Source: Pseudomonas chlororaphis subsp. piscium
GTDB lineage: Bacteria > Pseudomonadota > Gammaproteobacteria > Pseudomonadales > Pseudomonadaceae
Direction of reading: 5' to 3'
NCBI RefSeq assembly: GCF_003850345.1
Contig: NZ_CP027707.1
Span: forward strand, 3,348,001 to 3,412,000
Length of the DNA: 64,000 nucleotides
Part shown: positions 1 through 64,000 of the stretch, one piece after another
Numbering within the stretch: position 1 is the stretch's first letter
Layout: each line of letters opens with the position of its first letter
Program-made: the position numbers and the translations under genes
Notes under the pieces: model-generated
What the model saw: only the letters and a program-made list of their open reading frames with translations
Told to the model about the DNA's origin: nothing
Database searches by the model: none

Positions 1-251
1 TTTGACGAGCTGTTGTTAACGGTCTCGCTGAAAATGTCAGCTTTATCCAAGAGTTAGCGATTTTTATCGGTGTGGCGCCAATTGCTATCGTCATGGTTTT
101 AGACGGAGGGATGCCAACGGTGTTGTTTCTGAGGACGGCATTCAAATGTGCAGCGGCAACCGACGCCACACCGTGCATGATTACGAGAATGGAGGCTTTG
201 CCAGGCTGCAAATCTGGCCACCAGAGCCCCAGCTCTGCATATGATGATTCG

Positions 252-267
252 CATAATGTATATTATG
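252..267. repeat. AT-rich perfect palindrome next to the left integrase repeat
   Basis: CATAAT and ATTATG form a perfect 6-bp inverted repeat around the spacer GTAT. It abuts the 46-bp direct repeat beginning at 267. Inverted arms with a short spacer are typical of tyrosine-recombinase core sites, so this may be part of the original attachment site. The right-hand repeat at 4778 is not preceded by the palindrome, as expected if only one end kept the target half. The role is inference. Confidence 0.45.
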
Positions 268-312
268 TTAAATAATGTGCTATGTCAGATGTGTTCATGT
301 GCTTCGTAAGAC
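267..312 (+). repeat. Left 46-bp direct repeat (integrase 5' end)
   Basis: It matches 4778-4823 at 41 of 46 positions; both begin GTTAAAT and end CGTAAGAC. From the ATG at 275 it reads MCYVRCVHVLRKT, parallel to MYYARYVHVLRKT of the right-hand integrase remnant, then meets a stop after about 30 codons. It is a diverged duplicate of an integrase gene start, placed on the other side of the toxin/fatty-acid cassette. Confidence 0.75.
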
Positions 313-592
313 CTTGATTCGACAAAATCGCTTTTGCCATCCTGCGCCAATCGCGATTTGAGTGGAAAGTCCCCCTCCAAGCCCCTCAAACCCTTGAGTT
401 CGAGGCAATCGGTACACACCAACTGACTTATCACTTCGTGGTATGTGCTCGCTGCGCTTTTGGCACCAAATGGCAAGTTTCCATCGGGGTGTTCTTATAG
501 AGTTTGAAAAGGTAATGCCAACTTAAAAGAGCTAGAGGTTTAAATGTCCTACTCATCCACGGCCCGCATCCTCGCCCTGACGTTGACAGCTG

Positions 593-760
593 ATGAATTA
601 CGTGTTCCTCGCTGCCGCCACGGCCAAGGGGTCGATGGGCGCGAGGCGCAATGCCGTGAGCTGGCCCAGCGCCGCCACCGCTTTTTCCGCCCTGCCGAGC
701 ACGGTCAGCCGTGTCTCGGCGGACTTCCTGTCCGGCACGCTTCTGGCCGCGGCATCCTGA
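593..760 (+). CDS. Possible small protein, unrecognised
   Basis: An ATG at 593 opens a 55-residue frame whose third codon positions are mostly G or C, as in the genes downstream, which argues that it was selected as coding. The product is Ala/Ser-rich (MNYVFLAAATAKGSM...) and I recognise no family. A different frame starting at 544, with AGAGG upstream, has similar codon use for its first 18 or so codons and then loses it near 600. The two may therefore be one gene split by a +1 frameshift, or the remains of a longer one. Confidence 0.35.
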   Translation: MNYVFLAAATAKGSMGARRNAVSWPSAATAFSALPSTVSRVSADFLSGTLLAAAS

Positions 761-796
761 CTCACCCACACAGCAAGGCCATCATGGAGAACGCTT

Positions 797-1153
797 ATGA
801 GTAGTGGAACCCCCAACCGTACCTGCACCGGTACCCTCACCACCTCGTGCCGGCTGGTGCTGGTCAGCACCCGGTACAGCCTCAGCGACGCCAACTGGAC
901 CACCACCCCGCCGACCTCGGTGCGGGCCAAGACTCCGACCACCGTGTTCGTCGCCAACGGCCAGACGCCGGCCGGCGAGGTCACCTACCAAGCCGAGGAC
1001 GGCACCCAGTTCATCCTGCAGTTCAGCATGAACGGCACCAACTCCGCGAACATCCTCGGCGTCGGTGACAGGGTTTCGTCGTACAAGTACGAAAAGACCT
1101 TCCCCAGCACCGGCGACATCATCACCGTCGCCTACTCCCTGTTCAACATTTGA
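797..1153 (+). CDS. Small beta-rich protein, possible secreted or cytolytic factor
   Basis: A 118-residue protein with a good Shine-Dalgarno (GGAGAA, 785-790). It has no signal peptide. It is rich in Thr, Ser, Val and aromatic residues in short alternating stretches, suggesting an all-beta sandwich. The central part, around GEVTYQAEDGTQFILQFS, has the rhythm of aegerolysin-like or fungal fruit-body jelly-roll folds, but I cannot assign a family with confidence. It is the first gene of a GC-rich cassette that continues with a helical protein and four fatty-acid-type enzymes, so its product may be what those genes modify or protect against. The function is unknown. Confidence 0.55.
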   Translation: MSSGTPNRTCTGTLTTSCRLVLVSTRYSLSDANWTTTPPTSVRAKTPTTVFVANGQTPAGEVTYQAEDGTQFILQFSMNGTNSANILGVGDRVSSYKYEKTFPSTGDIITVAYSLFNI

Positions 1154-1166
1154 GAGGAAGCCCGTC

Positions 1167-1787
1167 ATGAGCTACACAATGTCCGTGGACCGGGTGATCC
1201 AGCTTGCCCGTTGCGACGATTTCCCCGAGGCGAAGATCCGCGAGATGTTCGCCCAGTACAACGCCACCGAACTGCCCCTGGAGATCCTGGCGACCCTGCC
1301 GATCCCGCTGCCGGTGAAGGTCTTTCTTGCCCTGCAGGACGAGTTCTTCAGCGAAGCGGAATTCCGCGAACTGTCGCTGGCTTTCGCCAAGCACGCGGCC
1401 AGCAGCGACCCGGCAGTGGAAAGCAACCACTTCGTAAGCAGCGTCATCAGCGCCTACGAACAGGCCCTGTTGGAGACCCGCAGCCTGGCACGTGGCGTCG
1501 CCCTCAACGCCAATACCCGGCAACAGGTTGAGGGCTACCGTGGTGCTGTCAAGGCGTTGATGGAACCCCTGACCCAGGCGCTGCGCAGTGGCAGTGGCAA
1601 CGGCGCGCCGTTACACACCGTCGCCGCCTATGAGGCGGTGTGGTTCGCCGGCTACGAGCACTACGGCATTGCCTGCCGCAACGCCGCCTCCTGCGCGGTG
1701 GCCGCGGTGCCCAAGGTGGAAGCCGACGCTGCCCTGCAATGGGTGCTGGACAATGCCGTGGCCGTGACCCAGGCCCGGGCGGCCTGA
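1167..1787 (+). CDS. Helical hypothetical protein, possibly immunity-like
   Basis: 206 residues starting at the ATG preceded by GAGGAAG (1154-1160); the longer upstream frame overlaps the previous gene and is not the start. The sequence is almost entirely alpha-helical, with Leu/Ala-rich segments and no signal peptide or membrane segment. A central LPVKVFLALQDEFF segment and an Ala-rich C-terminal helical pair recall Imm-5-type 'putative immunity protein' families, but this is weak. It lies 13 bp after the small beta-rich gene and 1 bp before the dehydratase, so all are probably one transcript. A toxin-immunity pairing is a guess from order and size. Confidence 0.5.
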   Translation: MSYTMSVDRVIQLARCDDFPEAKIREMFAQYNATELPLEILATLPIPLPVKVFLALQDEFFSEAEFRELSLAFAKHAASSDPAVESNHFVSSVISAYEQALLETRSLARGVALNANTRQQVEGYRGAVKALMEPLTQALRSGSGNGAPLHTVAAYEAVWFAGYEHYGIACRNAASCAVAAVPKVEADAALQWVLDNAVAVTQARAA

Positions 1788-1788
1788 C

Positions 1789-2313
1789 ATGGCCAGCACC
1801 AGCACCGCCCTAGACGTCGCCGCCGCGCTCGCCCGGCTGCGTCGCGGTCCACTGTTGCAAGCCACTGCGGGATCCTCCGCGGTGGTTGCCTTTCCGCCCC
1901 TGGAACAGATGCTGCCGCACCGGCCGCCGTTCCTCCTGATCGACGGCGTCCTGGCCTGGGACCCGGACGACCATGTGCTGCACGCGCAGCGCCGGGTCGA
2001 TCCCGAGGATCCGGTGCTCGGCGGGCATTTCCCCGGCAACCCGATCTACCCCGGTGCGCTCCAGGGCGAAGCCATCGCCCAGGCCGGCCAGTGCCTGTTG
2101 CACATGGCCCGGGGCTGCCCGGCGCAACCGCTGGACATCCTCGCCACGCGGGTGTTCGGCGCCCAGTTTCTTGGCCAGGTGCGCCCTGGCGACATCATGG
2201 ACATCGAGGTACGAATGCTCGACGACAACGGCATGCTGGCGATCTTCGGCGGGCGCATCAGCGTCGCCGGCGCGGTGCGCAGCGTGGTGGTGATGGAGGG
2301 CTGCCATGTCTGA
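1789..2313 (+). CDS. FabZ/FabA-like 3-hydroxyacyl-ACP dehydratase
   Basis: A hot-dog-fold dehydratase of 174 residues. After an N-terminal extension of about 35 residues it has the HRPPFLLID motif, then the catalytic block with His in GGHFPGNP and the acidic residue in GALQGEAIAQAG, matching FabZ His and Glu. It should remove water from beta-hydroxyacyl groups on the carrier protein encoded 2 kb downstream. It overlaps the ketosynthase start by 8 bp, indicating translational coupling. Housekeeping FabZ lies in the lpx cluster and is shorter, so this is a specialised paralogue. The chain it acts on is unknown. Confidence 0.85.
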   Translation: MASTSTALDVAAALARLRRGPLLQATAGSSAVVAFPPLEQMLPHRPPFLLIDGVLAWDPDDHVLHAQRRVDPEDPVLGGHFPGNPIYPGALQGEAIAQAGQCLLHMARGCPAQPLDILATRVFGAQFLGQVRPGDIMDIEVRMLDDNGMLAIFGGRISVAGAVRSVVVMEGCHV

Positions 2314-3598
2314 AACGCCCAATGTGGTAGTGACGGGGATGTCGGTGCTCACCGCCCTCGGCGAGGACCCCGGCAGCCTGCTCGACAACCTGCTGGCCGG
2401 GCGCTCGGGCATTCGCCGCTGGAGCAGCTTCGACCGCGAGATCGCGACCAAGGTCGGCGGCAGCCTGGAAGGCTTCGATCCGCGCCCCCGCCTTGCCGCC
2501 CTGGCCGACAGCCTGACGGATGCGCCGCGCCTGCGCCTGCGCCGGGCGAGCAACCGCCTGCCCTGGTCCACCGCGCTGTCGGTGCTGATGGCCGGGCGCG
2601 CCTGGCAGGACGCCGGGCTGTTCGACCTGTCTGCTGGCGACGACGGCGAAACCGCGATCATCGTCGGCGGCCACAACATCGGCCAGAACTACCACTACAA
2701 CAATTTCCGCCAGTTCGAGCAGGACCCCGACCATATCGACGTTCAGTTCGGCCTCGCCGGGCTGGACACCGACCATGCTGCGGTGGCCTCGGAAGTCCTC
2801 GGCATCCGCGGCCCCGGCTACAGCGTCGGCGGTGCCTGCGCCAGCGGCGCCCTGGCGCTGCGCGCGGCGTTCAACGAGATCCGTTTCGGCGATGCCGAAC
2901 GGGTCGTGGTGCTGGCCCCGGTGCTCGACTACTCGCCGCTGGAGCTGCATGCCCTGGCCCTGATGCAGGCGGTCAGCCAGCGCTCCTTCAACGACCATCC
3001 GGAACAGGCAAGCCGGCCTTTCGACCGCCGCCGCGAAGGCTTCGTCCCGGCCCACGGCGGCGCCTGCCTGGTCCTCGAACGTGCCGACCTGGCCCAGGCC
3101 CGCGGCGCCGAGCCGCTGTGCGAAGTCCTCGCCGTGGCCGCCCGCTCCGATGCCAGCCGCCAGCCAAGCCCGCAGGAAGACGGCCAGACCCGCACCATCC
3201 AGGCCGCCCTGCGCGAAGCCCGCCTGCAGCCCGGCGATATCGATTTCATCTGCGCCCACGCCACCTCGACGCCAATGGGCGATCTTACCGAGGCGCGCTC
3301 GATCCGCCGGGTGTTCGGTGCACACCTGGACCGGCTCAAGGTCAACGCACCGAAATCCATGCTCGGCCATACCTGTTGGTCGGCACCGCTGGTGGAGCTG
3401 GTGGCGGCCATCGCGCAGATGCGCGCCGGGCAGTTGCACCCGACCATCAACCTCGACGACCCCGACCCGGAACTCGACTTCGATGTCTGCGCCGCCGGCG
3501 CGGTGGCGCATCCGGTGCGCTACCTGCTGAAGAACGCCTTCGGCTTCGGCGGCAACAACTGTGTGGCGATCCTCGGTCGCTGGGAGCCCCGCCCATGA
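2306..3598 (+). CDS. Beta-ketoacyl-ACP synthase (KAS I/II type)
   Basis: A 430-residue thiolase-fold condensing enzyme. The nucleophile Cys lies in YSVGGACASG, the first catalytic His in HATSTPMGD and the second in KSMLGHTCW, with a C-terminal NAFGFGGNN glycine motif. The Cys-His-His triad is therefore complete and a decarboxylative Claisen condensation is expected. It overlaps the dehydratase upstream and the reductase downstream (ATGA at 3595-3598). No malonyl-ACP transacylase is encoded nearby, so housekeeping FabD would have to supply malonyl units. It is longer and more divergent than housekeeping FabF. Confidence 0.88.
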   Translation: MSETPNVVVTGMSVLTALGEDPGSLLDNLLAGRSGIRRWSSFDREIATKVGGSLEGFDPRPRLAALADSLTDAPRLRLRRASNRLPWSTALSVLMAGRAWQDAGLFDLSAGDDGETAIIVGGHNIGQNYHYNNFRQFEQDPDHIDVQFGLAGLDTDHAAVASEVLGIRGPGYSVGGACASGALALRAAFNEIRFGDAERVVVLAPVLDYSPLELHALALMQAVSQRSFNDHPEQASRPFDRRREGFVPAHGGACLVLERADLAQARGAEPLCEVLAVAARSDASRQPSPQEDGQTRTIQAALREARLQPGDIDFICAHATSTPMGDLTEARSIRRVFGAHLDRLKVNAPKSMLGHTCWSAPLVELVAAIAQMRAGQLHPTINLDDPDPELDFDVCAAGAVAHPVRYLLKNAFGFGGNNCVAILGRWEPRP

Positions 3599-4335
3599 AT
3601 TTCCTCGTCACCGGCGGCAGCCGCGGCATCGGCCGGCGCATCGTCGAACAGGCGCTGCTGGCCGGCCATGATGTCGCCTTCACCTGGAACCAGGGCGCCG
3701 AGGCCGCCACCGCGCTGCAGCGCCACGCGGCCGAGATCGCCCCGCAACGACGCTGCCTGGCCCTGCGCCTGGACATGGTCGACGACGCCGCCATCGATGC
3801 CGTCTGCGAAGAGGCCGACCAGTTGCTGGACGGCATCGATGTACTGGTGGGCAATGCCGCGATCAACCGCCCGAGCCTGGCCGTGTCGCTGCCCGACGCC
3901 GACTGGCGGGCGGTGATGGAAGTCAACCTGGACGGCAACTTCCGCCTGTGCCGGACCCTGCTGCCGGGCCTCATCGCCCGTCGCCGCGGGCGCATCGTCC
4001 TGCTCTCCTCGGTGGCCGCCCACGGCATGAGCGGGCAGATCGCTTACAACGTGTCCAAGGCCGGGCTGATCGCCATGGCCGCGACCCTGGCCCGCGAATA
4101 CGGGCGCCGCGGCATCACCGCCAACGCCCTGGTGCTGGGCCTGGTGGACACCGACATGAGCCGCGAGACGGCGGCGCCAAAAACCTTCGAACACTGGCTC
4201 GGGCAATGCCCCAGCGGCCGCCTCGGCACGCCGGACGACGTGGCCCAGGCCGTACTGTACCTGGTCTCCGACGGGGCCGCCTTCATCAACGGCCAGGCCA
4301 TCCACCTCACCGGTGGCCTGAACTGGGTACCATAA
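3595..4335 (+). CDS. FabG-like 3-oxoacyl-ACP reductase (SDR)
   Basis: A classical short-chain dehydrogenase of 246 residues. It has TGGSRGIG for NADP(H) binding at the N-terminus, the NAA motif (LVGNAAINRP), the catalytic Ser in LLSSVAA and YNVSK with catalytic Tyr and Lys. The C-terminus, INGQAIHLTGGLNW, is typical of FabG-like enzymes. It should reduce the 3-oxo group left by the ketosynthase. The start overlaps the ketosynthase stop. Together with the dehydratase and carrier protein this makes an almost full elongation cycle lacking only an enoyl reductase, so an unsaturated or polyene chain is conceivable. Confidence 0.88.
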   Translation: MNFLVTGGSRGIGRRIVEQALLAGHDVAFTWNQGAEAATALQRHAAEIAPQRRCLALRLDMVDDAAIDAVCEEADQLLDGIDVLVGNAAINRPSLAVSLPDADWRAVMEVNLDGNFRLCRTLLPGLIARRRGRIVLLSSVAAHGMSGQIAYNVSKAGLIAMAATLAREYGRRGITANALVLGLVDTDMSRETAAPKTFEHWLGQCPSGRLGTPDDVAQAVLYLVSDGAAFINGQAIHLTGGLNWVP

Positions 4336-4349
4336 CAAGGAGCGACGCA

Positions 4350-4613
4350 ATGCACGATATCCACGAGACGGTTCGCGAAGTAGTCCTGCGCCATACCGAG
4401 GCCGCCCTGGCCTTCCTCGACCTCGGCCCGATCGACACCCAGCTGCGCTTCGACCACCTCGGCGCCAGCAGCCTGGACATCATCACCATCGTCTCCGACG
4501 CCATGCGCGAGCTGCGCATCAAGGTACCGGTAGAACAGCTCAACTCGCTGTCGAGCATCGACGCGCTGATCGACACCCTAAGCGGCGCCGTGGCCGCCCG
4601 CGCGAGCGCCTGA
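4350..4613 (+). CDS. Acyl carrier protein
   Basis: An 87-residue acidic helical carrier protein with a Shine-Dalgarno AAGGAGCG. The phosphopantetheine site reads LGASSLD, so Ser41 should carry the prosthetic group, but the usual Asp of the DSL motif is Ser. That change is seen in some specialised carriers. It ends the four-gene fatty-acid set. The product of the set could stay bound, be transferred to a protein, or be released by an enzyme that is no longer present, because the following gene is cut off. Confidence 0.82.
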   Translation: MHDIHETVREVVLRHTEAALAFLDLGPIDTQLRFDHLGASSLDIITIVSDAMRELRIKVPVEQLNSLSSIDALIDTLSGAVAARASA

Positions 4614-4616
4614 GCC

Positions 4617-4676
4617 ATGGCCTGGTCGCTGGAGATTCACCACGTCGATGTGAAGAAGGCCGGCGACGCGACCCTA
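4617..4676 (+). pseudogene. 5' fragment of a ComEC/Rec2-type metallo-hydrolase gene
   Basis: It starts 3 bp after the carrier-protein stop and reads MAWSLEIHHVDVKKAGDATL. This resembles the opening of ComEC-type metallo-beta-lactamase proteins (pattern I-H-x-I-D-V-G-Q-G-D-A-T-L-I). After about 20 codons the composition changes abruptly and the reading loses sense. The gene looks cut at about 4676 by the recombination that placed integrase sequence here. Its position suggests it once belonged to the cassette operon and may have been its hydrolase or release step. Identification from 20 residues is tentative. Confidence 0.45.
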
Positions 4677-4777
4677 CGGTTTCCCGCCAGGCTTTTGAAA
4701 ACCACCACCACCCCATCCTCTGGATTGGGATCGTCAGCGGTTTGGGCGGCGAGGCTAAGATCTGACATCGCCCACTT

Positions 4778-4823
4778 GTTAAATCATGTACTACGCCAGA
4801 TATGTTCATGTGCTTCGTAAGAC
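4778..4823 (+). repeat. Right 46-bp direct repeat (integrase 5' end)
   Basis: The partner of 267-312, with five mismatches in 46 bp. Here the ATG at 4786 continues as the integrase remnant. The two copies flank the cassette exactly, which makes the whole 267-4823 segment a candidate mobile or once-mobile unit. Confidence 0.75.
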
Positions 4824-5290
4824 TTCGCGTACCCGGGACCAGAACCTGCGGTTGCTCAAGCAGTACCTGTCCTGGTGTGTTACTCGTTACATCCCGCGTG
4901 CCCGTCAGAACTCAACCACCCAGGCTAACTCGAGGTTGTATTTGCAGATGTCTCCGACGTCATTGAGCGGCGCTTTGAGAGCCATATCATCAACGCTCGT
5001 CCGCGCACTGATTCGCCCAGGCGCCGCGGAGAATCCGTTTCCGGAGCGCCTTCAGTTACGCAATTGGCTAATGATTGAATTGCTGGAGACTGGCATCCGT
5101 CGTGGAGAGCTTCTGAAGCTCTACACCACGGATATTAATCAGGGTTCTCAGCACACCTATGTCAGCATCTAGGTATTTCTGCGCAGGTGTATGAGGTCTA
5201 TGAGCGCTATATCCAGGACGAACGGCGCCCCCTGCGTAACGGCAAACCAATGAAACTGCCGTACCGCTATTTGTTCATCTCTGAGCTAAA
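4786..5290 (+). pseudogene. Decayed tyrosine-recombinase/integrase
   Basis: The frame opens MYYARYVHVLRKTSR and reaches LRNWLMIELLETGIRRGELLKL, the helix-rich segment with the first catalytic Arg (GIRRGELL) of tyrosine recombinases. A stop at 5170-5172 ends this frame. A second frame from about 5187 continues with VYERYIQDERRPLRNGKPMKLPYRYLFIS, which fits the next part of the same family. The C-terminal catalytic box (H-x-x-R and Tyr) is missing, replaced by the 3' end of the neighbouring gene at 5298. The gene is therefore broken by a frameshift and a 3' truncation. It is probably the former integrase of the element bounded by the 46-bp repeats. Confidence 0.75.
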
Positions 5291-5297
5291 GGCGCAA

Positions 5298-6209
5298 TTA
5301 CAGGTGGAAATCGCCCGCGGCCTCCGGCTGGTAAAGCACTTTCCTGATCTCAATCCGGCGGGTCCGATCGGAAATTCGCCAGTCGATGGTGTCCCCCTCC
5401 TGATAGCCCAGGATGGCAGCGCCGATGTTGGAACACACGGAATGCTTCCCGGCGCTGCTGTCCGCGTCGTCAGGGTAGACCAAGGCCACTTCGATCTCTT
5501 CGTCGTCCAACTGCAGCAAGGCCCTGGAGTTCATCGTGACAACATTGCGCGCCACCTGCTGCGGCTTGACGACAATGGCTCGCTCAAGCTCATGTTCGAG
5601 TTCAACAACGGCCGGGCCTTGCTCAAGCGCGATCAGACTCTCGAGCCTGGCCTTGTCGATTTCAGTGATGTAGATCCCCGTGGAGTCGCCAACGGCACCT
5701 TCGCGCAAGAACTGGAGATAGCGCCCCGCCGTCATGGAAAATGACTTCAACGTCGGCGTTTCGCTCTCAAGCAGAAAGCCGCTGCGCAGAAAGGCTTTCA
5801 GCGAGCGCGCGTTGTCCGGGTGGATCTTCGCGATGAGCTTCTCGGCCCGCATGTCGAGGAAGGCCAGTTTCATGCCTTCGCGGATCGTGCGGGCGCCAAG
5901 GTTTCGCCCCCATTTGTCGCTGTCTCCGATGACCAGGACTATTTCGCAATTCGAGCCGGTCTTGATGAGACGGACAAAGCCCACCGGGGCGTCATGCCGG
6001 TCATAGGCCATGAAGAATCGGCCACCCCGGTTGAATAGATGGGTCAGGATCGGTAATTGAGTCCGATCAATGACTTGCTCGATGGAGCGGGAAACGTCAC
6101 GTGAATCGCTCAGATAGCAAGTGACGCGCTCATCCTCCAACCAATCCTTCAACGTCAGCGCATGTGCCCGAGTAATTTCAGGGCACAGCGAAATGAAAGG
6201 CTTGTTCAT
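5298..6209 (-). CDS. GNAT acetyltransferase fused to Rnk-type RNA polymerase-binding domain
   Basis: 303 residues from the ATG at 6209 (MNKPFISL), preferred over 6260 because the family-like sequence begins there and GGTG lies just upstream. Residues 1 to about 165 are a GNAT fold (RLIKTGSNCEIVLVIGD, GRNLGARTIREGMKLAF acetyl-CoA segment, HPDNARSLKAFLRSGF). Residues from about 180 match the regulator of nucleoside diphosphate kinase: VVTMNSRALLQL, IGAAILGYQEGDTIDW and the ending EAAGDFHL are close to Rnk. Rnk binds RNA polymerase like GreA/GreB. A single protein joining acetylation and polymerase binding is unusual but, as I recall, occurs in Pseudomonas. The substrate is unknown. The gene is convergent with the integrase remnant. 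Confidence 0.85.
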   Translation of the reverse strand: MNKPFISLCPEITRAHALTLKDWLEDERVTCYLSDSRDVSRSIEQVIDRTQLPILTHLFNRGGRFFMAYDRHDAPVGFVRLIKTGSNCEIVLVIGDSDKWGRNLGARTIREGMKLAFLDMRAEKLIAKIHPDNARSLKAFLRSGFLLESETPTLKSFSMTAGRYLQFLREGAVGDSTGIYITEIDKARLESLIALEQGPAVVELEHELERAIVVKPQQVARNVVTMNSRALLQLDDEEIEVALVYPDDADSSAGKHSVCSNIGAAILGYQEGDTIDWRISDRTRRIEIRKVLYQPEAAGDFHL

Positions 6210-6564
6210 CTTCACCACACTTATTTGTAAAGGATGAAAGCCCTTCATGGCTATGGCCATGACGGTTCTTTCGGCAACCGGCTATCTTAAGGCATAACGC
6301 GAGTAATGCCGAACAGCCTGCGCACTTGTCCTTAATAAGCGGTTCAGCAGCGTCAGGAGGTTCCACACCCTTCCCTGCTTCAAGGATCAAAAAAGCGGCG
6401 GACGACCGATTTTCGGTACTGCCAAGGGGGGCGTTGTGTCGGCGAACCGCTAATTCTGTTCGATCCTGCCAGTGCCAGTCACTTCATATGGTAAGTCACC
6501 GACCGATATCCAGGGCAACCTGTGGTATCGGTCGGCGCAGGCGCCCTTCAAGAGGATCACATGC

Positions 6565-7620
6565 ATGGCATTTACCACCCTGGTACTGGACGCCCCCGCC
6601 CCGCCGCTGCTGTTCGAGGAAATCAACCGATTCCTTGAACTTGGCCTGGCCGTCACCCTGAACCTTCACTATTTCACCGATAAGGACAGCATCAAGAAAC
6701 ACTACGGCGAACGCATTCAATACCGCGAGATCAACTGTCACGACAAACCGGCCTTCATCGCCGCGGTGACCGAGGCCGGTGGTTACAGCGTGTTCAAGAC
6801 GCGCTTGAACATCCCCCTCGATGGCGAACTGATCAGAGCCAGCGCATCACCGCACCTGGCAACCCCTCTGCAAGCTATCGCCCAGGCAGGTGTAGGCCTT
6901 AACCATATCGACCGACAGGAAGCAGCCCGGTGTGGCGTGACGGTATTGAACACGCCTGGCTCCAACGCCACAGCTGTCGCCGAATACGTGGTGGCCCAGG
7001 CGCTGTTTTTATCCAGGGACCTCGGCCACTACAACCGCGAAACTCACAAAGGCCATTGGTCCAAAGGCACCCTGGCTCCCGGTCCGGAGTTCACCGAGCT
7101 CACCCTCGGGCTGGTGGGTACCGGCGGCATTGCCCGGGAGGTGGCTCGCAAGGCCGAAGCACTGGGCATAAAGGTCATCGCCACCGGCTCCGAGCGCTTC
7201 ACGGAACAGGCGGCGCGGAACCTTGGACTTGAACGACGGCAAACACTCGAGCAACTGCTAGGCGAGTCCGACATCGTCTCCATCCATACGCCTCTCACTC
7301 CGCTCACCCGGGGCCTGTTCGGCAGTGCCGCGTTCAGCCAGATGCGCCAAGGTTCGATCCTGATCAATACCGCACGCGGTGGCATCGTCGACGAGGATCA
7401 GTTGGCAACGTTCATGAGCCAGTATCCCAGGCATATAAAGGCCGTCGCCATTGATACCTTCACCCATGAAAAAGACCGCTTCAATTCGCCCTTGGTGGGT
7501 ATCGCCAACGCGCAGTTGACGCCGCATATCGCGGGCAACACCGCGACGGCGATCAGGGCGGCTTCACGGCAAATCGTCGACAAAATCCACGCTTTCAGCA
7601 CCGGTGCTACGGCACGCTGA
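6565..7620 (+). CDS. D-isomer-specific 2-hydroxyacid dehydrogenase
   Basis: 351 residues from the ATG at 6565, preceded by AGAGGA (6551-6556); the upstream in-frame ATG at 6472 lacks a site. The NAD-binding fold shows GLVGTGGIAREVARKAEALG, an Arg in NTARGGIVDE, an acidic residue in IDTFTHEKD and His in TPHIAGNT, the standard Arg-Glu-His arrangement of D-2-hydroxyacid dehydrogenases. It should interconvert a D-2-hydroxyacid and its 2-oxoacid. The RraA-like aldolase gene follows 28 bp later, so the pair may break down a hydroxy or keto diacid. The specific substrate is not visible. Confidence 0.88.
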   Translation: MAFTTLVLDAPAPPLLFEEINRFLELGLAVTLNLHYFTDKDSIKKHYGERIQYREINCHDKPAFIAAVTEAGGYSVFKTRLNIPLDGELIRASASPHLATPLQAIAQAGVGLNHIDRQEAARCGVTVLNTPGSNATAVAEYVVAQALFLSRDLGHYNRETHKGHWSKGTLAPGPEFTELTLGLVGTGGIAREVARKAEALGIKVIATGSERFTEQAARNLGLERRQTLEQLLGESDIVSIHTPLTPLTRGLFGSAAFSQMRQGSILINTARGGIVDEDQLATFMSQYPRHIKAVAIDTFTHEKDRFNSPLVGIANAQLTPHIAGNTATAIRAASRQIVDKIHAFSTGATAR

Positions 7621-7648
7621 TCCCACAGGACAACAGGAAGCCCTCATC

Positions 7649-8301
7649 ATGCAAACGTCTATTCACGAACGCCTGAAAGCCTTGAGTTGCACCGACCTGA
7701 GCGATGCAATGGACCGCCTGAAAATCATTTGCCAGTGCGCCGACATCAAGCCCCTGGACCGCACATTCAACCTGACGGGCAAAGCTTGGACCTTGCGCTA
7801 CGGCCCCATAGGCCTTGACGGAGGGTCGGTTGGTGACTACATCGACGATCTGGAGGAAGGCCAAGTGGTTGTGATCGACAATCAGGCCCGGCTCGACACC
7901 ACTGTGTGGGGTGACCTGTTGACGTCCACCGCCGCTCGAAAAAATTGGCAGGCACGGTGATCGACGGAATCTGTCGCGATGTCGATCGAGCGCTGGAACT
8001 CAATTATCCGATTTTTTCCCGGGGCAACTGGATGCGCACCGGCAAGGATCGAGTGCGCGTCGAAGCTATTCAGGAACCGGTGACGCTGGGTGGAGTGCGG
8101 GTGCAGCCAGACGATTGGCTACGAGGCGATGGCGATGGCCTGGTGGTTATTCCTGCCCGGCAACTAACCCAGGTGTTGACGGTGGCCGAGGAAATCCATC
8201 AGGCCGAAGAACAGATTCGCGCAGCCATCGACGCCGGCATTCCGTTGCGTCAGGCCCGGGCTGACTATGGTTATCATGCCCTGCAGACTCCTCGCAGCTA
8301 A
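7649..8301 (+). pseudogene. RraA-like aldolase/decarboxylase, frameshifted at an A6 run
   Basis: Two overlapping frames together make one RraA-family protein. 7649-7960 gives MQTSIHERLKALSCTDLSDAMD through WGDLLTSTAAR, and 7945-8301 gives LAGTVIDGICRDVD through the C-terminus, where Asp in IDGICRD and the downstream Arg are typical of the family (4-hydroxy-4-methyl-2-oxoglutarate aldolase and oxaloacetate decarboxylase homologues). The junction is CGA followed by AAAAA and TTGG. One additional A would restore the frame and the expected sequence. This may be a real null mutation, a sequencing error or slippage. The start has CAGGAAG upstream. The 3' part lies close to a LacI scrap. Confidence 0.8.
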
Positions 8302-8360
8302 CGCATGCTGCTTCAGCACATGAACGGATGCTGCGAGCGTTTTACTGTACTGCTGTTTCG

Positions 8361-8465
8361 ATGCAGGAAACAAATCGCAGCATCCTGCCGGAGGCCACCG
8401 AGGGTTCGCGACAAGCGCTGGACCAAGGCCTGATCACCCTGGTCATCGACCTGACGACCCTTTGA
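8361..8465 (+). pseudogene. C-terminal scrap of a LacI-type regulator
   Basis: The frame reads MQETNRSILPEATEGSRQAL then DQGLITLVIDLTTL and stops. This resembles part of the sugar-binding domain of LacI/GalR regulators, where a stretch like LPxTxxALxxGLIxLVIxH is common. No DNA-binding domain or rest of the ligand domain is present. It is probably the remnant of a regulator lost by deletion. The assignment rests on about 30 residues. Confidence 0.35.
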
Positions 8466-8619
8466 CCACCGTCATTGTCGAACAAGATGCATCCTGCCAA
8501 TACTCAACCCCATCATTCACTGGCTCCGCCAGCGTCAACACTCGATGGCAATATCCGCCAGGACAACCATCCTGGATAATTGCTGCCGATCATCATGGAT
8601 ACTTGAGAAGGACACTCAA

Positions 8620-9189
8620 ATGGTACGTGCCGTTACTATTCTCACCGAGAATTTCTCCGACTGGGAACCCGCACTCATCAACTCCACGGGGCGAGCCTAC
8701 TATGGCTTCGACACTCGTTTCGCGGCCCCCGGTGGCAAGCAAGTGATCTCATCCGGAGGAATGACCGTCATCCCGAACCTGGCCATCGAAGCCATCGCGC
8801 TGGAAGATGTCGACTTGCTGATCGTGACGGGAGGCCCTGTCTGGAAAACAGACAAGGCACCCGCAATCGAGGCGCTGGTTCGTGCGGCCCACGCCAGGAA
8901 AATCGTCGTTGCAGGCATCTGTGACGGCACCCGCGTCCTGGCCCAGGCTGGAGTACTGGATCACGTGCAGCATACGTCCAATTCCGCTGAGAACCTGAAG
9001 CAGGTGCATTATCGCGGAGCGGATTATTACCAGGATGTGCCCTATGCCGTTGCCGACCAGGGTGTGGTCACCGCGCCTGGTAGCGCTCCTGTCAGCTTCA
9101 TGGCGCAAATTCTCAATACCCTGGGTTTGAACGACAAGAAGCTCGATGCCTACCTGGCCATGCATGCGGCTGAACACATTCACTGCTGA
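8620..9189 (+). CDS. DJ-1/PfpI family protein (class I glutamine amidotransferase-like)
   Basis: 189 residues from the ATG at 8620 with GAGAAGGA upstream. The fold starts with MVRAVTILTENFSDWEPALI and the nucleophile elbow is VVAGICDGTRVLA, with Cys where DJ-1/PfpI proteins hold theirs. There is an acidic residue in the N-terminal segment and GGPVW in the middle. Family members include glyoxalase-like, isonitrile hydratase and stress enzymes. The reaction cannot be deduced here. It stands alone, with a long non-coding stretch on its right. Confidence 0.85.
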   Translation: MVRAVTILTENFSDWEPALINSTGRAYYGFDTRFAAPGGKQVISSGGMTVIPNLAIEAIALEDVDLLIVTGGPVWKTDKAPAIEALVRAAHARKIVVAGICDGTRVLAQAGVLDHVQHTSNSAENLKQVHYRGADYYQDVPYAVADQGVVTAPGSAPVSFMAQILNTLGLNDKKLDAYLAMHAAEHIHC

Positions 9190-9378
9190 GCCCCCCACTT
9201 CCCTCTATCTCTCCCCTCCCCTGGTGCTGCGGCCTGTTACTCGACCGTAGCACCTCCTGCTTTGACCCCTTCCACGACTCCCGCGCTGATGGCCGGCTCA
9301 CCCTGTTTTTCACTGCTGAACCGCAGCCTGGAGCGGTCCGATAATTTTTTTTAAAAATCGGAAAAAACTTACTTGCAC

Positions 9379-9399
9379 TTACGATATTTCCTACTAAGG
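9379..9399 (+). promoter_or_regulatory. Regulator motif copy 1 upstream of the peptide cluster
   Basis: It carries ACGATATTTCCTACTAAGG preceded by TT, and matches 9736-9756 at 18 of 21 positions with a 357-bp spacing. It lies in a non-coding region ahead of a large biosynthetic operon. The TTTCCTA core resembles the half-site of BvgA/RcsB-type regulators. The identity of the regulator is unknown. Confidence 0.5.
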
Positions 9400-9527
9400 T
9401 TTTCCCCTATGACGCGCAGGGGTTTTCCCTGGCTCCATCAGGATGAACCTGGAGCCGTGTCAGAGGATGCTTTATTTAGATCGCTCACGAGGCGACATTT
9501 TTCCTACCAAAGCTAAGGAATGGCTTA

Positions 9528-9665
9528 ATGTTTTTGTTTGCCGATATTGTTGTCCGGAACCTGCCAGCCCCCCTCGCAACCCCCGCCTTCAGCACCTCAG
9601 CCCATGAGCGAAATGCTGCAAGCAACGATTCTCACCCCCTCGCAACCCTGCCCGACATCCCATAA
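9528..9665 (+). CDS. Possible small leader ORF, unrecognised
   Basis: An ATG at 9528, with AAGGAA about nine bases upstream, opens 45 codons (MFLFADIVVRNLPAPLATP...) ending at TAA 9663-9665. The product has a short hydrophobic start and is otherwise Ala/Pro/Ser-rich. It lies between two copies of the repeated regulatory motif and directly after a TTTTTCCTACC element, so it could be a leader peptide, a small protein or chance. No family is recognised. Confidence 0.25.
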   Translation: MFLFADIVVRNLPAPLATPAFSTSAHERNAASNDSHPLATLPDIP

Positions 9666-9735
9666 GGCTCCCTCCTTTGCGCGCGCCTTAGAAGCTGATC
9701 GGCTCGCTCGAGACAAGTAAAAAACCGACGCATTT

Positions 9736-9756
9736 TTACGATATGACCGACTAAGG
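9736..9756 (+). promoter_or_regulatory. Regulator motif copy 2 upstream of the peptide cluster
   Basis: It reads TT then ACGATATGACCGACTAAGG, the second copy of the element at 9379-9399. It lies about 130 bp before the first biosynthetic gene, a sensible position for an activator site. The consensus of the two is ACGATATNNCCNACTAAGG. Confidence 0.5.
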
Positions 9757-9884
9757 CTGTCGTACAAAAACTGTGCGCGCCCTATGGCCTTCCTGCTGGA
9801 CGGGAGGGGTGCGGGCACCCGGAAATGCGTTCTCCAATGGATCGAAATCGCCGCCGGAAGATGCCTGCGTGCCGAGGATCGGAC

Positions 9885-11015
9885 ATGTCAAAAACAACAG
9901 CTCAAGGCCCGGCCACAGAATCAGTCGAACGGATGGGCATGATGCAGGCGCTTGCCGACGCCAGGCTCAGCGTCGAGGCCAAGGCCATGGTCGCCCAGGG
10001 CTTCTACATCGGGGTCGCCCAGGAAGTTTCCACTGTCATACCCCTCAAGGACGGGACCGACCCGGATCTCGGACTCTTGCGTCAGCTGGTGAGCGCTGGA
10101 TGGGGTGAGGAGCTGGGCCGTTATCTTGAAGTGCTCGATGTTCGCGGGAGCAGCGCTGCCGAGGCCTTGCGCAAGGCCCAGCTGGCTGTCAGATCCGGCA
10201 CTGCGCTATTTGCCGCTGGCAGCCTGGCCACTGGCACCGGATGGCACTGTCTCCTCTCGATCCATCATGGGTTGGCCGACGAACATAGCCTCGAGGTTCT
10301 GGCGCGCCTGCTGCAATCAGCGCAATCCGCTGACCTTGACTCGGCCCTGGCGCAGATGCGTCGAGGGCGTGGGTTCTATGAGGATTACGTCCAGGCCCAA
10401 GTACTGCACGCACAGGATGACGGCGGGCTGCGCACAGCTGTTGCGCAACCGATGGCGCCTGTGCGCCTGCTGCAAACCGGGCGCCTGGCCTTCAACGCCC
10501 AAGGGCCGCGAATGAGTCTGCAACGCACCCTGGACATCGCCACGATCAATGTCGACAAGCCCCCCATGGCGACACTCCTGGCCTGCCTGCAGCGGGCCGA
10601 TGTCATCGCCGAGGGCGACACCCTGTGTTCGTCGCACAACTGGCGCCCGGCTCACCAGCAGGATGCCATCGGCATGATGACGGGCCTTGTCCCGCTCTCC
10701 TTCGCCGGCCCTGGAACACAACCACTCCCCGGGCAAACCAGCCTTGAGGCACGTGCTCGTCGCTGTCCGGCGGCGCGTCAGGCGCTGGCCTGCTGCCGAG
10801 CGTCCGAGCTGTTCATCAACGGCGCGGGCCGGCGCGGCATCCCGGCCTCACAGGTGATGAGTGCAACTTTCCCGGTGGGAATCGAAATACGCCGCACAGG
10901 TGCTTCGCAACTGCTCCTGGAGATCGAGGGGCCGTTTTGCAACGCCAGTGCAGCCACCAACCTGCTCAATGAACTCGCTGATGTACTTATGGATAGGAGT
11001 GAATGGAATGACTGA
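9885..11015 (+). CDS. Stand-alone condensation-domain-like protein
   Basis: 376 residues from MSKTTAQG (ATG 9885); the frame opens earlier at 9825 but the region before 9885 has no homology feel. The chloramphenicol-acetyltransferase fold of NRPS condensation domains is suggested by LLSIHHGLADEHSLEVLARLL, where HHxxxDG reads HHGLADE: both His remain, Asp remains and Gly is Glu. A second C-like segment lies near the C-terminus (ELFINGAGRRGIPASQ). Free-standing C domains can join carrier-bound units or release a chain to a soluble acceptor. It overlaps the carrier-thioesterase gene by 8 bp, so it is the first gene of the operon. Confidence 0.7.
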   Translation: MSKTTAQGPATESVERMGMMQALADARLSVEAKAMVAQGFYIGVAQEVSTVIPLKDGTDPDLGLLRQLVSAGWGEELGRYLEVLDVRGSSAAEALRKAQLAVRSGTALFAAGSLATGTGWHCLLSIHHGLADEHSLEVLARLLQSAQSADLDSALAQMRRGRGFYEDYVQAQVLHAQDDGGLRTAVAQPMAPVRLLQTGRLAFNAQGPRMSLQRTLDIATINVDKPPMATLLACLQRADVIAEGDTLCSSHNWRPAHQQDAIGMMTGLVPLSFAGPGTQPLPGQTSLEARARRCPAARQALACCRASELFINGAGRRGIPASQVMSATFPVGIEIRRTGASQLLLEIEGPFCNASAATNLLNELADVLMDRSEWND

Positions 11016-12006
11016 AAACATCCAGTTCGATGAACAAGCCCTCGCCGATGAAGTGGCTCGCGTCTCTGCCACGTTTGCCGAGGTGCTCAAGCTGCCGCAT
11101 GTCGGCCATGCAGACAATTTCTTCAACCTCGGCGGCGACTCCTTCGACGCGATTCGCGTGATGTCGCGCCTGTCCTGCAACCTGCCCATCGTGACGCTTT
11201 TCGAGCACCCGACGGCAGCCGACCTGGCCCGGCGCATCCTCTGCGAAGCCACTCGACAAACCGCCCGCCTGGTCTGCTTTGGCGATGCGCAAGCCGCCGC
11301 AGGTTCGACCGCGGTGATTGCAGTTCCTTTCGGGGGTGGAGACGCCACGGCCTACCGCAACCTGTTTCAAGGCAACCAGGAGGTACAGGTTTTCGGCGTG
11401 GATTTCGGTGACTTCGAGGTCGAGGACGCCTTGGACTTCCGTGCCCTGCTCGACACCCTTGCTACCGAGATCGACGAGATCGGCGCCGCCCACCTGATGA
11501 TCTACGGCCACTGCGCCGGCGCGGCTACCGCAGCGTGCATTGCCTCGAGCATGGCCGATAGCCACGAAAGGCTGTCACTGGTGGTTGCAGCCTCGCGCCC
11601 GGTGCTGGATGCAGATGCCGCGATTGGCGCCGCCGAAATCACTTCGGACCAGACCTGGACCGACTACCTGCGCTCCCTGGGGGCCTTCACCGGACTGCTC
11701 GACACCCAGGTCGAGAGCATGCTGGCTCGCGGCCGAAGAGACCATCTGATCGCCTGCGAGGCCTATCGCTACCTGGCGCAGCACCCGGCACATGGCGTAC
11801 CGGCCTTGGTACTGCTGGGCGATGAGGATCCGGCTACCGCCGAGCCCGAAGTCGTACTGGAGCAATGGAGCAAGTTCATCGACGTCACCCAAGCGGCAAC
11901 CCTGGCAGGTGGCGGGCATTACTTCGTGCGCACCCATGCGCACGAGGTCGAGGAAACCGTGCTGTCGTTCGCAGCACACAACACCAAAGGAAGGGATAAC
12001 AAGTAA
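11008..12006 (+). CDS. Carrier protein-thioesterase didomain with Cys nucleophile
   Basis: 332 residues. Residues 1 to about 80 are a peptidyl carrier domain with the phosphopantetheine site in NFFNLGGDSFDA. The rest is an alpha/beta-hydrolase thioesterase: FGGGDATAYRNLF near its start, the nucleophile elbow YGHCAGAATA, Asp in LLGDEDP and His in GGGHYF. The nucleophile position is Cys, not the usual Ser of GHSxG. Cys-type thioesterases are known from NRPS lines that release strained rings, for example the beta-lactone of obafluorin. It should accept the finished chain and hydrolyse or cyclise it. The start overlaps the condensation gene and the stop overlaps the SHMT-like start. Confidence 0.85.
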   Translation: MTENIQFDEQALADEVARVSATFAEVLKLPHVGHADNFFNLGGDSFDAIRVMSRLSCNLPIVTLFEHPTAADLARRILCEATRQTARLVCFGDAQAAAGSTAVIAVPFGGGDATAYRNLFQGNQEVQVFGVDFGDFEVEDALDFRALLDTLATEIDEIGAAHLMIYGHCAGAATAACIASSMADSHERLSLVVAASRPVLDADAAIGAAEITSDQTWTDYLRSLGAFTGLLDTQVESMLARGRRDHLIACEAYRYLAQHPAHGVPALVLLGDEDPATAEPEVVLEQWSKFIDVTQAATLAGGGHYFVRTHAHEVEETVLSFAAHNTKGRDNK

Positions 12007-13361
12007 TGACAGTCAATCATCAACCGCTTCTTACCCAGGCCGATCTGCTCAAGCGTGGCCTGGCCGATCTTCAGGAACATGATGCCGAACTGGCGCGGAT
12101 CCTCGACGCCGAGGTCGCTCGCCAGCAACGCACCCTCTCGCTGGTCGCCTCTTGCTGCGCGGTCAAGCCCCGCACCCTGGCGGCTTCGTCCTCCGCGCTG
12201 GTCAATGTCACCGCCGAAGGTGTTCCCGGACGCCGCTATCACGCCGGCTGCGAGAACGTGGACCTGGTCGAGTCCCTGGCGATCCAGCGTGCCCGGGAGC
12301 TGTTCGGTGCGCAATATGCCGGTGTCCAGTCGCACTCGGCCTCCAGCGCCAACTACCAGGTGCTCGCCGCCCTGCTCGAACCAGGCGACACGCTACTGGG
12401 CATGGCCCTGGATAACGGTGGCCACCTGACCCATGGCAGCCCCGTGACCTTCTCGGGCACTTACTACAAGGCCATCGGCTATGGCACCACCAAGGAAGGC
12501 CTGATCGACTACGACGAAGTCCGCAGGCTGGCCCTGGAGCATCGGCCACGACTGATCATCTGCGGTGCCACGGCCTACTCCAGGGTCGTGGACTTCGAGC
12601 GCTTCCGGCAGATCGCCGATGAAGCCGGTGCCATCCTGATGGCCGACATCTCGCATATCGCCGGCCTGGTGGCGACCGGGCGTCATCCGAGCCCGATCGA
12701 CGCCGCGCACGTCACCACCACCTGCACCCACAAGCAGCTCGTAGGCCCCCGTGGCGGCCTGATTCTCTCGGGCCGTGACGCCAATGAAAAAGTCCCCGGC
12801 CGCGATGCGACCTTCAGCCGGGTGCTCGAACTGGCGGTGTTCCCCAGGATGCAAGGCGCGCCGGCCGTCAACATGATGGCCGCCAAGGCCGCAGCACTGG
12901 GTTACGCCATGACCCCGGAATTCGATGCCGAGATGCAACGCATCCGCGACGCGGCCGATGTGATGGCCAGCGAATTCCAGGCCCGGGACTATGAGGTGGT
13001 AGGCGGTCGCAGCGAAAACCACACCATCCTGATTCGCTTGCGTGCCGCGATGACCGGCGCTATCGCCGAGACCGCGCTGGAGCACTGCGGAATCGTCGTC
13101 AACAAGAACCGTGTGCCCGGCGAAACACGTTCGTCCTTCGTCACCAGCGGCCTGCGCATCGGTACCGGCGCCCTCGCCCAGCGCCATGTCGACGCGCAGG
13201 GATGCCGGCAGATCGTCGACCTGCTCTGCCGGATCCTGGACGAGGTGACTCCGCTCGGCGAGAGCGAGTTCACCCTGGACCCGGCCCTGCGCAAGCAATT
13301 CTGTGCGGAAGCCGAGGCGCTGTGCGTGAAGTATCCGATCGCTGACTACCTGGCAATCTGA
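12006..13361 (+). CDS. Serine hydroxymethyltransferase-like PLP enzyme
   Basis: 451 residues of fold-type I. The PLP lysine is in CTHKQLVGPRGG, the ring-stacking His and Asp in NGGHLTHG and MADISHIAGLVA, and the Glu of the active-site loop in TAEGVPGRRYHAG. Housekeeping SHMT has LIASEN and KRYYGG, while this protein has LVASCC and RRYHAG, so substrate-side residues have changed. Within a peptide cluster the likely job is a threonine-transaldolase-like reaction, alpha-hydroxymethylation, or formation of a beta-hydroxy amino acid. The obafluorin enzyme ObaG is a known SHMT-like transaldolase. It starts inside the stop of the thioesterase gene. Confidence 0.85.
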   Translation: MTVNHQPLLTQADLLKRGLADLQEHDAELARILDAEVARQQRTLSLVASCCAVKPRTLAASSSALVNVTAEGVPGRRYHAGCENVDLVESLAIQRARELFGAQYAGVQSHSASSANYQVLAALLEPGDTLLGMALDNGGHLTHGSPVTFSGTYYKAIGYGTTKEGLIDYDEVRRLALEHRPRLIICGATAYSRVVDFERFRQIADEAGAILMADISHIAGLVATGRHPSPIDAAHVTTTCTHKQLVGPRGGLILSGRDANEKVPGRDATFSRVLELAVFPRMQGAPAVNMMAAKAAALGYAMTPEFDAEMQRIRDAADVMASEFQARDYEVVGGRSENHTILIRLRAAMTGAIAETALEHCGIVVNKNRVPGETRSSFVTSGLRIGTGALAQRHVDAQGCRQIVDLLCRILDEVTPLGESEFTLDPALRKQFCAEAEALCVKYPIADYLAI

Positions 13362-13388
13362 AGCAGTCTCTGGCACTGCTGGAGGCAT

Positions 13389-13416
13389 GGCACGACGGTC
13401 CGGCGATCGTCGTGCC
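13389..13416 (+). promoter_or_regulatory. Intra-operon hairpin, GGCACGACG/CGTCGTGCC
   Basis: A perfect 9-bp stem with a 10-base loop in the 90-bp gap between the SHMT-like gene and the flavin reductase. No T-run follows, so it is unlikely to be a strong terminator. It could set RNA stability or the relative expression of the two operon halves. Confidence 0.5.
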
Positions 13417-13451
13417 CGCAAATACGCAAACTCTAAGGAGAGAGAGGAACC

Positions 13452-14186
13452 ATGACGGACAAGATCAAGTATGTCGCCATCAATGGCTCGGAACGGGTGG
13501 ATGGCAACAATGCCAGGGCGCTGGAGTGGGCGGCCGAGTACCTGGAAAAACAGGATGTCATTCTCGAGGTTTTTTCACTGGCCAGCGCCAAGATCGACCC
13601 CTGCGGGGCCTGCGGCGATTGCAATTTTCGCAACGAGCCCTGCGTGCAGAAGGATGACGCCGCGCGTGCGGTGCAACTCATGGAAGCCAGCGATGGCGTG
13701 ATCTTCGCCTGTGCCGTCCATGGCTTTGGCGCAACGCCCTTGATGTCGGCATTCCTGGAGCGTGTCGGGACCGGGTTCCTGCGCCACGATCGCACCCTCA
13801 CCAACAAGGTGGCCGGGGTCATGGTGACCGGCCGGCGCATGGGCCATGTGGAGGTCTACAACCAGATGCTCCAGTGCGCCTTGCTGAACCGCATGATCAT
13901 GGTCGGCTACGGCTTCCCGGCCATGCTCGTGGGCGACAAGAAAGGCGAGGTCCTGGGCGACAAGGAAGGTATGGAGATGCTGCGCCGGATGCTCGATCGC
14001 ATGGTTTCCATGACCCGCCTGATGCGCGACCACGAACGACTCACAGGGCAGCCGGTACTGCAGGTTTCGGTACCAGGGGAGCGCCATCGCGAGGGCAACG
14101 ACGGCAAGTTCTTCGTCCCGGCCAAGTCCGACATGTACCAGCTCGAGGCCGCTCGCAGCTGCAACTTCGATGTCGTCGGCGACTGA
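13452..14186 (+). CDS. NADPH-dependent FMN reductase-like flavoprotein with Cys cluster
   Basis: 244 residues with a strong Shine-Dalgarno (AAGGAGAGAGAGG). The flavodoxin-like start KYVAINGSERVDGNNARALEWA binds the FMN phosphate. Then KIDPCGACGDCNFRNEPC places four cysteines in a C-x2-C-x2-C-x6-C pattern, the spacing typical of the iron-sulfur flavoprotein subgroup. The C-terminal extension (from about residue 190) is unlike small FMN reductases. In the cluster it could supply electrons for dehydrogenating the heterocycle, or reduce an N-hydroxy, nitro or quinone group. A 90-bp gap with a hairpin separates it from the gene before. Confidence 0.8.
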   Translation: MTDKIKYVAINGSERVDGNNARALEWAAEYLEKQDVILEVFSLASAKIDPCGACGDCNFRNEPCVQKDDAARAVQLMEASDGVIFACAVHGFGATPLMSAFLERVGTGFLRHDRTLTNKVAGVMVTGRRMGHVEVYNQMLQCALLNRMIMVGYGFPAMLVGDKKGEVLGDKEGMEMLRRMLDRMVSMTRLMRDHERLTGQPVLQVSVPGERHREGNDGKFFVPAKSDMYQLEAARSCNFDVVGD

Positions 14187-14217
14187 ACTGCGCAGCCCAA
14201 CAGCTATCGAGAACCTT

Positions 14218-15336
14218 ATGAGCATTAGAACTGCCTGCAATGGCCTCACCGACACCCACCTGCGGGAATGGATAGTGTCGGAACACTTCGAGCGCCTGGC
14301 GGATGCAACGGTGGCACAGATTGCACAGGCCTATGTCGGCGTCTATTCGGCCCGGCCTACCAGTTGGCTGGCGGTCATGGCGCGCAATCGCAACCTCGAT
14401 CGCAAGACCGTACTGGCCATGGAAAACCTCAGCGACCTGCTGCGTATCCCGGGCATGCGGCGCTCCAAGTTCCTGCTGCCCGGCGAGCTGGCGGCCAAGG
14501 TCTTTGCCGCCACACGCCTGCCGCTGGCCAACCACGAATGGCGCCTGCGGGACGTAGGGCTTGGCCTGGACGATTACCGGCGACTGCTACCGGCGCTGGT
14601 CGCCTTCAGCAATGGTGTCTCGGTACGCCTGCAGGACATCGGCAGCGCCCTCGACCTGCCGGCACCCCAGGCGCGTGCAGTGACCTCGGTTGCCGCCTAT
14701 GACGGCGCATTGGTGCGTATATCGGCGGCCAACCAATGGTCCAACCGCTGGCTGTACTCGGCCGCACCCGATGGGCTGCTACCCGGCGACGGCGTGCCAC
14801 TGGACCGCGATTCGCTACTGCGCGATATCGCCGGGCGCTACGTCGAACACTACGGACCGGTCACGGTCGACGACCTGGCCTGGTGGCTCGGGGTTTCAAA
14901 GGAAACCGCGCGCGGGCTGCTTCAAGCCTGCGGAGCCAGCCAGGTCGGAAACCAGATGTGGCACAGCCAGGCCGGCCTGGCGCGCCTTGAGCAGTTCCTC
15001 GAACGCGCCAAGGCCCCCACGACGGCGCAGATCCGCTTCCTGCCGGCCTGGGATCCCCTGGTAATGGGCTATGCGCCCGGCTCCAGACAGCGCAACTGCC
15101 TTGAGTTGGAACGTGTCGGTGGCTACGACGCGGCCGGTAACGGACGGCCGGTGGTGCTCATCGGTGGCCGGGCTGTCGCCACCTGGAACACCGCGGCCAA
15201 GGGCAGCAAACGCTTCATCGCAGTCGATGCCTCGACACTCGCCGACCAGGAGCGTGAAGCCGTGCTTCAGGCTGCCTCGGTGCTGGCGGAGCAGATCGGG
15301 GCCATTCACCAGATCGAGAACAAAACCACAGCGTGA
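14218..15336 (+). CDS. AlkZ/YcaQ-like winged-helix protein (HTH_42 family)
   Basis: 372 residues from ATG 14218 (an alternative at 14170 overlaps the previous gene and lacks a site). Family marks are LAWWLGVSKETARGLL and IRFLPAWDPLVMGYAPGSRQR, the latter corresponding to the LPAFDPYLLGYRDR block. AlkZ and YcaQ are DNA glycosylases that unhook bulky or crosslinked bases and give self-resistance in azinomycin-type clusters. Their catalytic Q-x-Q sits after a GV near residue 40; here the matching segment reads GVYSARPTSW, so both Gln appear lost. It may bind modified DNA without cutting, sequester product, or have a biosynthetic role. It is embedded in the operon, 14 bp before the synthetase gene. 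Confidence 0.75.
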   Translation: MSIRTACNGLTDTHLREWIVSEHFERLADATVAQIAQAYVGVYSARPTSWLAVMARNRNLDRKTVLAMENLSDLLRIPGMRRSKFLLPGELAAKVFAATRLPLANHEWRLRDVGLGLDDYRRLLPALVAFSNGVSVRLQDIGSALDLPAPQARAVTSVAAYDGALVRISAANQWSNRWLYSAAPDGLLPGDGVPLDRDSLLRDIAGRYVEHYGPVTVDDLAWWLGVSKETARGLLQACGASQVGNQMWHSQAGLARLEQFLERAKAPTTAQIRFLPAWDPLVMGYAPGSRQRNCLELERVGGYDAAGNGRPVVLIGGRAVATWNTAAKGSKRFIAVDASTLADQEREAVLQAASVLAEQIGAIHQIENKTTA

Positions 15337-15349
15337 CAACAGGGAAGGC

Positions 15350-18300
15350 ATGAACAAAATGAGGGACGACATGACATCAGTACCCCCCGAGCCACAATCG
15401 CTGTCAGGCAACGAGCGCAGCCTGTGGGACGCGTTCGCGTGCCCGGCGGCCGGACCATCAGCCGACAGCACGCGGGACCAGGAAGACATTGCCCTGCCCC
15501 CTGGCCTGGCGGCCAGCATGAACGACCTGATTACGGTCGCCGCGGTCCTGGGCTCCCTGCTCAGCCCGGAAGGCAGGCTAATCCTGGGAATCCATGACGA
15601 CGGCAAGCCGTCGCAGCTCGGCGTCGATTGCACGGCGTTGAACCTTGCAGAAGACGCCCGGGCCTATATCGCGCAGTTGCGCGACCATGCCGAAGCGCCC
15701 CATGGCGAGACGCAATTGCGTGCCGATATCGAGATCAGCGATGGCAAGAGCCTGCCAGCGGCGCAATCGCCGGTCTGGCTGCTGGTGCAGGACGGCCGTT
15801 GCCAACTGTCGGTACGCAGCGATCGCATGACCCGGGCCGTACGCCTGGAGTTGCTTGAACTGGTGGCCTTCGCTTGCGCCCGATTACTTGATCCCAAGGC
15901 CCTGCCGGCTTCCACTATCCAGCCCGCCTGCCCTGCCCCGGCCGAAGCCGGCCCGCGCCAGTTCCTGGTGGAGCGCATCTACCGGCATGTACAGAGCAAG
16001 CCATCGGCGGTGGCGATAGTCGATGACAACAGCGACCGCAGCCTGACCTACGCCGAACTCTGGGACGCCTCCGAGGCACTGGTCCAGCACATACGCGAAC
16101 GCGTCACTTCCCGGCGTTCGAGCCCGCGCCTGGCGCTGTTCCTCGAGCGCGGCTGGCAACACCTGGCCTCGATCATCGCCGTGCAACGCATGGGGGGCAC
16201 CTGCGTGCTGATCGACCCGGCGCATCCTGACGAACGCATTCGGGCCTTTATCGAAGAGTGCAGTCCGCATGCGGTGTTGACCGCAGGCAGTACCACCGAG
16301 CGAGCGAAAGATTTGGTGGCCTATCCGCTGCTGGACATCGACAAGGTGCAGCTACGCCCTACCCACGTCGATTGGGAACACGGCAAGTGGGTCGACACCA
16401 CCAACGAGGCCTGCTTTATCGCCGGCACTTCCGGCAGTACCGGACGGCCCAAGGCGGTATGCCTGTCCTATCGGGGGATGGCCGCTACCCTGGACGCCAT
16501 TATCGATCAGGCCGGGCTGGGCGAGCATAGCCGCGGCTCATGGCTATCCTCGCCCGGCTACGGGATGGTCGAGGTTGATCCGCTGCCGGTACTGTGCGCC
16601 GGCGGCACGGTCTGCATCCCTGCCCCGCCGGTGCTGCAGGACGTCAACCTGCTGGCGCGCTGGCTGCTCGAAGGCGACATGAACCATACGCTGGCCATGA
16701 CTTCCATCGCCGAAGCGCTGTGGGCCACCGGGATCCGGACCGGCCTGCGCACCATGCTGATCGCCGGCGAACGCTGCAAGCAATGGCCGCCGGCCGACCT
16801 CGGCTACCGGGTGATCAATGTCTATGGTTCCGCGGAGGCCGCGGTGGTTTCCATCGAGGACCTGTGCGCACCACGCCGCACCTTGCTGCCCTCGGTGGGA
16901 CGCGCGATACCCGGCGCCCAGATGTATGTGGTCGACCGCCACGGCCAGCAGCTTGCGGCCCGTTGTGTCGGTGAGCTGATCATCACCGGCGAAACGCTGT
17001 CGGTGGGCTACGTGAACCCCGAGGACACGAAGAAGGCGTTTCGTGGCAACACCCTGGACGCCACTTCGCCATTGCAATACAGCACCGGCGATCGGGCGCG
17101 CATGGCCGCCGATGGCACTGTGGAAATCTTCGGGCGGACCGATTCGGTGGTGAAGATCCGCGGACATCGGGTCGACCTGACTGAACTGGAGATCACCGCG
17201 CTGCAAGTACCGGGCGTGGTGAAGGCGGCGGCCAACTGCTTGAGCAACGACCTGGGCGCGACGCTGGCGTTGTTCCTGGAGCTGGCTCCGGACGCCGCAG
17301 AGGTGGTGGCCAAGGTTCGCAAGCACCTGGCCGCGCGCCTGCACCCGGCTGCCCAGCCCGGCCAGATCGTGACCGGCACCCTGCCCCTGGGGCGCAACGG
17401 CAAGGTTGACTACAGCGCGCTGCAGGTCGGCCCTATCGAGCGCGATGCGGGCCAGACAGTCTTCGCCCCAGAGACCCAGGCAGACCACGCGGTACGCGAT
17501 TGCTGGCTGGCCTGGACGCTCTGTGAAGAGGCGACGCTGGAGTCGAGTTTCTTCGACGCCGGCGGCGATTCCCTGCGCGCCTTGCGCATGGTCGGTGAAT
17601 TGGCCTGCAAGCATGGCATCCATGTGCAAATGGGCGCGTTCCTCGAGGAGCCGGTACTGGCGAACCTGGTCCGCCTGGCCAATGCCTCGCGCGATACCCA
17701 GTTGCCGAAGTTCGAGCACCTACCGGCGCAGCAGCAACTGCTGCCGTTCGAACTCAACGAAAGCCAACAGGCGCTGTGGATCGGTCGTGGTTCGTTCTAC
17801 GACTACGGCGGCGTCGGCTGCCAGGGCTATTTCGAATGGGAAGTGCAGGCCCTGGATCGCGAGCGCTTCACCCGTGCCGTGGGGCTGCTGGTCGAGCGCC
17901 ATCCGATGCTGCGCATGACCATCGATGCCAGCGGACGCCAGAGCATCGGCGATGTCGACGGTACCCAGGCGGTGGAGTACGTCGATCTCAGCGCCCTGGA
18001 CGCGGCGCAGATCGACCAGGAGATCGACCGGGTCCGCGAACGCATGGCCAACGAAGAAATCGGCACCACGCAATGGCCACTGTTCCAGTTCCGCATCAGC
18101 CGCCTCAGCGCCAGTACCAGCCGTGTGCATCTGTGCATCGACATGCTGATCGCCGATGCCTGGTCGATCTTCCAGGTGATCATCCCCGACCTGATCGATC
18201 TCTACCTGGAAGATGAGCCACAGCTGCCGGTGCTCCAGACCAGCTTCCATGACTACGTCGCCTATCGGCAAAAAGTACTCAAGAGCGCCCAGTACCAGGC

Positions 18301-20872
18301 CGACCGCGAATACTGGCTGGACAAGATCAACCATCTGCCGGCGGCGCCGCGCTTGCCGCAGCTGGAGCCCGGAGAGTTCAGCGGCCAGTCGCGTTTCGAG
18401 AGGCACGAGGGCACCCTCGCCGTCGCTGCCTGGGAGCGGCTCCAGGCCCAGGCCCAGGCGCGCAATATCTCGCCATCCGGGGTGGTCGCGCTGGCCTTGT
18501 GTGAAGTGCTGCGCTGCTGGAGCGAAGAAGATCGGTTCACCCTGAACTTCCCGGTCTCGGATCGGATGCCCGTCAGTGCCGATATCGACCAGGTCGTCGG
18601 CGACTTTACCAATACCTTGCTGGTGCCTTACGAAACCGCGGCCGCCGATACCCTCGAGGCTCGCGGCCAGCAGCTGCAAGGCGCCATCTGGCAGGCACTG
18701 GACCATCGGCTGTTCAACGGTGTCGAGGTGCTGCGCGAGCTGGCCCGGGCCCGTCGCAGTGGCGGTGCGCCGCTGATGCCGATCGTCCTCACCAGCCTGC
18801 TCGGGCACCCGGGACGCCATGATGCGGCGCGTCTTGGGCAAGAGGTCTACGGGGTCTCGCAAACGCCTCAAGTCACCCTGGATGTGCAACTGCGCGAATC
18901 CGAGGGCACCTTGTACTTCAAATGGGACTACCTCACCGGGGTCATTCGCCCTGAGGTCGTGGAGTCGATGTTCGGCGCGTTCTGCACCCTGCTGCAGCAA
19001 CTGGCCGACGACAGCGAGATCTGGCAACGCACCTGGCTCGACCTGCGACCTGCCGCGCAGATCGAAGTACGCCACGGGGTAAACGCGACCCAGGCGCCAG
19101 TACCTGAGGTTCACCTGCGTGACCTGCTGCTGGCACGGATCGCCGATCGCGCCGGGGAAACCGCGGTCCTCGATGCCCAGGGCAGCTACAGCTGGGGCGA
19201 AATCGGCCGGGCCGCGGCACGGATCGGCGAGATGATCCAGCAAGCCCGCAACCCCGGTGAACGTTTTGTCGGGATCGTACTGCCCAAGGGCAGCGGCCAC
19301 TATGCGGCTGTCTACGGCTGCCTGCTGGCCGGTGTCGGGTATGTGCCGGTGGATATCGACCTGCCGTCCGAGCGTATCCGCTCGGTGCTGTCCCAGGCCG
19401 GGGTGAACACCGTGATCGCCGGTGTCGATACCCCGTTGCCGGAGCAGGTGCGGCGGCTGGTGCTGACGGATGAGGACCTGCGTGCCTGGGCCGGGCAGCA
19501 TACGGACCTGGCCCGGGCGCCACTGGCTGCGGACTACTCGCCCTACGTGATCTTCACCTCCGGCTCCACCGGCAACCCCAAGGGTGTCGAGATTCCCGAG
19601 GCCGCTGTGGTCAACCACGTCTATGACGTCGTCCAGCGCTTTGGCCTGGATGTCTCCACTCGCCACCTGGCCACCGCCGCCCTGCACTTCGACATGTCGG
19701 TCTTCGATATCTTCGGCCCCCTGCTGCACGGCGGCTCGGTGGTGGTGCCTGCCCAGGCGGCAGGACCGGACCCCGATACCTGGCTGCGACTGCAGCGTCG
19801 CCACGGGGTGACCTTCTGGGCCTGCGTGCCGGCCATCATGGACCTCTTGTGCAGTGTGGCGGAAACCGCGCGCAGCTTCTCTGCGGTGGAGTCGCTGGCC
19901 GACATCGTCATGGCGGGCGACTGGATCCCTCTGCCATTGCTGCCGCGAGCCAGGGCGCTGTACCCCAATGCACGGCTGTACTCCTGCGGAGGCCCTACCG
20001 AGACCACCAACTGGTCGGTGCTGCACGAGATCGACGAGCAAGAAGGCCAAGTGGTGCGTTCGGTGATTTATGGCGCGCCCATGCGCAACTCGGCCTATCA
20101 CATCGTGGCGGGCGACTGGACCGATTGCCCGGATTGGGTACCCGGGGAAATGCTGGTGGAAAGCGATGTCTCCCTGGCCTGCGGCTACATCGGCCAGCCG
20201 GAACTGACCCGCAAGGCCTTTGTCCAGCACCCGCGCAGCGGGCGACGCATGTACCGCACCGGCGACCTCGGGCGCTACCTGCCCAACGGCGAAATCGAGA
20301 TCCTGGGACGCATCGACAACCAGATCAAGCTCAATGGCCTGCGCATCGAACTGGGTGAAATCGAGAGCGTGGCCGAGTCCTGCCCCGGTGTCTCGCGAGC
20401 CTGTGCCGTAGCCCTGCCCGGTCCCGATGGGCATCCCAAACAGATCGCCCTGGTCTATGTCGGCGAGCCCGAACTGGCTCCTGCGATCACCCAGGCCCTG
20501 ACCCTGCGCCTGCCCGCCTACATGGTGCCGAAGACTGTCCAGCAGCTGCCCCAATTGCCCCTGTCGAAGAACGGCAAGGTGGATGTACTGGCCCTGCGTG
20601 AAACCCTGAGGAATGACATGAAAGACTCCACTCGCAAGACTCCGCAAACCATCCTGCGCACCGTTATCCGGGTGATCTCCAGTCATCTCGAGGAGCCAGT
20701 GGTACTTCCCGAGGACAACTTCTTCGACCTGGGCGGCGACTCGCTGTCGGCGATGAAGATCAAGATCGAACTCGAGTCCCAGCTGTCCATCAGCGTTCCC
20801 CTGGAGAGCCTCATGCTCACCGAGACCATCAGTGAGTTCGCCAACAGCCTGGACGCGGGGAACCAGCCATGA
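15350..20872 (+). CDS. Nonribosomal peptide synthetase, A-T-Cy-A-T
   Basis: 1840 residues from ATG 15350 (GGGAAGG upstream). Residues 1-190 are of unclear fold, perhaps the tail half of a condensation domain. A1 is about 190-700 (AGTSGSTGRPKAV near 358, LPLGRNGKVD). T1 has FFDAGGDSLRAL near 733. The heterocyclisation domain, about 794-1250, carries DMLIAD (DxxxxD) near 931 and GDFT. A2 is about 1260-1730 (FTSGSTGNPKG near 1399). T2 has FFDLGGDSLSAM near 1790. In A1 the Asp that binds the alpha-amine reads Gly (SPGYGMVE), which points to an aryl or other non-alpha-amino acid. By my alignment the A2 code begins D-M-F-A, not a standard Cys code, though Cy domains normally take Cys, Ser or Thr. 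There is no thioesterase in cis. Confidence 0.92.
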   Translation: MNKMRDDMTSVPPEPQSLSGNERSLWDAFACPAAGPSADSTRDQEDIALPPGLAASMNDLITVAAVLGSLLSPEGRLILGIHDDGKPSQLGVDCTALNLAEDARAYIAQLRDHAEAPHGETQLRADIEISDGKSLPAAQSPVWLLVQDGRCQLSVRSDRMTRAVRLELLELVAFACARLLDPKALPASTIQPACPAPAEAGPRQFLVERIYRHVQSKPSAVAIVDDNSDRSLTYAELWDASEALVQHIRERVTSRRSSPRLALFLERGWQHLASIIAVQRMGGTCVLIDPAHPDERIRAFIEECSPHAVLTAGSTTERAKDLVAYPLLDIDKVQLRPTHVDWEHGKWVDTTNEACFIAGTSGSTGRPKAVCLSYRGMAATLDAIIDQAGLGEHSRGSWLSSPGYGMVEVDPLPVLCAGGTVCIPAPPVLQDVNLLARWLLEGDMNHTLAMTSIAEALWATGIRTGLRTMLIAGERCKQWPPADLGYRVINVYGSAEAAVVSIEDLCAPRRTLLPSVGRAIPGAQMYVVDRHGQQLAARCVGELIITGETLSVGYVNPEDTKKAFRGNTLDATSPLQYSTGDRARMAADGTVEIFGRTDSVVKIRGHRVDLTELEITALQVPGVVKAAANCLSNDLGATLALFLELAPDAAEVVAKVRKHLAARLHPAAQPGQIVTGTLPLGRNGKVDYSALQVGPIERDAGQTVFAPETQADHAVRDCWLAWTLCEEATLESSFFDAGGDSLRALRMVGELACKHGIHVQMGAFLEEPVLANLVRLANASRDTQLPKFEHLPAQQQLLPFELNESQQALWIGRGSFYDYGGVGCQGYFEWEVQALDRERFTRAVGLLVERHPMLRMTIDASGRQSIGDVDGTQAVEYVDLSALDAAQIDQEIDRVRERMANEEIGTTQWPLFQFRISRLSASTSRVHLCIDMLIADAWSIFQVIIPDLIDLYLEDEPQLPVLQTSFHDYVAYRQKVLKSAQYQADREYWLDKINHLPAAPRLPQLEPGEFSGQSRFERHEGTLAVAAWERLQAQAQARNISPSGVVALALCEVLRCWSEEDRFTLNFPVSDRMPVSADIDQVVGDFTNTLLVPYETAAADTLEARGQQLQGAIWQALDHRLFNGVEVLRELARARRSGGAPLMPIVLTSLLGHPGRHDAARLGQEVYGVSQTPQVTLDVQLRESEGTLYFKWDYLTGVIRPEVVESMFGAFCTLLQQLADDSEIWQRTWLDLRPAAQIEVRHGVNATQAPVPEVHLRDLLLARIADRAGETAVLDAQGSYSWGEIGRAAARIGEMIQQARNPGERFVGIVLPKGSGHYAAVYGCLLAGVGYVPVDIDLPSERIRSVLSQAGVNTVIAGVDTPLPEQVRRLVLTDEDLRAWAGQHTDLARAPLAADYSPYVIFTSGSTGNPKGVEIPEAAVVNHVYDVVQRFGLDVSTRHLATAALHFDMSVFDIFGPLLHGGSVVVPAQAAGPDPDTWLRLQRRHGVTFWACVPAIMDLLCSVAETARSFSAVESLADIVMAGDWIPLPLLPRARALYPNARLYSCGGPTETTNWSVLHEIDEQEGQVVRSVIYGAPMRNSAYHIVAGDWTDCPDWVPGEMLVESDVSLACGYIGQPELTRKAFVQHPRSGRRMYRTGDLGRYLPNGEIEILGRIDNQIKLNGLRIELGEIESVAESCPGVSRACAVALPGPDGHPKQIALVYVGEPELAPAITQALTLRLPAYMVPKTVQQLPQLPLSKNGKVDVLALRETLRNDMKDSTRKTPQTILRTVIRVISSHLEEPVVLPEDNFFDLGGDSLSAMKIKIELESQLSISVPLESLMLTETISEFANSLDAGNQP

Positions 20873-22194
20873 GCAAGGACAACCTGCACCAGCAATGGCT
20901 GGAAGATGTGGACGCCTACCTGGATGGACGCACCACGCCACAGGAACTGGAGGCCAAGGGACAACTGCGGGCCCGGGAAGTCTTGCGCTATGTCCAGGAA
21001 CGCTCGACGTTCTATGCCAGGCACCTGCGCTCGCAACTGGGCGGTCCCAGCGCGCTGCCGGCGCTGGACGGCATACCTTTCACCACCAAGGAAGACCTGC
21101 GCGCAGTCGGCCGTTCGGTCTGCAGCCTGCCTTTCGACCAGATCGCGGTGTACTACGAGACGACCGGCACCACGGGGTTGCCAACCCCCTGCCCGCGGGC
21201 GGCGATCGATGTGGAGACCAGCGGTGCCTATGTGCAGAAGGCCGTCGCCGACCTGTACCAGTCGACATTCGGCACCACCGATGCCCTCACCGCGATCATG
21301 GGGCCGTCGGAGCTGTATGCGTTCGGCGATACCTATGGCGAGGTCTGCCGCAACCTGGGCATTCCCTATGTGCGGCTGTGGCCGGAAAGCCCTCGGGTCG
21401 GCCTGGTCAAGGCCGCCCAGTTGATCAACGACCTCGGCGTCCGTTCGCTGATCTGCTCCCCCGCCGTGGCCCTGGCCCTGGCCCGCCTCTATGTGAGCCA
21501 GGGGACCGACCCGCGCGAGACCGCGGTGGGCCAGATCATGGTGCTGGGCGAACTGTGCACGCCGCAGATGCTGAGCAATATCGCCCGGGTCTGGAATGCC
21601 CATTGCACCCATGGCCTGTATGGCTCTCAGGAAGCCCATGCGGTGGCCACTGGCTGCGCCAACGGCAACCTGCACTTCTCCGAGACCAACTATCTGGCGG
21701 AGATTCTTCCGGTTCCCGGCATGGAGGGCGATATCGGCGAACTGTGCCTGACGATGCTCGTGCCCGGGGCCAAGCCGCTGATCCGCTACCGCACCGGCGA
21801 CCTGGCGCGCCTGCACTCCGCCGAGGAGTGCGGGTGCGGCAACCGTTCTCGTTGCCTGCGGGTGTTTGGCCGGGTGAGTGATGTGATGACCCTGGGCGGT
21901 CGCCAGGTACTGCCGGCACTCATCGAGTCGGCGGTGCTGACGGCGGCCGAGTGGGTCTCTGGCTACGAGGTCAGGATCTGCACCGCCAGCGACGGCAGCG
22001 ACCATGTCGAGGTGTCGATGGTGGCGGGTATCGGCGAGCGTTCGGTGGCCCAGGTACAGGAGCAGATGGCCGGCCATTTCGGCACCTCGGTCCAGCTGCA
22101 ACTGGAGCAGAGCCTGGATCCGAGGACCGAGACCGGTGCCTACATTTCCTGGAAGCACGCACGTATCCGCGATCAACGGGAGCCGGCCCTGTGA
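20869..22194 (+). CDS. PaaK/CapK-like adenylate-forming ligase
   Basis: 441 residues, overlapping the synthetase stop by 4 bp. It belongs to the phenylacetate-CoA ligase branch: YYETTGTTGLPTP is the phosphate-binding loop near residue 97, YGSQEAHAV the substrate-side motif and RYRTGDLARL the late adenylate motif. It has CxCxxxxxC (ECGCGNRSRC), as several PaaK-like proteins do. It probably activates a carboxylic acid, plausibly an aryl acid such as anthranilate, as AMP ester for loading a carrier domain or CoA. That would share or replace the A1 task, so one of the two has another substrate. Confidence 0.82.
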   Translation: MSKDNLHQQWLEDVDAYLDGRTTPQELEAKGQLRAREVLRYVQERSTFYARHLRSQLGGPSALPALDGIPFTTKEDLRAVGRSVCSLPFDQIAVYYETTGTTGLPTPCPRAAIDVETSGAYVQKAVADLYQSTFGTTDALTAIMGPSELYAFGDTYGEVCRNLGIPYVRLWPESPRVGLVKAAQLINDLGVRSLICSPAVALALARLYVSQGTDPRETAVGQIMVLGELCTPQMLSNIARVWNAHCTHGLYGSQEAHAVATGCANGNLHFSETNYLAEILPVPGMEGDIGELCLTMLVPGAKPLIRYRTGDLARLHSAEECGCGNRSRCLRVFGRVSDVMTLGGRQVLPALIESAVLTAAEWVSGYEVRICTASDGSDHVEVSMVAGIGERSVAQVQEQMAGHFGTSVQLQLEQSLDPRTETGAYISWKHARIRDQREPAL

Positions 22195-23591
22195 GCTCAT
22201 TACAGCCCATCCCCATATGGCGTGTGGAGCACCGCGAAGTCGCCGATGCCGCACCGGTCGCCCAGGTGCGTCGTGGCCTGCTGGGGCTCTATCCATGTCC
22301 AGCGCTGTTCGAGACCGGCGCGGGTTTCCTGCCGGTCGACGGCAACCAGACCACCTTCATGATCGACCTGCTATTGGAGCTCAAACTGGTCAATGGCACC
22401 TGGCAGCTGTCCGCCAGCGCGCCCTTCCAGTGGGCCTTGACCGCTTGCGAACGGCTGCTGGACAACCCGCAGTCGAGCCTGGGCGAACGCCTGCGGCGGG
22501 TAGCCCAGACCCTGGCCCTGCCGGAAGGTTTTCCCCTGGTGCTGGCCCTGGGCTACAGCGCCGCGCGCTTCGTCGAAAATCTGCCGGGAATGGCCATCGA
22601 GCAGGATGTACCGGAGGTGGTGGTGCGGGTCTACCGGCATATCGTCCGCTACGAAGACCCCCAGGGTCCGGCGCGGATCGACGTACTCAACGCCGGGACC
22701 AAGGATGGAGCGGACCTTGAAGCCCTGCTCGCGGTGCTTCGCCAGCCGCCGGCGGCACCACTGCCTGGCGTCGCCGTGGAAGCCGCGGTGGTCGAGGACG
22801 TCACCGATCGCGAGGCGTTCTGCGCGGCCGTTTCCCGGGCCAAGGAGTACATCCGCGCCGGTGACATCTACCAGGTGCAGTTGTGCCGTCGGGCCGTCTC
22901 CAACGCGGCGATTGCCCCAGTGGAGCTCTACGAGCGCCTGGCGTCGGTCAATCCGGCGCCCTACATGTACTACCTGGACCTTGCCGACCTGCACGTCGTG
23001 TCATCCAGCCCGGAGCTGATGATCCGCCTCCAGGACGGTGTGGCCCAGGTCCGGCCGATCGCCGGGACCATGAGTCGGGAGGACCAGCGCGGCAGTCCGC
23101 TGGACAGGATCCCCAAGGAAGCCGCCGAGCACCTGATGCTGGTGGATCTGGCGCGCAACGACCTGGCCCGTTGCGCGGTTCCCGGGGGCGTGCAAGTGAG
23201 CTCGTTCATGCAGCAGGACACCTATGGGTCCCTGCTGCACCTGGTCTCTACAGTGGAGACCAGGGTGCGCGAGAACTGCGATGTCTGGGACCTGATCATG
23301 GCCAATTTCCCGGCGGGCACCATGACCGGAGCCCCCAAGGTCCGGGCAATGGAAATCATCGCCGAGCTGGAAGGCACCGCTCGCGGGCTGTACACCGGTT
23401 GCGTGGGCTACATCACCGGGGCCAACAGCGCGGTGCTGGCCCTGACGATCCGTACCATCGTCGGCAATGCCGGGCGCTATGTCTTGCAGTCTGCCGCGGG
23501 AGTCGTCGCCGACTCCCAGGCCGAGGATGAATGGAATGAGGCGGGAGCGAAGATCAAGTCGTTTTCCCGAGCGATGGGAGCCAGCGCATGA
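22191..23591 (+). CDS. Chorismate-utilising synthase component I, anthranilate/ADIC type
   Basis: 466 residues with a GTG start at 22191 that overlaps the previous stop as GTGA. The C-terminal catalytic domain has VSSSPELMIRL, RPIAGTMSRED, LMLVDLARNDLARC, FPAGTMTGAPK and the ending AGVVADSQAEDEWNEAGAK. The loop is PIAGT. PabB-type enzymes that aminate C4 have PIKGT with a catalytic Lys, so this one should aminate C2 and give anthranilate or 2-amino-2-deoxyisochorismate. It pairs with the amidotransferase encoded next and supplies an aromatic amino acid building block for the synthetase. Confidence 0.87.
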   Translation: MSSLQPIPIWRVEHREVADAAPVAQVRRGLLGLYPCPALFETGAGFLPVDGNQTTFMIDLLLELKLVNGTWQLSASAPFQWALTACERLLDNPQSSLGERLRRVAQTLALPEGFPLVLALGYSAARFVENLPGMAIEQDVPEVVVRVYRHIVRYEDPQGPARIDVLNAGTKDGADLEALLAVLRQPPAAPLPGVAVEAAVVEDVTDREAFCAAVSRAKEYIRAGDIYQVQLCRRAVSNAAIAPVELYERLASVNPAPYMYYLDLADLHVVSSSPELMIRLQDGVAQVRPIAGTMSREDQRGSPLDRIPKEAAEHLMLVDLARNDLARCAVPGGVQVSSFMQQDTYGSLLHLVSTVETRVRENCDVWDLIMANFPAGTMTGAPKVRAMEIIAELEGTARGLYTGCVGYITGANSAVLALTIRTIVGNAGRYVLQSAAGVVADSQAEDEWNEAGAKIKSFSRAMGASA

Positions 23592-24172
23592 GAGTGATGC
23601 TAATCGACGCCTTCGACAGCTTTGTGCATGTCATCGAGCAGTACTACTCGGCCGCGGGTGCAGAAACCAGGGTCGTTCGCGTCAACGACGACCCCATCGC
23701 CCAGTATCGACAGTGGCAACCGCAGTTACTGGTCCTGGGGCCCGGTCCGGGCACGCCCGAGGACCATGGCTACCCGCAGATAATTCGCGCGATGGATGAA
23801 CGGCAGGCTATCTTTGGTGTCTGCCTGGGGCACCAGGCACTTGGCGAACATTTCGGTTGGAAGCTCACACGTGCGCCTACCGCCGAACATGGCAAGTACG
23901 CCCAGGTCCACCATGACGGACAGGGCATTTTCCAGGATGTGCCCTCGGCCGTCACCGTGGTGCGTTATCACTCGCTGGCAATCACCGACCCGGGAACGAC
24001 AACCTCGCTAATGGCCACGGCCTACTCGGACGATGGCGTGAACATGGCGGCGCGACACCGTACCCGGCCGATCGAAAGCGTGCAGTTTCACCCCGAGAGC
24101 ATTGGTACCGACTACGGGATCAAAATGATCCGTAACTCATTAGCCCTGGCCAACGTCAACGCCATGGGCTGA
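23588..24172 (+). CDS. Glutamine amidotransferase component II (TrpG/PabA type)
   Basis: 194 residues, ATGA overlap with component I. The class I amidotransferase triad is complete: Cys in GVCLGHQALGEHFG, His and Glu in VQFHPESIGT, with the oxyanion region LGPGPGTPED. It releases ammonia from glutamine for component I. The opening IDAFDSFVHVIEQYY is close to TrpG IDNYDSF with small changes. Genomes of this group carry separate trpG and pabA copies, so this is a dedicated cluster paralogue. It is the last gene before a hairpin and the exporter. Confidence 0.88.
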   Translation: MRVMLIDAFDSFVHVIEQYYSAAGAETRVVRVNDDPIAQYRQWQPQLLVLGPGPGTPEDHGYPQIIRAMDERQAIFGVCLGHQALGEHFGWKLTRAPTAEHGKYAQVHHDGQGIFQDVPSAVTVVRYHSLAITDPGTTTSLMATAYSDDGVNMAARHRTRPIESVQFHPESIGTDYGIKMIRNSLALANVNAMG

Positions 24173-24192
24173 TCGCTCAAGAAAGAAGCCTC

Positions 24193-24221
24193 GGGTGCCG
24201 GCCGGACGCCGGCCGACACCC
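24193..24221 (+). promoter_or_regulatory. Hairpin between the amidotransferase and exporter genes
   Basis: GGGTGCCGGCCG pairs with CGGCCGACACCC with one mismatch in 12 bp and a 5-base loop. No T-run follows. It could be an attenuator or RNA stability element that separates biosynthesis from export and self-protection. Confidence 0.5.
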
Positions 24222-24245
24222 ATTAAATCTAAGGATTGGATAAAC

Positions 24246-25670
24246 ATGACTCACACACCCGCGAATGCAACGCTCAATGAAAAACGATGGCAGGCACTGG
24301 CTGTCATCTCGATCATCCAGCTGATACTGCTGCTGGATGCCACCGTGGTGAACGTGGCCCTGCCACGGATCAAGCACGAGCTGGGACTCACGGATGGGTC
24401 CCTGACCTGGGTAGTCAATGCCTACCTCATCACCGCCGGATCGCTGTTGCTGCTGGGCGGGCGGATCGGCGACGCCTTTGGGGTGCGGCGCACCTTCCAG
24501 GTCGGCGTAGTGATTTTTGGCGCATTTTCCTTGCTGGCGACCTTCGCCGAAGATGCCACCGTGCTGATCATCAGCCGTGCCGGGCAAGGGGTCGGTGAAG
24601 CCCTGGCTTCGGCCACCGGACTGGCCATGGTGTCGCTGCTGTTTCCCTCCGGCCCCGAGCGCGGCAAGGCGTTTGGCATCTGGGCGGCACTGGGCGGCCT
24701 GGGCTCGATCATCGGCGTACTGCTGTCCGGCGTACTGACGCATTATCTGTCGTGGCGCTGGGTGTTCGGGGTCAACGTACCGGTCGTCATGCTGCTGATC
24801 CTGGCTAGCACGGTGATGATTCCCAAGTTCACCCACCGCGGTTCCACCCCTCTGGACCTGGGCAACGCACTGATCCTGGTGGTTGCCGTCGCCGCGACCG
24901 TCATGGCCGTGATGGGCTCTGGCATCGAGCACCTGCCTGGACAGCGCGTGGCGCTCCTGGTGCTGGGCCTACTGGGTATCGCCCTGGTACTGCGTCGTTG
25001 CAAACGCTCGGAAAACGGCATTATTCCCGCACGCCTGATGACTCGCTCTCCCCGCCTGGCCGGCTACGCCATCGTGGCCATCCTGGCAGCGACCTCCGGC
25101 GCCCTGTTCTACCTGGGTGTACTGTTGCTGCAAGACTACCTCGGCCTGAGCCCGATGCAGACTGGCCTGGCCTGGCTGCCCTTCTGCCTGGGTTTCTTCC
25201 CCGGCATCTTCCTTTCGCAGTTCGTCATGCAGCGCTGGAGCCCACAGGCAGCCGCCGTTGTCGGCCTGGCAACCTCGGCGCTGGGTTTTGCATTGTTCGC
25301 CTTAGGCGTACCTCTGCATAGCTACTGGCTGGGAATGCTCCCGGCCATGCTGGTCACCTCCATCGGCTTCGGTTGTGTCGCACCGGTCGCTCAGTCGTTG
25401 GCCACCAGCGACCTTAGCGAGGCGGACGCCGGTGCCGGGTCGGGTATCACCACCACCATCCAGCAGTTGTTCCAGGTGTTCGGGGTCACCCTGCTGGCTG
25501 CCGTGGCCCTGGCGGTCTCCGACAGCAGCGGAGTGCCGACCATCGCGGCCAATGGTTTCGTGAGCGCTTTCGCACTGTCGGCGCTGGCGATGATCGGTGG
25601 TGCCTTGCTGATCTGGGCCGGACGCAATGCCCTGGCTCTCGAGCCGGCCCCATCGAGCCCCCAGCCGTAG
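24246..25670 (+). CDS. MFS drug exporter, DHA2 type (14 TM)
   Basis: 474 residues from ATG 24246, with AAGGATTGG upstream. A cytoplasmic start is followed by VISIIQLILLLDATVVNVALPRI, a hallmark of DHA2 exporters (LDxTVVNVALP, motif D1). Motif A is present as GGRIGDAFGVRR and motif C as GVLLSGVLTHYLSWRWVFGVNVP. About 14 hydrophobic segments can be counted. It should export the cluster product across the inner membrane in exchange for protons and give self-resistance. The last cluster gene follows 9 bp later. Confidence 0.9.
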   Translation: MTHTPANATLNEKRWQALAVISIIQLILLLDATVVNVALPRIKHELGLTDGSLTWVVNAYLITAGSLLLLGGRIGDAFGVRRTFQVGVVIFGAFSLLATFAEDATVLIISRAGQGVGEALASATGLAMVSLLFPSGPERGKAFGIWAALGGLGSIIGVLLSGVLTHYLSWRWVFGVNVPVVMLLILASTVMIPKFTHRGSTPLDLGNALILVVAVAATVMAVMGSGIEHLPGQRVALLVLGLLGIALVLRRCKRSENGIIPARLMTRSPRLAGYAIVAILAATSGALFYLGVLLLQDYLGLSPMQTGLAWLPFCLGFFPGIFLSQFVMQRWSPQAAAVVGLATSALGFALFALGVPLHSYWLGMLPAMLVTSIGFGCVAPVAQSLATSDLSEADAGAGSGITTTIQQLFQVFGVTLLAAVALAVSDSSGVPTIAANGFVSAFALSALAMIGGALLIWAGRNALALEPAPSSPQP

Positions 25671-25679
25671 GTTATCGTC

Positions 25680-26951
25680 ATGCATCAGAACTACCTGATT
25701 CCCCCCTTCAAGGGACCCCTCACGACGCTTTCTAGTGTCGCGGGGCTGCGGGAAAAATGGACCGGGGCGATGCTTGACCAGACAGGGCGCGCCTATTCTG
25801 GCGCGCTGCGTCTGGACTTCAGCGCGCAGTGTTGCCAGGAGCAAGTATTCGACGCCGTGGCCCAGACCCTGGCTCGGCATCCGATCCTGGCGGCCCGATT
25901 CGACATCGAAGGAGAACAACTGGTCGGCCGAGCCCCCAGCGAACAGGCATTGCGCCAAGCCTTGCGCGAGCAATTGGGCAAGGTGCAGGCCGCAGTCACC
26001 GACCAGGGCTTCCTGGACTACCGGGCCAGGCAAGCCGCCGAACCCGGGCTGCGCATCGCCTCGGCGGTAGACGAGGCTGGCCTGCACATCTGGATCGGCT
26101 TCTGGATCTATACCTGCGATGGCGCGTCGATTGACCTGCTGCTGGAGGATATCGCCCGGCATTACCTGGACCAGCCCCCGGTATCTTGCAGCGCCTGGAA
26201 CGACTATTGCCGGATGCAGCACCTGCCGGAGCAGCCAGTAAGCGCGGCGCAACAGCTTGAGATCTACCCGGGGACGGGACCCTACGGGCTCGATGCACTG
26301 CGCACTAAAGGCAGTGGCGGCATGGGGCGCATGCAGAGCCTGAAGTTCACCTCCAGCGTGCCGCGCAGCAGGGTTCTGGACTATGCCAGGGCCCAGCGCG
26401 TGACGCCGTTCGTGCTGCTGTTGGCCATCTACCAACGGGCAATCAGTGCAGTCAGCGGCGTTGCCACCGTGGTGACCGGCGTCCCCTTCGCCAACCGCCC
26501 GGGAGCTGCGGCCCAGACGCTGGTGGGGCCGTTGTCCAATACCATCCCGATCAGTACCCGGCATGAGCCCGGCGAACCATTGGCGGCAGTGATCAAGCGC
26601 GTGCAGCGGGCGGTGATCAATGCCGCGGCTCGTCAGGACATAGAACCGGCAGCCTTGTATCCCGAGGGCATGTCTACGCGCACCGCCGGCTTCGAACTGC
26701 CGTTTCCCCAGCTGTTCAACGCCTGGAACTCACGCAGCGAAGGCAGCCGCATCGCCCTGGGCGACAACCAGTGGATGAGCCTGCAGTTATTGCCGAACGA
26801 TACCTGCCGCGTGGCTTTCGAAATCACCCTGGATGAGCACACCGAGCATATTTCAGGGCGGATCGACATGGACGCCGCAGCCTATGGCGAACATGCGGGA
26901 CAGGTCATCGAACAGATGATCCGCGACCTGCAAGACATCCCCGGCGATTGA
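25680..26951 (+). CDS. Condensation-like protein with lost catalytic His
   Basis: 423 residues. The size and pattern resemble an NRPS condensation or PapA-type acyltransferase domain: an N-terminal CAT-like subdomain, a middle HHxxxDG region, and a second subdomain with VTPFVLLLAIYQRAI, VVTGVPFANRP and LVGPLSNTIPIST. The active motif reads WIYTCDG, so the two His are Trp and Ile while Asp-Gly remain. It is therefore unlikely to catalyse ordinary amide formation. It could be a scaffold, a donor-site interaction partner, or an enzyme using another base. It is the last gene of the operon, followed by a hairpin. Confidence 0.75.
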   Translation: MHQNYLIPPFKGPLTTLSSVAGLREKWTGAMLDQTGRAYSGALRLDFSAQCCQEQVFDAVAQTLARHPILAARFDIEGEQLVGRAPSEQALRQALREQLGKVQAAVTDQGFLDYRARQAAEPGLRIASAVDEAGLHIWIGFWIYTCDGASIDLLLEDIARHYLDQPPVSCSAWNDYCRMQHLPEQPVSAAQQLEIYPGTGPYGLDALRTKGSGGMGRMQSLKFTSSVPRSRVLDYARAQRVTPFVLLLAIYQRAISAVSGVATVVTGVPFANRPGAAAQTLVGPLSNTIPISTRHEPGEPLAAVIKRVQRAVINAAARQDIEPAALYPEGMSTRTAGFELPFPQLFNAWNSRSEGSRIALGDNQWMSLQLLPNDTCRVAFEITLDEHTEHISGRIDMDAAAYGEHAGQVIEQMIRDLQDIPGD

Positions 26952-26974
26952 TCGGCAAAACTTGTAGACAGGCA

Positions 26975-27015
26975 CCGACAAGAGCGCGGTTCGAACCGTT
27001 CCGCGATCTTGTCGG
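26975..27015. terminator. Hairpin after the peptide cluster
   Basis: CCGACAAGAGCGCGG (26975-26989) pairs with CCGCGATCTTGTCGG (27001-27015) over 15 positions with one mismatch and an 11-base loop. It lies between two convergent operons, the peptide cluster and the dipeptide transporter. No clear T-run follows on the plus strand. A bidirectional terminator or end-of-transcript structure is likely. Confidence 0.6.
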
Positions 27016-27098
27016 ATGACCTGTATGCCCCATTCCAGAGGCCAATCGCCTCGGGCAGCTGCTGCCATCGAGTGTTCCGCGCGCACTCCTGGAAATTA

Positions 27099-28070
27099 TC
27101 AGCTCTGTAAATGACATCGCACGCGCTGCTGCTCATCCTCCAGCAAGGCCTGGGGCTTTTCGCAGCCAAGGGTGCACAGGCTGCAACGTTCGCGGAAGAA
27201 GCAGCCACTCGGTAGCCGACGGTTCCCTGGCAATTCGGTAGGCGCCGCAACCTGTTCGGCATGCAGCGGCACGCCTAGTCGTGGTACCGCCTCGAGCAAC
27301 AAGCGGGTATAGGGATGGCGTGGCTGATCGAGAACCTGGGCTGCGCTGCCAAGTTCAACGATTTGCCCCAGGTACATCACCGCTACCCGGTTTGCCATAT
27401 GACGGACTACTGAGACGTTGTGGGAAATCAGGATATACGTCAGGTTGCGAGCGCTTTGTAACTCCACCAGAAGGTTAAGGATCTGTGCCTGAACCGAAAT
27501 GTCCAGCGCCGATGTCGGCTCGTCCAGGACAATAATATCCGGGTCTGATGAAAGGGCTCGGGCAATGGCAATCCGCTGTCGCTGACCACCGGAAAACTGG
27601 TGGGGGAAGCGGTCCAGGTATTCCGGGCGGATGCCGACTTGGGCCGCGACCCGGGCCGCCACATCGCGCATCTGTGCACGGGAAGCGTGACCTCGGGCGT
27701 ATAACGGCTCGGTGATGATTTTCCAGATAGGCAAGCGTGGATCAAGCGAAGACTGTGGGTCCTGGAAAACAATTTGAACGTTGCTGCTGCCCTCGCCGCC
27801 GCCGCGACTAACCCAGTTCAGCTCACCGCTGCTGGGCGGCACCAAACCCATCAATAGCTGCGCCAATGTGCTTTTGCCACAGCCCGATTCGCCCACAATC
27901 CCCAGGGTTTCTCCCGCCCGTACCTGAAGGTCAATGCCGTTCAGGGCGTGGGCATATCCCCGCGGTCGACCGAGCCAATCATTACTGATGGGGAAACGGA
28001 CGCGAACATCGTCAAGTTGGAGAATCGTGGGTGCCATTTGGGGGACGGTATGCATGACGGCATTGTTCAT
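27099..28070 (-). CDS. Dipeptide/oligopeptide ABC transporter ATP-binding protein (DppF/OppF type)
   Basis: 323 residues from ATG 28070, which overlaps the stop of the upstream ATPase gene as TGATG. Walker A is GESGCGKST, the signature is FSGGQRQRIAIARAL and Walker B is DIIVLDEPTSALD. The C-terminus carries the four-cysteine oligopeptide-family extension (CFFRERCSLCTLGC). It powers import through the two permeases encoded upstream. It is the last gene of the operon. Confidence 0.92.
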   Translation of the reverse strand: MNNAVMHTVPQMAPTILQLDDVRVRFPISNDWLGRPRGYAHALNGIDLQVRAGETLGIVGESGCGKSTLAQLLMGLVPPSSGELNWVSRGGGEGSSNVQIVFQDPQSSLDPRLPIWKIITEPLYARGHASRAQMRDVAARVAAQVGIRPEYLDRFPHQFSGGQRQRIAIARALSSDPDIIVLDEPTSALDISVQAQILNLLVELQSARNLTYILISHNVSVVRHMANRVAVMYLGQIVELGSAAQVLDQPRHPYTRLLLEAVPRLGVPLHAEQVAAPTELPGNRRLPSGCFFRERCSLCTLGCEKPQALLEDEQQRVRCHLQS

Positions 28071-29065
28071 CACGAAAGCTCCTTGACCGGTAACCAGCAC
28101 GCACTCTTACGTTGGTCATTACCATTAATGCTGTTGAGGTTCGGGCGTTTGCTACAAACCGGCATGACATTGGGGCAACGCTCCTGAAAGGTGCAGCCCA
28201 CAGGCAAAGACGCCAGGTTTGGCACTTGACCGGGGATGGTCAGCAGCGGCTGGCCCGGCTCGACCATTTCCGGAAGGCCACTGAGCAACCCTTGCGTATA
28301 GGGATGTTGCGGGTTACCCATCACTTCGACGGTGCCGCCCTCTTCAACCACCGCGCCGGTATACATCACGTACACCCGGTCGCAGAACTGCGAAACCAAG
28401 GCCATGTCATGGGTGATGAGCAGAATGGCGGTGCCCCGTTGCCGAGCTTTTTCTCGCAGCAGCAACAGCACCTGGCGTTGCACGGTAACGTCGAGGGCGG
28501 TGGTCGGCTCGTCGGCGATCAGCAGTTGCGGTTCACAGGAGAACGCCAGCGCGATCATCACCCGTTGCCGCATGCCTCCGGACAGCTCGAAAGGGTAACT
28601 CTCCAATACTTGCTCCGGGCTGGCGATGTGCATGTCGCGCAACAGTGCAATCGCCTTGAGACGGGCTTCGGCCGCGCTGATCTTTTGGTGATGGATGATC
28701 ACGTCGAGCATTTGCCGACCGATGCGCCGGGTCGGGTTCAGGGCCGTCATTGGCTCCTGGAAAATCATCGCGGCATCGCGCCCACGAATCTGTAGCAGCT
28801 CCTTTTCAGGAGCCGCCAGCATGTCGCGACCGAGCATGCTCAAGCTGCCGGCGGTGATCCGATAACTGCGCTCTGGCAGCAATCGCATACTGAGCATCGC
28901 CGTGACCGACTTGCCCGATCCCGACTCGCCCACCACGCCGACGATTTCGCCGGGATTGACGTGCAACGACACGCCGTTCAGAGCCTTGACGTTATTTTTG
29001 TAAGCCGGGAATTCCAGGCTCAGGTTGTCGATGGCCAGTACAGGACTCGAAGTGTGCATGGTCAT
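28070..29065 (-). CDS. Dipeptide/oligopeptide ABC transporter ATP-binding protein (DppD/OppD type)
   Basis: 331 residues. The ATG at 29065 overlaps the permease stop (ATGA) and has AGGGG upstream; a second ATG at 29059 is possible. Walker A is GESGSGKSV, the signature is LSGGMRQRVMIAL and Walker B is LLIADEPTTALD. The C-terminal extension has the family CTFQERCPNVMPVC cysteine set. It pairs with the DppF-type subunit as a heterodimeric ATPase. Confidence 0.92.
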   Translation of the reverse strand: MTMHTSSPVLAIDNLSLEFPAYKNNVKALNGVSLHVNPGEIVGVVGESGSGKSVTAMLSMRLLPERSYRITAGSLSMLGRDMLAAPEKELLQIRGRDAAMIFQEPMTALNPTRRIGRQMLDVIIHHQKISAAEARLKAIALLRDMHIASPEQVLESYPFELSGGMRQRVMIALAFSCEPQLLIADEPTTALDVTVQRQVLLLLREKARQRGTAILLITHDMALVSQFCDRVYVMYTGAVVEEGGTVEVMGNPQHPYTQGLLSGLPEMVEPGQPLLTIPGQVPNLASLPVGCTFQERCPNVMPVCSKRPNLNSINGNDQRKSACWLPVKELS

Positions 29066-29943
29066 TTCCCCTGTTGCCGTGGATCGAGCAGATCGCGCAC
29101 GCCATCGCCCAGCAGGTTGAAACCGGTGGCGGTGATCAGAATCGCCAGACCCGGAAAGGTCGAGTACCACCAGTTATCCAGGATGTAGTTACGCCCGGTA
29201 GCGACCATCGCGCCCCACTCGGCCGTGGGCTGTTGTGCCCCCAGGCCGATAAAGCCCAGGGCCGAGGCCATGAGGATCGCACTGCCGATATCCAGGCTCA
29301 GTTGCACCAGCAATGGAGGCATCGCGTTGCGTGCCACGTGCCAGTGCACCAGGTGCCAGCGTCCGGCCCCGAAGGTCTGGGCGGCCTTGACGTACCCCAT
29401 CTGTCGGATGCTCAAGGCCTGGCCGCGGGCCAGCCGCACATAGGACGGAATTCGCACCAGGGTAATCGCCAGCATGGCGTTGAACAGGCTCGCGCCCAAC
29501 GCAGCCGCCAGGGCCATAATCAGTACCAGCGACGGCACCGACAGCATGATGTCCATCAGACGCATGATTAACGCGTCGAAACGGCCACCGATCACTCCCG
29601 AAAAACATCCCAGCAACCCGCCAATGAAACAGGAGGCAAAAGCCACGAACAGGCCGACGCCCACCGACTGTTGGCTACCGAACAGCACGCGGCTGAACAG
29701 GTCGCGGCCGACTTCGTCGGTGCCGAACCAGTGGTCGCTGGACGGCGGCGCCAGGCGTTCGGCGAGGTTCAGGGCGTTGGGATCGTGGCTGGCGAGCCAA
29801 GGGGCGAAGATCATGCACAGCAACACGATAGAGGTAATCGCCAGGCCCGCCATGGTCAGCGGGCTCCGGCGGATCTGGTAGGCCAGGTAGGCGGTTTTTT
29901 CGCTCCAGCGCGGGCGGCGCGCTGCCGTCAGGGTTACGGACAT
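29062..29943 (-). CDS. Dipeptide/oligopeptide ABC transporter permease (DppC/OppC type)
   Basis: 293 residues with about six membrane segments. The N-terminal OppC-type helix is followed by HWFGTDEVGRDLFSRVLFG, the hallmark of this subunit. The coupling loop EAA-type region is around AAQTFGAGRWHLVHWHVARNAMPPLL. It forms the inner-membrane pore with the DppB-type protein encoded 1 bp upstream. Confidence 0.93.
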   Translation of the reverse strand: MSVTLTAARRPRWSEKTAYLAYQIRRSPLTMAGLAITSIVLLCMIFAPWLASHDPNALNLAERLAPPSSDHWFGTDEVGRDLFSRVLFGSQQSVGVGLFVAFASCFIGGLLGCFSGVIGGRFDALIMRLMDIMLSVPSLVLIMALAAALGASLFNAMLAITLVRIPSYVRLARGQALSIRQMGYVKAAQTFGAGRWHLVHWHVARNAMPPLLVQLSLDIGSAILMASALGFIGLGAQQPTAEWGAMVATGRNYILDNWWYSTFPGLAILITATGFNLLGDGVRDLLDPRQQGK

Positions 29944-29944
29944 G

Positions 29945-30961
29945 TCAGTTCACCTCGCCGATGCGTGGGTCGATCACGCGGTACAAAAGATCGATGGCCA
30001 TGTTCAACAGCACGTAGATGAACGAAACCAGAATGGCGAAGCCCATCACCGCGGGGAAGTCCAGCGATTGGATCGACTTGACGACATAGGCGCCCATGCC
30101 AGGCCAGGCAAATACTGTTTCGGTCAGCACCGCGCCATACAGCAAATCACCCAGGGTCAACCCGAGGACGGTCACCGAAGGAATCAGGGCGTTGGGCAGT
30201 GCGTGGCGCAGGATCACGGTCCATCGGGACAGGCCATAGGCGCGTGCGGTGCGGATATAGTCCTCACCCAGTTGATCAAGCATGGCTGAACGAATCTGTC
30301 GTGCGACGACACCCAAGGTCACGAACCCCAGCGTTGCGGCGGGAAGAATCAGGTGCTCCGCAGCATCGAGAAACAGCCGGCCATCACCGGCGAGCAGCGA
30401 GTCGATCAGATAAAAACCGGTGATTGTCGGTGGCGGCGCCAGCCCTTCGGACAACCGGCCACCACCGGGCAGCCAGCCAAGGTGACCGTAGAACAGAACG
30501 ATTGCACCAAGACCGAGCCAAAAGGCCGGCGTGGAAATTCCGGTGACCGCAAGGGTACGGGCGATCTGGTCAATGGCCCGGTTGTGATAAACCGCTGACA
30601 GCACGCCAAGCGGGATGCCGACCAGGACCGCCAGCACCAGCGCTACCAGCGCCAGTTCCAGGGTTGCCGGGAAGAACGCTTGCAAGTCTTCCAGAACGGG
30701 ACGACTGGTGCGTATCGAGGTGCCCAGGTCTCCGTGCAGCAGGTCCATCAGATAACGACCGTATTGTTGATACAGCGGCAGATCCAATCCCAGCTGATGA
30801 CGGATGCCGGCCACCAAGGCATCGCTGGCACGGTCGCCAGCGATCAGTCGGGCAGGATCGCCCGGAATCAAGTGCGAAATTGCAAAGGTAATCAGCGAAA
30901 CACCGAACACGACCAACAACAGGCCGAGCAGACGCTTGCGCAACAAAGTCAGGAAGGCCAT
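29945..30961 (-). CDS. Dipeptide/oligopeptide ABC transporter permease (DppB/OppB type)
   Basis: 338 residues from MAFLTLLRKR at 30961, chosen over 30979 because GAGGTG stands just before it. The start RLLGLLLVVFGVSLITFAISHLIPGDPAR is the standard DppB opening. The coupling loop is in RTARAYGLSRWTVILRHALPNALIP. It has about six membrane segments. The next gene follows after 1 bp, and the solute-binding protein gene lies 75 bp upstream. Confidence 0.93.
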   Translation of the reverse strand: MAFLTLLRKRLLGLLLVVFGVSLITFAISHLIPGDPARLIAGDRASDALVAGIRHQLGLDLPLYQQYGRYLMDLLHGDLGTSIRTSRPVLEDLQAFFPATLELALVALVLAVLVGIPLGVLSAVYHNRAIDQIARTLAVTGISTPAFWLGLGAIVLFYGHLGWLPGGGRLSEGLAPPPTITGFYLIDSLLAGDGRLFLDAAEHLILPAATLGFVTLGVVARQIRSAMLDQLGEDYIRTARAYGLSRWTVILRHALPNALIPSVTVLGLTLGDLLYGAVLTETVFAWPGMGAYVVKSIQSLDFPAVMGFAILVSFIYVLLNMAIDLLYRVIDPRIGEVN

Positions 30962-31036
30962 TTGGCACCTCAACAACACGAGCGACGAGAATCAGAAGCC
31001 GCGCCAGCCGCGAACAGCTGGCGCGAGGGAGCGGGT

Positions 31037-32617
31037 TTACTTGCTCATGCTGCCCAGGTTGAACACCTGTTCGAGCATGGGGTTGAACAGGTAACCCTTG
31101 ACCGAATCACGCATCGGCAGCGTGTAGCTCTTCTGATAGAGGTAGGCGTAAACGCTGTCCTTGAGCACCATTTTCTGCGCGTTCTGGTACAGCTCGACGC
31201 GCTTGGCGGTATCGCTGGTAGCGGCTGCTTCGCGGATCAGTTTGTCGACTTCGGGGTTGCTGTAGAACGAGCGGTTGCCTTGCAGGCCTTGCATCTTGGA
31301 GTCGAACCAAAAGTTCATGAACATGTACGGGTCCGCGAAGTCCGGGCTCCAGGCCCCGACAGCGATGTCGTAGTCCGCCTGGCCGACGCGCTCGCGCAAT
31401 GTCGCGTTAGCGAGTTTTTCCAGCTTGAGGTTGATGCCCAGTGGCGCCAATGCGGCTTGCAGAGTCAGGCCGATCGGTTCCCAGTTGGGATCCTTGTCCG
31501 AATACATGTAGCTGAGGTTGGTGATTTTCTGCGGTGCCTTGGCGAGGCTGTCCTTGGCGGCCGCCACGTCCTGCTTCATCGGCGACAGCGAGCTGTCATA
31601 AGCCCACATGCCGTCCGGGATCGGCCCGTTCATCAGCTTGGCTTTGTCCTTGAGGATGCCTTTGACTATGCCGTTGTAATCCACCGCTTCGGTTATCGCA
31701 CGACGGGCATCGACGCTGGTCAGCGGGCCCTTTTTGTTATTCAGGTACAGGTAGGTCACCCGCAACGACGGGAAATCCTTAACCACGACGCCCGGCTTGC
31801 TGGCGAGAGCGCCAAGCTGGTCTTCGGGCATGTCTTCGATGATGTCCAGGTCACCGCGTTCCAGCTGCAGGCGGCGTACGGAGGGTTCGCCGATGATCTT
31901 GATGACCACGGTTTTAAGCGCAGGTTTGGGGCCGGCGAAATAGGTGTTTGGCTCCATGGTCAACGACTGGCCTTTTTGCCAGTTGCTCAGGCGGAAGGGA
32001 CCGGAGCCCGCGGTGTGGCTCGACAGCCAGGCGTTTACGTCCGCACTCTTGTTGACCACATCGGGGTTGATGATCGAAGCACCGTTGTGGGCCAGGGTAA
32101 ACAGGAACGGCGCGAAAGGCGTTTTCAGGGTGAAGCGGATGGTCTGCGGATCGACGACCGCCACTACCATGTCCTCCGGAAATGCGCCGGAAGGCCCTTG
32201 CTTGAGGGTCATCAAGCGATCAAAGGAAAACTTTACCGCTGCGGCATCTACCGGGGCGCCGTCATCGAATTTGTTGCCCGGTTTGATTTTGAACTCCCAG
32301 ACCAGGCTGTCCGGGGAAACGGTCCAGCTTTCGGCCAGGTCGCCCTGCACTTCAGTGCTGCTTTTGCCGCCCTCGACCTTGTAGCCGACCAAGCGTTGAT
32401 ACGACGGATAGGTGATGGTCCAGTCGTTGTTATCAAAGGTCACGGCTGGGTCGAGGGTCTGCGGATCGGCGGGTTTGCCGATGACCAGCGTGTCTTGGGG
32501 TACAGCCGCCGCAGCAGCCTGCCAGGCTCCGAGGCTCAATGCACTGCACAAAACGCTCAGCAGCAGTTTGCCGGCGCCGGGAAAGGTTTTGCGGGTCACG
32601 GTGTTCATTGGGTTCAT
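31037..32617 (-). CDS. Periplasmic dipeptide/oligopeptide-binding protein (SBP_bac_5)
   Basis: 526 residues from ATG 32617 (AAGGAAA upstream). The signal peptide has a basic start, a hydrophobic LLLSVLCSALSLGAW core and an AxA-type cleavage near AAAAA-VPQDTLV. The mature part has the family 5 pattern: ADPQTLDPAVTFDNNDW, DLAESWTVSPDSLVWEFKI, FDDGAPVDAAAVKFSFDRL. It captures a peptide in the periplasm and delivers it to the permeases. The neighbouring D-Ala-D-Ala dipeptidase suggests that peptidoglycan-derived dipeptides are the ligand. Confidence 0.92.
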   Translation of the reverse strand: MNPMNTVTRKTFPGAGKLLLSVLCSALSLGAWQAAAAAVPQDTLVIGKPADPQTLDPAVTFDNNDWTITYPSYQRLVGYKVEGGKSSTEVQGDLAESWTVSPDSLVWEFKIKPGNKFDDGAPVDAAAVKFSFDRLMTLKQGPSGAFPEDMVVAVVDPQTIRFTLKTPFAPFLFTLAHNGASIINPDVVNKSADVNAWLSSHTAGSGPFRLSNWQKGQSLTMEPNTYFAGPKPALKTVVIKIIGEPSVRRLQLERGDLDIIEDMPEDQLGALASKPGVVVKDFPSLRVTYLYLNNKKGPLTSVDARRAITEAVDYNGIVKGILKDKAKLMNGPIPDGMWAYDSSLSPMKQDVAAAKDSLAKAPQKITNLSYMYSDKDPNWEPIGLTLQAALAPLGINLKLEKLANATLRERVGQADYDIAVGAWSPDFADPYMFMNFWFDSKMQGLQGNRSFYSNPEVDKLIREAAATSDTAKRVELYQNAQKMVLKDSVYAYLYQKSYTLPMRDSVKGYLFNPMLEQVFNLGSMSK

Positions 32618-32824
32618 GCCGGTTTCCTTGATCATTCGATAGGGAAGTAGGTCAGGTTTTTTATAAAAGCTATAACCGGGCAGTTGCAGGTGAAACCTAA
32701 GTGATGCTGGTTTGTTGTTGTTATCAGCCGCAGTGAAAGTGGGCTGTGCAGTGTGCCTTTCGAAAACTCTCTGGTTTTTTTCGGGGGCTGTGTTGCGGTT
32801 CGCTTGGCTTGTAAAACCCGTGGC

Positions 32825-33364
32825 TTACTCGTCCTCCAGCAATGGGTAATCGTCGGCGTTCGGTAGTTCGTAATGCCACCACTCGGTGGGAATTGCCTGG
32901 AAACCCGCATCCAGCATGATCCCCAGCAGCAGCAGACGATTGCGTTGCACGTCTGCTGGCAAGTCGGGGTAGAACTGATGGGATTTTTCTTCCATCGCGT
33001 CGAATGCGGTGCCCATGTCCAGTGGCTCACCATCGGCGCCCACCAAGGTCAGATCCACCGCCACCCCACGGCTATGGTGGGAGCCCAAGTGCGGGTCACG
33101 CACGTAGTCGTTGTCTGGCAGCGCTTCCCACAACAGGAACTGGGCGTAGGGTGGCCGGTAGGCGTCGTAAATGCGCAGGGTAAACCCGGCCTGGCGCGCG
33201 AACTGGCTGGCTTTTTCCAGGCAAGTCGCAGCCTGACGGTGCAACCTGCAACGAGCATTTGGATAGATCACTTTTCCAGCCAGATTTTCTGCACTGGCGT
33301 AGATCAGGTCGATTTGCACCTGATAGCGCTGGGCATCAATCTCTACAAGGGGGCTGTTGTTCAC
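32825..33364 (-). CDS. VanX/DdpX-type D-alanyl-D-alanine dipeptidase
   Basis: About 179 residues from a GTG at 33364 (VNNSPLVEIDAQRYQV) with TGGAG upstream; the ORF could start earlier but then overlaps the regulator. Zn-binding and catalytic residues are visible: His and Asp in SHHSRGVAVDL and Glu-His in TEWWHYEL. An Arg motif, YDAYRPPYAQ, matches the family. It has no signal peptide, so it hydrolyses D-Ala-D-Ala in the cytoplasm after import. This gives D-Ala for reuse, as in the E. coli ddp operon. The unusual start codon may keep its level low. Confidence 0.9.
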   Translation of the reverse strand: MNNSPLVEIDAQRYQVQIDLIYASAENLAGKVIYPNARCRLHRQAATCLEKASQFARQAGFTLRIYDAYRPPYAQFLLWEALPDNDYVRDPHLGSHHSRGVAVDLTLVGADGEPLDMGTAFDAMEEKSHQFYPDLPADVQRNRLLLLGIMLDAGFQAIPTEWWHYELPNADDYPLLEDE

Positions 33365-33401
33365 GCAAACACTCCAGTTGGAATTCGGTGGGGCGATGGG
33401 A

Positions 33402-34262
33402 TCAGCTCTCGAACTGACCGAAAGCTTTTTGCAATTGACGGTTCTTGGCCAAGCGCTCATCGAGGCGATCGCCGTATTTCTCCGCGACGGCCGATACGAT
33501 GAGATTTAACAGGCAGGCCAAGGGTGCAAGGGAGTCCCAGAACTGCCCGACATCGGTTTTCAGTTGCAAGAGGTCAAGCGGGTAATCCCTGGCCCAGGGG
33601 CATTGCAGGTCTGTAATCAGGGCCAGTGGCAGGTCGTTGTCTACCGCCGCGTCGCAGAAGGTCTGGGTCACGCTGGAATAAGCACGGAAGTCCGAAATGA
33701 TTGCGTAGGGATTGGCGAAGCCGGAGTTCAGGGTTTCTGCGTAGATTCCTGACAGGCCATCGACGTAGTAGACCTTGGGCCGAATGTATTCAAGGTGGCT
33801 ATGAAACGCTGTGAGAATCCCGCGAGTGGACTGGATTCCGAGAATGAATACGGCATCAGCTTCGTAGATGCGCTGCACGATATCGGCAAAGGCACTGCTG
33901 CGCGCCAGGCCGTACACGTGCCGGATGGCCTCGATTTCGCGACTCATGGAACGATCGAGAGCGTCTTCCTGAGTGCTTTCGGCACGAAAGGCGCCGATGC
34001 GGTCGGTAATCAGCCACGAGGTGGGCGTTTCACCGCGCAGGCTCTGTTTGACTTCATCAATGTTCTGGTAGCCAAGGGACCGAAAAAAACGCCCCACGGA
34101 AATCCCAGTGGTGGAGGTCCGCTGCGCGATGCTATCGGCCGACTCGAACGGTAACTGCTCCGGGTTACCCAGCAGATAGCTGGCGATGCGCTTGCCGGTA
34201 GGGGTCAGGCTGGAGAACTCTTGCTCCAGCAACTGTAGGAAGCTGTTTTTTTCCAAAGACAT
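33402..34262 (-). CDS. RpiR-family transcriptional regulator with SIS domain
   Basis: 286 residues. The N-terminal winged HTH has LTPTGKRIASYLLGNPEQLPF and SADSIAQRTSTTGISVGRFFRSLGY. The C-terminal SIS domain (about 120-260) has ADAVFILGIQSTRGI and YAIISDFRAYSS, for sugar-phosphate or muramyl-type ligands. MurR-type members control cell-wall recycling genes. It is the first gene of the operon with the dipeptidase and transporter, so it probably regulates them and itself through the inverted repeat at 34313-34330. Confidence 0.88.
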   Translation of the reverse strand: MSLEKNSFLQLLEQEFSSLTPTGKRIASYLLGNPEQLPFESADSIAQRTSTTGISVGRFFRSLGYQNIDEVKQSLRGETPTSWLITDRIGAFRAESTQEDALDRSMSREIEAIRHVYGLARSSAFADIVQRIYEADAVFILGIQSTRGILTAFHSHLEYIRPKVYYVDGLSGIYAETLNSGFANPYAIISDFRAYSSVTQTFCDAAVDNDLPLALITDLQCPWARDYPLDLLQLKTDVGQFWDSLAPLACLLNLIVSAVAEKYGDRLDERLAKNRQLQKAFGQFES

Positions 34263-34312
34263 GGACGAGTCCTCGAGCGACGATTGTTATAGCTATGTCA
34301 ATTAACGTTGCA

Positions 34313-34330
34313 ATGTTATAAAAATAACAT
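34313..34330 (-). promoter_or_regulatory. Candidate operator upstream of the RpiR operon
   Basis: ATGTTAT-AAAA-ATAACAT is a perfect 7-bp inverted repeat with a 4-base spacer, 51 bp upstream of the regulator start. The TTGACA-like box (minus strand, about 34296-34301) lies between it and the gene. The position suits self-control by RpiR. The owner of the site is inferred. Confidence 0.5.
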
Positions 34331-35030
34331 TTGTCTTCAAGACAACACAATGCCTTTTTTCAGCAGGTGCCCAGGGCGCTATCAAGGGGTGTCTGGCGAT
34401 GCGTTGGTATGCCCTGGCCTTCGCCTGAGAGCCTCAGCATGCAACCACAACAGACAGGCGCAGCGAATCAGAGCGACTCTGGAGCCTCAAGATAGGGCTG
34501 CATCATCAGAAATATCCGCCCTGCCCTCTGGGTAGCATCGAGTGCAGGTAGGCGGAACCGGCCAATAAGCTCGGTCAATCTGGATAGACAATCCCAAAAT
34601 TCCGCCGAGTTCAAAATGTTATCCCTTCTCTTCGCCGTTTTTTGCCTGAAGGAGTGGCGAGAAGTCGGCAAAATCGTCGAAAACGCTGGAGCATTCGTGA
34701 GCGTTCTTACCTGAAAAATGAAAAGAGATGGCATTTATCACTCACCGGCCGCCTGAACTAACAGAGAGAATCTCGGTCAATTGAACGCAACCAAAAAGTT
34801 TAATGACGTCGTGCCTGCATTACCTGTCGTAGGTGTTTGGAGTGGGTATCGTCCTGCCACTTATAGTAACTCGAGCATTAACCCGAGAACCTAAGAAACA
34901 GAACTGCCCACCCCAGTTACTCTTGGTAATACTTTTCAAGATTGACGGCGTTCAGTTGTTATCAGAAAAATACTTGGCCGATCTGATGAGGTCATAACAG
35001 CTCGATTCAATTCTCAGGTAGAGGTGGCGT
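34331..35030. other. Non-coding region between RpiR and the repeat protein
   Basis: About 700 bp with no convincing gene. A minus frame at 34468-34734 (88 codons) shows no family and no codon bias that stands out. The last 200 bp are AT-richer and should hold the promoter of the repeat-protein gene. Its start has AGAGGTGGC upstream (about 35020-35028). Confidence 0.55.
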
Positions 35031-35396
35031 ATGTATAGCGTCAAGAAAGCACCGAGCTTGGCAATGGTGGGTATCCTGATGGGTGGTTTTTTTCAATCAT
35101 CCGTTCAGGCTGAAGGCATCGTTGGCTCGGCACTCAACGGTGCCGCCAATATCACCGGGGCGGCGCTGGGCGGGGCCGCCAATGTCACCGGCGCCGCGCT
35201 TGGAGGTGCGGCGAATGTCACTGGAACAGCACTCGGCGGCGCGGCAAACGTTACAGGGGCAGCACTCGGTGGGGCCGTCAATGTGACCGGCACTGCGCTC
35301 GGCGCTCCCAGATACAGTTCCGACGATGACTATGACCCGCCACCACCAAAGCATCGCCGCCATCAGCAACAGCGCTATTACCAGGATAATAACTAA
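35031..35396 (+). CDS. Small exported protein of 11-residue repeats
   Basis: 121 residues. A signal peptide (MYSVKKAPSLAMVGILMGGFFQSSVQA) is followed by about five tandem 11-residue units of the form ALGGAANVTGA or ALGGAANVTGT. A short charged tail, SDDDYDPPPPKHRRHQQQ, ends the protein. Regular Gly-Ala-Asn-Val-Thr repeats suggest a beta-rich stack or fibre, perhaps a surface or extracellular matrix protein; I do not recognise a named family. It stands alone between two non-coding stretches and has a strong terminator downstream. Repeat number is likely to vary among strains. Confidence 0.75.
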   Translation: MYSVKKAPSLAMVGILMGGFFQSSVQAEGIVGSALNGAANITGAALGGAANVTGAALGGAANVTGTALGGAANVTGAALGGAVNVTGTALGAPRYSSDDDYDPPPPKHRRHQQQRYYQDNN

Positions 35397-35486
35397 CAGC
35401 AGCAGCTGTCTTATCCAAGCCGGCCAGAAACTGATGTTTTGTTGTTGATGGCGGCAAGGGTTCAACAGGTAGCGGGAAATCTTTCA

Positions 35487-35537
35487 GAGGGCGATAGTGT
35501 TCACCTGTTTTTAAGTGGGCACTATCGCCCTCTTTTA
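35487..35537. terminator. Strong intrinsic terminator after the repeat protein
   Basis: GAGGGCGATAGTG (35487-35499) pairs perfectly over 13 bp with CACTATCGCCCTC (35520-35532), followed by TTTTA. It ends the repeat-protein transcript and may also serve the opposite strand. The remaining sequence to 35690 holds no recognised gene. Confidence 0.85.
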
Positions 35538-35690
35538 GTGCAACCAATACTCAGCGAAATACTTATCCGAAACAAAAGCGCATACGTAAAGGGTTACCGC
35601 CCATGACTGATAACACCATCGCGGGCTTGTCTTTATTTATACTTTTATAGTTCGCGCCCTGGTATATGGCGGATCAACTTGGTAAATGCA

Positions 35691-36134
35691 CTATAACTGG
35701 GCGCAGGCCCATCGCAAGTGACTGACCGTTTTATGTGCCGGTTCGTTGAGCATGGGCGGGTCGACTTTGTGGATCAGTTGCTTGATCGGTACGCCTTCGG
35801 GCAATTGCATGGAGCTGAAGACAATCCGGGATTTGACCTGGGCACCAAGCCTCGCCAATTGGTACTCCGGTACATCGTAGATGAAAGCTTGGCGGATCAG
35901 CGGATGGTCCAGGCAAAACGCCAACAGGTTGAAACGGACGTTGAGCGTCAAGCCGGCATTGATCAGCACCAGGTCGAAGGCAGTGTCGCCGTACTCCAGC
36001 AACGTTAGCATCTCCTCCAGGCTCGACGCCGGCGCGATGCCGTAGTAACCCTCGCGGTTAAAGTCCCGCTCCAGGCGCAAGCGCTGAAAGTGCTGTGGGT
36101 CAGCGATCATGATGCGTAATGCTTTATTGGCCAT
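35691..36134 (-). CDS. Receiver-like protein without output domain
   Basis: 147 residues that read like a CheY-type receiver fold at the start (RIMIADPQHFQRLRLERDFNREGYYGIAPASSLEEML). The phosphorylation site is not obvious: the segment FDLVLINAGLTLN has Asn-Ala where the acidic loop and Asp-containing strand should be. It overlaps the REC-EAL gene upstream by 11 bp, so the two are made together. It may be a pseudo-receiver that binds a partner in the fimbrial signalling set. No output domain is present. Confidence 0.6.
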   Translation of the reverse strand: MANKALRIMIADPQHFQRLRLERDFNREGYYGIAPASSLEEMLTLLEYGDTAFDLVLINAGLTLNVRFNLLAFCLDHPLIRQAFIYDVPEYQLARLGAQVKSRIVFSSMQLPEGVPIKQLIHKVDPPMLNEPAHKTVSHLRWACAQL

Positions 36135-37341
36135 GGGCTGCTCCTAGCGACCGTTCAGCTGTGCGCTGCAGCCAGCGCAGCAGATCGGCACCGTTCATGG
36201 CCCGGGAATGCCAGTAGCCCTGCCCCTGGGTACAGCCCAGTGTCAGTAGCTCCTGGTGCTGCTCGGCGGTCTCGATACCCTCGATCACTACGGACATGCC
36301 CAGGGTCTGCCCCAGCGCCAGGGTGCTGGCGACTACGGCCCGGCAACGAGGCTCATGCTTGAGACCGCGGACAAACTCCGCGTCGAGTTTGATTTCGTTG
36401 AAGGGCAGTTGGCACAGGCGCTGCAACGAGGAGAAGCCCGCGCCGAAATCATCGATCGACAAGCGACACCCCATGATGCGCAGGCGCACCAGGTTTTCCA
36501 GGGACACCGCTGGAGCCTCCAGCAAACCACTCTCAGTCAACTCAAAGGTCAAACTGCAACCCGGTGCCTGGAACATGGCGAGGATCCGTTTGATCTGCGA
36601 CGTCAACTCCACATTGGCCAACTGCGCCGCATGCAGATTGAACGCCAGGTTCAACTCCCCTCCCCGGCTCCTGACCTGCCGCTGCAAGCTCAACGCCTGG
36701 AGCATCAAGCTGAACAGCAACTCATCCATCAGCCCACAATGCTCCATCGTCGGAAGAAACGTCGCCGGCGACAACAGGCCCTTGAACGGATGGTTCCAGC
36801 GCGCAAGAACCTCCACCCCCAACACCTCGCCGGTTTTCAAATCAAACTTGGGTTGGTAATAGGGCTCCAATTGTTCGTCGAGCAAGGCCCGTCGCACCTG
36901 CTCCTCGTTGGCCAACTCCATATCCGTGAGTGGCGACAATACGGCCGGCTGCCGGCTCAAATAATCTTCCAGCAGTTGCCGCAGGGTTTCAGCCTGCAAG
37001 GGTTTACCGATATCACCGAGCATGTGCAGCCCCAACAATGCGCCCATCTGCCGAACCGTACGGCGCACATCGAAAGGCAGGTAACTGCTGATAATGATGG
37101 CCCCCAACTGCCCGGTTGCCCCGGCCCGTTGAATGAACTCCAGACCATCCATGCCTTCCATTTGCAAGTCGCACAGGACCACATCCACAGGGCCGGCCTC
37201 TTGCAGGATGGCAAGGGCCTCGCCACCGTTGCTGGCCTCCAGCACTTCGCGACAACCCAGCTGCATCAATAGACTGACGGCTACGGAACGTTGAAATAGA
37301 TGTTCTTCAAGCACCAGAACACGGAGCGGCAGGCTGGCCAT
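36124..37341 (-). CDS. REC-EAL c-di-GMP phosphodiesterase, RocR-like (intact copy)
   Basis: 405 residues from MASLPLRV at 37341. The receiver domain (1-125) has the phospho-Asp in VVLCDLQMEG. The EAL domain keeps GVEVLARW (EVL), NLHAAQL, FELTES, SIDDFGAGFSS, KLDAEF and VIEGIET, so the metal and substrate residues look complete and it should hydrolyse c-di-GMP when phosphorylated. In P. aeruginosa RocR has this layout and antagonises fimbrial gene expression by RocA1. The second REC-EAL at 46992-48206 is a diverged relative. A BvgA-like element lies about 85 bp upstream. Confidence 0.88.
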   Translation of the reverse strand: MASLPLRVLVLEEHLFQRSVAVSLLMQLGCREVLEASNGGEALAILQEAGPVDVVLCDLQMEGMDGLEFIQRAGATGQLGAIIISSYLPFDVRRTVRQMGALLGLHMLGDIGKPLQAETLRQLLEDYLSRQPAVLSPLTDMELANEEQVRRALLDEQLEPYYQPKFDLKTGEVLGVEVLARWNHPFKGLLSPATFLPTMEHCGLMDELLFSLMLQALSLQRQVRSRGGELNLAFNLHAAQLANVELTSQIKRILAMFQAPGCSLTFELTESGLLEAPAVSLENLVRLRIMGCRLSIDDFGAGFSSLQRLCQLPFNEIKLDAEFVRGLKHEPRCRAVVASTLALGQTLGMSVVIEGIETAEQHQELLTLGCTQGQGYWHSRAMNGADLLRWLQRTAERSLGAAHGQ

Positions 37342-37424
37342 TGGGGTCACTCGATTGCAAAGGGAATACGCCAATTTTCCGGGAGTGACCTGGGCGAAGA
37401 CAGTAGAAACAGTCCGCACCCTGA

Positions 37425-37438
37425 TAGGAAATTTCTCG
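37425..37438 (+). promoter_or_regulatory. Candidate BvgA/RocA-type box upstream of the intact EAL gene
   Basis: TAGGAAATTTCTCG, close to the inverted heptad TAGGAAA/TTTCCTA described for BvgA-type regulators. The 11-mer GAAATTTCTCG (37428-37438) also occurs at 48289-48299, and with one change at 44037-44047. All three lie upstream of genes of the same signalling and fimbrial set. It lies about 85 bp from the EAL start. Confidence 0.55.
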
Positions 37439-37642
37439 GAAACCAGGAGAAAATGCCTTTGCTCCTGGTTACGGTAACTGCTCTACACAACAGTCCATCT
37501 GGGATAACAGGCGTGCCGCTTCGGCACGCAGCCGGGGCGGCATGAACGACCGGAAGCGTACGAATGATGCGGGGGGCTCAGACTTTGCGTCGACTCATCT
37601 CGGCTTGAGTTATGGCGACAACAATTTTTCGGTGTGCTGCGC
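37439..37642. other. Gap upstream of the EAL gene and downstream of the adhesins
   Basis: About 200 bp without a gene; together with 37342-37424 it separates the adhesin operon from the REC-EAL gene. It contains a low-GC block near 37450-37500 and no clear terminator. It should hold the EAL promoter, reading to the left. Confidence 0.5.
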
Positions 37643-38702
37643 CAACGCCTTGTTCTGGTGGTCGTTGATGTTTGATGGATCCGCGGCGGCATGCGACATA
37701 AGTACAGGTAGGGAAATCAGTTATACGTCATGGTAAAAGTTGCTGTTCCGTTGGCCTGGCCGGCCTCGACATTGGGGCTGGTCTGATAATACCGCGCAAC
37801 AAATGGAATGTTGTACGTGCCACTATTAGCCGTTACGCCTGCCGAAACTGTTTCACCAAAGGTCACTGCTGCACCACCATCACGGGTGATTTTTATCCCC
37901 ACTCCACTGGCGGCATTGCCCGTGGCGGATGAATTGATTGCCATCACCCCCGGCGCACCAGAACTATCAGTGGTCGCGTCAAGCCTGAAATCAACCCGAG
38001 TGCCAGCGCCGCAGTCAAGTGGGATAACGAACTGAACCGGACTCCCTTCGTACCCTACACCTGTAAATGTACTGCGCTGTACATTGCCCATCGGCACATT
38101 GATGGCGGTGTTAGTGACTGAACACCCCACAGGAATGATAGTGTTGGTTCCTGTCAAGTTCAGTTCAGTAAGCCTAAGGGCATCAACGTTGATAAATGCC
38201 AAGGTGCCAGGGGTTAAGGTGCCGCTACCAGTAGAGCCAACTGACGTCTTGATTAAAGAGGCCGTAACGGTTCCGGTAACAAAAGAACTGCCTGCGTCAT
38301 ATGGTTTCGTAGATGGGAATGTGGCTGGAGTGCGCTCTAATAACAGCCCCACGCCATCAATATTAGTATTATAAACGCTTTTCCCATAAGAACTAAGGGT
38401 CGTAAACTTAGCGATACCTAAGATAAAGTTGTAATTCGATGTGCAGGTGTATAGCCCAGTTTCTTGGTATACTGCCTTGGTTGACAGGACCGTTCCAATG
38501 GGAGCGTCCTGCTGAACCATCACAGCTCCGAAATCAATATTACTTACTACCTTGTTGTTGTCATCCTGGAAATAGCACACAGCCCATGCTCCCCCGGGAA
38601 GGATTATCAACGTACCCAGTAGCGAGGCGATAATTGCTTTGATGTTTCTCATTTTCTTAATCTCTAATTGCCCGATTATCGACAAAAAAATCGGATGTCG
38701 TC
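37643..38702 (-). repeat. Tandem duplication unit, copy A (adhesin plus flanks)
   Basis: It is homologous to 38772-39851 with offset 1129 bp at the left. It includes about 75 bp downstream of the adhesin stop (CTTGTTCTGGTGGTCGTTGA is shared by both copies), the gene, and the region upstream of the start, which retains a decayed piece of the usher 3' end (ATCGACAAAAAAATCGG). Confidence 0.8.
37717..38652 (-). CDS. Fimbrial tip adhesin-like protein, copy A
   Basis: 311 residues from MRNIKAIIAS at 38652. A signal peptide ends near GGAWA. The N-terminal part (to about 165) has a Cys pair typical of a lectin-like tip domain; the C-terminal part (about 175-311) is a pilin domain with VGCSVTNTAINVPMGNVQRSTF, a second Cys in PLDCGAGTRV and the ending TATFTMTYN, which has the donor-strand pattern. 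It is a paralogue of the next gene upstream. The C-terminal halves are far more alike than the N-terminal halves, so the receptor-binding parts have diverged. Confidence 0.8.
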   Translation of the reverse strand: MRNIKAIIASLLGTLIILPGGAWAVCYFQDDNNKVVSNIDFGAVMVQQDAPIGTVLSTKAVYQETGLYTCTSNYNFILGIAKFTTLSSYGKSVYNTNIDGVGLLLERTPATFPSTKPYDAGSSFVTGTVTASLIKTSVGSTGSGTLTPGTLAFINVDALRLTELNLTGTNTIIPVGCSVTNTAINVPMGNVQRSTFTGVGYEGSPVQFVIPLDCGAGTRVDFRLDATTDSSGAPGVMAINSSATGNAASGVGIKITRDGGAAVTFGETVSAGVTANSGTYNIPFVARYYQTSPNVEAGQANGTATFTMTYN

Positions 38703-38771
38703 AGAGCCTCTCCCCGAGGGAGCTGTCGATCCTGCAGCCGCTTGTCAAAGGCTTGAGCAACAAGCCTGCAC

Positions 38772-39851
38772 CAACGTCTTGTTCTGGTGGTCGTTGATGT
38801 TTGATGGATCAGCAGCGGCATGCGACATAAGTACCTGTGGGGAAATCAGTTATACGTCATGGTAAAAGTTGCTGTTCCGTTGGCCTGGCCGGCCTTGACA
38901 TTGGAGCTGGTCTGATAGTACTGCGCAATAAGCGGGATGTTGTACGCACCACTATTAGCCGTTACGCCTACCAGGGCTGTTGTACCAAAGGTCACTGGTG
39001 CACCATTGCGGGTGATTTTTATCCCCACTCCACTGGCAGCATTACCCGTGCCGGATGAGTTAATTGCCATCACCCCCGGCACACCAGAACTATCGGAGGT
39101 CGCGTCAATCCTGAAGTTAACCCGAGTGCCAGCGTCGCAGTTAAGTGGGATAAGGAACTGAACCGGATTCCCTTCGTACCCTACGCCTGTAAATGTGCTG
39201 CGTTGTACATTGCCCATCGGTACATTGATGGCGGTGTTAGTGACTGAACACGCCACAGGAACAATAGTGTTGATTCCTGTCAAATTGAGCTCAAAAACCC
39301 TTAGGGTGTCGACGTTATCAAATACCAATGTGCCAAGGGTTAAGTTACCGCCACCAGTGGAACCAACTGATGTTTTTATTAACGAGGCTTTATAGCTTCC
39401 GATATGACGCGTGGTGCCTGCGGGATAGTTCCATGTAGACGAAGGTGCAATCGGGAGCGGATAGGTAGTGCCATTATATGTGTACTCTAGCAACAGTCCA
39501 ACGCCAGCGACATTAGTACTGTAAGCGTTGTTACCATAAGAGCTAGGAGTCGGAAATTTACTTATATTAAATGTGTAAGAATAAGACGATGAGCAAGTGT
39601 AGTATCCAGTTGAGATGATTGTTGAGCTAGTGGCCAGAATCGTTCCGGGGGGAGTGTCCCGTTGAATCGTCACAGCACCGAAGTTTATATTACTTACTTG
39701 TTTGCTATTGCCAGCATTTAAAGTGCATGCAGCCCACACTGCCCCGGGAAGAACTGCCAACGTACTAAGTAGCGAGACGATAATTACTTTGGTATTTCTC
39801 ATTTGCGCACTCTCTAATTATCCGATAATCGACAAACAAAATCGGGTGTCG
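38772..39851 (-). repeat. Tandem duplication unit, copy B (adhesin plus usher 3' end)
   Basis: The copy adjoining the usher. Its right edge is inside the last codons of the usher gene (39814 onward), which explains why copy A still has usher-like sequence upstream. Downstream flanks of both adhesin stops match for at least 70 bp. Confidence 0.8.
38846..39802 (-). CDS. Fimbrial tip adhesin-like protein, copy B
   Basis: 318 residues from MRNTKVIIVS at 39802. A signal peptide ends near AVWA, then a Cys-containing N-terminal domain and a C-terminal pilin domain with VACSVTNTAINVPMGNVQRSTF and the ending TATFTMTYN. It starts 11 bp after the usher stop and is probably in the same operon. Compared with copy A it carries a longer insert (YNGTTYPLPIAPSS) in the N-terminal domain. 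Two adhesins in one operon could be alternatives or sit on the same fibre. Confidence 0.82.
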   Translation of the reverse strand: MRNTKVIIVSLLSTLAVLPGAVWAACTLNAGNSKQVSNINFGAVTIQRDTPPGTILATSSTIISTGYYTCSSSYSYTFNISKFPTPSSYGNNAYSTNVAGVGLLLEYTYNGTTYPLPIAPSSTWNYPAGTTRHIGSYKASLIKTSVGSTGGGNLTLGTLVFDNVDTLRVFELNLTGINTIVPVACSVTNTAINVPMGNVQRSTFTGVGYEGNPVQFLIPLNCDAGTRVNFRIDATSDSSGVPGVMAINSSGTGNAASGVGIKITRNGAPVTFGTTALVGVTANSGAYNIPLIAQYYQTSSNVKAGQANGTATFTMTYN

Positions 39852-42396
39852 CCACTGATGATGGGGGATCTACTTTTGGCAAGGTGAAGTCAACCTGACA
39901 CTGTTGGTTCGCCGCATCGCCCCACTTAACCTGCAACTGACCTTTTTCCGGAACGCCACTCAGGTACACTTGGCCATCCGTGCCGACAATGCTGCTGTTG
40001 TCCATGGCACCGTCCTCTTGCAGCAGGGCGGCGGTGGCGCCAAACGGCACCGGTTTGCCCTGGTGTGTCAGCGTCATCAGCACGCGGCTGCCCACTCGGG
40101 TCTTGAAGTTGGCCAGCACCACCGCGCCACTGGTTGGAATAACCGTCTGGGTGTTGGTGTCGATGTCCACATCGTCCGCCAGCGTCTCGCTATCCAGCGC
40201 GACACGGTTCTTGCGATAGGTACTGACATACGGCACCACCGCGTAACCCCGCCAATCCGTGCGCACCCCGGTATTATTCTGCACCTTCGCATCCGCCGCG
40301 CCCGGCGCGCGGACCAGGGCGATGGTCTCGCCTTGTTCCTGGGAGAAGGTCACGCCGTAAGGGTGAGCCACGATCCCACCCTGGAACCCGTAGTTCACCT
40401 GTTGCGAGTTCTTGTCGTAGTTGTAGCCCGCCCGGGCTTCGCCATAGGTGCCCCTGTAGTTGGCGCTGGCACTGCCGCTCGTGCCGATGCCCTGGTTGGC
40501 ATAGCCCTGCTGTACGTTGTAGTTCAGGTTGTTGTCCGCCAGGGCTGTGCCGCTCAGGCTCACGTCCTGGGTGGTATTGCCCTTCTTGCTGGTGTTGAGG
40601 TTGTAGCGAACCCAGCTGTTAGGCAGCACTTTCTCCAGGGGCACCTGCACGTTGAAGGACAGCTGTTGATCCTTGCTGTTGCGGCCTTCATAGATCGGCG
40701 CCTGGGTATAGGTGTAGTCCACGCCGTAGCTGATGCCGTTGTAGCTCAGGTTGTAACCGGCGCTCAGGCTGCGCTCATAGCCCTTTTGCCGCCAGAAGTC
40801 CTGTTGGTAACCGTTGACATAGAAGTTGCCATATTCGCCCAGCGACTGACTGATGTTGATCTGCGCCTTGCTGCGCTTGTTATAGGTCCGGCGCCAATCA
40901 TTGAAGTTGCCAGGATCGATTTCATTGGCTTCCTGGAAGTCGTAGTAACCGCTGGTGGAGTAACGGTAACCGGCCAGGGTAAAGGTGGTGCCGGTGGCCG
41001 CGATGTCCTTGGCGTACTGAATGCGATACGACTGGCCGTTATGCCGGGAGCCATCGCGCAATTCGGTCTTGGCCTGGGTCACATCGGTGGACAGCGAACC
41101 CCAGTCACCAAACCCATGGCCGACACCCAGGCTGGTGGCGGAATACTTTCCAGACGCCAGCAATCCACCGTACAGCGTGGTGTCATAAGGCATACCGTAG
41201 ATCAGCGTGCCCTGGGCAAATGCTGGTTTGCTGCTCTCGCTGGCTGTCGAGCGGTATTCACCCGCAGTCACCGAGTACTTCAGACGCCCTTCACGCAACA
41301 TCACCGGCACCGCGGAGAACGGCTGGACAGAGCGTCGTTCGGTGCCGTCGGCCTCGGTAATGGTCACTTCCAGATCACCACTGGACGATGTGGGGTACAG
41401 GTCGGTAATGGTGAAGGCACCGGCTGGCACATAGGTCTGATAGATGATGTAGCCGTTCTGCCGCACGGTGACCTGGGCATTGCTCTGGGCAATACCACGC
41501 ACCACGGGGGCAAAACCTTTCAGGCTGTCGGGGAACATGTTGTCGTCCGATGCCAGCTGCGCCCCTCGGTATTGGACACTGGTGAACACATCGCTGGGCG
41601 TCGAGCTGTCACCCAGGGTCAGTTGCCCCTTCAGCGACTGAATGTCCCGCTGGGCATAGCTGTTGACGTTGTCCCAGCCGCTTTTGCCACTGCTCTGGTT
41701 GTAGGTGGAGTAGTTGCGCAGCCGCCACGCACCCAAGTTCAAGCCGCTGCGCAGGTTCAGGTAATAACTGTCGTCGGTCCCCGAACGGTTGTCGCGCGAG
41801 GTATTGGCGCCGCTGAAATTGTAGTTCAGCAGGCCAGCCGTCAGCCCCTGGTCCCAGGTGCTGGGGTCCACATAACCACGGGCTTCGTTGGTCAGCGCCG
41901 CTTGCGGAATACTGAGATCCAGGCGTTGCTCGCCGAAGTTGAACCGACTGCTGGCGTCCGGAATATAGTCCTGCAGTTGGGTGATGGTTTGCGCAGTTGG
42001 CAGTTGCTGCAGCGTCGGGAAGGCTTCGAGCTTGACGCCCATGTCTTTCAATTGCTGCGGCGTCAACTCGGGCTGCAACTTGCCCTCGACATCGACAAAG
42101 TTGACGTCGCGATTGCTGACGCGAGTGTCGTTCAGAAAAATATCGACCCGGTAAGTACCGGGAAGCTGCCCGCCCTGGCTGGAGAAACGCTCAAGGTCGA
42201 TGGACTGCTGGCTGAGGGTATCTATTTCCAATGCATAAGGGTTGAAATAGTCCTCTGCCCATACCGAGGCGGGTTGCAAACTCATCCCCAACACGAACTG
42301 GGCCGCTATCAGTGTCGCCAGACGAGTGGGAGTGAAAGCATATGAATGACCACCTGCTTTCAGCTGTGGCACAGGGCTCAAATAATGTTTTTTCAT
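39814..42396 (-). CDS. Outer-membrane fimbrial usher
   Basis: 860 residues from MKKHYLSPVPQ at 42396 (the ATG at 42411 is less likely). A long signal sequence precedes the usher N-domain (FNPYALEIDTLSQQSIDLERFSSQGGQLPGTYRVDIFLND). The 24-strand barrel with plug and the C-terminal domains with TDWRGYAVVPYVSTYRKNRVALD follow. The final part has Cys pairs (QQCQVDFTLP, FVCRL). It threads pilin-chaperone complexes through the outer membrane. It lies between the chaperone and adhesin genes. Confidence 0.95.
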   Translation of the reverse strand: MKKHYLSPVPQLKAGGHSYAFTPTRLATLIAAQFVLGMSLQPASVWAEDYFNPYALEIDTLSQQSIDLERFSSQGGQLPGTYRVDIFLNDTRVSNRDVNFVDVEGKLQPELTPQQLKDMGVKLEAFPTLQQLPTAQTITQLQDYIPDASSRFNFGEQRLDLSIPQAALTNEARGYVDPSTWDQGLTAGLLNYNFSGANTSRDNRSGTDDSYYLNLRSGLNLGAWRLRNYSTYNQSSGKSGWDNVNSYAQRDIQSLKGQLTLGDSSTPSDVFTSVQYRGAQLASDDNMFPDSLKGFAPVVRGIAQSNAQVTVRQNGYIIYQTYVPAGAFTITDLYPTSSSGDLEVTITEADGTERRSVQPFSAVPVMLREGRLKYSVTAGEYRSTASESSKPAFAQGTLIYGMPYDTTLYGGLLASGKYSATSLGVGHGFGDWGSLSTDVTQAKTELRDGSRHNGQSYRIQYAKDIAATGTTFTLAGYRYSTSGYYDFQEANEIDPGNFNDWRRTYNKRSKAQINISQSLGEYGNFYVNGYQQDFWRQKGYERSLSAGYNLSYNGISYGVDYTYTQAPIYEGRNSKDQQLSFNVQVPLEKVLPNSWVRYNLNTSKKGNTTQDVSLSGTALADNNLNYNVQQGYANQGIGTSGSASANYRGTYGEARAGYNYDKNSQQVNYGFQGGIVAHPYGVTFSQEQGETIALVRAPGAADAKVQNNTGVRTDWRGYAVVPYVSTYRKNRVALDSETLADDVDIDTNTQTVIPTSGAVVLANFKTRVGSRVLMTLTHQGKPVPFGATAALLQEDGAMDNSSIVGTDGQVYLSGVPEKGQLQVKWGDAANQQCQVDFTLPKVDPPSSVATPDFVCRLSDN

Positions 42397-42514
42397 GCCA
42401 ATAAACTCCACTCAACTTTATGACGCGCACGCCGCTCCCACTGACTGCGGGCAGTTGATCCAGCGGATTGATAGTTAATTAAACGGGAGGGGTAAAACAG
42501 GCTTCTGAACTTGA

Positions 42515-43195
42515 TCAGAGGGGTGCACTGGCATCCGCAGAAACACCACCAAAATCATTGATCGCCTGCCAACTTGCGGCACCGCTCGCACCAGCCGGAA
42601 TGGTCCAGGTCAGTGAACTTTGTGGAGCCACCATGCCGGCATTTGTAATCTCTTCCTTACCCACGCTCACGCGATAAAAAGAAACGTGGTAAGGCGTTGG
42701 GTTATTGACCTGCAATTGATTGCCGGAGCGGCTGAACTTCAGGGCTTTATAGGCATCACTGGCGGAGCCGGACAAACCGGCCGGGCGATAGAACAGTTTG
42801 ATTCGGGTTTTTACCGAAATCTGTAGTTGATTGGCGTCGGACTTTTCCGTGGCAGGAATCGACTTGATATTGACCCAGAACACCGACTCCTTGTTTTCGG
42901 CAAAGGTGCCGCCCGTACGGATAATACGCAGCACGTTTTCTTGCCCCGCATCAAGGCGAAACAGTGGCGGCGTCATGATGAAAGGGGCCTTCTGGGCGCC
43001 GCTGGCCGAGGTGTCCTCGATCCAGGACTGAATCAGGTAGGGCGTGGTTTTTTCCGGGTTCATGACGGAGATGGAGGCTTCTTTTTTCGAGCCGTCATAC
43101 ACCACACGTGTTCCGCCCACCACCACGCCGGCCCACGAAGTATGGGTGATACCTAAGAGGCAACTGGCGATACAAACGGACTTGAGCCAATGCAT
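42515..43195 (-). CDS. Periplasmic pili assembly chaperone (PapD-like)
   Basis: 226 residues with a signal peptide ending near SWAGVVV. It has two immunoglobulin-like domains. Family signatures are GTRVVYDGSKKEASISVMNP (with the conserved Arg that anchors the subunit C-terminus), PYLIQSWIED, VFWVNIKSIP and a Lys-containing RIKLFYRP segment. It holds pilin subunits in the folded state for the usher. It is downstream of the major pilin and 118 bp before the usher. Confidence 0.93.
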   Translation of the reverse strand: MHWLKSVCIASCLLGITHTSWAGVVVGGTRVVYDGSKKEASISVMNPEKTTPYLIQSWIEDTSASGAQKAPFIMTPPLFRLDAGQENVLRIIRTGGTFAENKESVFWVNIKSIPATEKSDANQLQISVKTRIKLFYRPAGLSGSASDAYKALKFSRSGNQLQVNNPTPYHVSFYRVSVGKEEITNAGMVAPQSSLTWTIPAGASGAASWQAINDFGGVSADASAPL

Positions 43196-43310
43196 TGATA
43201 AGTGCTCCTTGAGTGGCTCCTCATTTCCTGTTCTTTTTCAGGGAAGTTGGTGCGACTTGAACATTCAGTCGTGCCGGGCATTAGCTGGCTTAATGCCCGG
43301 ACTTTACGAG

Positions 43311-43835
43311 TTAGTTGTAAGTAACGGTGAAATCGCTGACGGCGTTCGCGGAACCGGCTACGACAGTCGCGTTAGTGGCAACGTACTTGGCAATGAAGTT
43401 GAAGGTGGTGTCAGCAGTGGTCGACAGTGCCTGGCTGGCCGACGTGCCACCGACCGGGATCTGAGTAACGGCGTCCTGCTCATACAGACCGATGCCGACA
43501 CCGGTCGCTACGCCCGCGGTGTTGGTCAGTGCCAGCAGGCTGCTGTTCGCAGGGTTGGCCGGGCCGTCGAACTTGATGGTGGCGTTGTTGACGTTTGCCG
43601 GGCAAGAGGTCAGCACAATGTTGAAGCGCGTCGGAGCAGCGGTAGCGCCTACACTATTCAGGGCCGAGGATTGGACAGTACCCAAGGTGACGGTCTGGTT
43701 GGCGGTGTTTGCAGTAACGGTGCAAGCTGCGTCAGTAATGTTGCCGATGAAGTTGATGGTGCCGTCAGCGGCGTTGGCCATGCCTGCAAATGCACAACCA
43801 GTCAGCAGCGCTACAGCGGTCAAACTTTTCTTCAT
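43311..43835 (-). CDS. Major fimbrial subunit
   Basis: 174 residues. The signal peptide is MKKSLTAVALLTGCAFAGMANA. The mature pilin opens DGTINFIGNITDAACTVTANTAN, a type 1 pilin start with the first Cys, followed by the second Cys in LTSCPANVN, and ends VSDFTVTYN with the aromatic penultimate residue that the chaperone and donor strand read. It is the first gene of the operon. The long non-coding stretch upstream (43836-44101) should carry the main promoter. Confidence 0.92.
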   Translation of the reverse strand: MKKSLTAVALLTGCAFAGMANAADGTINFIGNITDAACTVTANTANQTVTLGTVQSSALNSVGATAAPTRFNIVLTSCPANVNNATIKFDGPANPANSSLLALTNTAGVATGVGIGLYEQDAVTQIPVGGTSASQALSTTADTTFNFIAKYVATNATVVAGSANAVSDFTVTYN

Positions 43836-44022
43836 AGCGGTATTTCCTTCAGGTTAAGTAGGTTCTTGCAAAATATTTAATTGTTTCGCTCAACAACACA
43901 AACGCCGGACTATTGCTTTTTTAGGCAGCAGGTTTATATGCAGGCCGATTACCGTGATTGGGAGAGTGAATAACAACAACGCAATTGTGTGGGTAGTTGG
44001 CGTCAGATGCGCGAGGAAAAGA

Positions 44023-44053
44023 CTATCGCGCTAAGAGAAAATTCTCGCGATAG
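44023..44053. promoter_or_regulatory. Inverted repeat with BvgA-like core upstream of the pilin
   Basis: CTATCGCG (44023-44030) and CGCGATAG (44046-44053) form a perfect 8-bp stem. Within the loop, GAAAATTCTCG (44037-44047) matches the 11-mer GAAATTTCTCG found upstream of both EAL genes at 10 of 11 positions. The site lies about 190 bp upstream of the pilin start. It is either a regulator-binding palindrome for the fimbrial promoter or a hairpin ending the kinase transcript on the same strand; both are possible. Confidence 0.5.
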
Positions 44054-44101
44054 CTCAGAATTATCTTGCCTAGAATTTAGCAGCCCGCGACTCAGCTATA
44101 A

Positions 44102-46159
44102 TCACGCCCATCGTTGATGGTGATACTGAGTCCTGAGGTAGAAAGACAGCCGCTCCATGCACTGATAGAGACTGTTGATCGCTTCTGTGAGAGCGGAATG
44201 TTCCTGTTCGCCACAGGCTGTCTCGACCTCTTCGCAGGACTGAATCAAGGCTGAATAGCCAATGATCCTGGCGCCCCCTTTGATTCGATGGGCGAGATTC
44301 GAGAGCCCTTGCACATCATGTTGGGCGAACAACTTCTGTAGGCGCGTCATGTCCTCTTCATTGTTATTGTCCAGCTCCTGCAGGAGCTTTCTCATTGCCT
44401 CCTTGTCGCCACGGGTCAGTTGCTCAAGATTGGTGAGGTCGATCTCCTCGATGCCATCCTGCAGAGCCTCAAGCTCGGCCCTGGCGGGAGTCATCACCTC
44501 GGGCACAGTGCTAAGCCAGGCCTCCAGCGCCTTCAGGCCGATCGGCTTGAACAGGCACTCATCCATGCCGACCGCCAGGCAACGCAGCTTTTCTTCAGGT
44601 TGCGCATTGGCGGTGAGCCCCAGGATCAGGCAGGGCTCCAGCCCACGGGCATACTCCTCTTTGCGGATTGCCTGCGCCAGGTTATAGCCATTCATGATCG
44701 GCATATGGCAGTCGGTGATGACCACATCGAAATGACGATTGCGCCATGCTCGCAGGCCGTGGGCGCCGTCCACGGCATCTTCGACCTGATACCCCAGGTA
44801 GCCCAGCTGCTGGCACAGCAGAAGGCGGTTGGCGGGGTAGTCATCCACCACCAGCACGCGCAGGCTCCGCTCCCTGGTATCCACGGGCAACTCCTCGACC
44901 ACCGCCTGTTCAACCAGTGGCTGGAGAACAGGCAAGTGCAGAGCGACCACAACTTGCGTGCCTTCGCCAAAGGCACTGGAAAGGGTCAGGGTTCCCCCCA
45001 TCATTTCGCATAGCGAGCGGCTGATCATCAGGCCCAATCCCGATCCACTGTAGGATGACTGCGGATTGTTGCCGGCCTGGGCAAAAGGGTTGAACAGGAT
45101 TTGTTGGTCCTGCCCAGAGATGCCGATTCCGCTGTCCTCGACCCTGAGGGTCATCTGCATAGACTTGCCATCCGAAGCCGGCTCGGCACGCATCTTCACC
45201 CAGACACTCCCCTCTTCTGTGAACTTGATCGCGTTGCTCAACAGATTGGAAAGGATCTGCTTGAACCGCAAAGGGTCTATCCATACGTCGCAATCCGAAC
45301 AGACATCCAGTTCCAGGGCCAAGGACAAATGTTTCTGCTTGGCAACGCCCTCGAATACCCGGGTTACCGACTCCACGATTTTCAGCAGGTTGGCTCGCTC
45401 CGGTGCCAGCGAAAGCTTTCCGGACTCGATGCGGGAGATATCAAGGATATCTCCTATCAGGCCGAGCAGGTCCTTCGCGGTACCAGACGCGACCTCGATC
45501 GCGAAGCGGTCGGTCACCCCCTGTTCGGCTTTCTTCATGGCCAGTTCGAGCATGCCGATAACGGCATTCAGCGGCGTGCGAATCTCATGACTCATGGCAG
45601 CCAGAAAGGTGGTTTTTGCCCGGTTGGCCGCATCGGCGGCATTCTTGGCTTCACTCAACTCATGCAGCAGTTGCTGGCGTGCGCTGACATCGATCCAGCC
45701 GGCGACCATCCCGCTAACCTCACCATCGGACCCTCGATACGGCAATGCCCAATGGTAGATTTTCAAGGTTCGCCCATCTGTCATGGTCAGGTCTCGATCA
45801 TGTAGATGGGCTTCTCCCTTGCCCATCAGCGCCAGGCAATACCTGTGGTAGTTTTCCGCCTCGTTCCTGTCGGCAAAGGGTTCATCAAGTGCCGAGGTAC
45901 CAATGAGTTCCCCTTCGCTAAGACCGATCATGCTCTGGTAACTACTATTGCAGGCGACCATTCGCCCCATGCGATCACGGATGTAGAGAGGGTGAGGTGT
46001 TCCATCCAGCATCTTGCGAGTCAGTTCGTAGCGGCTTTCAAGCAAGCGGTATTCATTTGCGCGTACATTCTGTGCATGGCGTGAAAGACGGTACTGAACA
46101 ATATTCAGGGTTACCGAAAGCAAGATAAAAACAATAAGCAAGCACATGAAGTAACTCAT
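44102..46159 (-). CDS. Hybrid histidine kinase, BvgS/RocS-like without sensor domains
   Basis: 685 residues. One membrane segment at the start (MSYFMCLLIVFILLSVTLN) is followed by a PAS domain (about 50-160), HisKA with FLAAMSHEIRTPLNAVIGM, HATPase (LSNLLSNAIKFTEEGS, DSGIGISG, GSGLGLMI), a receiver with Asp in DVVITDCHMP, and an HPt domain with the phospho-His in LAHRIKGGARIIG. BvgS and RocS1 have two periplasmic Venus-flytrap domains before the PAS domain; here none is present. The signal must therefore enter through the PAS domain or membrane. It follows the BvgA-like regulator on the same strand. Confidence 0.9.
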   Translation of the reverse strand: MSYFMCLLIVFILLSVTLNIVQYRLSRHAQNVRANEYRLLESRYELTRKMLDGTPHPLYIRDRMGRMVACNSSYQSMIGLSEGELIGTSALDEPFADRNEAENYHRYCLALMGKGEAHLHDRDLTMTDGRTLKIYHWALPYRGSDGEVSGMVAGWIDVSARQQLLHELSEAKNAADAANRAKTTFLAAMSHEIRTPLNAVIGMLELAMKKAEQGVTDRFAIEVASGTAKDLLGLIGDILDISRIESGKLSLAPERANLLKIVESVTRVFEGVAKQKHLSLALELDVCSDCDVWIDPLRFKQILSNLLSNAIKFTEEGSVWVKMRAEPASDGKSMQMTLRVEDSGIGISGQDQQILFNPFAQAGNNPQSSYSGSGLGLMISRSLCEMMGGTLTLSSAFGEGTQVVVALHLPVLQPLVEQAVVEELPVDTRERSLRVLVVDDYPANRLLLCQQLGYLGYQVEDAVDGAHGLRAWRNRHFDVVITDCHMPIMNGYNLAQAIRKEEYARGLEPCLILGLTANAQPEEKLRCLAVGMDECLFKPIGLKALEAWLSTVPEVMTPARAELEALQDGIEEIDLTNLEQLTRGDKEAMRKLLQELDNNNEEDMTRLQKLFAQHDVQGLSNLAHRIKGGARIIGYSALIQSCEEVETACGEQEHSALTEAINSLYQCMERLSFYLRTQYHHQRWA

Positions 46160-46260
46160 CGAACAAAACCAGAAAGTTTACTAAGTTCAGCCGACTATCG
46201 TGACTCAGCCAACCCGATGCAGCAGATGGCAGAAAGAAGCAACACTAGAGTTTTGCTGGC

Positions 46261-46274
46261 GCACCTTTTGGTGC
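46261..46274. promoter_or_regulatory. Small hairpin between regulator and kinase genes
   Basis: GCACC-TTTT-GGTGC makes a perfect 5-bp stem in the 165-bp gap between the regulator stop and the kinase start. It is too short to be a strong terminator. The gap may also hold a kinase promoter. Confidence 0.3.
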
Positions 46275-46324
46275 AGAGTAAGTTTTAGCCAATAAATAAT
46301 AGATATATACCGATAAAAACCTGC

Positions 46325-46951
46325 CTATATCAGATTGTTGCGCTTGGCAAAGTCAGCCAGATAAATAACTGATTTGACCTTGAGCTTTTCTATAAGCTTG
46401 ACCTTGTAGGCGCTGACCGTCTTATTGCTGATCAGCAGGGCCGTTCCTATTTCCTTGTTTCCCAGGCCACTCGCAAGCATCTGTATTATGCTCAGCTCGC
46501 GGTCCGACAGGCTTTTGATCAGATCAGCATCCGATACATGAATATCACTGCTGCGCACCGAACTGGCAGACAGGTTGGGGAAGAAGCTATAGCCGTCCAT
46601 GACAGCACTGATGGCTCTGACCAACTCATCCAGATGGCTGGTTTTTGATACGAAACCAGCGGCTCCCGCCTTCATGCAGCGCAGGGAATATATCTCCGCG
46701 GCCTGCGAGGTAAAGACCAGGATCTTGATGGGAAGGTCCATCATTCCGATGCGCGTGATGACTTCAAGCCCACCCATCTTGGGCATGGAAATATCGAGCA
46801 CCATGATGGTCGGCACATGCAAACGGGCCAGTTGCAAGGCTTCGGCACCGTTCTCCGCTTCCGCGACTATGTCGAATCCCCTTTCGCACAAGATGTTCCT
46901 GAGTGTCAGCCTGATCAGCGGGTGATCGTCCGCTATAATTGCCTTATACAT
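46325..46951 (-). CDS. NarL/FixJ-family response regulator, BvgA/RocA-like
   Basis: 208 residues. The receiver has the phospho-Asp in MVLDISMPKMGG and Lys in GFVSKTSHLDEL. The C-terminal LuxR-type HTH spans LSDRELSIIQMLASGLGNKEIGTALLISNKTVSAYKVKLIEKL. It is the expected partner of the hybrid kinase encoded downstream and the regulator of the fimbrial operon. It lies 40 bp after the second REC-EAL gene, so both probably share a transcript. The BvgA-like boxes at 37425, 44037 and 48289 are candidate targets. Confidence 0.92.
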   Translation of the reverse strand: MYKAIIADDHPLIRLTLRNILCERGFDIVAEAENGAEALQLARLHVPTIMVLDISMPKMGGLEVITRIGMMDLPIKILVFTSQAAEIYSLRCMKAGAAGFVSKTSHLDELVRAISAVMDGYSFFPNLSASSVRSSDIHVSDADLIKSLSDRELSIIQMLASGLGNKEIGTALLISNKTVSAYKVKLIEKLKVKSVIYLADFAKRNNLI

Positions 46952-46991
46952 ACAATGTCCAATAAGTTGCGTGATGTTGAGAAAGTAGAAG

Positions 46992-48206
46992 TCAGCGATT
47001 TCTTTTCAGATGATTTTCAAAATTTTCCTGGCTCAACCAACTCTGAAAATCCAGCCCGGTCATCGGCCTGGCCAGATAATAGCCTTGCCCGAAAGTACAC
47101 CCCATATTGATCAAGCGTTCCAACATGCTCCGATTACTGATGCCCTCGATGACCAGACTTTTGCCCAAGGCATGGGCAAGCGCCTGGGCACTGGAAATCA
47201 GTGAATGATCATGGGTGTCCTTTATTCCTTCGATAATACTTGCGTCGAGCTTTATCTGGCTGAGCGGCAGCTGGCTCAACAAGGAAAGGGAAAAAAAGCC
47301 GCTGCCGAAGTTGTCGACCGACAGATTGCAGCCCATCTTGTGCAACTCAGAAAGATGCTCTCTTGTTGCTGGGCACAGGTCGGAAAGACAATTTTCCGCC
47401 AGTTCGAAGGTCAAGATGCTTCCAGCGAACCCATAGCGCTTGAGAGAGGTTTTTATATGCTCTACCAGTTCACGCTTGATCAGTTGGGAAATATGCAGAT
47501 TGAAGGCCAGCCCCAGTTGCGTAGGTTGATTGAGTGTCTGCAGCAACATCAGCCCCTGGTCCAGTAACTGCTTGAACATCTCATCAATCAGGTCATAGGC
47601 AACCATGGCTGCCAGGAAGTCTTTGGGCAGCAGCACGCCTTTGCGCGGATGCTCCCAGCGCGCCAGCACTTCGACACCTGCCAGGCTGGCGTCGGCCAGC
47701 AGGAATTTAGGTTGATACCAGCCACGGAAATGCCCCAAGGCCAGGCTGCGGCGTATTTCCACTTCGTTGGGCAGCATTGAAAGCACGGCTTGAGGCGCAG
47801 CATGAGACTGACCGATCGCTCCTCCTGGCTCATAGCGCAGCAACAGGTCATAGAGTGACCGGAGCTCAAAAGGCGCAGACAGAATTCCCAATATCGGCAG
47901 CCCCGAAAGGCTTCCCAGACACTCCAGCGCCCTGTGCAAATCCGCACTGCATTCGCCGCACAACACCACCGCCCGTGCCCGCTGCTTTTCTCCAGCCCGG
48001 CCAAGAAAATCCAGACCCTCGAGCCCTTTGTGATCCAGGCTGCAAATAATGACCCCGACATCGCCTGCCTGGATTATCTGGTCCATGGCCTGCTCAGGTT
48101 CACTGGCTTGCAGGACATCACGTACACCCAGTCGATATAGCATCTGTACCAATACGGTGCGTTGGGACAGGTGGCTCTCCAGGACGAGAACACGAGGGCA
48201 AATCAT
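46992..48206 (-). CDS. REC-EAL protein, RocR-like, degenerate copy
   Basis: 404 residues. In the receiver the phospho-Asp position reads Ser (VIICSLDHKGLEG compared with VVLCDLQMEGMDG in the intact relative at 36124-37341). The EAL domain has EVLARW, NLHISQL, FELAEN and SVDNFGSG, where the second Asp of DDFG is Asn, a metal-site residue. It may therefore not be phosphorylated and may have little phosphodiesterase activity, acting instead as a c-di-GMP sensor or binding partner. It is transcribed ahead of the BvgA-like regulator. Confidence 0.85.
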   Translation of the reverse strand: MICPRVLVLESHLSQRTVLVQMLYRLGVRDVLQASEPEQAMDQIIQAGDVGVIICSLDHKGLEGLDFLGRAGEKQRARAVVLCGECSADLHRALECLGSLSGLPILGILSAPFELRSLYDLLLRYEPGGAIGQSHAAPQAVLSMLPNEVEIRRSLALGHFRGWYQPKFLLADASLAGVEVLARWEHPRKGVLLPKDFLAAMVAYDLIDEMFKQLLDQGLMLLQTLNQPTQLGLAFNLHISQLIKRELVEHIKTSLKRYGFAGSILTFELAENCLSDLCPATREHLSELHKMGCNLSVDNFGSGFFSLSLLSQLPLSQIKLDASIIEGIKDTHDHSLISSAQALAHALGKSLVIEGISNRSMLERLINMGCTFGQGYYLARPMTGLDFQSWLSQENFENHLKRNR

Positions 48207-48288
48207 TTTGACTACTCGAGAAAATTTGAGGGGGGATTGTTCAGAGCTCTACCACCGCCTTCAAGGCGACCTTTCTCGGGCACTTCAA

Positions 48289-48299
48289 GAAATTTCTCG
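48289..48299 (+). promoter_or_regulatory. Candidate BvgA/RocA-type box upstream of the degenerate EAL gene
   Basis: GAAATTTCTCG, identical to 37428-37438, and 83 bp from the start of its gene compared with about 87 bp at the other. The equal distance makes a shared operator likely rather than chance. Confidence 0.5.
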
Positions 48300-48791
48300 T
48301 GCGACACGCAAAGGGAGGAGCACGCTCATTGAGCAGTCGGTATTCCAGCCCGATCAGCTATCAAAGGGCTGGTGACAAGTATGAGGGGGGGCAGGACGGC
48401 ATGGTAATCACTGTAACGAGTTACCCTACCCGGGTTAGTCGGTGGAATGAGGCGAGTTACAGGGGGGAATGAAAAGCACGAAATCAGGCGTTACCCAACA
48501 CCTGGTGGAGGGAGAGACTGTTTACGTTGGGTATGGCACCGGCATCCGAATGGACAAAAGAAATCGGCCGATGCCTCTGCACCGCACCAAGCGGATTGGT
48601 CGCTGCAATCCTTGCCACTGGGTCTAGTGGTGATTGTTGCCCTGCTGCTCCAATCCAGCTCCTGCAGGACTCCGGCTGTGATCAAGCTGAGCAGAACATC
48701 ACCCTGCTGTTATCGACGGGTGCAACCTGTAGCGATGGACCAAGCCAGCAGGGAGCAGCAGCTCATGATGCTCCCTAGTGATTGACGTGAT
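48300..48791. other. Non-coding region upstream of the degenerate EAL gene
   Basis: About 490 bp without a gene. It contains GTAACGAGTTAC, a perfect 5-bp inverted repeat with a 2-base spacer, at about 48413-48424, and several GAGTTAC/GTTACC repeats near it. Frames at 48447-48785 look like chance readings. It should hold promoters for the EAL gene and perhaps the 3' end of the peptidase gene. Confidence 0.5.
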
Positions 48792-49892
48792 TTAGCCGCG
48801 CCAGCCAACCTCGCGCAGTGCATGCAGCAGACGTTCACCGCCCAGGCCGGGCACCAGCACACCTTCGGCATTCTGCATATCGACCCCGGCCAGCAAGGCG
48901 TTGATGATGGCCTCTTCCACGGCTTCGGCCGCCGCCATGAACAGCGGGGTAATGTGGTCGTTACTGAGCATCTCAACCGGCATGGCAAAAGGCACGCCTT
49001 TACGTCCGTAGGCGGCCGGCGGCAGCTTCTGGTCCGCACAGGAGAAGGCGACAAAGAGATCGCCGCTGGCATCTTCGGTACCGCCGCCGGTACGCGCAAT
49101 GCCGATGGATGCGCGCTGTGCCAGGCGCTGGCACTGGTGCGGCAGCAAAGGCGCATCCGTAGCAATGATCACCACGATAGAGCCCATTCCTGGCTCGCCA
49201 CGATCAGCAAATGGTGACGGAATATCGCCCAGTACTCGACCCACCGGGTAGCCGTCGACGCGCAACTCTTGACGCTGGCCATGGTTGGCCTGCACCAGCG
49301 CGCCTATCGTCCAGCCTCCTTGCTCCGTCGAGAGTTTGCGTGAGGCGGTGCCAATACCGCCTTTGAACTCATGGCAGATCATCCCCGTCCCCCCGCCCAC
49401 TGCGCCTTCGGCCACAGGACCGGATTTCGAACTGGCCAGCGCATCGCGCACATGCTTGGGATTGACATGCTGCCCCCAGATATCGTTGAGCAACCCATCG
49501 TAAGTTTCCAGAACCACCGGCATACACCAGTACTCCGAGGGATCAGCCAGCGCATCACGCTCCGCGGCGATCAGCGCATCACGCACGACACCCACACTGT
49601 GGGTATTGGTGATAGCGATGGGGGTGCTCAACAAGCCAGCCTCGCGAATCCATTCCAGACCCGTCGCGTCTCCGTTGCCGTTGAGCACATGCAGGCCCGC
49701 GAAACAAGGATCGAGACGCGCCTCACCGGCGCGCGGTTGCACCACCGTCACGCCTGTACGGATCTGCTTGCCGTCGGTGGCATCGGAAATCAGGGTACTG
49801 TGGCCGACGCGAACACCGGGGACATCGGTAATAGCATTAAATTCGCCGGTGGTACCGACACCGACAGTGATACCGAGTTGACGAGCACGCAT
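48792..49892 (-). CDS. DmpA/BapA-type aminopeptidase (P1 family)
   Basis: 366 residues from MRARQLGITVG at 49892 with AAAGGAG upstream; the longer frame to 49994 has no site. It belongs to the Ntn-hydrolase-like S58 (DmpA) family, whose precursor cleaves itself before a Ser. The cleavage site is visible in EPGMGSIVVIIATDAP. Other blocks are ITDVPGVRVGHST, NGNGDATGLEWIREAG, GGTGMICHEFKGG and GGTEDASGD. It removes N-terminal D-, L- or beta-amino acids from peptides or amides. It has no signal peptide and is read away from the LuxR gene. Confidence 0.9.
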   Translation of the reverse strand: MRARQLGITVGVGTTGEFNAITDVPGVRVGHSTLISDATDGKQIRTGVTVVQPRAGEARLDPCFAGLHVLNGNGDATGLEWIREAGLLSTPIAITNTHSVGVVRDALIAAERDALADPSEYWCMPVVLETYDGLLNDIWGQHVNPKHVRDALASSKSGPVAEGAVGGGTGMICHEFKGGIGTASRKLSTEQGGWTIGALVQANHGQRQELRVDGYPVGRVLGDIPSPFADRGEPGMGSIVVIIATDAPLLPHQCQRLAQRASIGIARTGGGTEDASGDLFVAFSCADQKLPPAAYGRKGVPFAMPVEMLSNDHITPLFMAAAEAVEEAIINALLAGVDMQNAEGVLVPGLGGERLLHALREVGWRG

Positions 49893-50066
49893 GGGGACTC
49901 CTTTGAGAATAAGACTGCAAGAAAGAACGACGGCGTGACCTTCCTGAGGGACGCTACCCGGACGCAATCTAGCGAGGCGACAACGCACGGCCAATCACCG
50001 TAAGGAGTTACACCTCTTGACGCAGATATATGAAGTGGAGGAAAACCGACGGTACTTTTCAGGGGC

Positions 50067-50876
50067 ATGGGAATGCATCAGATATTTCGCGAAGTCAGCA
50101 TGCACTCCAACCTAGGTCGTGTAATCGAGCATATTGGGCGACCCCGGTTTTGGACGCAGCTGACATTGTTGTTGCAGCAGTGGGTGCCGTTTGACCATGC
50201 GTTGGCAATCTTTTATCCAGGCAGTGGCGCGCCAGTAGTACTGGAACTATACGATGCCGTACCACATGATGGCCCGGCCCTGCCTGTCTATCTCGATGGC
50301 CTGTACCAACTCGACCCTTTCTACCAAGCCTATCGCGACGGAATTTCCAGCGGATTGCATCGCTTGGAGGAAGTAGCCCCCGACCAGTTCCGCCAATCCG
50401 AATACTTCCTCAGCTACTTCCACGCCAACAATATGTTGGAAGATGAGGAGCAGTTCATTGTGCAGATACCTGGCCAGGGTGCGTTGTCGCTGTCATTGGG
50501 CACACGTCAGCCTTTTTCGATCGAGCAGCACGGAATCCTGACCACGATCTGCCCATGGGTGTTAGCGCTGATGGAGCATCATTGGCAGGAATACAGTCAG
50601 CCTTTACAACTGACCAGCGCTGCGGAAACCTCTCAGATGAGGGACGCTCTCGGTCAATTCGGATCGTCCGTACTGTCTGAGCGCGAGATGGAGACCGCCC
50701 AGCTCATCCTCCGCGGCCATTCCAGCAAAGCCATTGCAAGGCTTCTGGCGATTTCTCCAGAAACCGTCAAGGTGCATCGGCGACATCTCTACAGAAAGCT
50801 TGATATTTCCTCGCAGCCCGAATTGTTCGCGTTGTTTTTGCAATCGCTGGGACATGACTTGGAAAATCACTGTTAG
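50067..50876 (+). CDS. LuxR-type transcriptional regulator
   Basis: 269 residues (the start could be 50067 or 50073). The C-terminal HTH reads LSEREMETAQLILRGHSSKAIARLLAISPETVKVHRRHLYRKLDIS. The N-terminal 190 residues do not match the autoinducer-binding domain, which has conserved Trp and Asp residues, and look like an unassigned sensor domain. It is read away from the peptidase gene, so it may regulate that gene. The ligand is unknown. Confidence 0.85.
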   Translation: MGMHQIFREVSMHSNLGRVIEHIGRPRFWTQLTLLLQQWVPFDHALAIFYPGSGAPVVLELYDAVPHDGPALPVYLDGLYQLDPFYQAYRDGISSGLHRLEEVAPDQFRQSEYFLSYFHANNMLEDEEQFIVQIPGQGALSLSLGTRQPFSIEQHGILTTICPWVLALMEHHWQEYSQPLQLTSAAETSQMRDALGQFGSSVLSEREMETAQLILRGHSSKAIARLLAISPETVKVHRRHLYRKLDISSQPELFALFLQSLGHDLENHC

Positions 50877-50899
50877 CTAATTCAAACAGGGTTTGAAGG

Positions 50900-51022
50900 A
50901 TGACGGGCTTCTACCTGAACGAGCTTTTGCAACCCGTGAAGATGCTGCTCGAGGCCGGCGATAACGTCACCTTTGCTACCCCCAACGGCAACACGCCGAC
51001 GATGGACAAAACACACTTCTGA
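50900..51022 (+). pseudogene. 5' fragment of a DJ-1/PfpI (Hsp31-like) gene
   Basis: The frame reads MTGFYLNELLQPVKMLLEAGD then NVTFATPNGNTPTMDKTHF and stops. It matches the N-terminal part of DJ-1/PfpI proteins of the Hsp31 type (GYYLxEL...LKEAGxEVTFATPxG). The nucleophile region is missing. It was cut at about 51015 and then fused to unrelated sequence. It lies just after the LuxR gene and may have been its target. Confidence 0.7.
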
Positions 51023-51105
51023 CATCGCCCTGGTTGATTGCGCGGCACATCCTGGCGGCGCGCGCCCTCCCCCGATCCCGGATGCTGCCGGGTGCAACGA
51101 AGACT

Positions 51106-51273
51106 CGTACTTTCCTTATCACCAGTGCCAGCAAAGGCATCGGGCGTGCAATCGCAAACCAGACGGTGAAGGACGTTGCCTGGCGAGAGCTGCCATGGGC
51201 AGCCTCGGTCAGCCGGATGAATACGCATGGCGCCATGGCTGAGGGCAGCACCATCAAGCTCCATAGGATATAG
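51106..51273 (+). pseudogene. 5' fragment of a short-chain dehydrogenase gene
   Basis: RTFLITSASKGIGRAIANQ is a clear SDR cofactor motif (TGASKGIG with a Gly to Ser change), followed by unrelated sequence and a stop. No catalytic Tyr-x-x-x-Lys is present. It lies next to the DJ-1 scrap, forming a short zone of gene remains between the LuxR gene and EF-G. Confidence 0.55.
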
Positions 51274-51535
51274 CCAGCCAGGGCTATATAACCCTTTGGG
51301 TGAGGTCAATCGTAAGTTCTCAAGCACCTTGTCCGCGAGGAGGACTACATTGCTTGTAACGCTGGCTTCATTGCCCATCTTCAGATGGTCGACGACGCAT
51401 TCGGACATTTAACACCGGGCGAGACATCTGCCCTCGGTGCGCGCGGGCTGTCTGGCAACCTGGCGGCGAGCCCCGCGTCTGCCTTGCGGTCGGAACCAGT
51501 GAACATCAGCCTTGTCCCGCATCAAGGAGAGCATC
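51274..51535. other. Leader region before the EF-G paralogue
   Basis: About 260 bp with no gene. A 7-bp hairpin (TATAGCC...GGCTATA, 51269-51288) stands at its left edge. A Shine-Dalgarno AAGGAGAG precedes the EF-G start at 51536. The promoter is not evident. Confidence 0.4.
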
Positions 51536-53656
<2,121 letters not shown>

Positions 53657-53665
53657 CCAGGCCAG

Positions 53666-53712
53666 AACACCGAAGCCAGAGTGTCGCGAAAGATGCTCTG
53701 GCTTCGGCGTTT
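53666..53712 (+). terminator. Intrinsic terminator of the EF-G gene
   Basis: CACCGAAGCCAGAG pairs with CTCTGGCTTCGGCG through a stem of about 13 bp with one mismatch and a 14-base loop; a TTTCT run follows. It ends the EF-G transcript. Confidence 0.85.
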
Positions 53713-53856
53713 CTGATCTCAGGCGATGCCAGGTAGAGAATTACGCCTCATTAATCTGAAAACACGACATCTGTATTGAGCAGCAAACCCGCTTGCTATA
53801 GAACGGCTTGGCGGTATTTGTTCACGCAGTTTCGAACTCACTCCAAGGTGTCGAAT

Positions 53857-54696
53857 ATGACAATAAAAACCAGCAAACCCTTGATCGCCCCCCTGCTCCT
53901 CTCCCTTCTTATGTTGCCCTGGACCCCCGCCTCTGCCGCAGAGGCGGCCAGCCCAGCTTCCAACCTGCTGACTGCAGCGGTTGCCTGGAAGCAGACCGCG
54001 GCGGAGTTCGATGCGCTTTACTATCAAGGCTTCAACATTGCCAGGATGCGTCTGGATCAAGCCCTGCAGGCCCACAAGGATGGCGATCGCCCCTTAGCCA
54101 TCATCAGCGATGTCGACGACACCGTGCTGGGCAGCAACAGCTACTGGGGCTACATGATCGACTCGGGGAAAGAGTTTTTCGATGACAGCGCCTGGGACAA
54201 GTGGGTTGCCGACAATGGCCCGGTCGCCACGCCCGGTGCATTGGAGTTCTTGAGTTACGCGCAGTCGAAGGGGGTCGAGGTGTTCTACGTCACCAGTCGT
54301 GACCAGGGCGAAAAAACCTTTGAGTACGCCCTGGCCAACTTGCGCAAGAACAAGCTGCCGTTTGCCGATGAAAAACACCTGACGGTCTATCGCGACAGCT
54401 CCAACAAGGAGCCTCGGCAAACGGAAATCGCCAAGGACTATGAGGTGGTGGTCATGCTGGGCGACAACCTCAATGACTTCAAACGCAAGTACTACGTCGC
54501 GGACGTCAAGCAACGCAACAGCCTGATGACTGAAGACAAAGAGCAGTTCGGACGCAAGTTCGTCCTCTTCCCGAACCCTACCGACGGGCACTGGCTCAAG
54601 GCGATTTTTGGTGACTCGGAGCCACCGGCCACCGCGGAAAATCGTGCCAAGTTCAAGGCGGCGGCCGAATCGACGGCTTGGCAGCCAAAGCAGTAG
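53857..54696 (+). CDS. HAD-family periplasmic acid phosphatase (class B/C, e(P4)-like)
   Basis: 279 residues from ATG 53857. A signal peptide (LLLSLLMLPWTPASAA) is followed by a HAD domain with IISDVDDTVLGSN (nucleophile Asp of DxDDT), FYVTSRD and VVMLGDNLNDFKRKY. The domain order and spacing match e(P4) acid phosphatases, but the lipobox Cys is absent, so it should be soluble in the periplasm. It removes phosphate from nucleotides or other monoesters. Other phosphate genes follow downstream, but no PHO box is visible here. Confidence 0.85.
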   Translation: MTIKTSKPLIAPLLLSLLMLPWTPASAAEAASPASNLLTAAVAWKQTAAEFDALYYQGFNIARMRLDQALQAHKDGDRPLAIISDVDDTVLGSNSYWGYMIDSGKEFFDDSAWDKWVADNGPVATPGALEFLSYAQSKGVEVFYVTSRDQGEKTFEYALANLRKNKLPFADEKHLTVYRDSSNKEPRQTEIAKDYEVVVMLGDNLNDFKRKYYVADVKQRNSLMTEDKEQFGRKFVLFPNPTDGHWLKAIFGDSEPPATAENRAKFKAAAESTAWQPKQ

Positions 54697-54760
54697 TCCG
54701 CGCCATCTGCCCTACCCTTACGGCTCGAAAACCGGCGCTTGCCATAATCTTCTGAAAGCC

Positions 54761-54810
54761 GCATATCCGCTCAAAATGATTGGCCTGATCATCACTTTGA
54801 GCGGATATGC
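54761..54810. terminator. Long inverted repeat between acid phosphatase and PEBP genes
   Basis: GCATATCCGCTCAAA (54761-54775) pairs perfectly with TTTGAGCGGATATGC (54796-54810), and ATGAT/ATCAT inside pairs as well. No T-run follows. It is a strong structure that may end transcription or protect the upstream RNA. Confidence 0.6.
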
Positions 54811-54876
54811 TATCTCCTGCGGTGCTGCGCTTGCCTAACATGCTCGCATCTTCCTCAACCCACAGTGAGATCGCCC

Positions 54877-55506
54877 ATGCAGCTCTTCAGTCAAAGTTTC
54901 CGTGAAGGTGAGCACATCCCTGGTGAATTCGCCTTCGCGATTGCCAACGCCACCTCGCATATCGAACTGTCGTCCAACAGGAACCCGCACCTGGCCTGGA
55001 ATGACGTCCCGACAGGCACCCAGTCATTGGTGCTGGTCTGTCACGATCCGGACGTTCCAAGCGATGCAAAGGATGTGAACCAGGAAGGCCGAGAAGTTCC
55101 CGCCGCCTTGCCGCGCGTGGACTTTTTCCATTGGCTGCTGCTGGATATCCCCGCCGGTGTGACAGAGATTGCCGCGGGTTCGCAGTCGAGCGCGGTGACC
55201 GCCCATGGCAAGCCCGGGCCCGATGCTCCCGGAGGCTTGCGCCACGGCATCAACGATTACACTGGCTGGTTTGCCGGCGATGCGCAGATGCAAGGCACCT
55301 ACTTTGGCTATGATGGCCCCTGCCCGCCCTGGAACGACGCCCTGGTACACCGCTATATCTTCACCCTCTACGCGCTGGCCGCCCCCAGGCTCGAGGTGCG
55401 TGGAGAACTCAGCGGGGTGAACCTGCTCCAGGCGTTGAAGGCAGCCAAGGTGTTGGCACAGGCGAGCCTGAGCGGACGCTACACCTTGAACCCTGACGCT
55501 GCATAA
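54877..55506 (+). CDS. PEBP / YbhB-YbcL family protein
   Basis: 209 residues from ATG 54877 (MQLFSQSF). The ligand pocket motifs are present: HLAWNDVPTGTQSLVLVCHDPDVP and RVDFFHWLLLDIPAGVTE, then YDGPCPPWNDALVHRYIFTLYAL. These proteins bind anionic head groups. The biochemical role in bacteria is unclear. It has no signal peptide. Confidence 0.9.
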   Translation: MQLFSQSFREGEHIPGEFAFAIANATSHIELSSNRNPHLAWNDVPTGTQSLVLVCHDPDVPSDAKDVNQEGREVPAALPRVDFFHWLLLDIPAGVTEIAAGSQSSAVTAHGKPGPDAPGGLRHGINDYTGWFAGDAQMQGTYFGYDGPCPPWNDALVHRYIFTLYALAAPRLEVRGELSGVNLLQALKAAKVLAQASLSGRYTLNPDAA

Positions 55507-55630
55507 ACCCTGCCCTGTCGAGAGTAACCTGAACATCGCCACCCTGAAGCCGCCGACTGCTGCTCTCGACCTGCCGGAGGGCGCTAGCCTTTGGCAACTG
55601 CCATCCGCTTCTCCGATCCTGCGCCGGGGT

Positions 55631-56398
55631 TTGTGCAGCCTTGCCCAACCTTGCCTGCGCCGCACGCAACACACCCCCAACTTCTTTTTCCAGGATGCGA
55701 CCTTGCTGCTGATCGCGTCAGGCAAGCTGGAAATGAACAGCCCGACCCGTGAAATCTCAATCGCGGACAGTGCCTCGCTGCTGCTGGTGGAACCCGGCAC
55801 CTGGGCCAATCTGCACAAGACGCCGGCAGGCCCGGAGAAACGCTTCCGCTCGGTGTTCCTGACCTTCAGTCCCGAACTGCTGGAACGCTTCCATCGAGAC
55901 CGGCAATCCGCTGACCAGCAGGGCCTTGAGTCTGTACGGCACACGCCATTGGATGGGGAACTCAAGTCGAGCTTGCAGCAGCTGTGCGCCAGCGTGTCGT
56001 CGGCGGCTATCAGCGACGAGCGCTTGCGCTACCGGCTGCTGGACCTGCTCGCCGCGCTGGCGGAACGCGGCGTGGGTTATGGCCGCCATCAACCGCCGGG
56101 AACCGCGGGCCGGGTGCGGCTATTGCTCAGCGAATCCCCCGCCCATCCATGGACCGCCCGAGAAACCGGCCGCGCCCTGGCCATGAGCGAAGCCACGCTG
56201 CGCAGGCGCCTGGCCCAGGAGCAGGTGCGTTTCGATGAACTGCTGATCGACGTCAGGATGCACCACGGCCTGATGCTTCTGCAAAGCACCGACTGGACCA
56301 TCAGCCGCATCGCCGAAGCCTGCGGCTACCTCTCGCGGGCGCGTTTCGCCGAGCGCTTCCAGAAGCGCTTCGGGTATCTGCCTTCCGCCGTCAGATAA
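55631..56398 (+). CDS. AraC-family transcriptional regulator
   Basis: At least 255 residues. The coordinates begin at a TTG; the same frame stays open upstream to a CTG at about 55529 (reading NIATLKPPTAALDLPEG...), and there is no ATG, so the true start is uncertain and is probably upstream. The N-terminal part is a cupin-like sensor. The C-terminal part holds two HTHs: WTARETGRALAMSEATLRRRLAQEQVRFDELL and TISRIAEACGYLSRARFAERFQKRFGYLPS. It reads toward the phoD gene. The target is unknown. Confidence 0.85.
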   Translation: MCSLAQPCLRRTQHTPNFFFQDATLLLIASGKLEMNSPTREISIADSASLLLVEPGTWANLHKTPAGPEKRFRSVFLTFSPELLERFHRDRQSADQQGLESVRHTPLDGELKSSLQQLCASVSSAAISDERLRYRLLDLLAALAERGVGYGRHQPPGTAGRVRLLLSESPAHPWTARETGRALAMSEATLRRRLAQEQVRFDELLIDVRMHHGLMLLQSTDWTISRIAEACGYLSRARFAERFQKRFGYLPSAVR

Positions 56399-56441
56399 GT
56401 TCGGATCGATGCTGCGCCCCTGCTCCTGTCGCCTGGACTGA

Positions 56442-58019
56442 CTAGACCTCAATCGCCCCCGCCCGCCCCGACTCCACCACAAAGGACTTGAGGGTCGAGA
56501 CGCTGGCATGCGGATCCCGGGGATCGGAAATGATCCGCAAGTGCGTCAGCATCTTCCGCTCCTCCAGCTCCACCGCCACATATCCCCGCCAGCGGTTCTC
56601 GAAAAACCTTACATGGGGATTGAGGGGCAGGATGGCGTTGAACGACTGGCCGTCGGACGTGACCGAGGTGCCGACGAATTCGCTGGCGACGATCCGCGAG
56701 TCAGGGTCATGGGCCCGCGCATGCAGGTCCGTGACCCAGAACGAATGAATATCGCCGCCCCAGAACACCGGGTTACTGGCTCGCCGGCGCTCGATGGAGG
56801 CCAGCACGCGCTCGCGAGTCGCCCTGTAACCGTCCCAACCGTCGGTCCAGGACCCCAGCGCCTGGCTCGCCGGGACGTGCTGGAGCAGCGGCGCCACCAG
56901 CAGGTCCTGGGCGATCACATTCCATTGCGCCCGGGACTGGGCCAGGCCCTGGTCCAGCCAGGCTTCCTGCTCCCAGCCCAGCATGGTGCGCCTGGGGTTG
57001 CGTAAATCCAGGCAACTGTCTTCGGCGATATGCCCCTGATGGCTGCCATTGGGGGCAATGCAGGGTTGCTCGGAGCGGTACTGCCGGCCGTCCAGCACAT
57101 GGAAGCGGGCCAGCCGGCCGAAGTCCAGGCGCCGGTAAATACGCATGTCCGCGCCCTTGGGCAGGCTGCGGGCGCGCAGTGGCATGTGCTCATAAAAAGC
57201 CTGATACGCCGCCGCCCGCCGCTTGAGGAACGCGGCTACCGGAGTCCCCGGATCCTGGGACCAGCGATTGGCGTAGTCGTTTTGCACTTCGTGATCGTCC
57301 CAGGTCGCCACGCTGGGCGCGCTGGCGTGGAGCATCTGCAAGTCGGGATCGGTCTTGTACTGGGCATAGCGGTTGCGATAACCCGCCAGGTCCAGCGCCT
57401 CGTCACTGCCGTGGGGGCGAATGATCTTGCCGGAGTCGGGCGCATAGGATTTTTCGTAAATGTAATCGCCGAGGAAGAACACCAGGTCGGGCTGTTCCGC
57501 GGCCAAGTGCCGGTAGGCACTGAAGTAGCCGCGCTCCCAGTGAGAACAGGAGACAAAACCCAGCCGTGCCGACGCCATCGCGTGCAGCGGCGGAGCCGTG
57601 CGCGACTGCCCTGTCGGACTCTGCGCCCCGAGGCTTTCAAACTGGTACCAATAGGGCCGCCCCGCCTCCAACCCCGCGACCTCGACGTGGACGGAATGGG
57701 CGAAACGCTCAGTGGCCGTGACCACGCCTTGTTTCACGATCCGCCTCATCGCCGCATCACTGGCCACCCGCCAGCGCACCGGTACCGCGCGGCTCAAGCC
57801 GCCACGACCATCGGCAGCGTTGAACAGTGGCGCCAAACGGGTCCAGATGACAAAACCATCCGGCAGCGGATCGCCCGAGGCCACGCCCAGGGTGAAGGGG
57901 TAGTCGATGCCGGCACTGCGGGCGAAGGGGCTGAGGATCGAAAAAGCCGTCGCCACCGCCAGGCCCGACAGCACTCGGCGACGGTCCAGATCCACCGGCT
58001 TGCGGATATCCTCGCTCAT
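56442..58019 (-). CDS. phoD: Alkaline phosphatase D
   Basis: 525 residues from MSEDIRKP at 58019. A twin-arginine signal, DRRRVLSGLAVATAF, sends it folded to the periplasm. The metallophosphoesterase core has LGFVSCSHWERGYFSAYRHLA, LVFFLGDYIYE, VATWDDHEVQNDYANRW and GGDIHSFW, with the Cys, Asp, Asn and His metal ligands of PhoD. It hydrolyses phosphate diesters and monoesters. The start overlaps the GNAT gene as ATGA, so the two form one operon behind the PHO box at 58615-58632. Confidence 0.93.
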   Translation of the reverse strand: MSEDIRKPVDLDRRRVLSGLAVATAFSILSPFARSAGIDYPFTLGVASGDPLPDGFVIWTRLAPLFNAADGRGGLSRAVPVRWRVASDAAMRRIVKQGVVTATERFAHSVHVEVAGLEAGRPYWYQFESLGAQSPTGQSRTAPPLHAMASARLGFVSCSHWERGYFSAYRHLAAEQPDLVFFLGDYIYEKSYAPDSGKIIRPHGSDEALDLAGYRNRYAQYKTDPDLQMLHASAPSVATWDDHEVQNDYANRWSQDPGTPVAAFLKRRAAAYQAFYEHMPLRARSLPKGADMRIYRRLDFGRLARFHVLDGRQYRSEQPCIAPNGSHQGHIAEDSCLDLRNPRRTMLGWEQEAWLDQGLAQSRAQWNVIAQDLLVAPLLQHVPASQALGSWTDGWDGYRATRERVLASIERRRASNPVFWGGDIHSFWVTDLHARAHDPDSRIVASEFVGTSVTSDGQSFNAILPLNPHVRFFENRWRGYVAVELEERKMLTHLRIISDPRDPHASVSTLKSFVVESGRAGAIEV

Positions 58020-58570
58020 GACACGGGCTGCCAATCGGCACGCAACAGCCCGTACAGCAACATGTCCTCATGAATCCCGTTCTTGAGGAAGGCACCTTTC
58101 ATGCACCCTTCGTAACCCAGGCCGATTTTTTCCATCACCCGGGCCGAGCCTTTGTTACGGGCGAAACACTGACTGCCGACGCGATGCAGTGCCAGTTCGG
58201 TAAAGCCGAACGCCATGATTGCGCCGGCCGCTTCGGCGGCGTAGCCCTGGTTGCGGCGGTGAGCGGCGGTCCAACCGCCCAGGTGACCGCTGCGATGAGC
58301 TGCGGACAACCTGAGGCTGATCACGCCGATCAATTCGTCGCTCTCGCGCAGATGAACGCCCAGCGCCAGGGATTGCCCGGAACGGAAATTCTCCTCCTGG
58401 CCATCGATAAAAGTCAGCGCCGTTTCCAGGGTGTAAGGCGACGGAATCGCGGCCGTGTTGTCAGCGATCTCCGGCCCGTTGGCCAGTTCGAACAGTGTCT
58501 CGGCCTGGTGCTTTTGCAGTGCTTTCAGCGCCAGTCGCGGGGTCGATAAAGAAGGAAGTGCAGCGCTCAT
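58016..58570 (-). CDS. GNAT acetyltransferase (RimJ/RimL type)
   Basis: 184 residues. RLALKALQKHQAETLFELANGPEI is the usual start and GGWTAAHRRNQGYAAEAAGAIMAFGF the acetyl-CoA binding segment. It belongs to the ribosomal-protein or small-molecule acetyltransferase group. It is the first gene of the phoD operon and lies 45 bp from a PHO box, so it is probably made under phosphate limitation. The substrate is unknown. Confidence 0.88.
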   Translation of the reverse strand: MSAALPSLSTPRLALKALQKHQAETLFELANGPEIADNTAAIPSPYTLETALTFIDGQEENFRSGQSLALGVHLRESDELIGVISLRLSAAHRSGHLGGWTAAHRRNQGYAAEAAGAIMAFGFTELALHRVGSQCFARNKGSARVMEKIGLGYEGCMKGAFLKNGIHEDMLLYGLLRADWQPVS

Positions 58571-58614
58571 GTCGGGGGGCTCGCCGGGTAAATTCGCAAA
58601 AGTGCGCCCCCGTC

Positions 58615-58632
58615 ATGTCAGTTTCATGACAG
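58615..58632 (-). promoter_or_regulatory. PHO box for the GNAT-phoD operon
   Basis: Read on the minus strand it is CTGTCATGAAACTGACAT, i.e. CTGTCAT-N4-CTGACAT, matching the PHO box CTGTCATNNNNCTGTCAT at 13 of 14 specified positions. It lies 45 bp upstream of the GNAT start, the right place for PhoB to replace a -35 element. The same intergenic region also serves the divergent ExbD-TonB operon, for which only a weak match (CGGTCAT-N4-, about 58709) can be seen. Confidence 0.75.
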
Positions 58633-58757
58633 TCAAAAAAGACTGCCAGATCTTCTGCGGGCCCCGTCCTAGACACCTAAAAGCTTAAATTAAAGTTAAC
58701 CATTCGGTCATTTTCCGTTGCTAGCGTGTCGCCCCTAATCAACGACGGGGTAACGGA

Positions 58758-59165
58758 ATGAGAACCTGGGACGAACCGAAAAAACGCAAGGCGCACATCG
58801 AACTGATCCCGATGATCGACGTGATGATGTTCCTTCTGGTGTTTTTCGTACTGGTGAGCCTGAACGTGATTCCGGCACTGGGCATGAAGACCCAATTGCC
58901 CAGCGCCAGCAGTTCGCAACAGCTCAAGCCGCAGAACAAGTTCATCCTCACCCTGGGCCTGGAAGGCCAGCTGCAGCTCGATGGCAAGGACCTCAGCGTC
59001 GAAGCCCTGGTGCCGGCGCTCAAGGCCGCGCAAAAGCCTGACAGCAAGTCGACCATCATCGTCAACAGCGACAAGGGCGTGGAAGTGTCGCGCCTGGTCG
59101 AGGTCATGGACACCCTGCGCCTGGGTGGCTTTACCTCGGTCTCTATCGCCACGCGTAAGTCCTGA
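58758..59165 (+). CDS. exbD: ExbD/TolR-family proton channel subunit
   Basis: 135 residues. A short cytoplasmic start is followed by a single membrane helix with the functional Asp in ELIPMIDVMMFLLVFFVLVS and a periplasmic domain (FILTLGLEGQLQLDGKDLS). With ExbB it uses the proton gradient to energise TonB. It is the first gene of the operon: exbD, tonB, receptor, exbB. This order is unlike the usual exbB-exbD-tonB. Confidence 0.92.
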   Translation: MRTWDEPKKRKAHIELIPMIDVMMFLLVFFVLVSLNVIPALGMKTQLPSASSSQQLKPQNKFILTLGLEGQLQLDGKDLSVEALVPALKAAQKPDSKSTIIVNSDKGVEVSRLVEVMDTLRLGGFTSVSIATRKS

Positions 59166-59167
59166 TC

Positions 59168-59899
59168 ATGTACGCCCTGTTTCGTGCGCGTCAGCTGCTG
59201 GGCAGCGTCCCGGCCCTGATCGCCCTGGTGCTGATTGCACTGGGTATCCAGTCGCAAACCCTGAAAGTGCAGCCGGTGTATGACGAGTCGGCGGTCGAAA
59301 TCGCCCTGGTCGAACCAGAGCCGCAAGTGCTGCCTGAGCCCGTGGTGGAACAGGAACCACCACCGCCGGTCATCGAAGACCAGGAAGCCGAGCCGGCCCC
59401 TCCGCCGCCGCCACCCAAGCCACAGCCACAGCCGAAACCTGAACCCAAGCCAAAACCGCAGCCCAAGCCAACCCCCGTGGCTGCCAAGGCAACGCCGACA
59501 CCCACGCCGCCGGTCGCCGCCAAGCCCGTGCAGCCCGCCGTCGCCCCGACCCCGGCACCACCCGCCCCGCCACCGGCGCCGAAAGTCGACGGCCAGGCCC
59601 TGGAAGGCGGCTATCTCAAAGGTCTGCGCAACGAGCTGGACACCTACAAGCAGTACCCCACTGGACGCCAGGCTTCCCTCGAACGCCCCAGCGGCGAGGT
59701 GGTGGTCTGGTTGCTGGTGGATCGCCAGGGCCGCGTCCTCGACTCCGGGATCCAGACCCAGGCCTCGAGCATGCTGCTGAACCGGGCCGCCACCAACAGC
59801 CTGCGCCGGATCAAGCAGGTCAAGCCGTTCCCCGAGCAAGCCTTCGGTGGACGCAACGAGCAACGTTTCACCGCCACCTTCAACTACAGCGTGCAATAA
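59168..59899 (+). CDS. tonB: TonB-family energy transducer
   Basis: 243 residues. An N-terminal membrane segment (LLGSVPALIALVLIALGI) is followed by a Pro-Glu/Pro-Lys spacer of about 100 residues (EPEPQVLPEPVVEQEPPPP and PKPQPQPKPEPKPKP) that spans the periplasm, and a C-terminal TonB domain (YPTGRQASLERPSGEVVVWLLVD...). It contacts the receptor encoded 24 bp downstream. Having its own TonB suggests a dedicated system for this receptor. Confidence 0.93.
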   Translation: MYALFRARQLLGSVPALIALVLIALGIQSQTLKVQPVYDESAVEIALVEPEPQVLPEPVVEQEPPPPVIEDQEAEPAPPPPPPKPQPQPKPEPKPKPQPKPTPVAAKATPTPTPPVAAKPVQPAVAPTPAPPAPPPAPKVDGQALEGGYLKGLRNELDTYKQYPTGRQASLERPSGEVVVWLLVDRQGRVLDSGIQTQASSMLLNRAATNSLRRIKQVKPFPEQAFGGRNEQRFTATFNYSVQ

Positions 59900-59923
59900 G
59901 CACCCAACAGCAGGACGACAGTG

Positions 59924-62203
59924 ATGAAGTTCACCCGGATTCATCTGGCACTCGTTGCCGCGAGCATGGGCCATGGGATCGCCATGGCAGACACCAGCGA
60001 CAGCGACGTCGGCACCATTGGTGTGCAAGGCAAGGCCACGGCGGGCGGTGGCTACATGGTCCAGGAGGAGAGCATCAAGGCGCGCTCCACGGTGACCAAG
60101 GAGGCACTGGACAAACAGACCGCCACCGGCAACGCCGTCGACAAGCTCAAATACACCCCGGGCCTGAACATCTCCAGCGAAGATGCCACCGGGCTTTCGG
60201 GTTTCCGCTTCACCATGCGCGGGCTCAACTCCGACCAGGTGGGGATGTCGGTGGACGGCATGCCGATCAACGACTCCGGCAACTACGCGCTGTACTCCAA
60301 CCTGCTGGGCGACCCGGAAAACATCGAGCAGATCTTTGTCACCCAGGGCGCGGCCGAAGCCGATGGCCCGCACATCGGCTCCAGTGGCGGCAACATCGGT
60401 ATCGTGACCATCCGCCCGACCAAGGAAACCGGTGCCTTCGTCAAACAGGTGGCGGGCAGCAACGGCACCTTCAAGACCTTCGCCCGGCTCAATACCGGCG
60501 AAGTCAACGGCCTGAGCAACTGGCTCTCGCTGTCCCACACCGAAGGCGAGAAATGGCGCGGCGACGGTGCGGTGCGGGCGGACAAGGTGGAATGGAACAG
60601 CTTCTTCGACATGGGCGGCGGCAACACGGCCAACCTGATCCTCAAGTACCACGAGCAGGACAACAACAGCTACAGCCAGCTGACCAAGACCCAGTTCCAG
60701 CAGAACGGTCGCAAGTACGACCCCTACCCTTCGACGCCGGCCCTGGGCAGCAACGGCAAGGTCAGCAGCTACTACGCCCTGGCGCAGAACCCGTTCCAGA
60801 CCTTTACTGCGGTGCTCAACAGCCAATTCAAGCTGGCCGACAACCTGGCCCTGTCGGTCATCCCGTATTACTACTGGGGCAATGGCAGCGGCGTGGGCGC
60901 CTCCAGCTATGCACTGAACAGCGGTTCGAACCGGGGCGGCGTGTTCGACCTCAGTAACCTGCAGACCGCCGCCCAGTACAACGCCGACGGTTCCTCCACC
61001 AGCGGCGTCTACTACCGCCCTTCGCGAACCCAGACCTGGCGCCCGGGCATCACCACCAAGCTGAACTGGGACCTGGGCGATCACAGCCTGCAATTTGGCT
61101 ACTGGTATGAGCGCGCGCGCCAGAGCCAGACCCAGCCGTTCATTGCGCTCAAGAGCAGTGGCAAGCCGGAAAGCACCTGGCCGGATTCGGATAACGTGGT
61201 GGACGCCAATGGCAACAAGGTCCAGGGCCGCGACCGCTTCACCATTACCCCGGCGCAGAAAGTCTGGGCCCAGGACACCTGGTATTTCGCCCCGGACTGG
61301 ACCCTGGTGGCCGGCCTCGCCTACATGAACGTCAAGCGCGACGGCACCAACCACGGCAGCCTCACCGAACAGCCGGAGAAGCGTAACCAGACCTATAACA
61401 AGTTGCTGCCCAACGTCGGCCTGAAATACCAGCTCGACGAGCGCGACCAGCTGTTCTACAGCCTGTCGCGCAACATGCGCATCCCACAGAACTACGTGCT
61501 CTACGACCAGGGTGTCGGCTCCATCGATTCCAAGCCGGAAACCAGCTGGAACCACGAGCTGGGCTGGCGCTATACCGGCGACGACATGACCCTGGCCGCC
61601 ACCCTGTTCTACATGCAGTTCAAGGACCGCCAGGTTTCATCCCGTGACATCAACGGCGACTTCGCCGACATCAACGCCGGTTCCGTCGACAACAGCGGCC
61701 TGGAACTGGAATGGAGCGGCCTGCTGCCCCACCACTTCAACTACTACACCTCCTACACCTACACCCGCGCCGAGCAACAGGACGACCTGACCGTCTACAA
61801 CGCCGGCAAGGCCATCGTCCTGCCCACCAGCGGCAAGCAGTTCGCCAACGTGCCGAAGAACATGCTGGCGGCCAACATCGGCTACGACGACGGGCGCTTC
61901 TACGGCACCTTCGGCGGCAAGTACACCAGCAAGCTGTATGGCGACCTGACCAACGACGAAGCCATTTCCGGCCGCACCGTGTTCAACCTCGGTGCCGGCA
62001 TCTACCTGCCGGTGGACAAGAAAGTGGTCAAGGACGCGACCCTGCGCCTGAACGTCGACAACCTGTTCGACAAGAAGTACCTGGACGGCGTGTACACCAC
62101 CAAGACCAACGCCGCGACCTACGGCGGTTTTCGTGACGGCGACCCGGCCTACATCGTGGGCCTGGAACGCACCGTGACCGTCTCCCTGGAAGCGAATTTC
62201 TGA
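59924..62203 (+). CDS. TonB-dependent outer-membrane receptor
   Basis: 759 residues from ATG 59924 (GTG at 59921 is adjacent). A signal peptide ends near GIAMA-DTSDSD. The plug domain has GNAVDKLKYTPGLNISSEDATG, FRFTMRGLNSDQVGMSVDGMPIND and GPHIGSSGGNIGIVTIRPTKE. The 22-strand barrel ends with the aromatic residue of VTVSLEANF. A TonB box is not obvious but lies in the segment before the plug. The ligand is unknown. The linked phospholipase D and phosphatase genes suggest a phosphorus- or lipid-derived compound rather than iron. Confidence 0.93.
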   Translation: MKFTRIHLALVAASMGHGIAMADTSDSDVGTIGVQGKATAGGGYMVQEESIKARSTVTKEALDKQTATGNAVDKLKYTPGLNISSEDATGLSGFRFTMRGLNSDQVGMSVDGMPINDSGNYALYSNLLGDPENIEQIFVTQGAAEADGPHIGSSGGNIGIVTIRPTKETGAFVKQVAGSNGTFKTFARLNTGEVNGLSNWLSLSHTEGEKWRGDGAVRADKVEWNSFFDMGGGNTANLILKYHEQDNNSYSQLTKTQFQQNGRKYDPYPSTPALGSNGKVSSYYALAQNPFQTFTAVLNSQFKLADNLALSVIPYYYWGNGSGVGASSYALNSGSNRGGVFDLSNLQTAAQYNADGSSTSGVYYRPSRTQTWRPGITTKLNWDLGDHSLQFGYWYERARQSQTQPFIALKSSGKPESTWPDSDNVVDANGNKVQGRDRFTITPAQKVWAQDTWYFAPDWTLVAGLAYMNVKRDGTNHGSLTEQPEKRNQTYNKLLPNVGLKYQLDERDQLFYSLSRNMRIPQNYVLYDQGVGSIDSKPETSWNHELGWRYTGDDMTLAATLFYMQFKDRQVSSRDINGDFADINAGSVDNSGLELEWSGLLPHHFNYYTSYTYTRAEQQDDLTVYNAGKAIVLPTSGKQFANVPKNMLAANIGYDDGRFYGTFGGKYTSKLYGDLTNDEAISGRTVFNLGAGIYLPVDKKVVKDATLRLNVDNLFDKKYLDGVYTTKTNAATYGGFRDGDPAYIVGLERTVTVSLEANF

Positions 62204-62242
62204 TCGTCATCCGCTATTTATCGAAGAATGAGGTAAAGCATC

Positions 62243-62890
62243 ATGGACATGAACCTGCTTCACGACATCACCTTCTATGTGATGTATGCCGCGGTGGCCA
62301 TCGCGATCTTCATCGCCATCGAGCGCGGTCTCTACTTCGCCTATGTACGGCGCCAGGCCAGGTCGTTGATGGAGGCCCTGGGCAGTCACGTGCACAGCGA
62401 GCGGGATCTGCCGCAAGACGCCACCCGCCGCGACAGCCTGCCCTTGAGCATGGTCCTGCCGGTCCTGGCGCAAAAGGCTGCCCACGGCTCGCGCAAGGAC
62501 CTGGACGATGTGATCGAGAGCCAATACCTGTCGACCCGCGCCCCGCTGGCCCGCAGCCTGTGGATCATTGAAACCATCACCACCGCCGCCCCTTTGCTAG
62601 GCTTGCTGGGGACCATCCTGGGGATCATCGATACCTTCAAGGCCCTGGCCAGTGCCGGTGTGTCCGACCCGGGCCAGATTTCCGGCGGTATCGGCACGGC
62701 GTTGTTCGCCACCGGGCTGGGGATCGCCATCGCCCTGTTCTGCGTGGTGTTCCATAACTTTTTCCAGGACAGCCTGGAGCGCATCAACGATCAACTGAAG
62801 ATGCTGCTGATCCGCGCGGCCACCGGCGCCCGGGTGCAGGATGAGGTGCCACACCGGGCACCGACCCCGTTGCACAGCCGTACCGCGTGA
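62243..62890 (+). CDS. exbB: ExbB/TolQ-family proton channel subunit
   Basis: 215 residues with three membrane segments: the first in DITFYVMYAAVAIAIFIAIERG, the others in ETITTAAPLLGLLGTILGIIDTF and GGIGTALFATGLGIAIALFCVVFHNFF. The Thr/Gly-rich second and third helices match the MotA/TolQ/ExbB channel. It assembles with ExbD around TonB. A terminator follows it. Confidence 0.93.
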   Translation: MDMNLLHDITFYVMYAAVAIAIFIAIERGLYFAYVRRQARSLMEALGSHVHSERDLPQDATRRDSLPLSMVLPVLAQKAAHGSRKDLDDVIESQYLSTRAPLARSLWIIETITTAAPLLGLLGTILGIIDTFKALASAGVSDPGQISGGIGTALFATGLGIAIALFCVVFHNFFQDSLERINDQLKMLLIRAATGARVQDEVPHRAPTPLHSRTA

Positions 62891-62898
62891 CTCCCGGG

Positions 62899-62928
62899 GC
62901 GGGCGCAGGGGGCGCCCGCCTTTCTTTT
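62899..62928 (+). terminator. Intrinsic terminator after exbB
   Basis: GGCGGGCGC pairs perfectly with GCGCCCGCC around a 4-base loop and is followed by TTTCTTTT. It lies just before the phospholipase start, so it either lowers expression of that gene from the upstream promoter or separates the transcripts. Confidence 0.75.
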
Positions 62929-62942
62929 ATATGAGGACGCCT

Positions 62943-64000
62943 ATGTCCGTATGCATGAAGTTTCCACGAGCGCTGCTCAGCGTTCGGATCGCCGGCCTGG
63001 CTGGCTTGCTCATCAGTCCGCTGGTCCAGGCGGACTTTGCCATTGCGGGGTTTGAGCTGGTGCATACGGTGCCGGTGGACACCGCGCTTGGCACGGCGGA
63101 TTTGCGGCAACCCGGCCCCGTGTGGATCGAGCTGTTCGATGGCGCGAAAAGCCAGATCGATATCGGCCAGTTTTATGCGGCGGACCATCCCGGGTCGGTG
63201 CTGGGCAAGGTGATCGAACACCTTGAGGCGGCCGGCAAACGTGGCGTGAAGATCCGCTTCCTGCTCGAGGAAAAGGGCCTGAAGCTGTCGGAGCCCGCCA
63301 CCCTGGAGCGCTTGCGGGCGATTCCCAACCTGAGCTTCCGGGTGCTGCCCTATGCCCGGGTGAGCGGCGGGATCATCCATGCCAAGTACATGGTGGTGGA
63401 CGGTAAACAGGCGTTCGTCGGCAGCCAGAACTTCGACTGGCGCTCGCTGGAGCACATCCACGAAACCGGGTTGCGCATCAGCGATGAAGCCACCGTGGCC
63501 CAGGTGCAGGCGATCTTCGAACAGGACTGGCAGGCCCAGGCGGCCTTGGCGGCAAACCAGCCGGTGCCCCTGCCCGCCGCCGGCCAGCAGCCGCTACGCA
63601 GCGGCAATTACCTGGTGGCCAGCCCGCAACGCTACAACCCGCCCGGCGTGGGCGATTCGCAACTGGAGTTGCCGCGCTTACTGGCCGAAGCGAAGAACGA
63701 AGTGCGGGTGCAGCTGCTGGACTATGCACCGCTGTCCTACGGACCTGACCGGACCCGGCCCTATTACGCGGTGATCGACAATGCCGTGCGGGCCGCCGCG
63801 GCGCGGGGTGTGTCGATCAAGTTGCTGGTGTCCAACTGGAACACCGACAAACTGGAACTGCCCTACCTGAAAAGCCTGGCGGTGCTGCCCAATGTCCAGG
63901 TCAGGATCGTCACCCTGCCCCAGGCGTCCCAAGGGTTCATTCCCTATGCGCGGGTGATTCACAGCAAGACCATGGACATCGATGGGCAGGTGGCCTGGGT
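62943..64000 (+). CDS. Phospholipase D-like protein (incomplete at window end)
   Basis: The first 352 codons of a longer gene. ATG 62943 has GAGGA upstream. A signal peptide ends near LVQA-DFAIAG. Two HKD motifs are expected: the first is IIHAKYMVVDGKQAFVGSQNFDW, with His, Lys and Asp, and the second begins in VIHSKTMDIDGQVAW as the window ends. It hydrolyses phospholipid or phosphodiester bonds in the periplasm or outside the cell. It follows the TonB/ExbBD block and so probably feeds it. Confidence 0.9.
   Translation, partial: MSVCMKFPRALLSVRIAGLAGLLISPLVQADFAIAGFELVHTVPVDTALGTADLRQPGPVWIELFDGAKSQIDIGQFYAADHPGSVLGKVIEHLEAAGKRGVKIRFLLEEKGLKLSEPATLERLRAIPNLSFRVLPYARVSGGIIHAKYMVVDGKQAFVGSQNFDWRSLEHIHETGLRISDEATVAQVQAIFEQDWQAQAALAANQPVPLPAAGQQPLRSGNYLVASPQRYNPPGVGDSQLELPRLLAEAKNEVRVQLLDYAPLSYGPDRTRPYYAVIDNAVRAAAARGVSIKLLVSNWNTDKLELPYLKSLAVLPNVQVRIVTLPQASQGFIPYARVIHSKTMDIDGQVAW

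Follow-up and report, generated by a model that had tools for sequence, protein, structure and literature searches.

What does the compact gene cluster in the window (the whole stretch of 64,000 nucleotides from Pseudomonas chlororaphis subsp. piscium analysed here) produce, is the cluster new, and what is the role of the AlkZ-like gene within it? Eleven open frames are packed in positions 9885–26951, all on the same strand, with neighbors overlapping or almost adjoining. The sequence-only reading of the locus had recognized this compactness but counted ten genes. Their order is C-like, T-TE, SHMT, FMN_red, AlkZ-like, A-T-Cy-A-T, PaaK-like, TrpE-like, TrpG-like, MFS, and C-like (Table 1). Pfam support was clear for most of them, the exceptions being C0, the PaaK-like protein, and, in T-TE, the thioesterase portion. 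Cluster genes are under purifying selection, with dN/dS values of 0.05–0.33 against two relatives, MWU13-2100 and BCA17.

Table 1. Genes of the cluster, with positions in the window and the support for each.
Feature	Position	Strand	Support or remark
C-like protein "C0", 376 aa	9885..11015	+	Upstream of pbzA, 8-bp overlap
pbzA, free-standing carrier (T) + thioesterase	11008..12006	+	ATG at 11008; Pfam PP-binding 1.1e-10
pbzB, serine hydroxymethyltransferase for 2-hydroxymethylserine	12006..13361	+	Pfam SHMT 1.9e-121
pbzC, FMN-dependent Cys-cluster dehydrogenase, SgcG type	13452..14186	+	Pfam FMN_red 1.1e-24
AlkZ-like (HTH_42) protein, 372 aa	14218..15336	+	Putative self-protection role
pbzD, NRPS A1-T1-Cy-A2-T2	15350..20872	+	Pfam domains, motifs
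pbzE, PaaK-type acyl-AMP ligase	20869..22194	+	NCBIfam matches below cut-off, diagnostic residues
pbzF, anthranilate-synthase-I-like ADIC synthase	22191..23591	+	Pfam chorismate_bind 1.3e-78; probable GTG start at 22191
pbzG, anthranilate-synthase-II-like glutamine amidotransferase	23588..24172	+	Pfam GATase 5.7e-44
MFS transporter	24240..25670	+	Pfam MFS_1 1.4e-49; start codon predicted
pbzI, free-standing condensation enzyme	25680..26951	+	Pfam Condensation 6.5e-18

The region is almost certainly the benzobactin (pbz) cluster, here in a strain of P. chlororaphis subsp. piscium that is probably either DSM 21509, which is quite possible, or a close relative. Xenorhabdus vietnamensis DSM 22392, which carries the characterized xvb cluster, has all eleven genes in an identical order, and PbzB is identical to PDB chain 7qcw across residues 2–451. 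A fused phzE-type gene lies 2,565,834 bp from the cluster, inside a phz operon. This separation agrees with the 2.6 megabase pairs published for phzE and the pbz cluster in DSM 21509 (PMC10098953), and the same identification is supported by the diagnostic residues of PbzE, the TAEG...RYH motif of PbzB, the absence of an Asp in A1, and the absence of C3 histidines in PbzI. The cluster had been described as unfamiliar, a view that does not survive the comparison, since the published, characterized xvb/pbz cluster has these gene families in an unchanged order. It is thus already known from publication, and no claim of discovery is due. Benzobactins are made upon induction of DSM 21509, and deletions have been described for pbzA, pbzB, pbzD, pbzF together with phzE, pbzG, and pbzI (PMC10098953). 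A correct label for the cluster spares the re-isolation of known compounds.

Much of what the sequence-only reading had singled out was found again: the PIAGT loop of the TrpE-like protein PbzF (RPIAGT), the Cys cluster of the flavoprotein PbzC (CGACGDC...C; CGACGDCNFRNEPC), a first A domain of PbzD without the alpha-amine (FDxS) Asp (by inspection, GYGMVE at the site where A2 has FDMS), a Cys nucleophile in the thioesterase of PbzA (GHCAG), and two atypical C-like proteins. It was also correct in seeing one compact NRPS pathway, to which an SHMT-like enzyme supplies an unusual hydroxymethylated amino acid.

The three-gene benzoxazolinate cassette is present, consisting of an SgcG-type dehydrogenase, an acyl-AMP ligase, and an anthranilate-synthase-I-like ADIC synthase. 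The PaaK-like member, PbzE, gave no Pfam match at E<=0.001, and its NCBIfam matches were PaaK/FlxY/BagE-type ligases, every one below its cut-off. Among the protein matches listed were relatives from P. chlororaphis (97%) and X. vietnamensis (72%) and one 43% match named SgcD5; the best of these is 97% rather than 100% in a database with entries clustered at 90%. The Zn tetrad C263-H269-C321-C323 and the C-terminal K429, named as diagnostic (PMC10098953) and numbered here as in that paper, are all present. The protein is a putative acyl-AMP ligase for benzoxazolinate ring closure and not a CoA ligase (PMC10098953). As for the amidotransferase gene, deletion of pbzG left the product profile as before (PMC10098953).

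PbzD is a bimodular NRPS with a non-amino-acid A1 and a Cy-like C1, the core of which (DMLIADAWS) fits DxxxxDxxS. Its closest solved relative is 6lta (635 bits), which we take to be FmoA3 of the JBIR-34/35 pathway. By analogy with 6lta/FmoA3, an alpha-methylserine/methyloxazoline product was considered, and it was displaced by the published 2-hydroxymethylserine. The SHMT activity of PbzB has been shown experimentally (PMC10098953), and its TAEG--RYH-type motif reads TAEGVPGRRYH; residues T69 and H79, with the Met counted, correspond to T68 and H78 in that paper. The PDB identifier differs, being 7QWZ in the text of PMC10098953 and 7qcw in the structure search.

In the pathway as published, with some steps shown and others proposed from PbzF through to PbzI (PMC10098953), PbzF, aided by PhzE encoded elsewhere in the genome, would convert chorismate to ADIC. 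PbzC would dehydrogenate ADIC to 3-O-enolpyruvoylanthranilate, the role ascribed to it in PMC10098953, and PbzE would adenylate this intermediate, whereupon the amine would close the ring to give benzoxazolinate. The latter would be loaded by A1-T1 of PbzD, and the second module would add the 2-hydroxymethylserine supplied by PbzB. The carrier domain of PbzA, with PbzI, would add a second residue or form dimers. Export probably falls to the MFS protein (presumably PbzH, if the letters follow gene order), a putative exporter that shares 71% identity with the product of the X. vietnamensis gene at the equivalent position. For the AlkZ-like protein we propose DNA binding that would shield the DNA of the producer from the product.

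Release by an unusual thioesterase had been proposed for this pathway. The thioesterase half of PbzA gave thioesterase-type Pfam matches just under their cut-offs; benzobactin B is not released by the thioesterase domain (PMC10098953). The two condensation proteins also merit attention. PbzI lacks the C3 active-site histidines (FWIYTCDGAS), and deletion of its gene abolishes benzobactin A (PMC10098953). C0 keeps them in an intact SIHHGLADE motif, matches Pfam Condensation at E 1.4e-4 (below cut-off), and found no match in an NCBIfam search. Its dN/dS is 0.33 against one relative only, the stretch of the other holding C0 incompletely. Relatives of C0 lie at the same cluster end in Pseudomonas sp. 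MWU13-2100 (76%), X. vietnamensis (47%), and Clostridium DSM 8431 (31%), and its gene is not named in the pbz description in the portion of PMC10098953 available. Why C0 has kept its histidines beside a PbzI that has lost them is a further puzzle open to experiment.

The sequence-only reading had favored a new peptide in which an anthraniloyl starter is joined to an amino acid, either heterocyclized or beta-hydroxylated, with the Cys thioesterase as the releasing enzyme. The TrpE/TrpG-like pair with its PIAGT loop, the aryl-type A1, the intact Cy core, and the Cys thioesterase are all consistent with such a product. However, X. vietnamensis makes benzobactins with the same gene order, as does pbz in P. 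chlororaphis, and a plain anthranilate route has no place for PbzC and PbzE. An anthranilate-starter peptide is accordingly very improbable, and it stands disproved provided that the apparent identity of the strain is correct. The notion of an aryl starter made by a C2-aminating chorismate enzyme holds, but the starter is benzoxazolinate formed via ADIC. Since it is not anthraniloyl, the 120-Da aminobenzoyl fragment put forward as diagnostic is not expected; a benzoxazolinoyl acylium ion would instead appear near m/z 188.03, as calculated from its formula. A search of the open-licence literature for the anthranilate, methylserine, SHMT, and NRPS combination returned nothing useful.

The AlkZ-like protein matches the AlkZ/AlkX (YcaQ), HTH_42 fold over its whole length, and winged-helix regulators such as MarR match mostly the middle region of its model (VIA list), with Foldseek matches past rank 3 above E 0.001. 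The catalytic (Q/H)xQ or QxD is replaced by Y-S-A, with the Tyr at residue 43 and the Ser at residue 44, so that the protein lacks the catalytic motif of AZL/YQL glycosylases. A Y-[S/A]-x motif occurs in 122/122 aligned proteins, the window's included, with both catalytic residues missing throughout. Decay of the gene after their loss was considered and is disfavored by dN/dS values of 0.19 (MWU13-2100) and 0.18 (BCA17), within the span of the other genes, and by conservation across phyla. The gene is present at all seven benzobactin-type loci, from six genomes; in Clostridium it lies beside the cluster, but at a different position. X. szentirmaii, in which the xsb cluster yields benzoxazolinate alone, has no PF06224 match in its genome. 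A general tie to benzoxazolinate was also tried and rejected: outside benzobactin-type loci, AlkZ-like genes occur at only 4/80 within the fetched stretches (L039, L042, L056, and L082; 19–48 bits; motifs HAQ, QAQ, or QSQ), L085 having been left out of the count for its E of 0.11. Part of this co-occurrence is expected by chance, as each actinobacterial genome searched has 3 to 10 PF06224 matches.

Taken together, the gene's presence at every benzobactin-type locus and the lack of PF06224 in X. szentirmaii favor a protective role, by whatever means, to which we give about an even chance. Counting against it are the loss of both residues reported as essential in YcaQ/AlkX, the lack of any report of DNA damage by benzobactin in the accessible portions of the benzobactin literature, and a modest published HepG2 toxicity (19.0 ug/ml vs 0.06 for doxorubicin). 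Somewhat short of even is the chance that the protein binds DNA or the drug without catalysis, serving to shield or to regulate and not to repair, as the absent catalytic residues and the winged-helix matches suggest. A putative active DNA glycosylase that excises benzobactin adducts with a new Tyr-Ser site in place of Gln-x-Gln/Asp is unlikely; the whole AlkZ fold, the motifs common to the close clade across phyla (Y-[S/A]-x, PTSW, and those of the RRSKF type), and the purifying selection argue for it, whereas excision by YcaQ/AlkX reportedly requires both the Gln and the Asp of QxD, according to the part of PMC13303869 available. We consider it similarly improbable that the gene has no DNA role and is a passenger, whether biosynthetic or by chance. 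In the available portion of PMC10098953 it is not among the deletions described, and neither "alkz" nor "glycosylase" occurs in the main text there or in that of PMC9177418, although the gene may go by another name or appear in supplementary material; no pairing of benzobactin with either term appeared among the matches listed from the open-licence literature. Its retention at benzobactin-type loci, its different position beside the Clostridium cluster, and its absence from the xsb genome nevertheless speak against a passenger.

A conserved gene of the self-protection type suggests that benzobactins act on DNA; this one also indicates that the active site has changed in one branch of a DNA-repair superfamily. 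We tentatively propose, while rather doubting it, that benzobactins or an intermediate may damage or bind DNA and that producers among Proteobacteria and Firmicutes may be guarded by a branch of AlkZ/YcaQ with Tyr-Ser in place of the catalytic Gln. AlkZ-like genes recur with PbzB/FmoH-type SHMTs and Cy modules, as in benzobactin, JBIR-34/35 (published), and tambromycin (by its similar product). If the proposal is true, serine-derived NRPS products of this kind would form a class of unrecognized genotoxins.

Among known systems, xsb of X. szentirmaii DSM 16338 (benzoxazolinate only) shares relatives of PbzC (84%) and PbzE (70%) and an A-T relative (55%), but its fetched stretch has no SHMT, T-TE, or PbzI relative (tblastn, E<=1e-5). 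The JBIR-34/35 and tambromycin clusters of Streptomyces, likened here by description only, lead to products with a chlorinated indole and a methyloxazoline. To our knowledge, neither contains a benzoxazolinate cassette. Each has an AlkZ-like gene, according to the part of PMC9040887 available, and JBIR-34/35 has a PbzB-type SHMT, FmoH (PMC10098953). The Tyr-Ser motif lies outside the three catalytic motifs described in that part of PMC9040887 for Streptomyces AZL/YQL proteins, namely (Q/H)xQ, QxD, and Hx(S/T)(D/E); AlkZ/AlkX (YcaQ) glycosylases share the whole-length fold but have a catalytic motif where the window's protein has YSA. Closer still is xvb of X. vietnamensis DSM 22392 (benzobactin A; PMC9177418), with 11/11 genes at 47–83% identity, although it resides on a 51-kb plasmid (PMC10098953) whereas the cluster in the window is chromosomal. 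Finally, pbz of P. chlororaphis subsp. piscium DSM 21509 (benzobactins A–C; PMC10098953) has the same gene families according to its text, and on the published description and the PbzB sequence no difference from it was found.

The 11-gene cluster in the window is the already known benzobactin (pbz) cluster. Its genes run in one direction with overlapping or almost touching boundaries, in a host genome of 7.07 Mb on a single contig. The serine hydroxymethyltransferase-like protein (SHMT; PbzB) is identical over residues 2–451 to PDB chain 7qcw. For PbzB, the available text of PMC10098953, a study of pbz in P. chlororaphis subsp. piscium DSM 21509, gives the PDB id as 7QWZ. Diagnostic residues listed there for PbzB, PbzE, PbzD-A1 and PbzI are all found in the window proteins, and phzE is placed 2.6 Mb from pbz. 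In the host genome, a fused TrpE/TrpG-type gene is located 2,565,834 bp from the cluster end. Judging from the translations, we take this gene to sit in a phz operon.

Features of the cluster, its surroundings and two distant loci (window positions unless prefixed G000, the host genome)
Feature	Position	Strand	Source
2-Hydroxyacid dehydrogenase (upstream)			
DJ-1/PfpI (upstream)	8617-9189		
Whole cluster	9885-26951	+	
1, condensation-like (C-like)	9885-11015	+	Pfam
2, carrier-thioesterase		+	Pfam, NCBIfam
3, SHMT (PbzB)	12006-13361	+	Pfam, NCBIfam
4, FMN_red with Cys cluster		+	Pfam, NCBIfam
5, AlkZ-like	14218-15336	+	Pfam, NCBIfam
6, NRPS read as A-T-Cy-A-T		+	Pfam, NCBIfam
7, PaaK-type ligase		+	NCBIfam
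8, chorismate-binding enzyme		+	Pfam, NCBIfam
9, glutamine amidotransferase		+	Pfam, NCBIfam
10, MFS transporter		+	Pfam, NCBIfam
11, second condensation-like protein		+	Pfam, NCBIfam
Dipeptide ABC transporter set (downstream)	27099-32635	opposite	Domain searches
Second PbzB-type SHMT	G000:C1:5797872-5799197 (L027:9860-11215)	-	
Fused TrpE/TrpG-type gene	G000 5940785-5942251		

Some domain assignments fell below cut-off, including the first condensation-like protein (Pfam, E 1.4e-4), the thioesterase half of the carrier-thioesterase protein (slightly under) and all NCBIfam matches of the PaaK-type ligase, for which Pfam gave none. Homologs of the ligase from a protein database search stand at 97% (P. 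chlororaphis) and 72% (X. vietnamensis), and a further match, at 43%, is annotated SgcD5, benzoxazolinate biosynthesis. Re-read motifs bore out the sequence-level remarks made earlier on the cluster. In Pseudomonas sp. MWU13-2100, too, a DJ-1/PfpI gene lies upstream of the cluster; the Xenorhabdus stretch that was retrieved stops at the C-like gene.

In the published scheme, whose steps were shown or proposed, PbzF and PhzE would convert chorismate to ADIC, PbzC would yield 3-O-enolpyruvoylanthranilate, and PbzE would close the ring to benzoxazolinate. PbzD A1-T1 would load this acid, module 2 would add 2-hydroxymethylserine made by PbzB, and PbzA-T with PbzI would supply a second residue and dimers. 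The MFS protein probably exports the product. According to the available text of PMC10098953, deletion of pbzG left the product profile unaltered, and benzobactin B was still made upon deletion of pbzA.

The Cy core motif of PbzD (DxxxxDxxS) is intact. Among solved structures, the best relative of PbzD is 6lta. The latter is presumably FmoA3, an oxazoline former. With benzoxazolinic acid taken as C10H7NO4 (a formula derived here), one condensation with 2-hydroxymethylserine gives a calculated [M+H]+ of 323.09, and a second dehydration, to an oxazoline or lactone, gives 305.08. The available text of PMC10098953 mentions an ester and, for benzobactin B, a mass of 305; the wording is set against the calculated value as a question rather than a correction.

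The C-like gene overlaps pbzA by 8 bp. Its protein has conserved counterparts in both X. vietnamensis (47%) and Clostridium (31%). The HHxxxD motif is kept in the window (SIHHGLADE) and X. vietnamensis (SIHHALADE), while the first His is Asn in Clostridium (INHALADE). No mention of the gene was found in the available main text of PMC10098953, where the inducible promoter was inserted ahead of pbzA.

Distribution of the AlkZ-like gene was traced through 80 named loci encoding PbzE relatives (the best 80 of 127). Seven of these (L031–L037) are benzobactin-type, with matches to pbzA, B, D, E, F, G and I; they represent six genomes, as a single Brenneria assembly contributes two of them, the contig ends L033 and L034. 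The AlkZ-like gene is present at all seven. Its family profile scored 581–601 bits in six stretches; in Clostridium sp. DSM 8431, a match of 464 bits (41% identity) lies slightly beyond the first fetched stretch, on the cluster's strand, with an opposite-strand transporter-like gene in between.

Whole-genome searches with PF06224 covered 24 genomes (26 loci chosen, L043 left out, two in one genome). Matches occurred in 22, with none in X. szentirmaii, whose xsb cluster yields benzoxazolinate only, or in the Cardiobacteriaceae MAG of locus L100. The cluster copy is the sole match in Halobacillus, Clostridium and X. vietnamensis, and Brenneria has only its two cluster copies. Among the matches listed for 298 Pseudomonas genomes (an even draw from a larger group, with at most six first-look candidates scored per genome), the family profile at E<=1e-20 found only the host and a second genome, G006. 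The same two alone carry a PbzE relative of at least 90% among 149 genomes of an earlier draw. At the actinobacterial PbzE-relative loci L082, L039, L042 and L056, a nearby AlkZ-like gene keeps a QSQ, HAQ or QAQ motif.

Relatives of individual pbz proteins occur elsewhere. The second SHMT of the host is 76% identical to PbzB, with no tblastn match to other pbz proteins in the surrounding 20 kb; its activity may differ, because RHQ replaces RYH in its TAEG...RHQ motif. In the benzobactin-type loci of Halobacillus karajensis (L035) and Clostridium sp. DSM 8431 (L036), no pbzC match was found in the fetched stretches, yet ADIC dehydrogenation would require such a gene. Twelve Pseudomonas loci (L077-L079, L083, L085, L087, L090, L094, L096-L098, L102) encode relatives of PbzE (36–39%) and PbzC (33–35%) and a TrpE/TrpG-like pair, with no PbzD match; they possibly represent another benzoxazolinate-type pathway. 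PbzE relatives P0036, P0040 and P0046 (47–53%) are assigned by name to Mammaliicoccus, Staphylococcus epidermidis and Streptococcus; the same search returned further relatives.

The AlkZ-like and upstream C-like genes are the parts of the cluster still worth work. The sequence-only reading had called the cluster unfamiliar, but it has a characterised counterpart: according to the available text of PMC9177418, X. vietnamensis DSM 22392 has the xvb cluster and makes benzobactin A, and on that strain's contig all 11 window genes are present in the same order at 47–83% identity.
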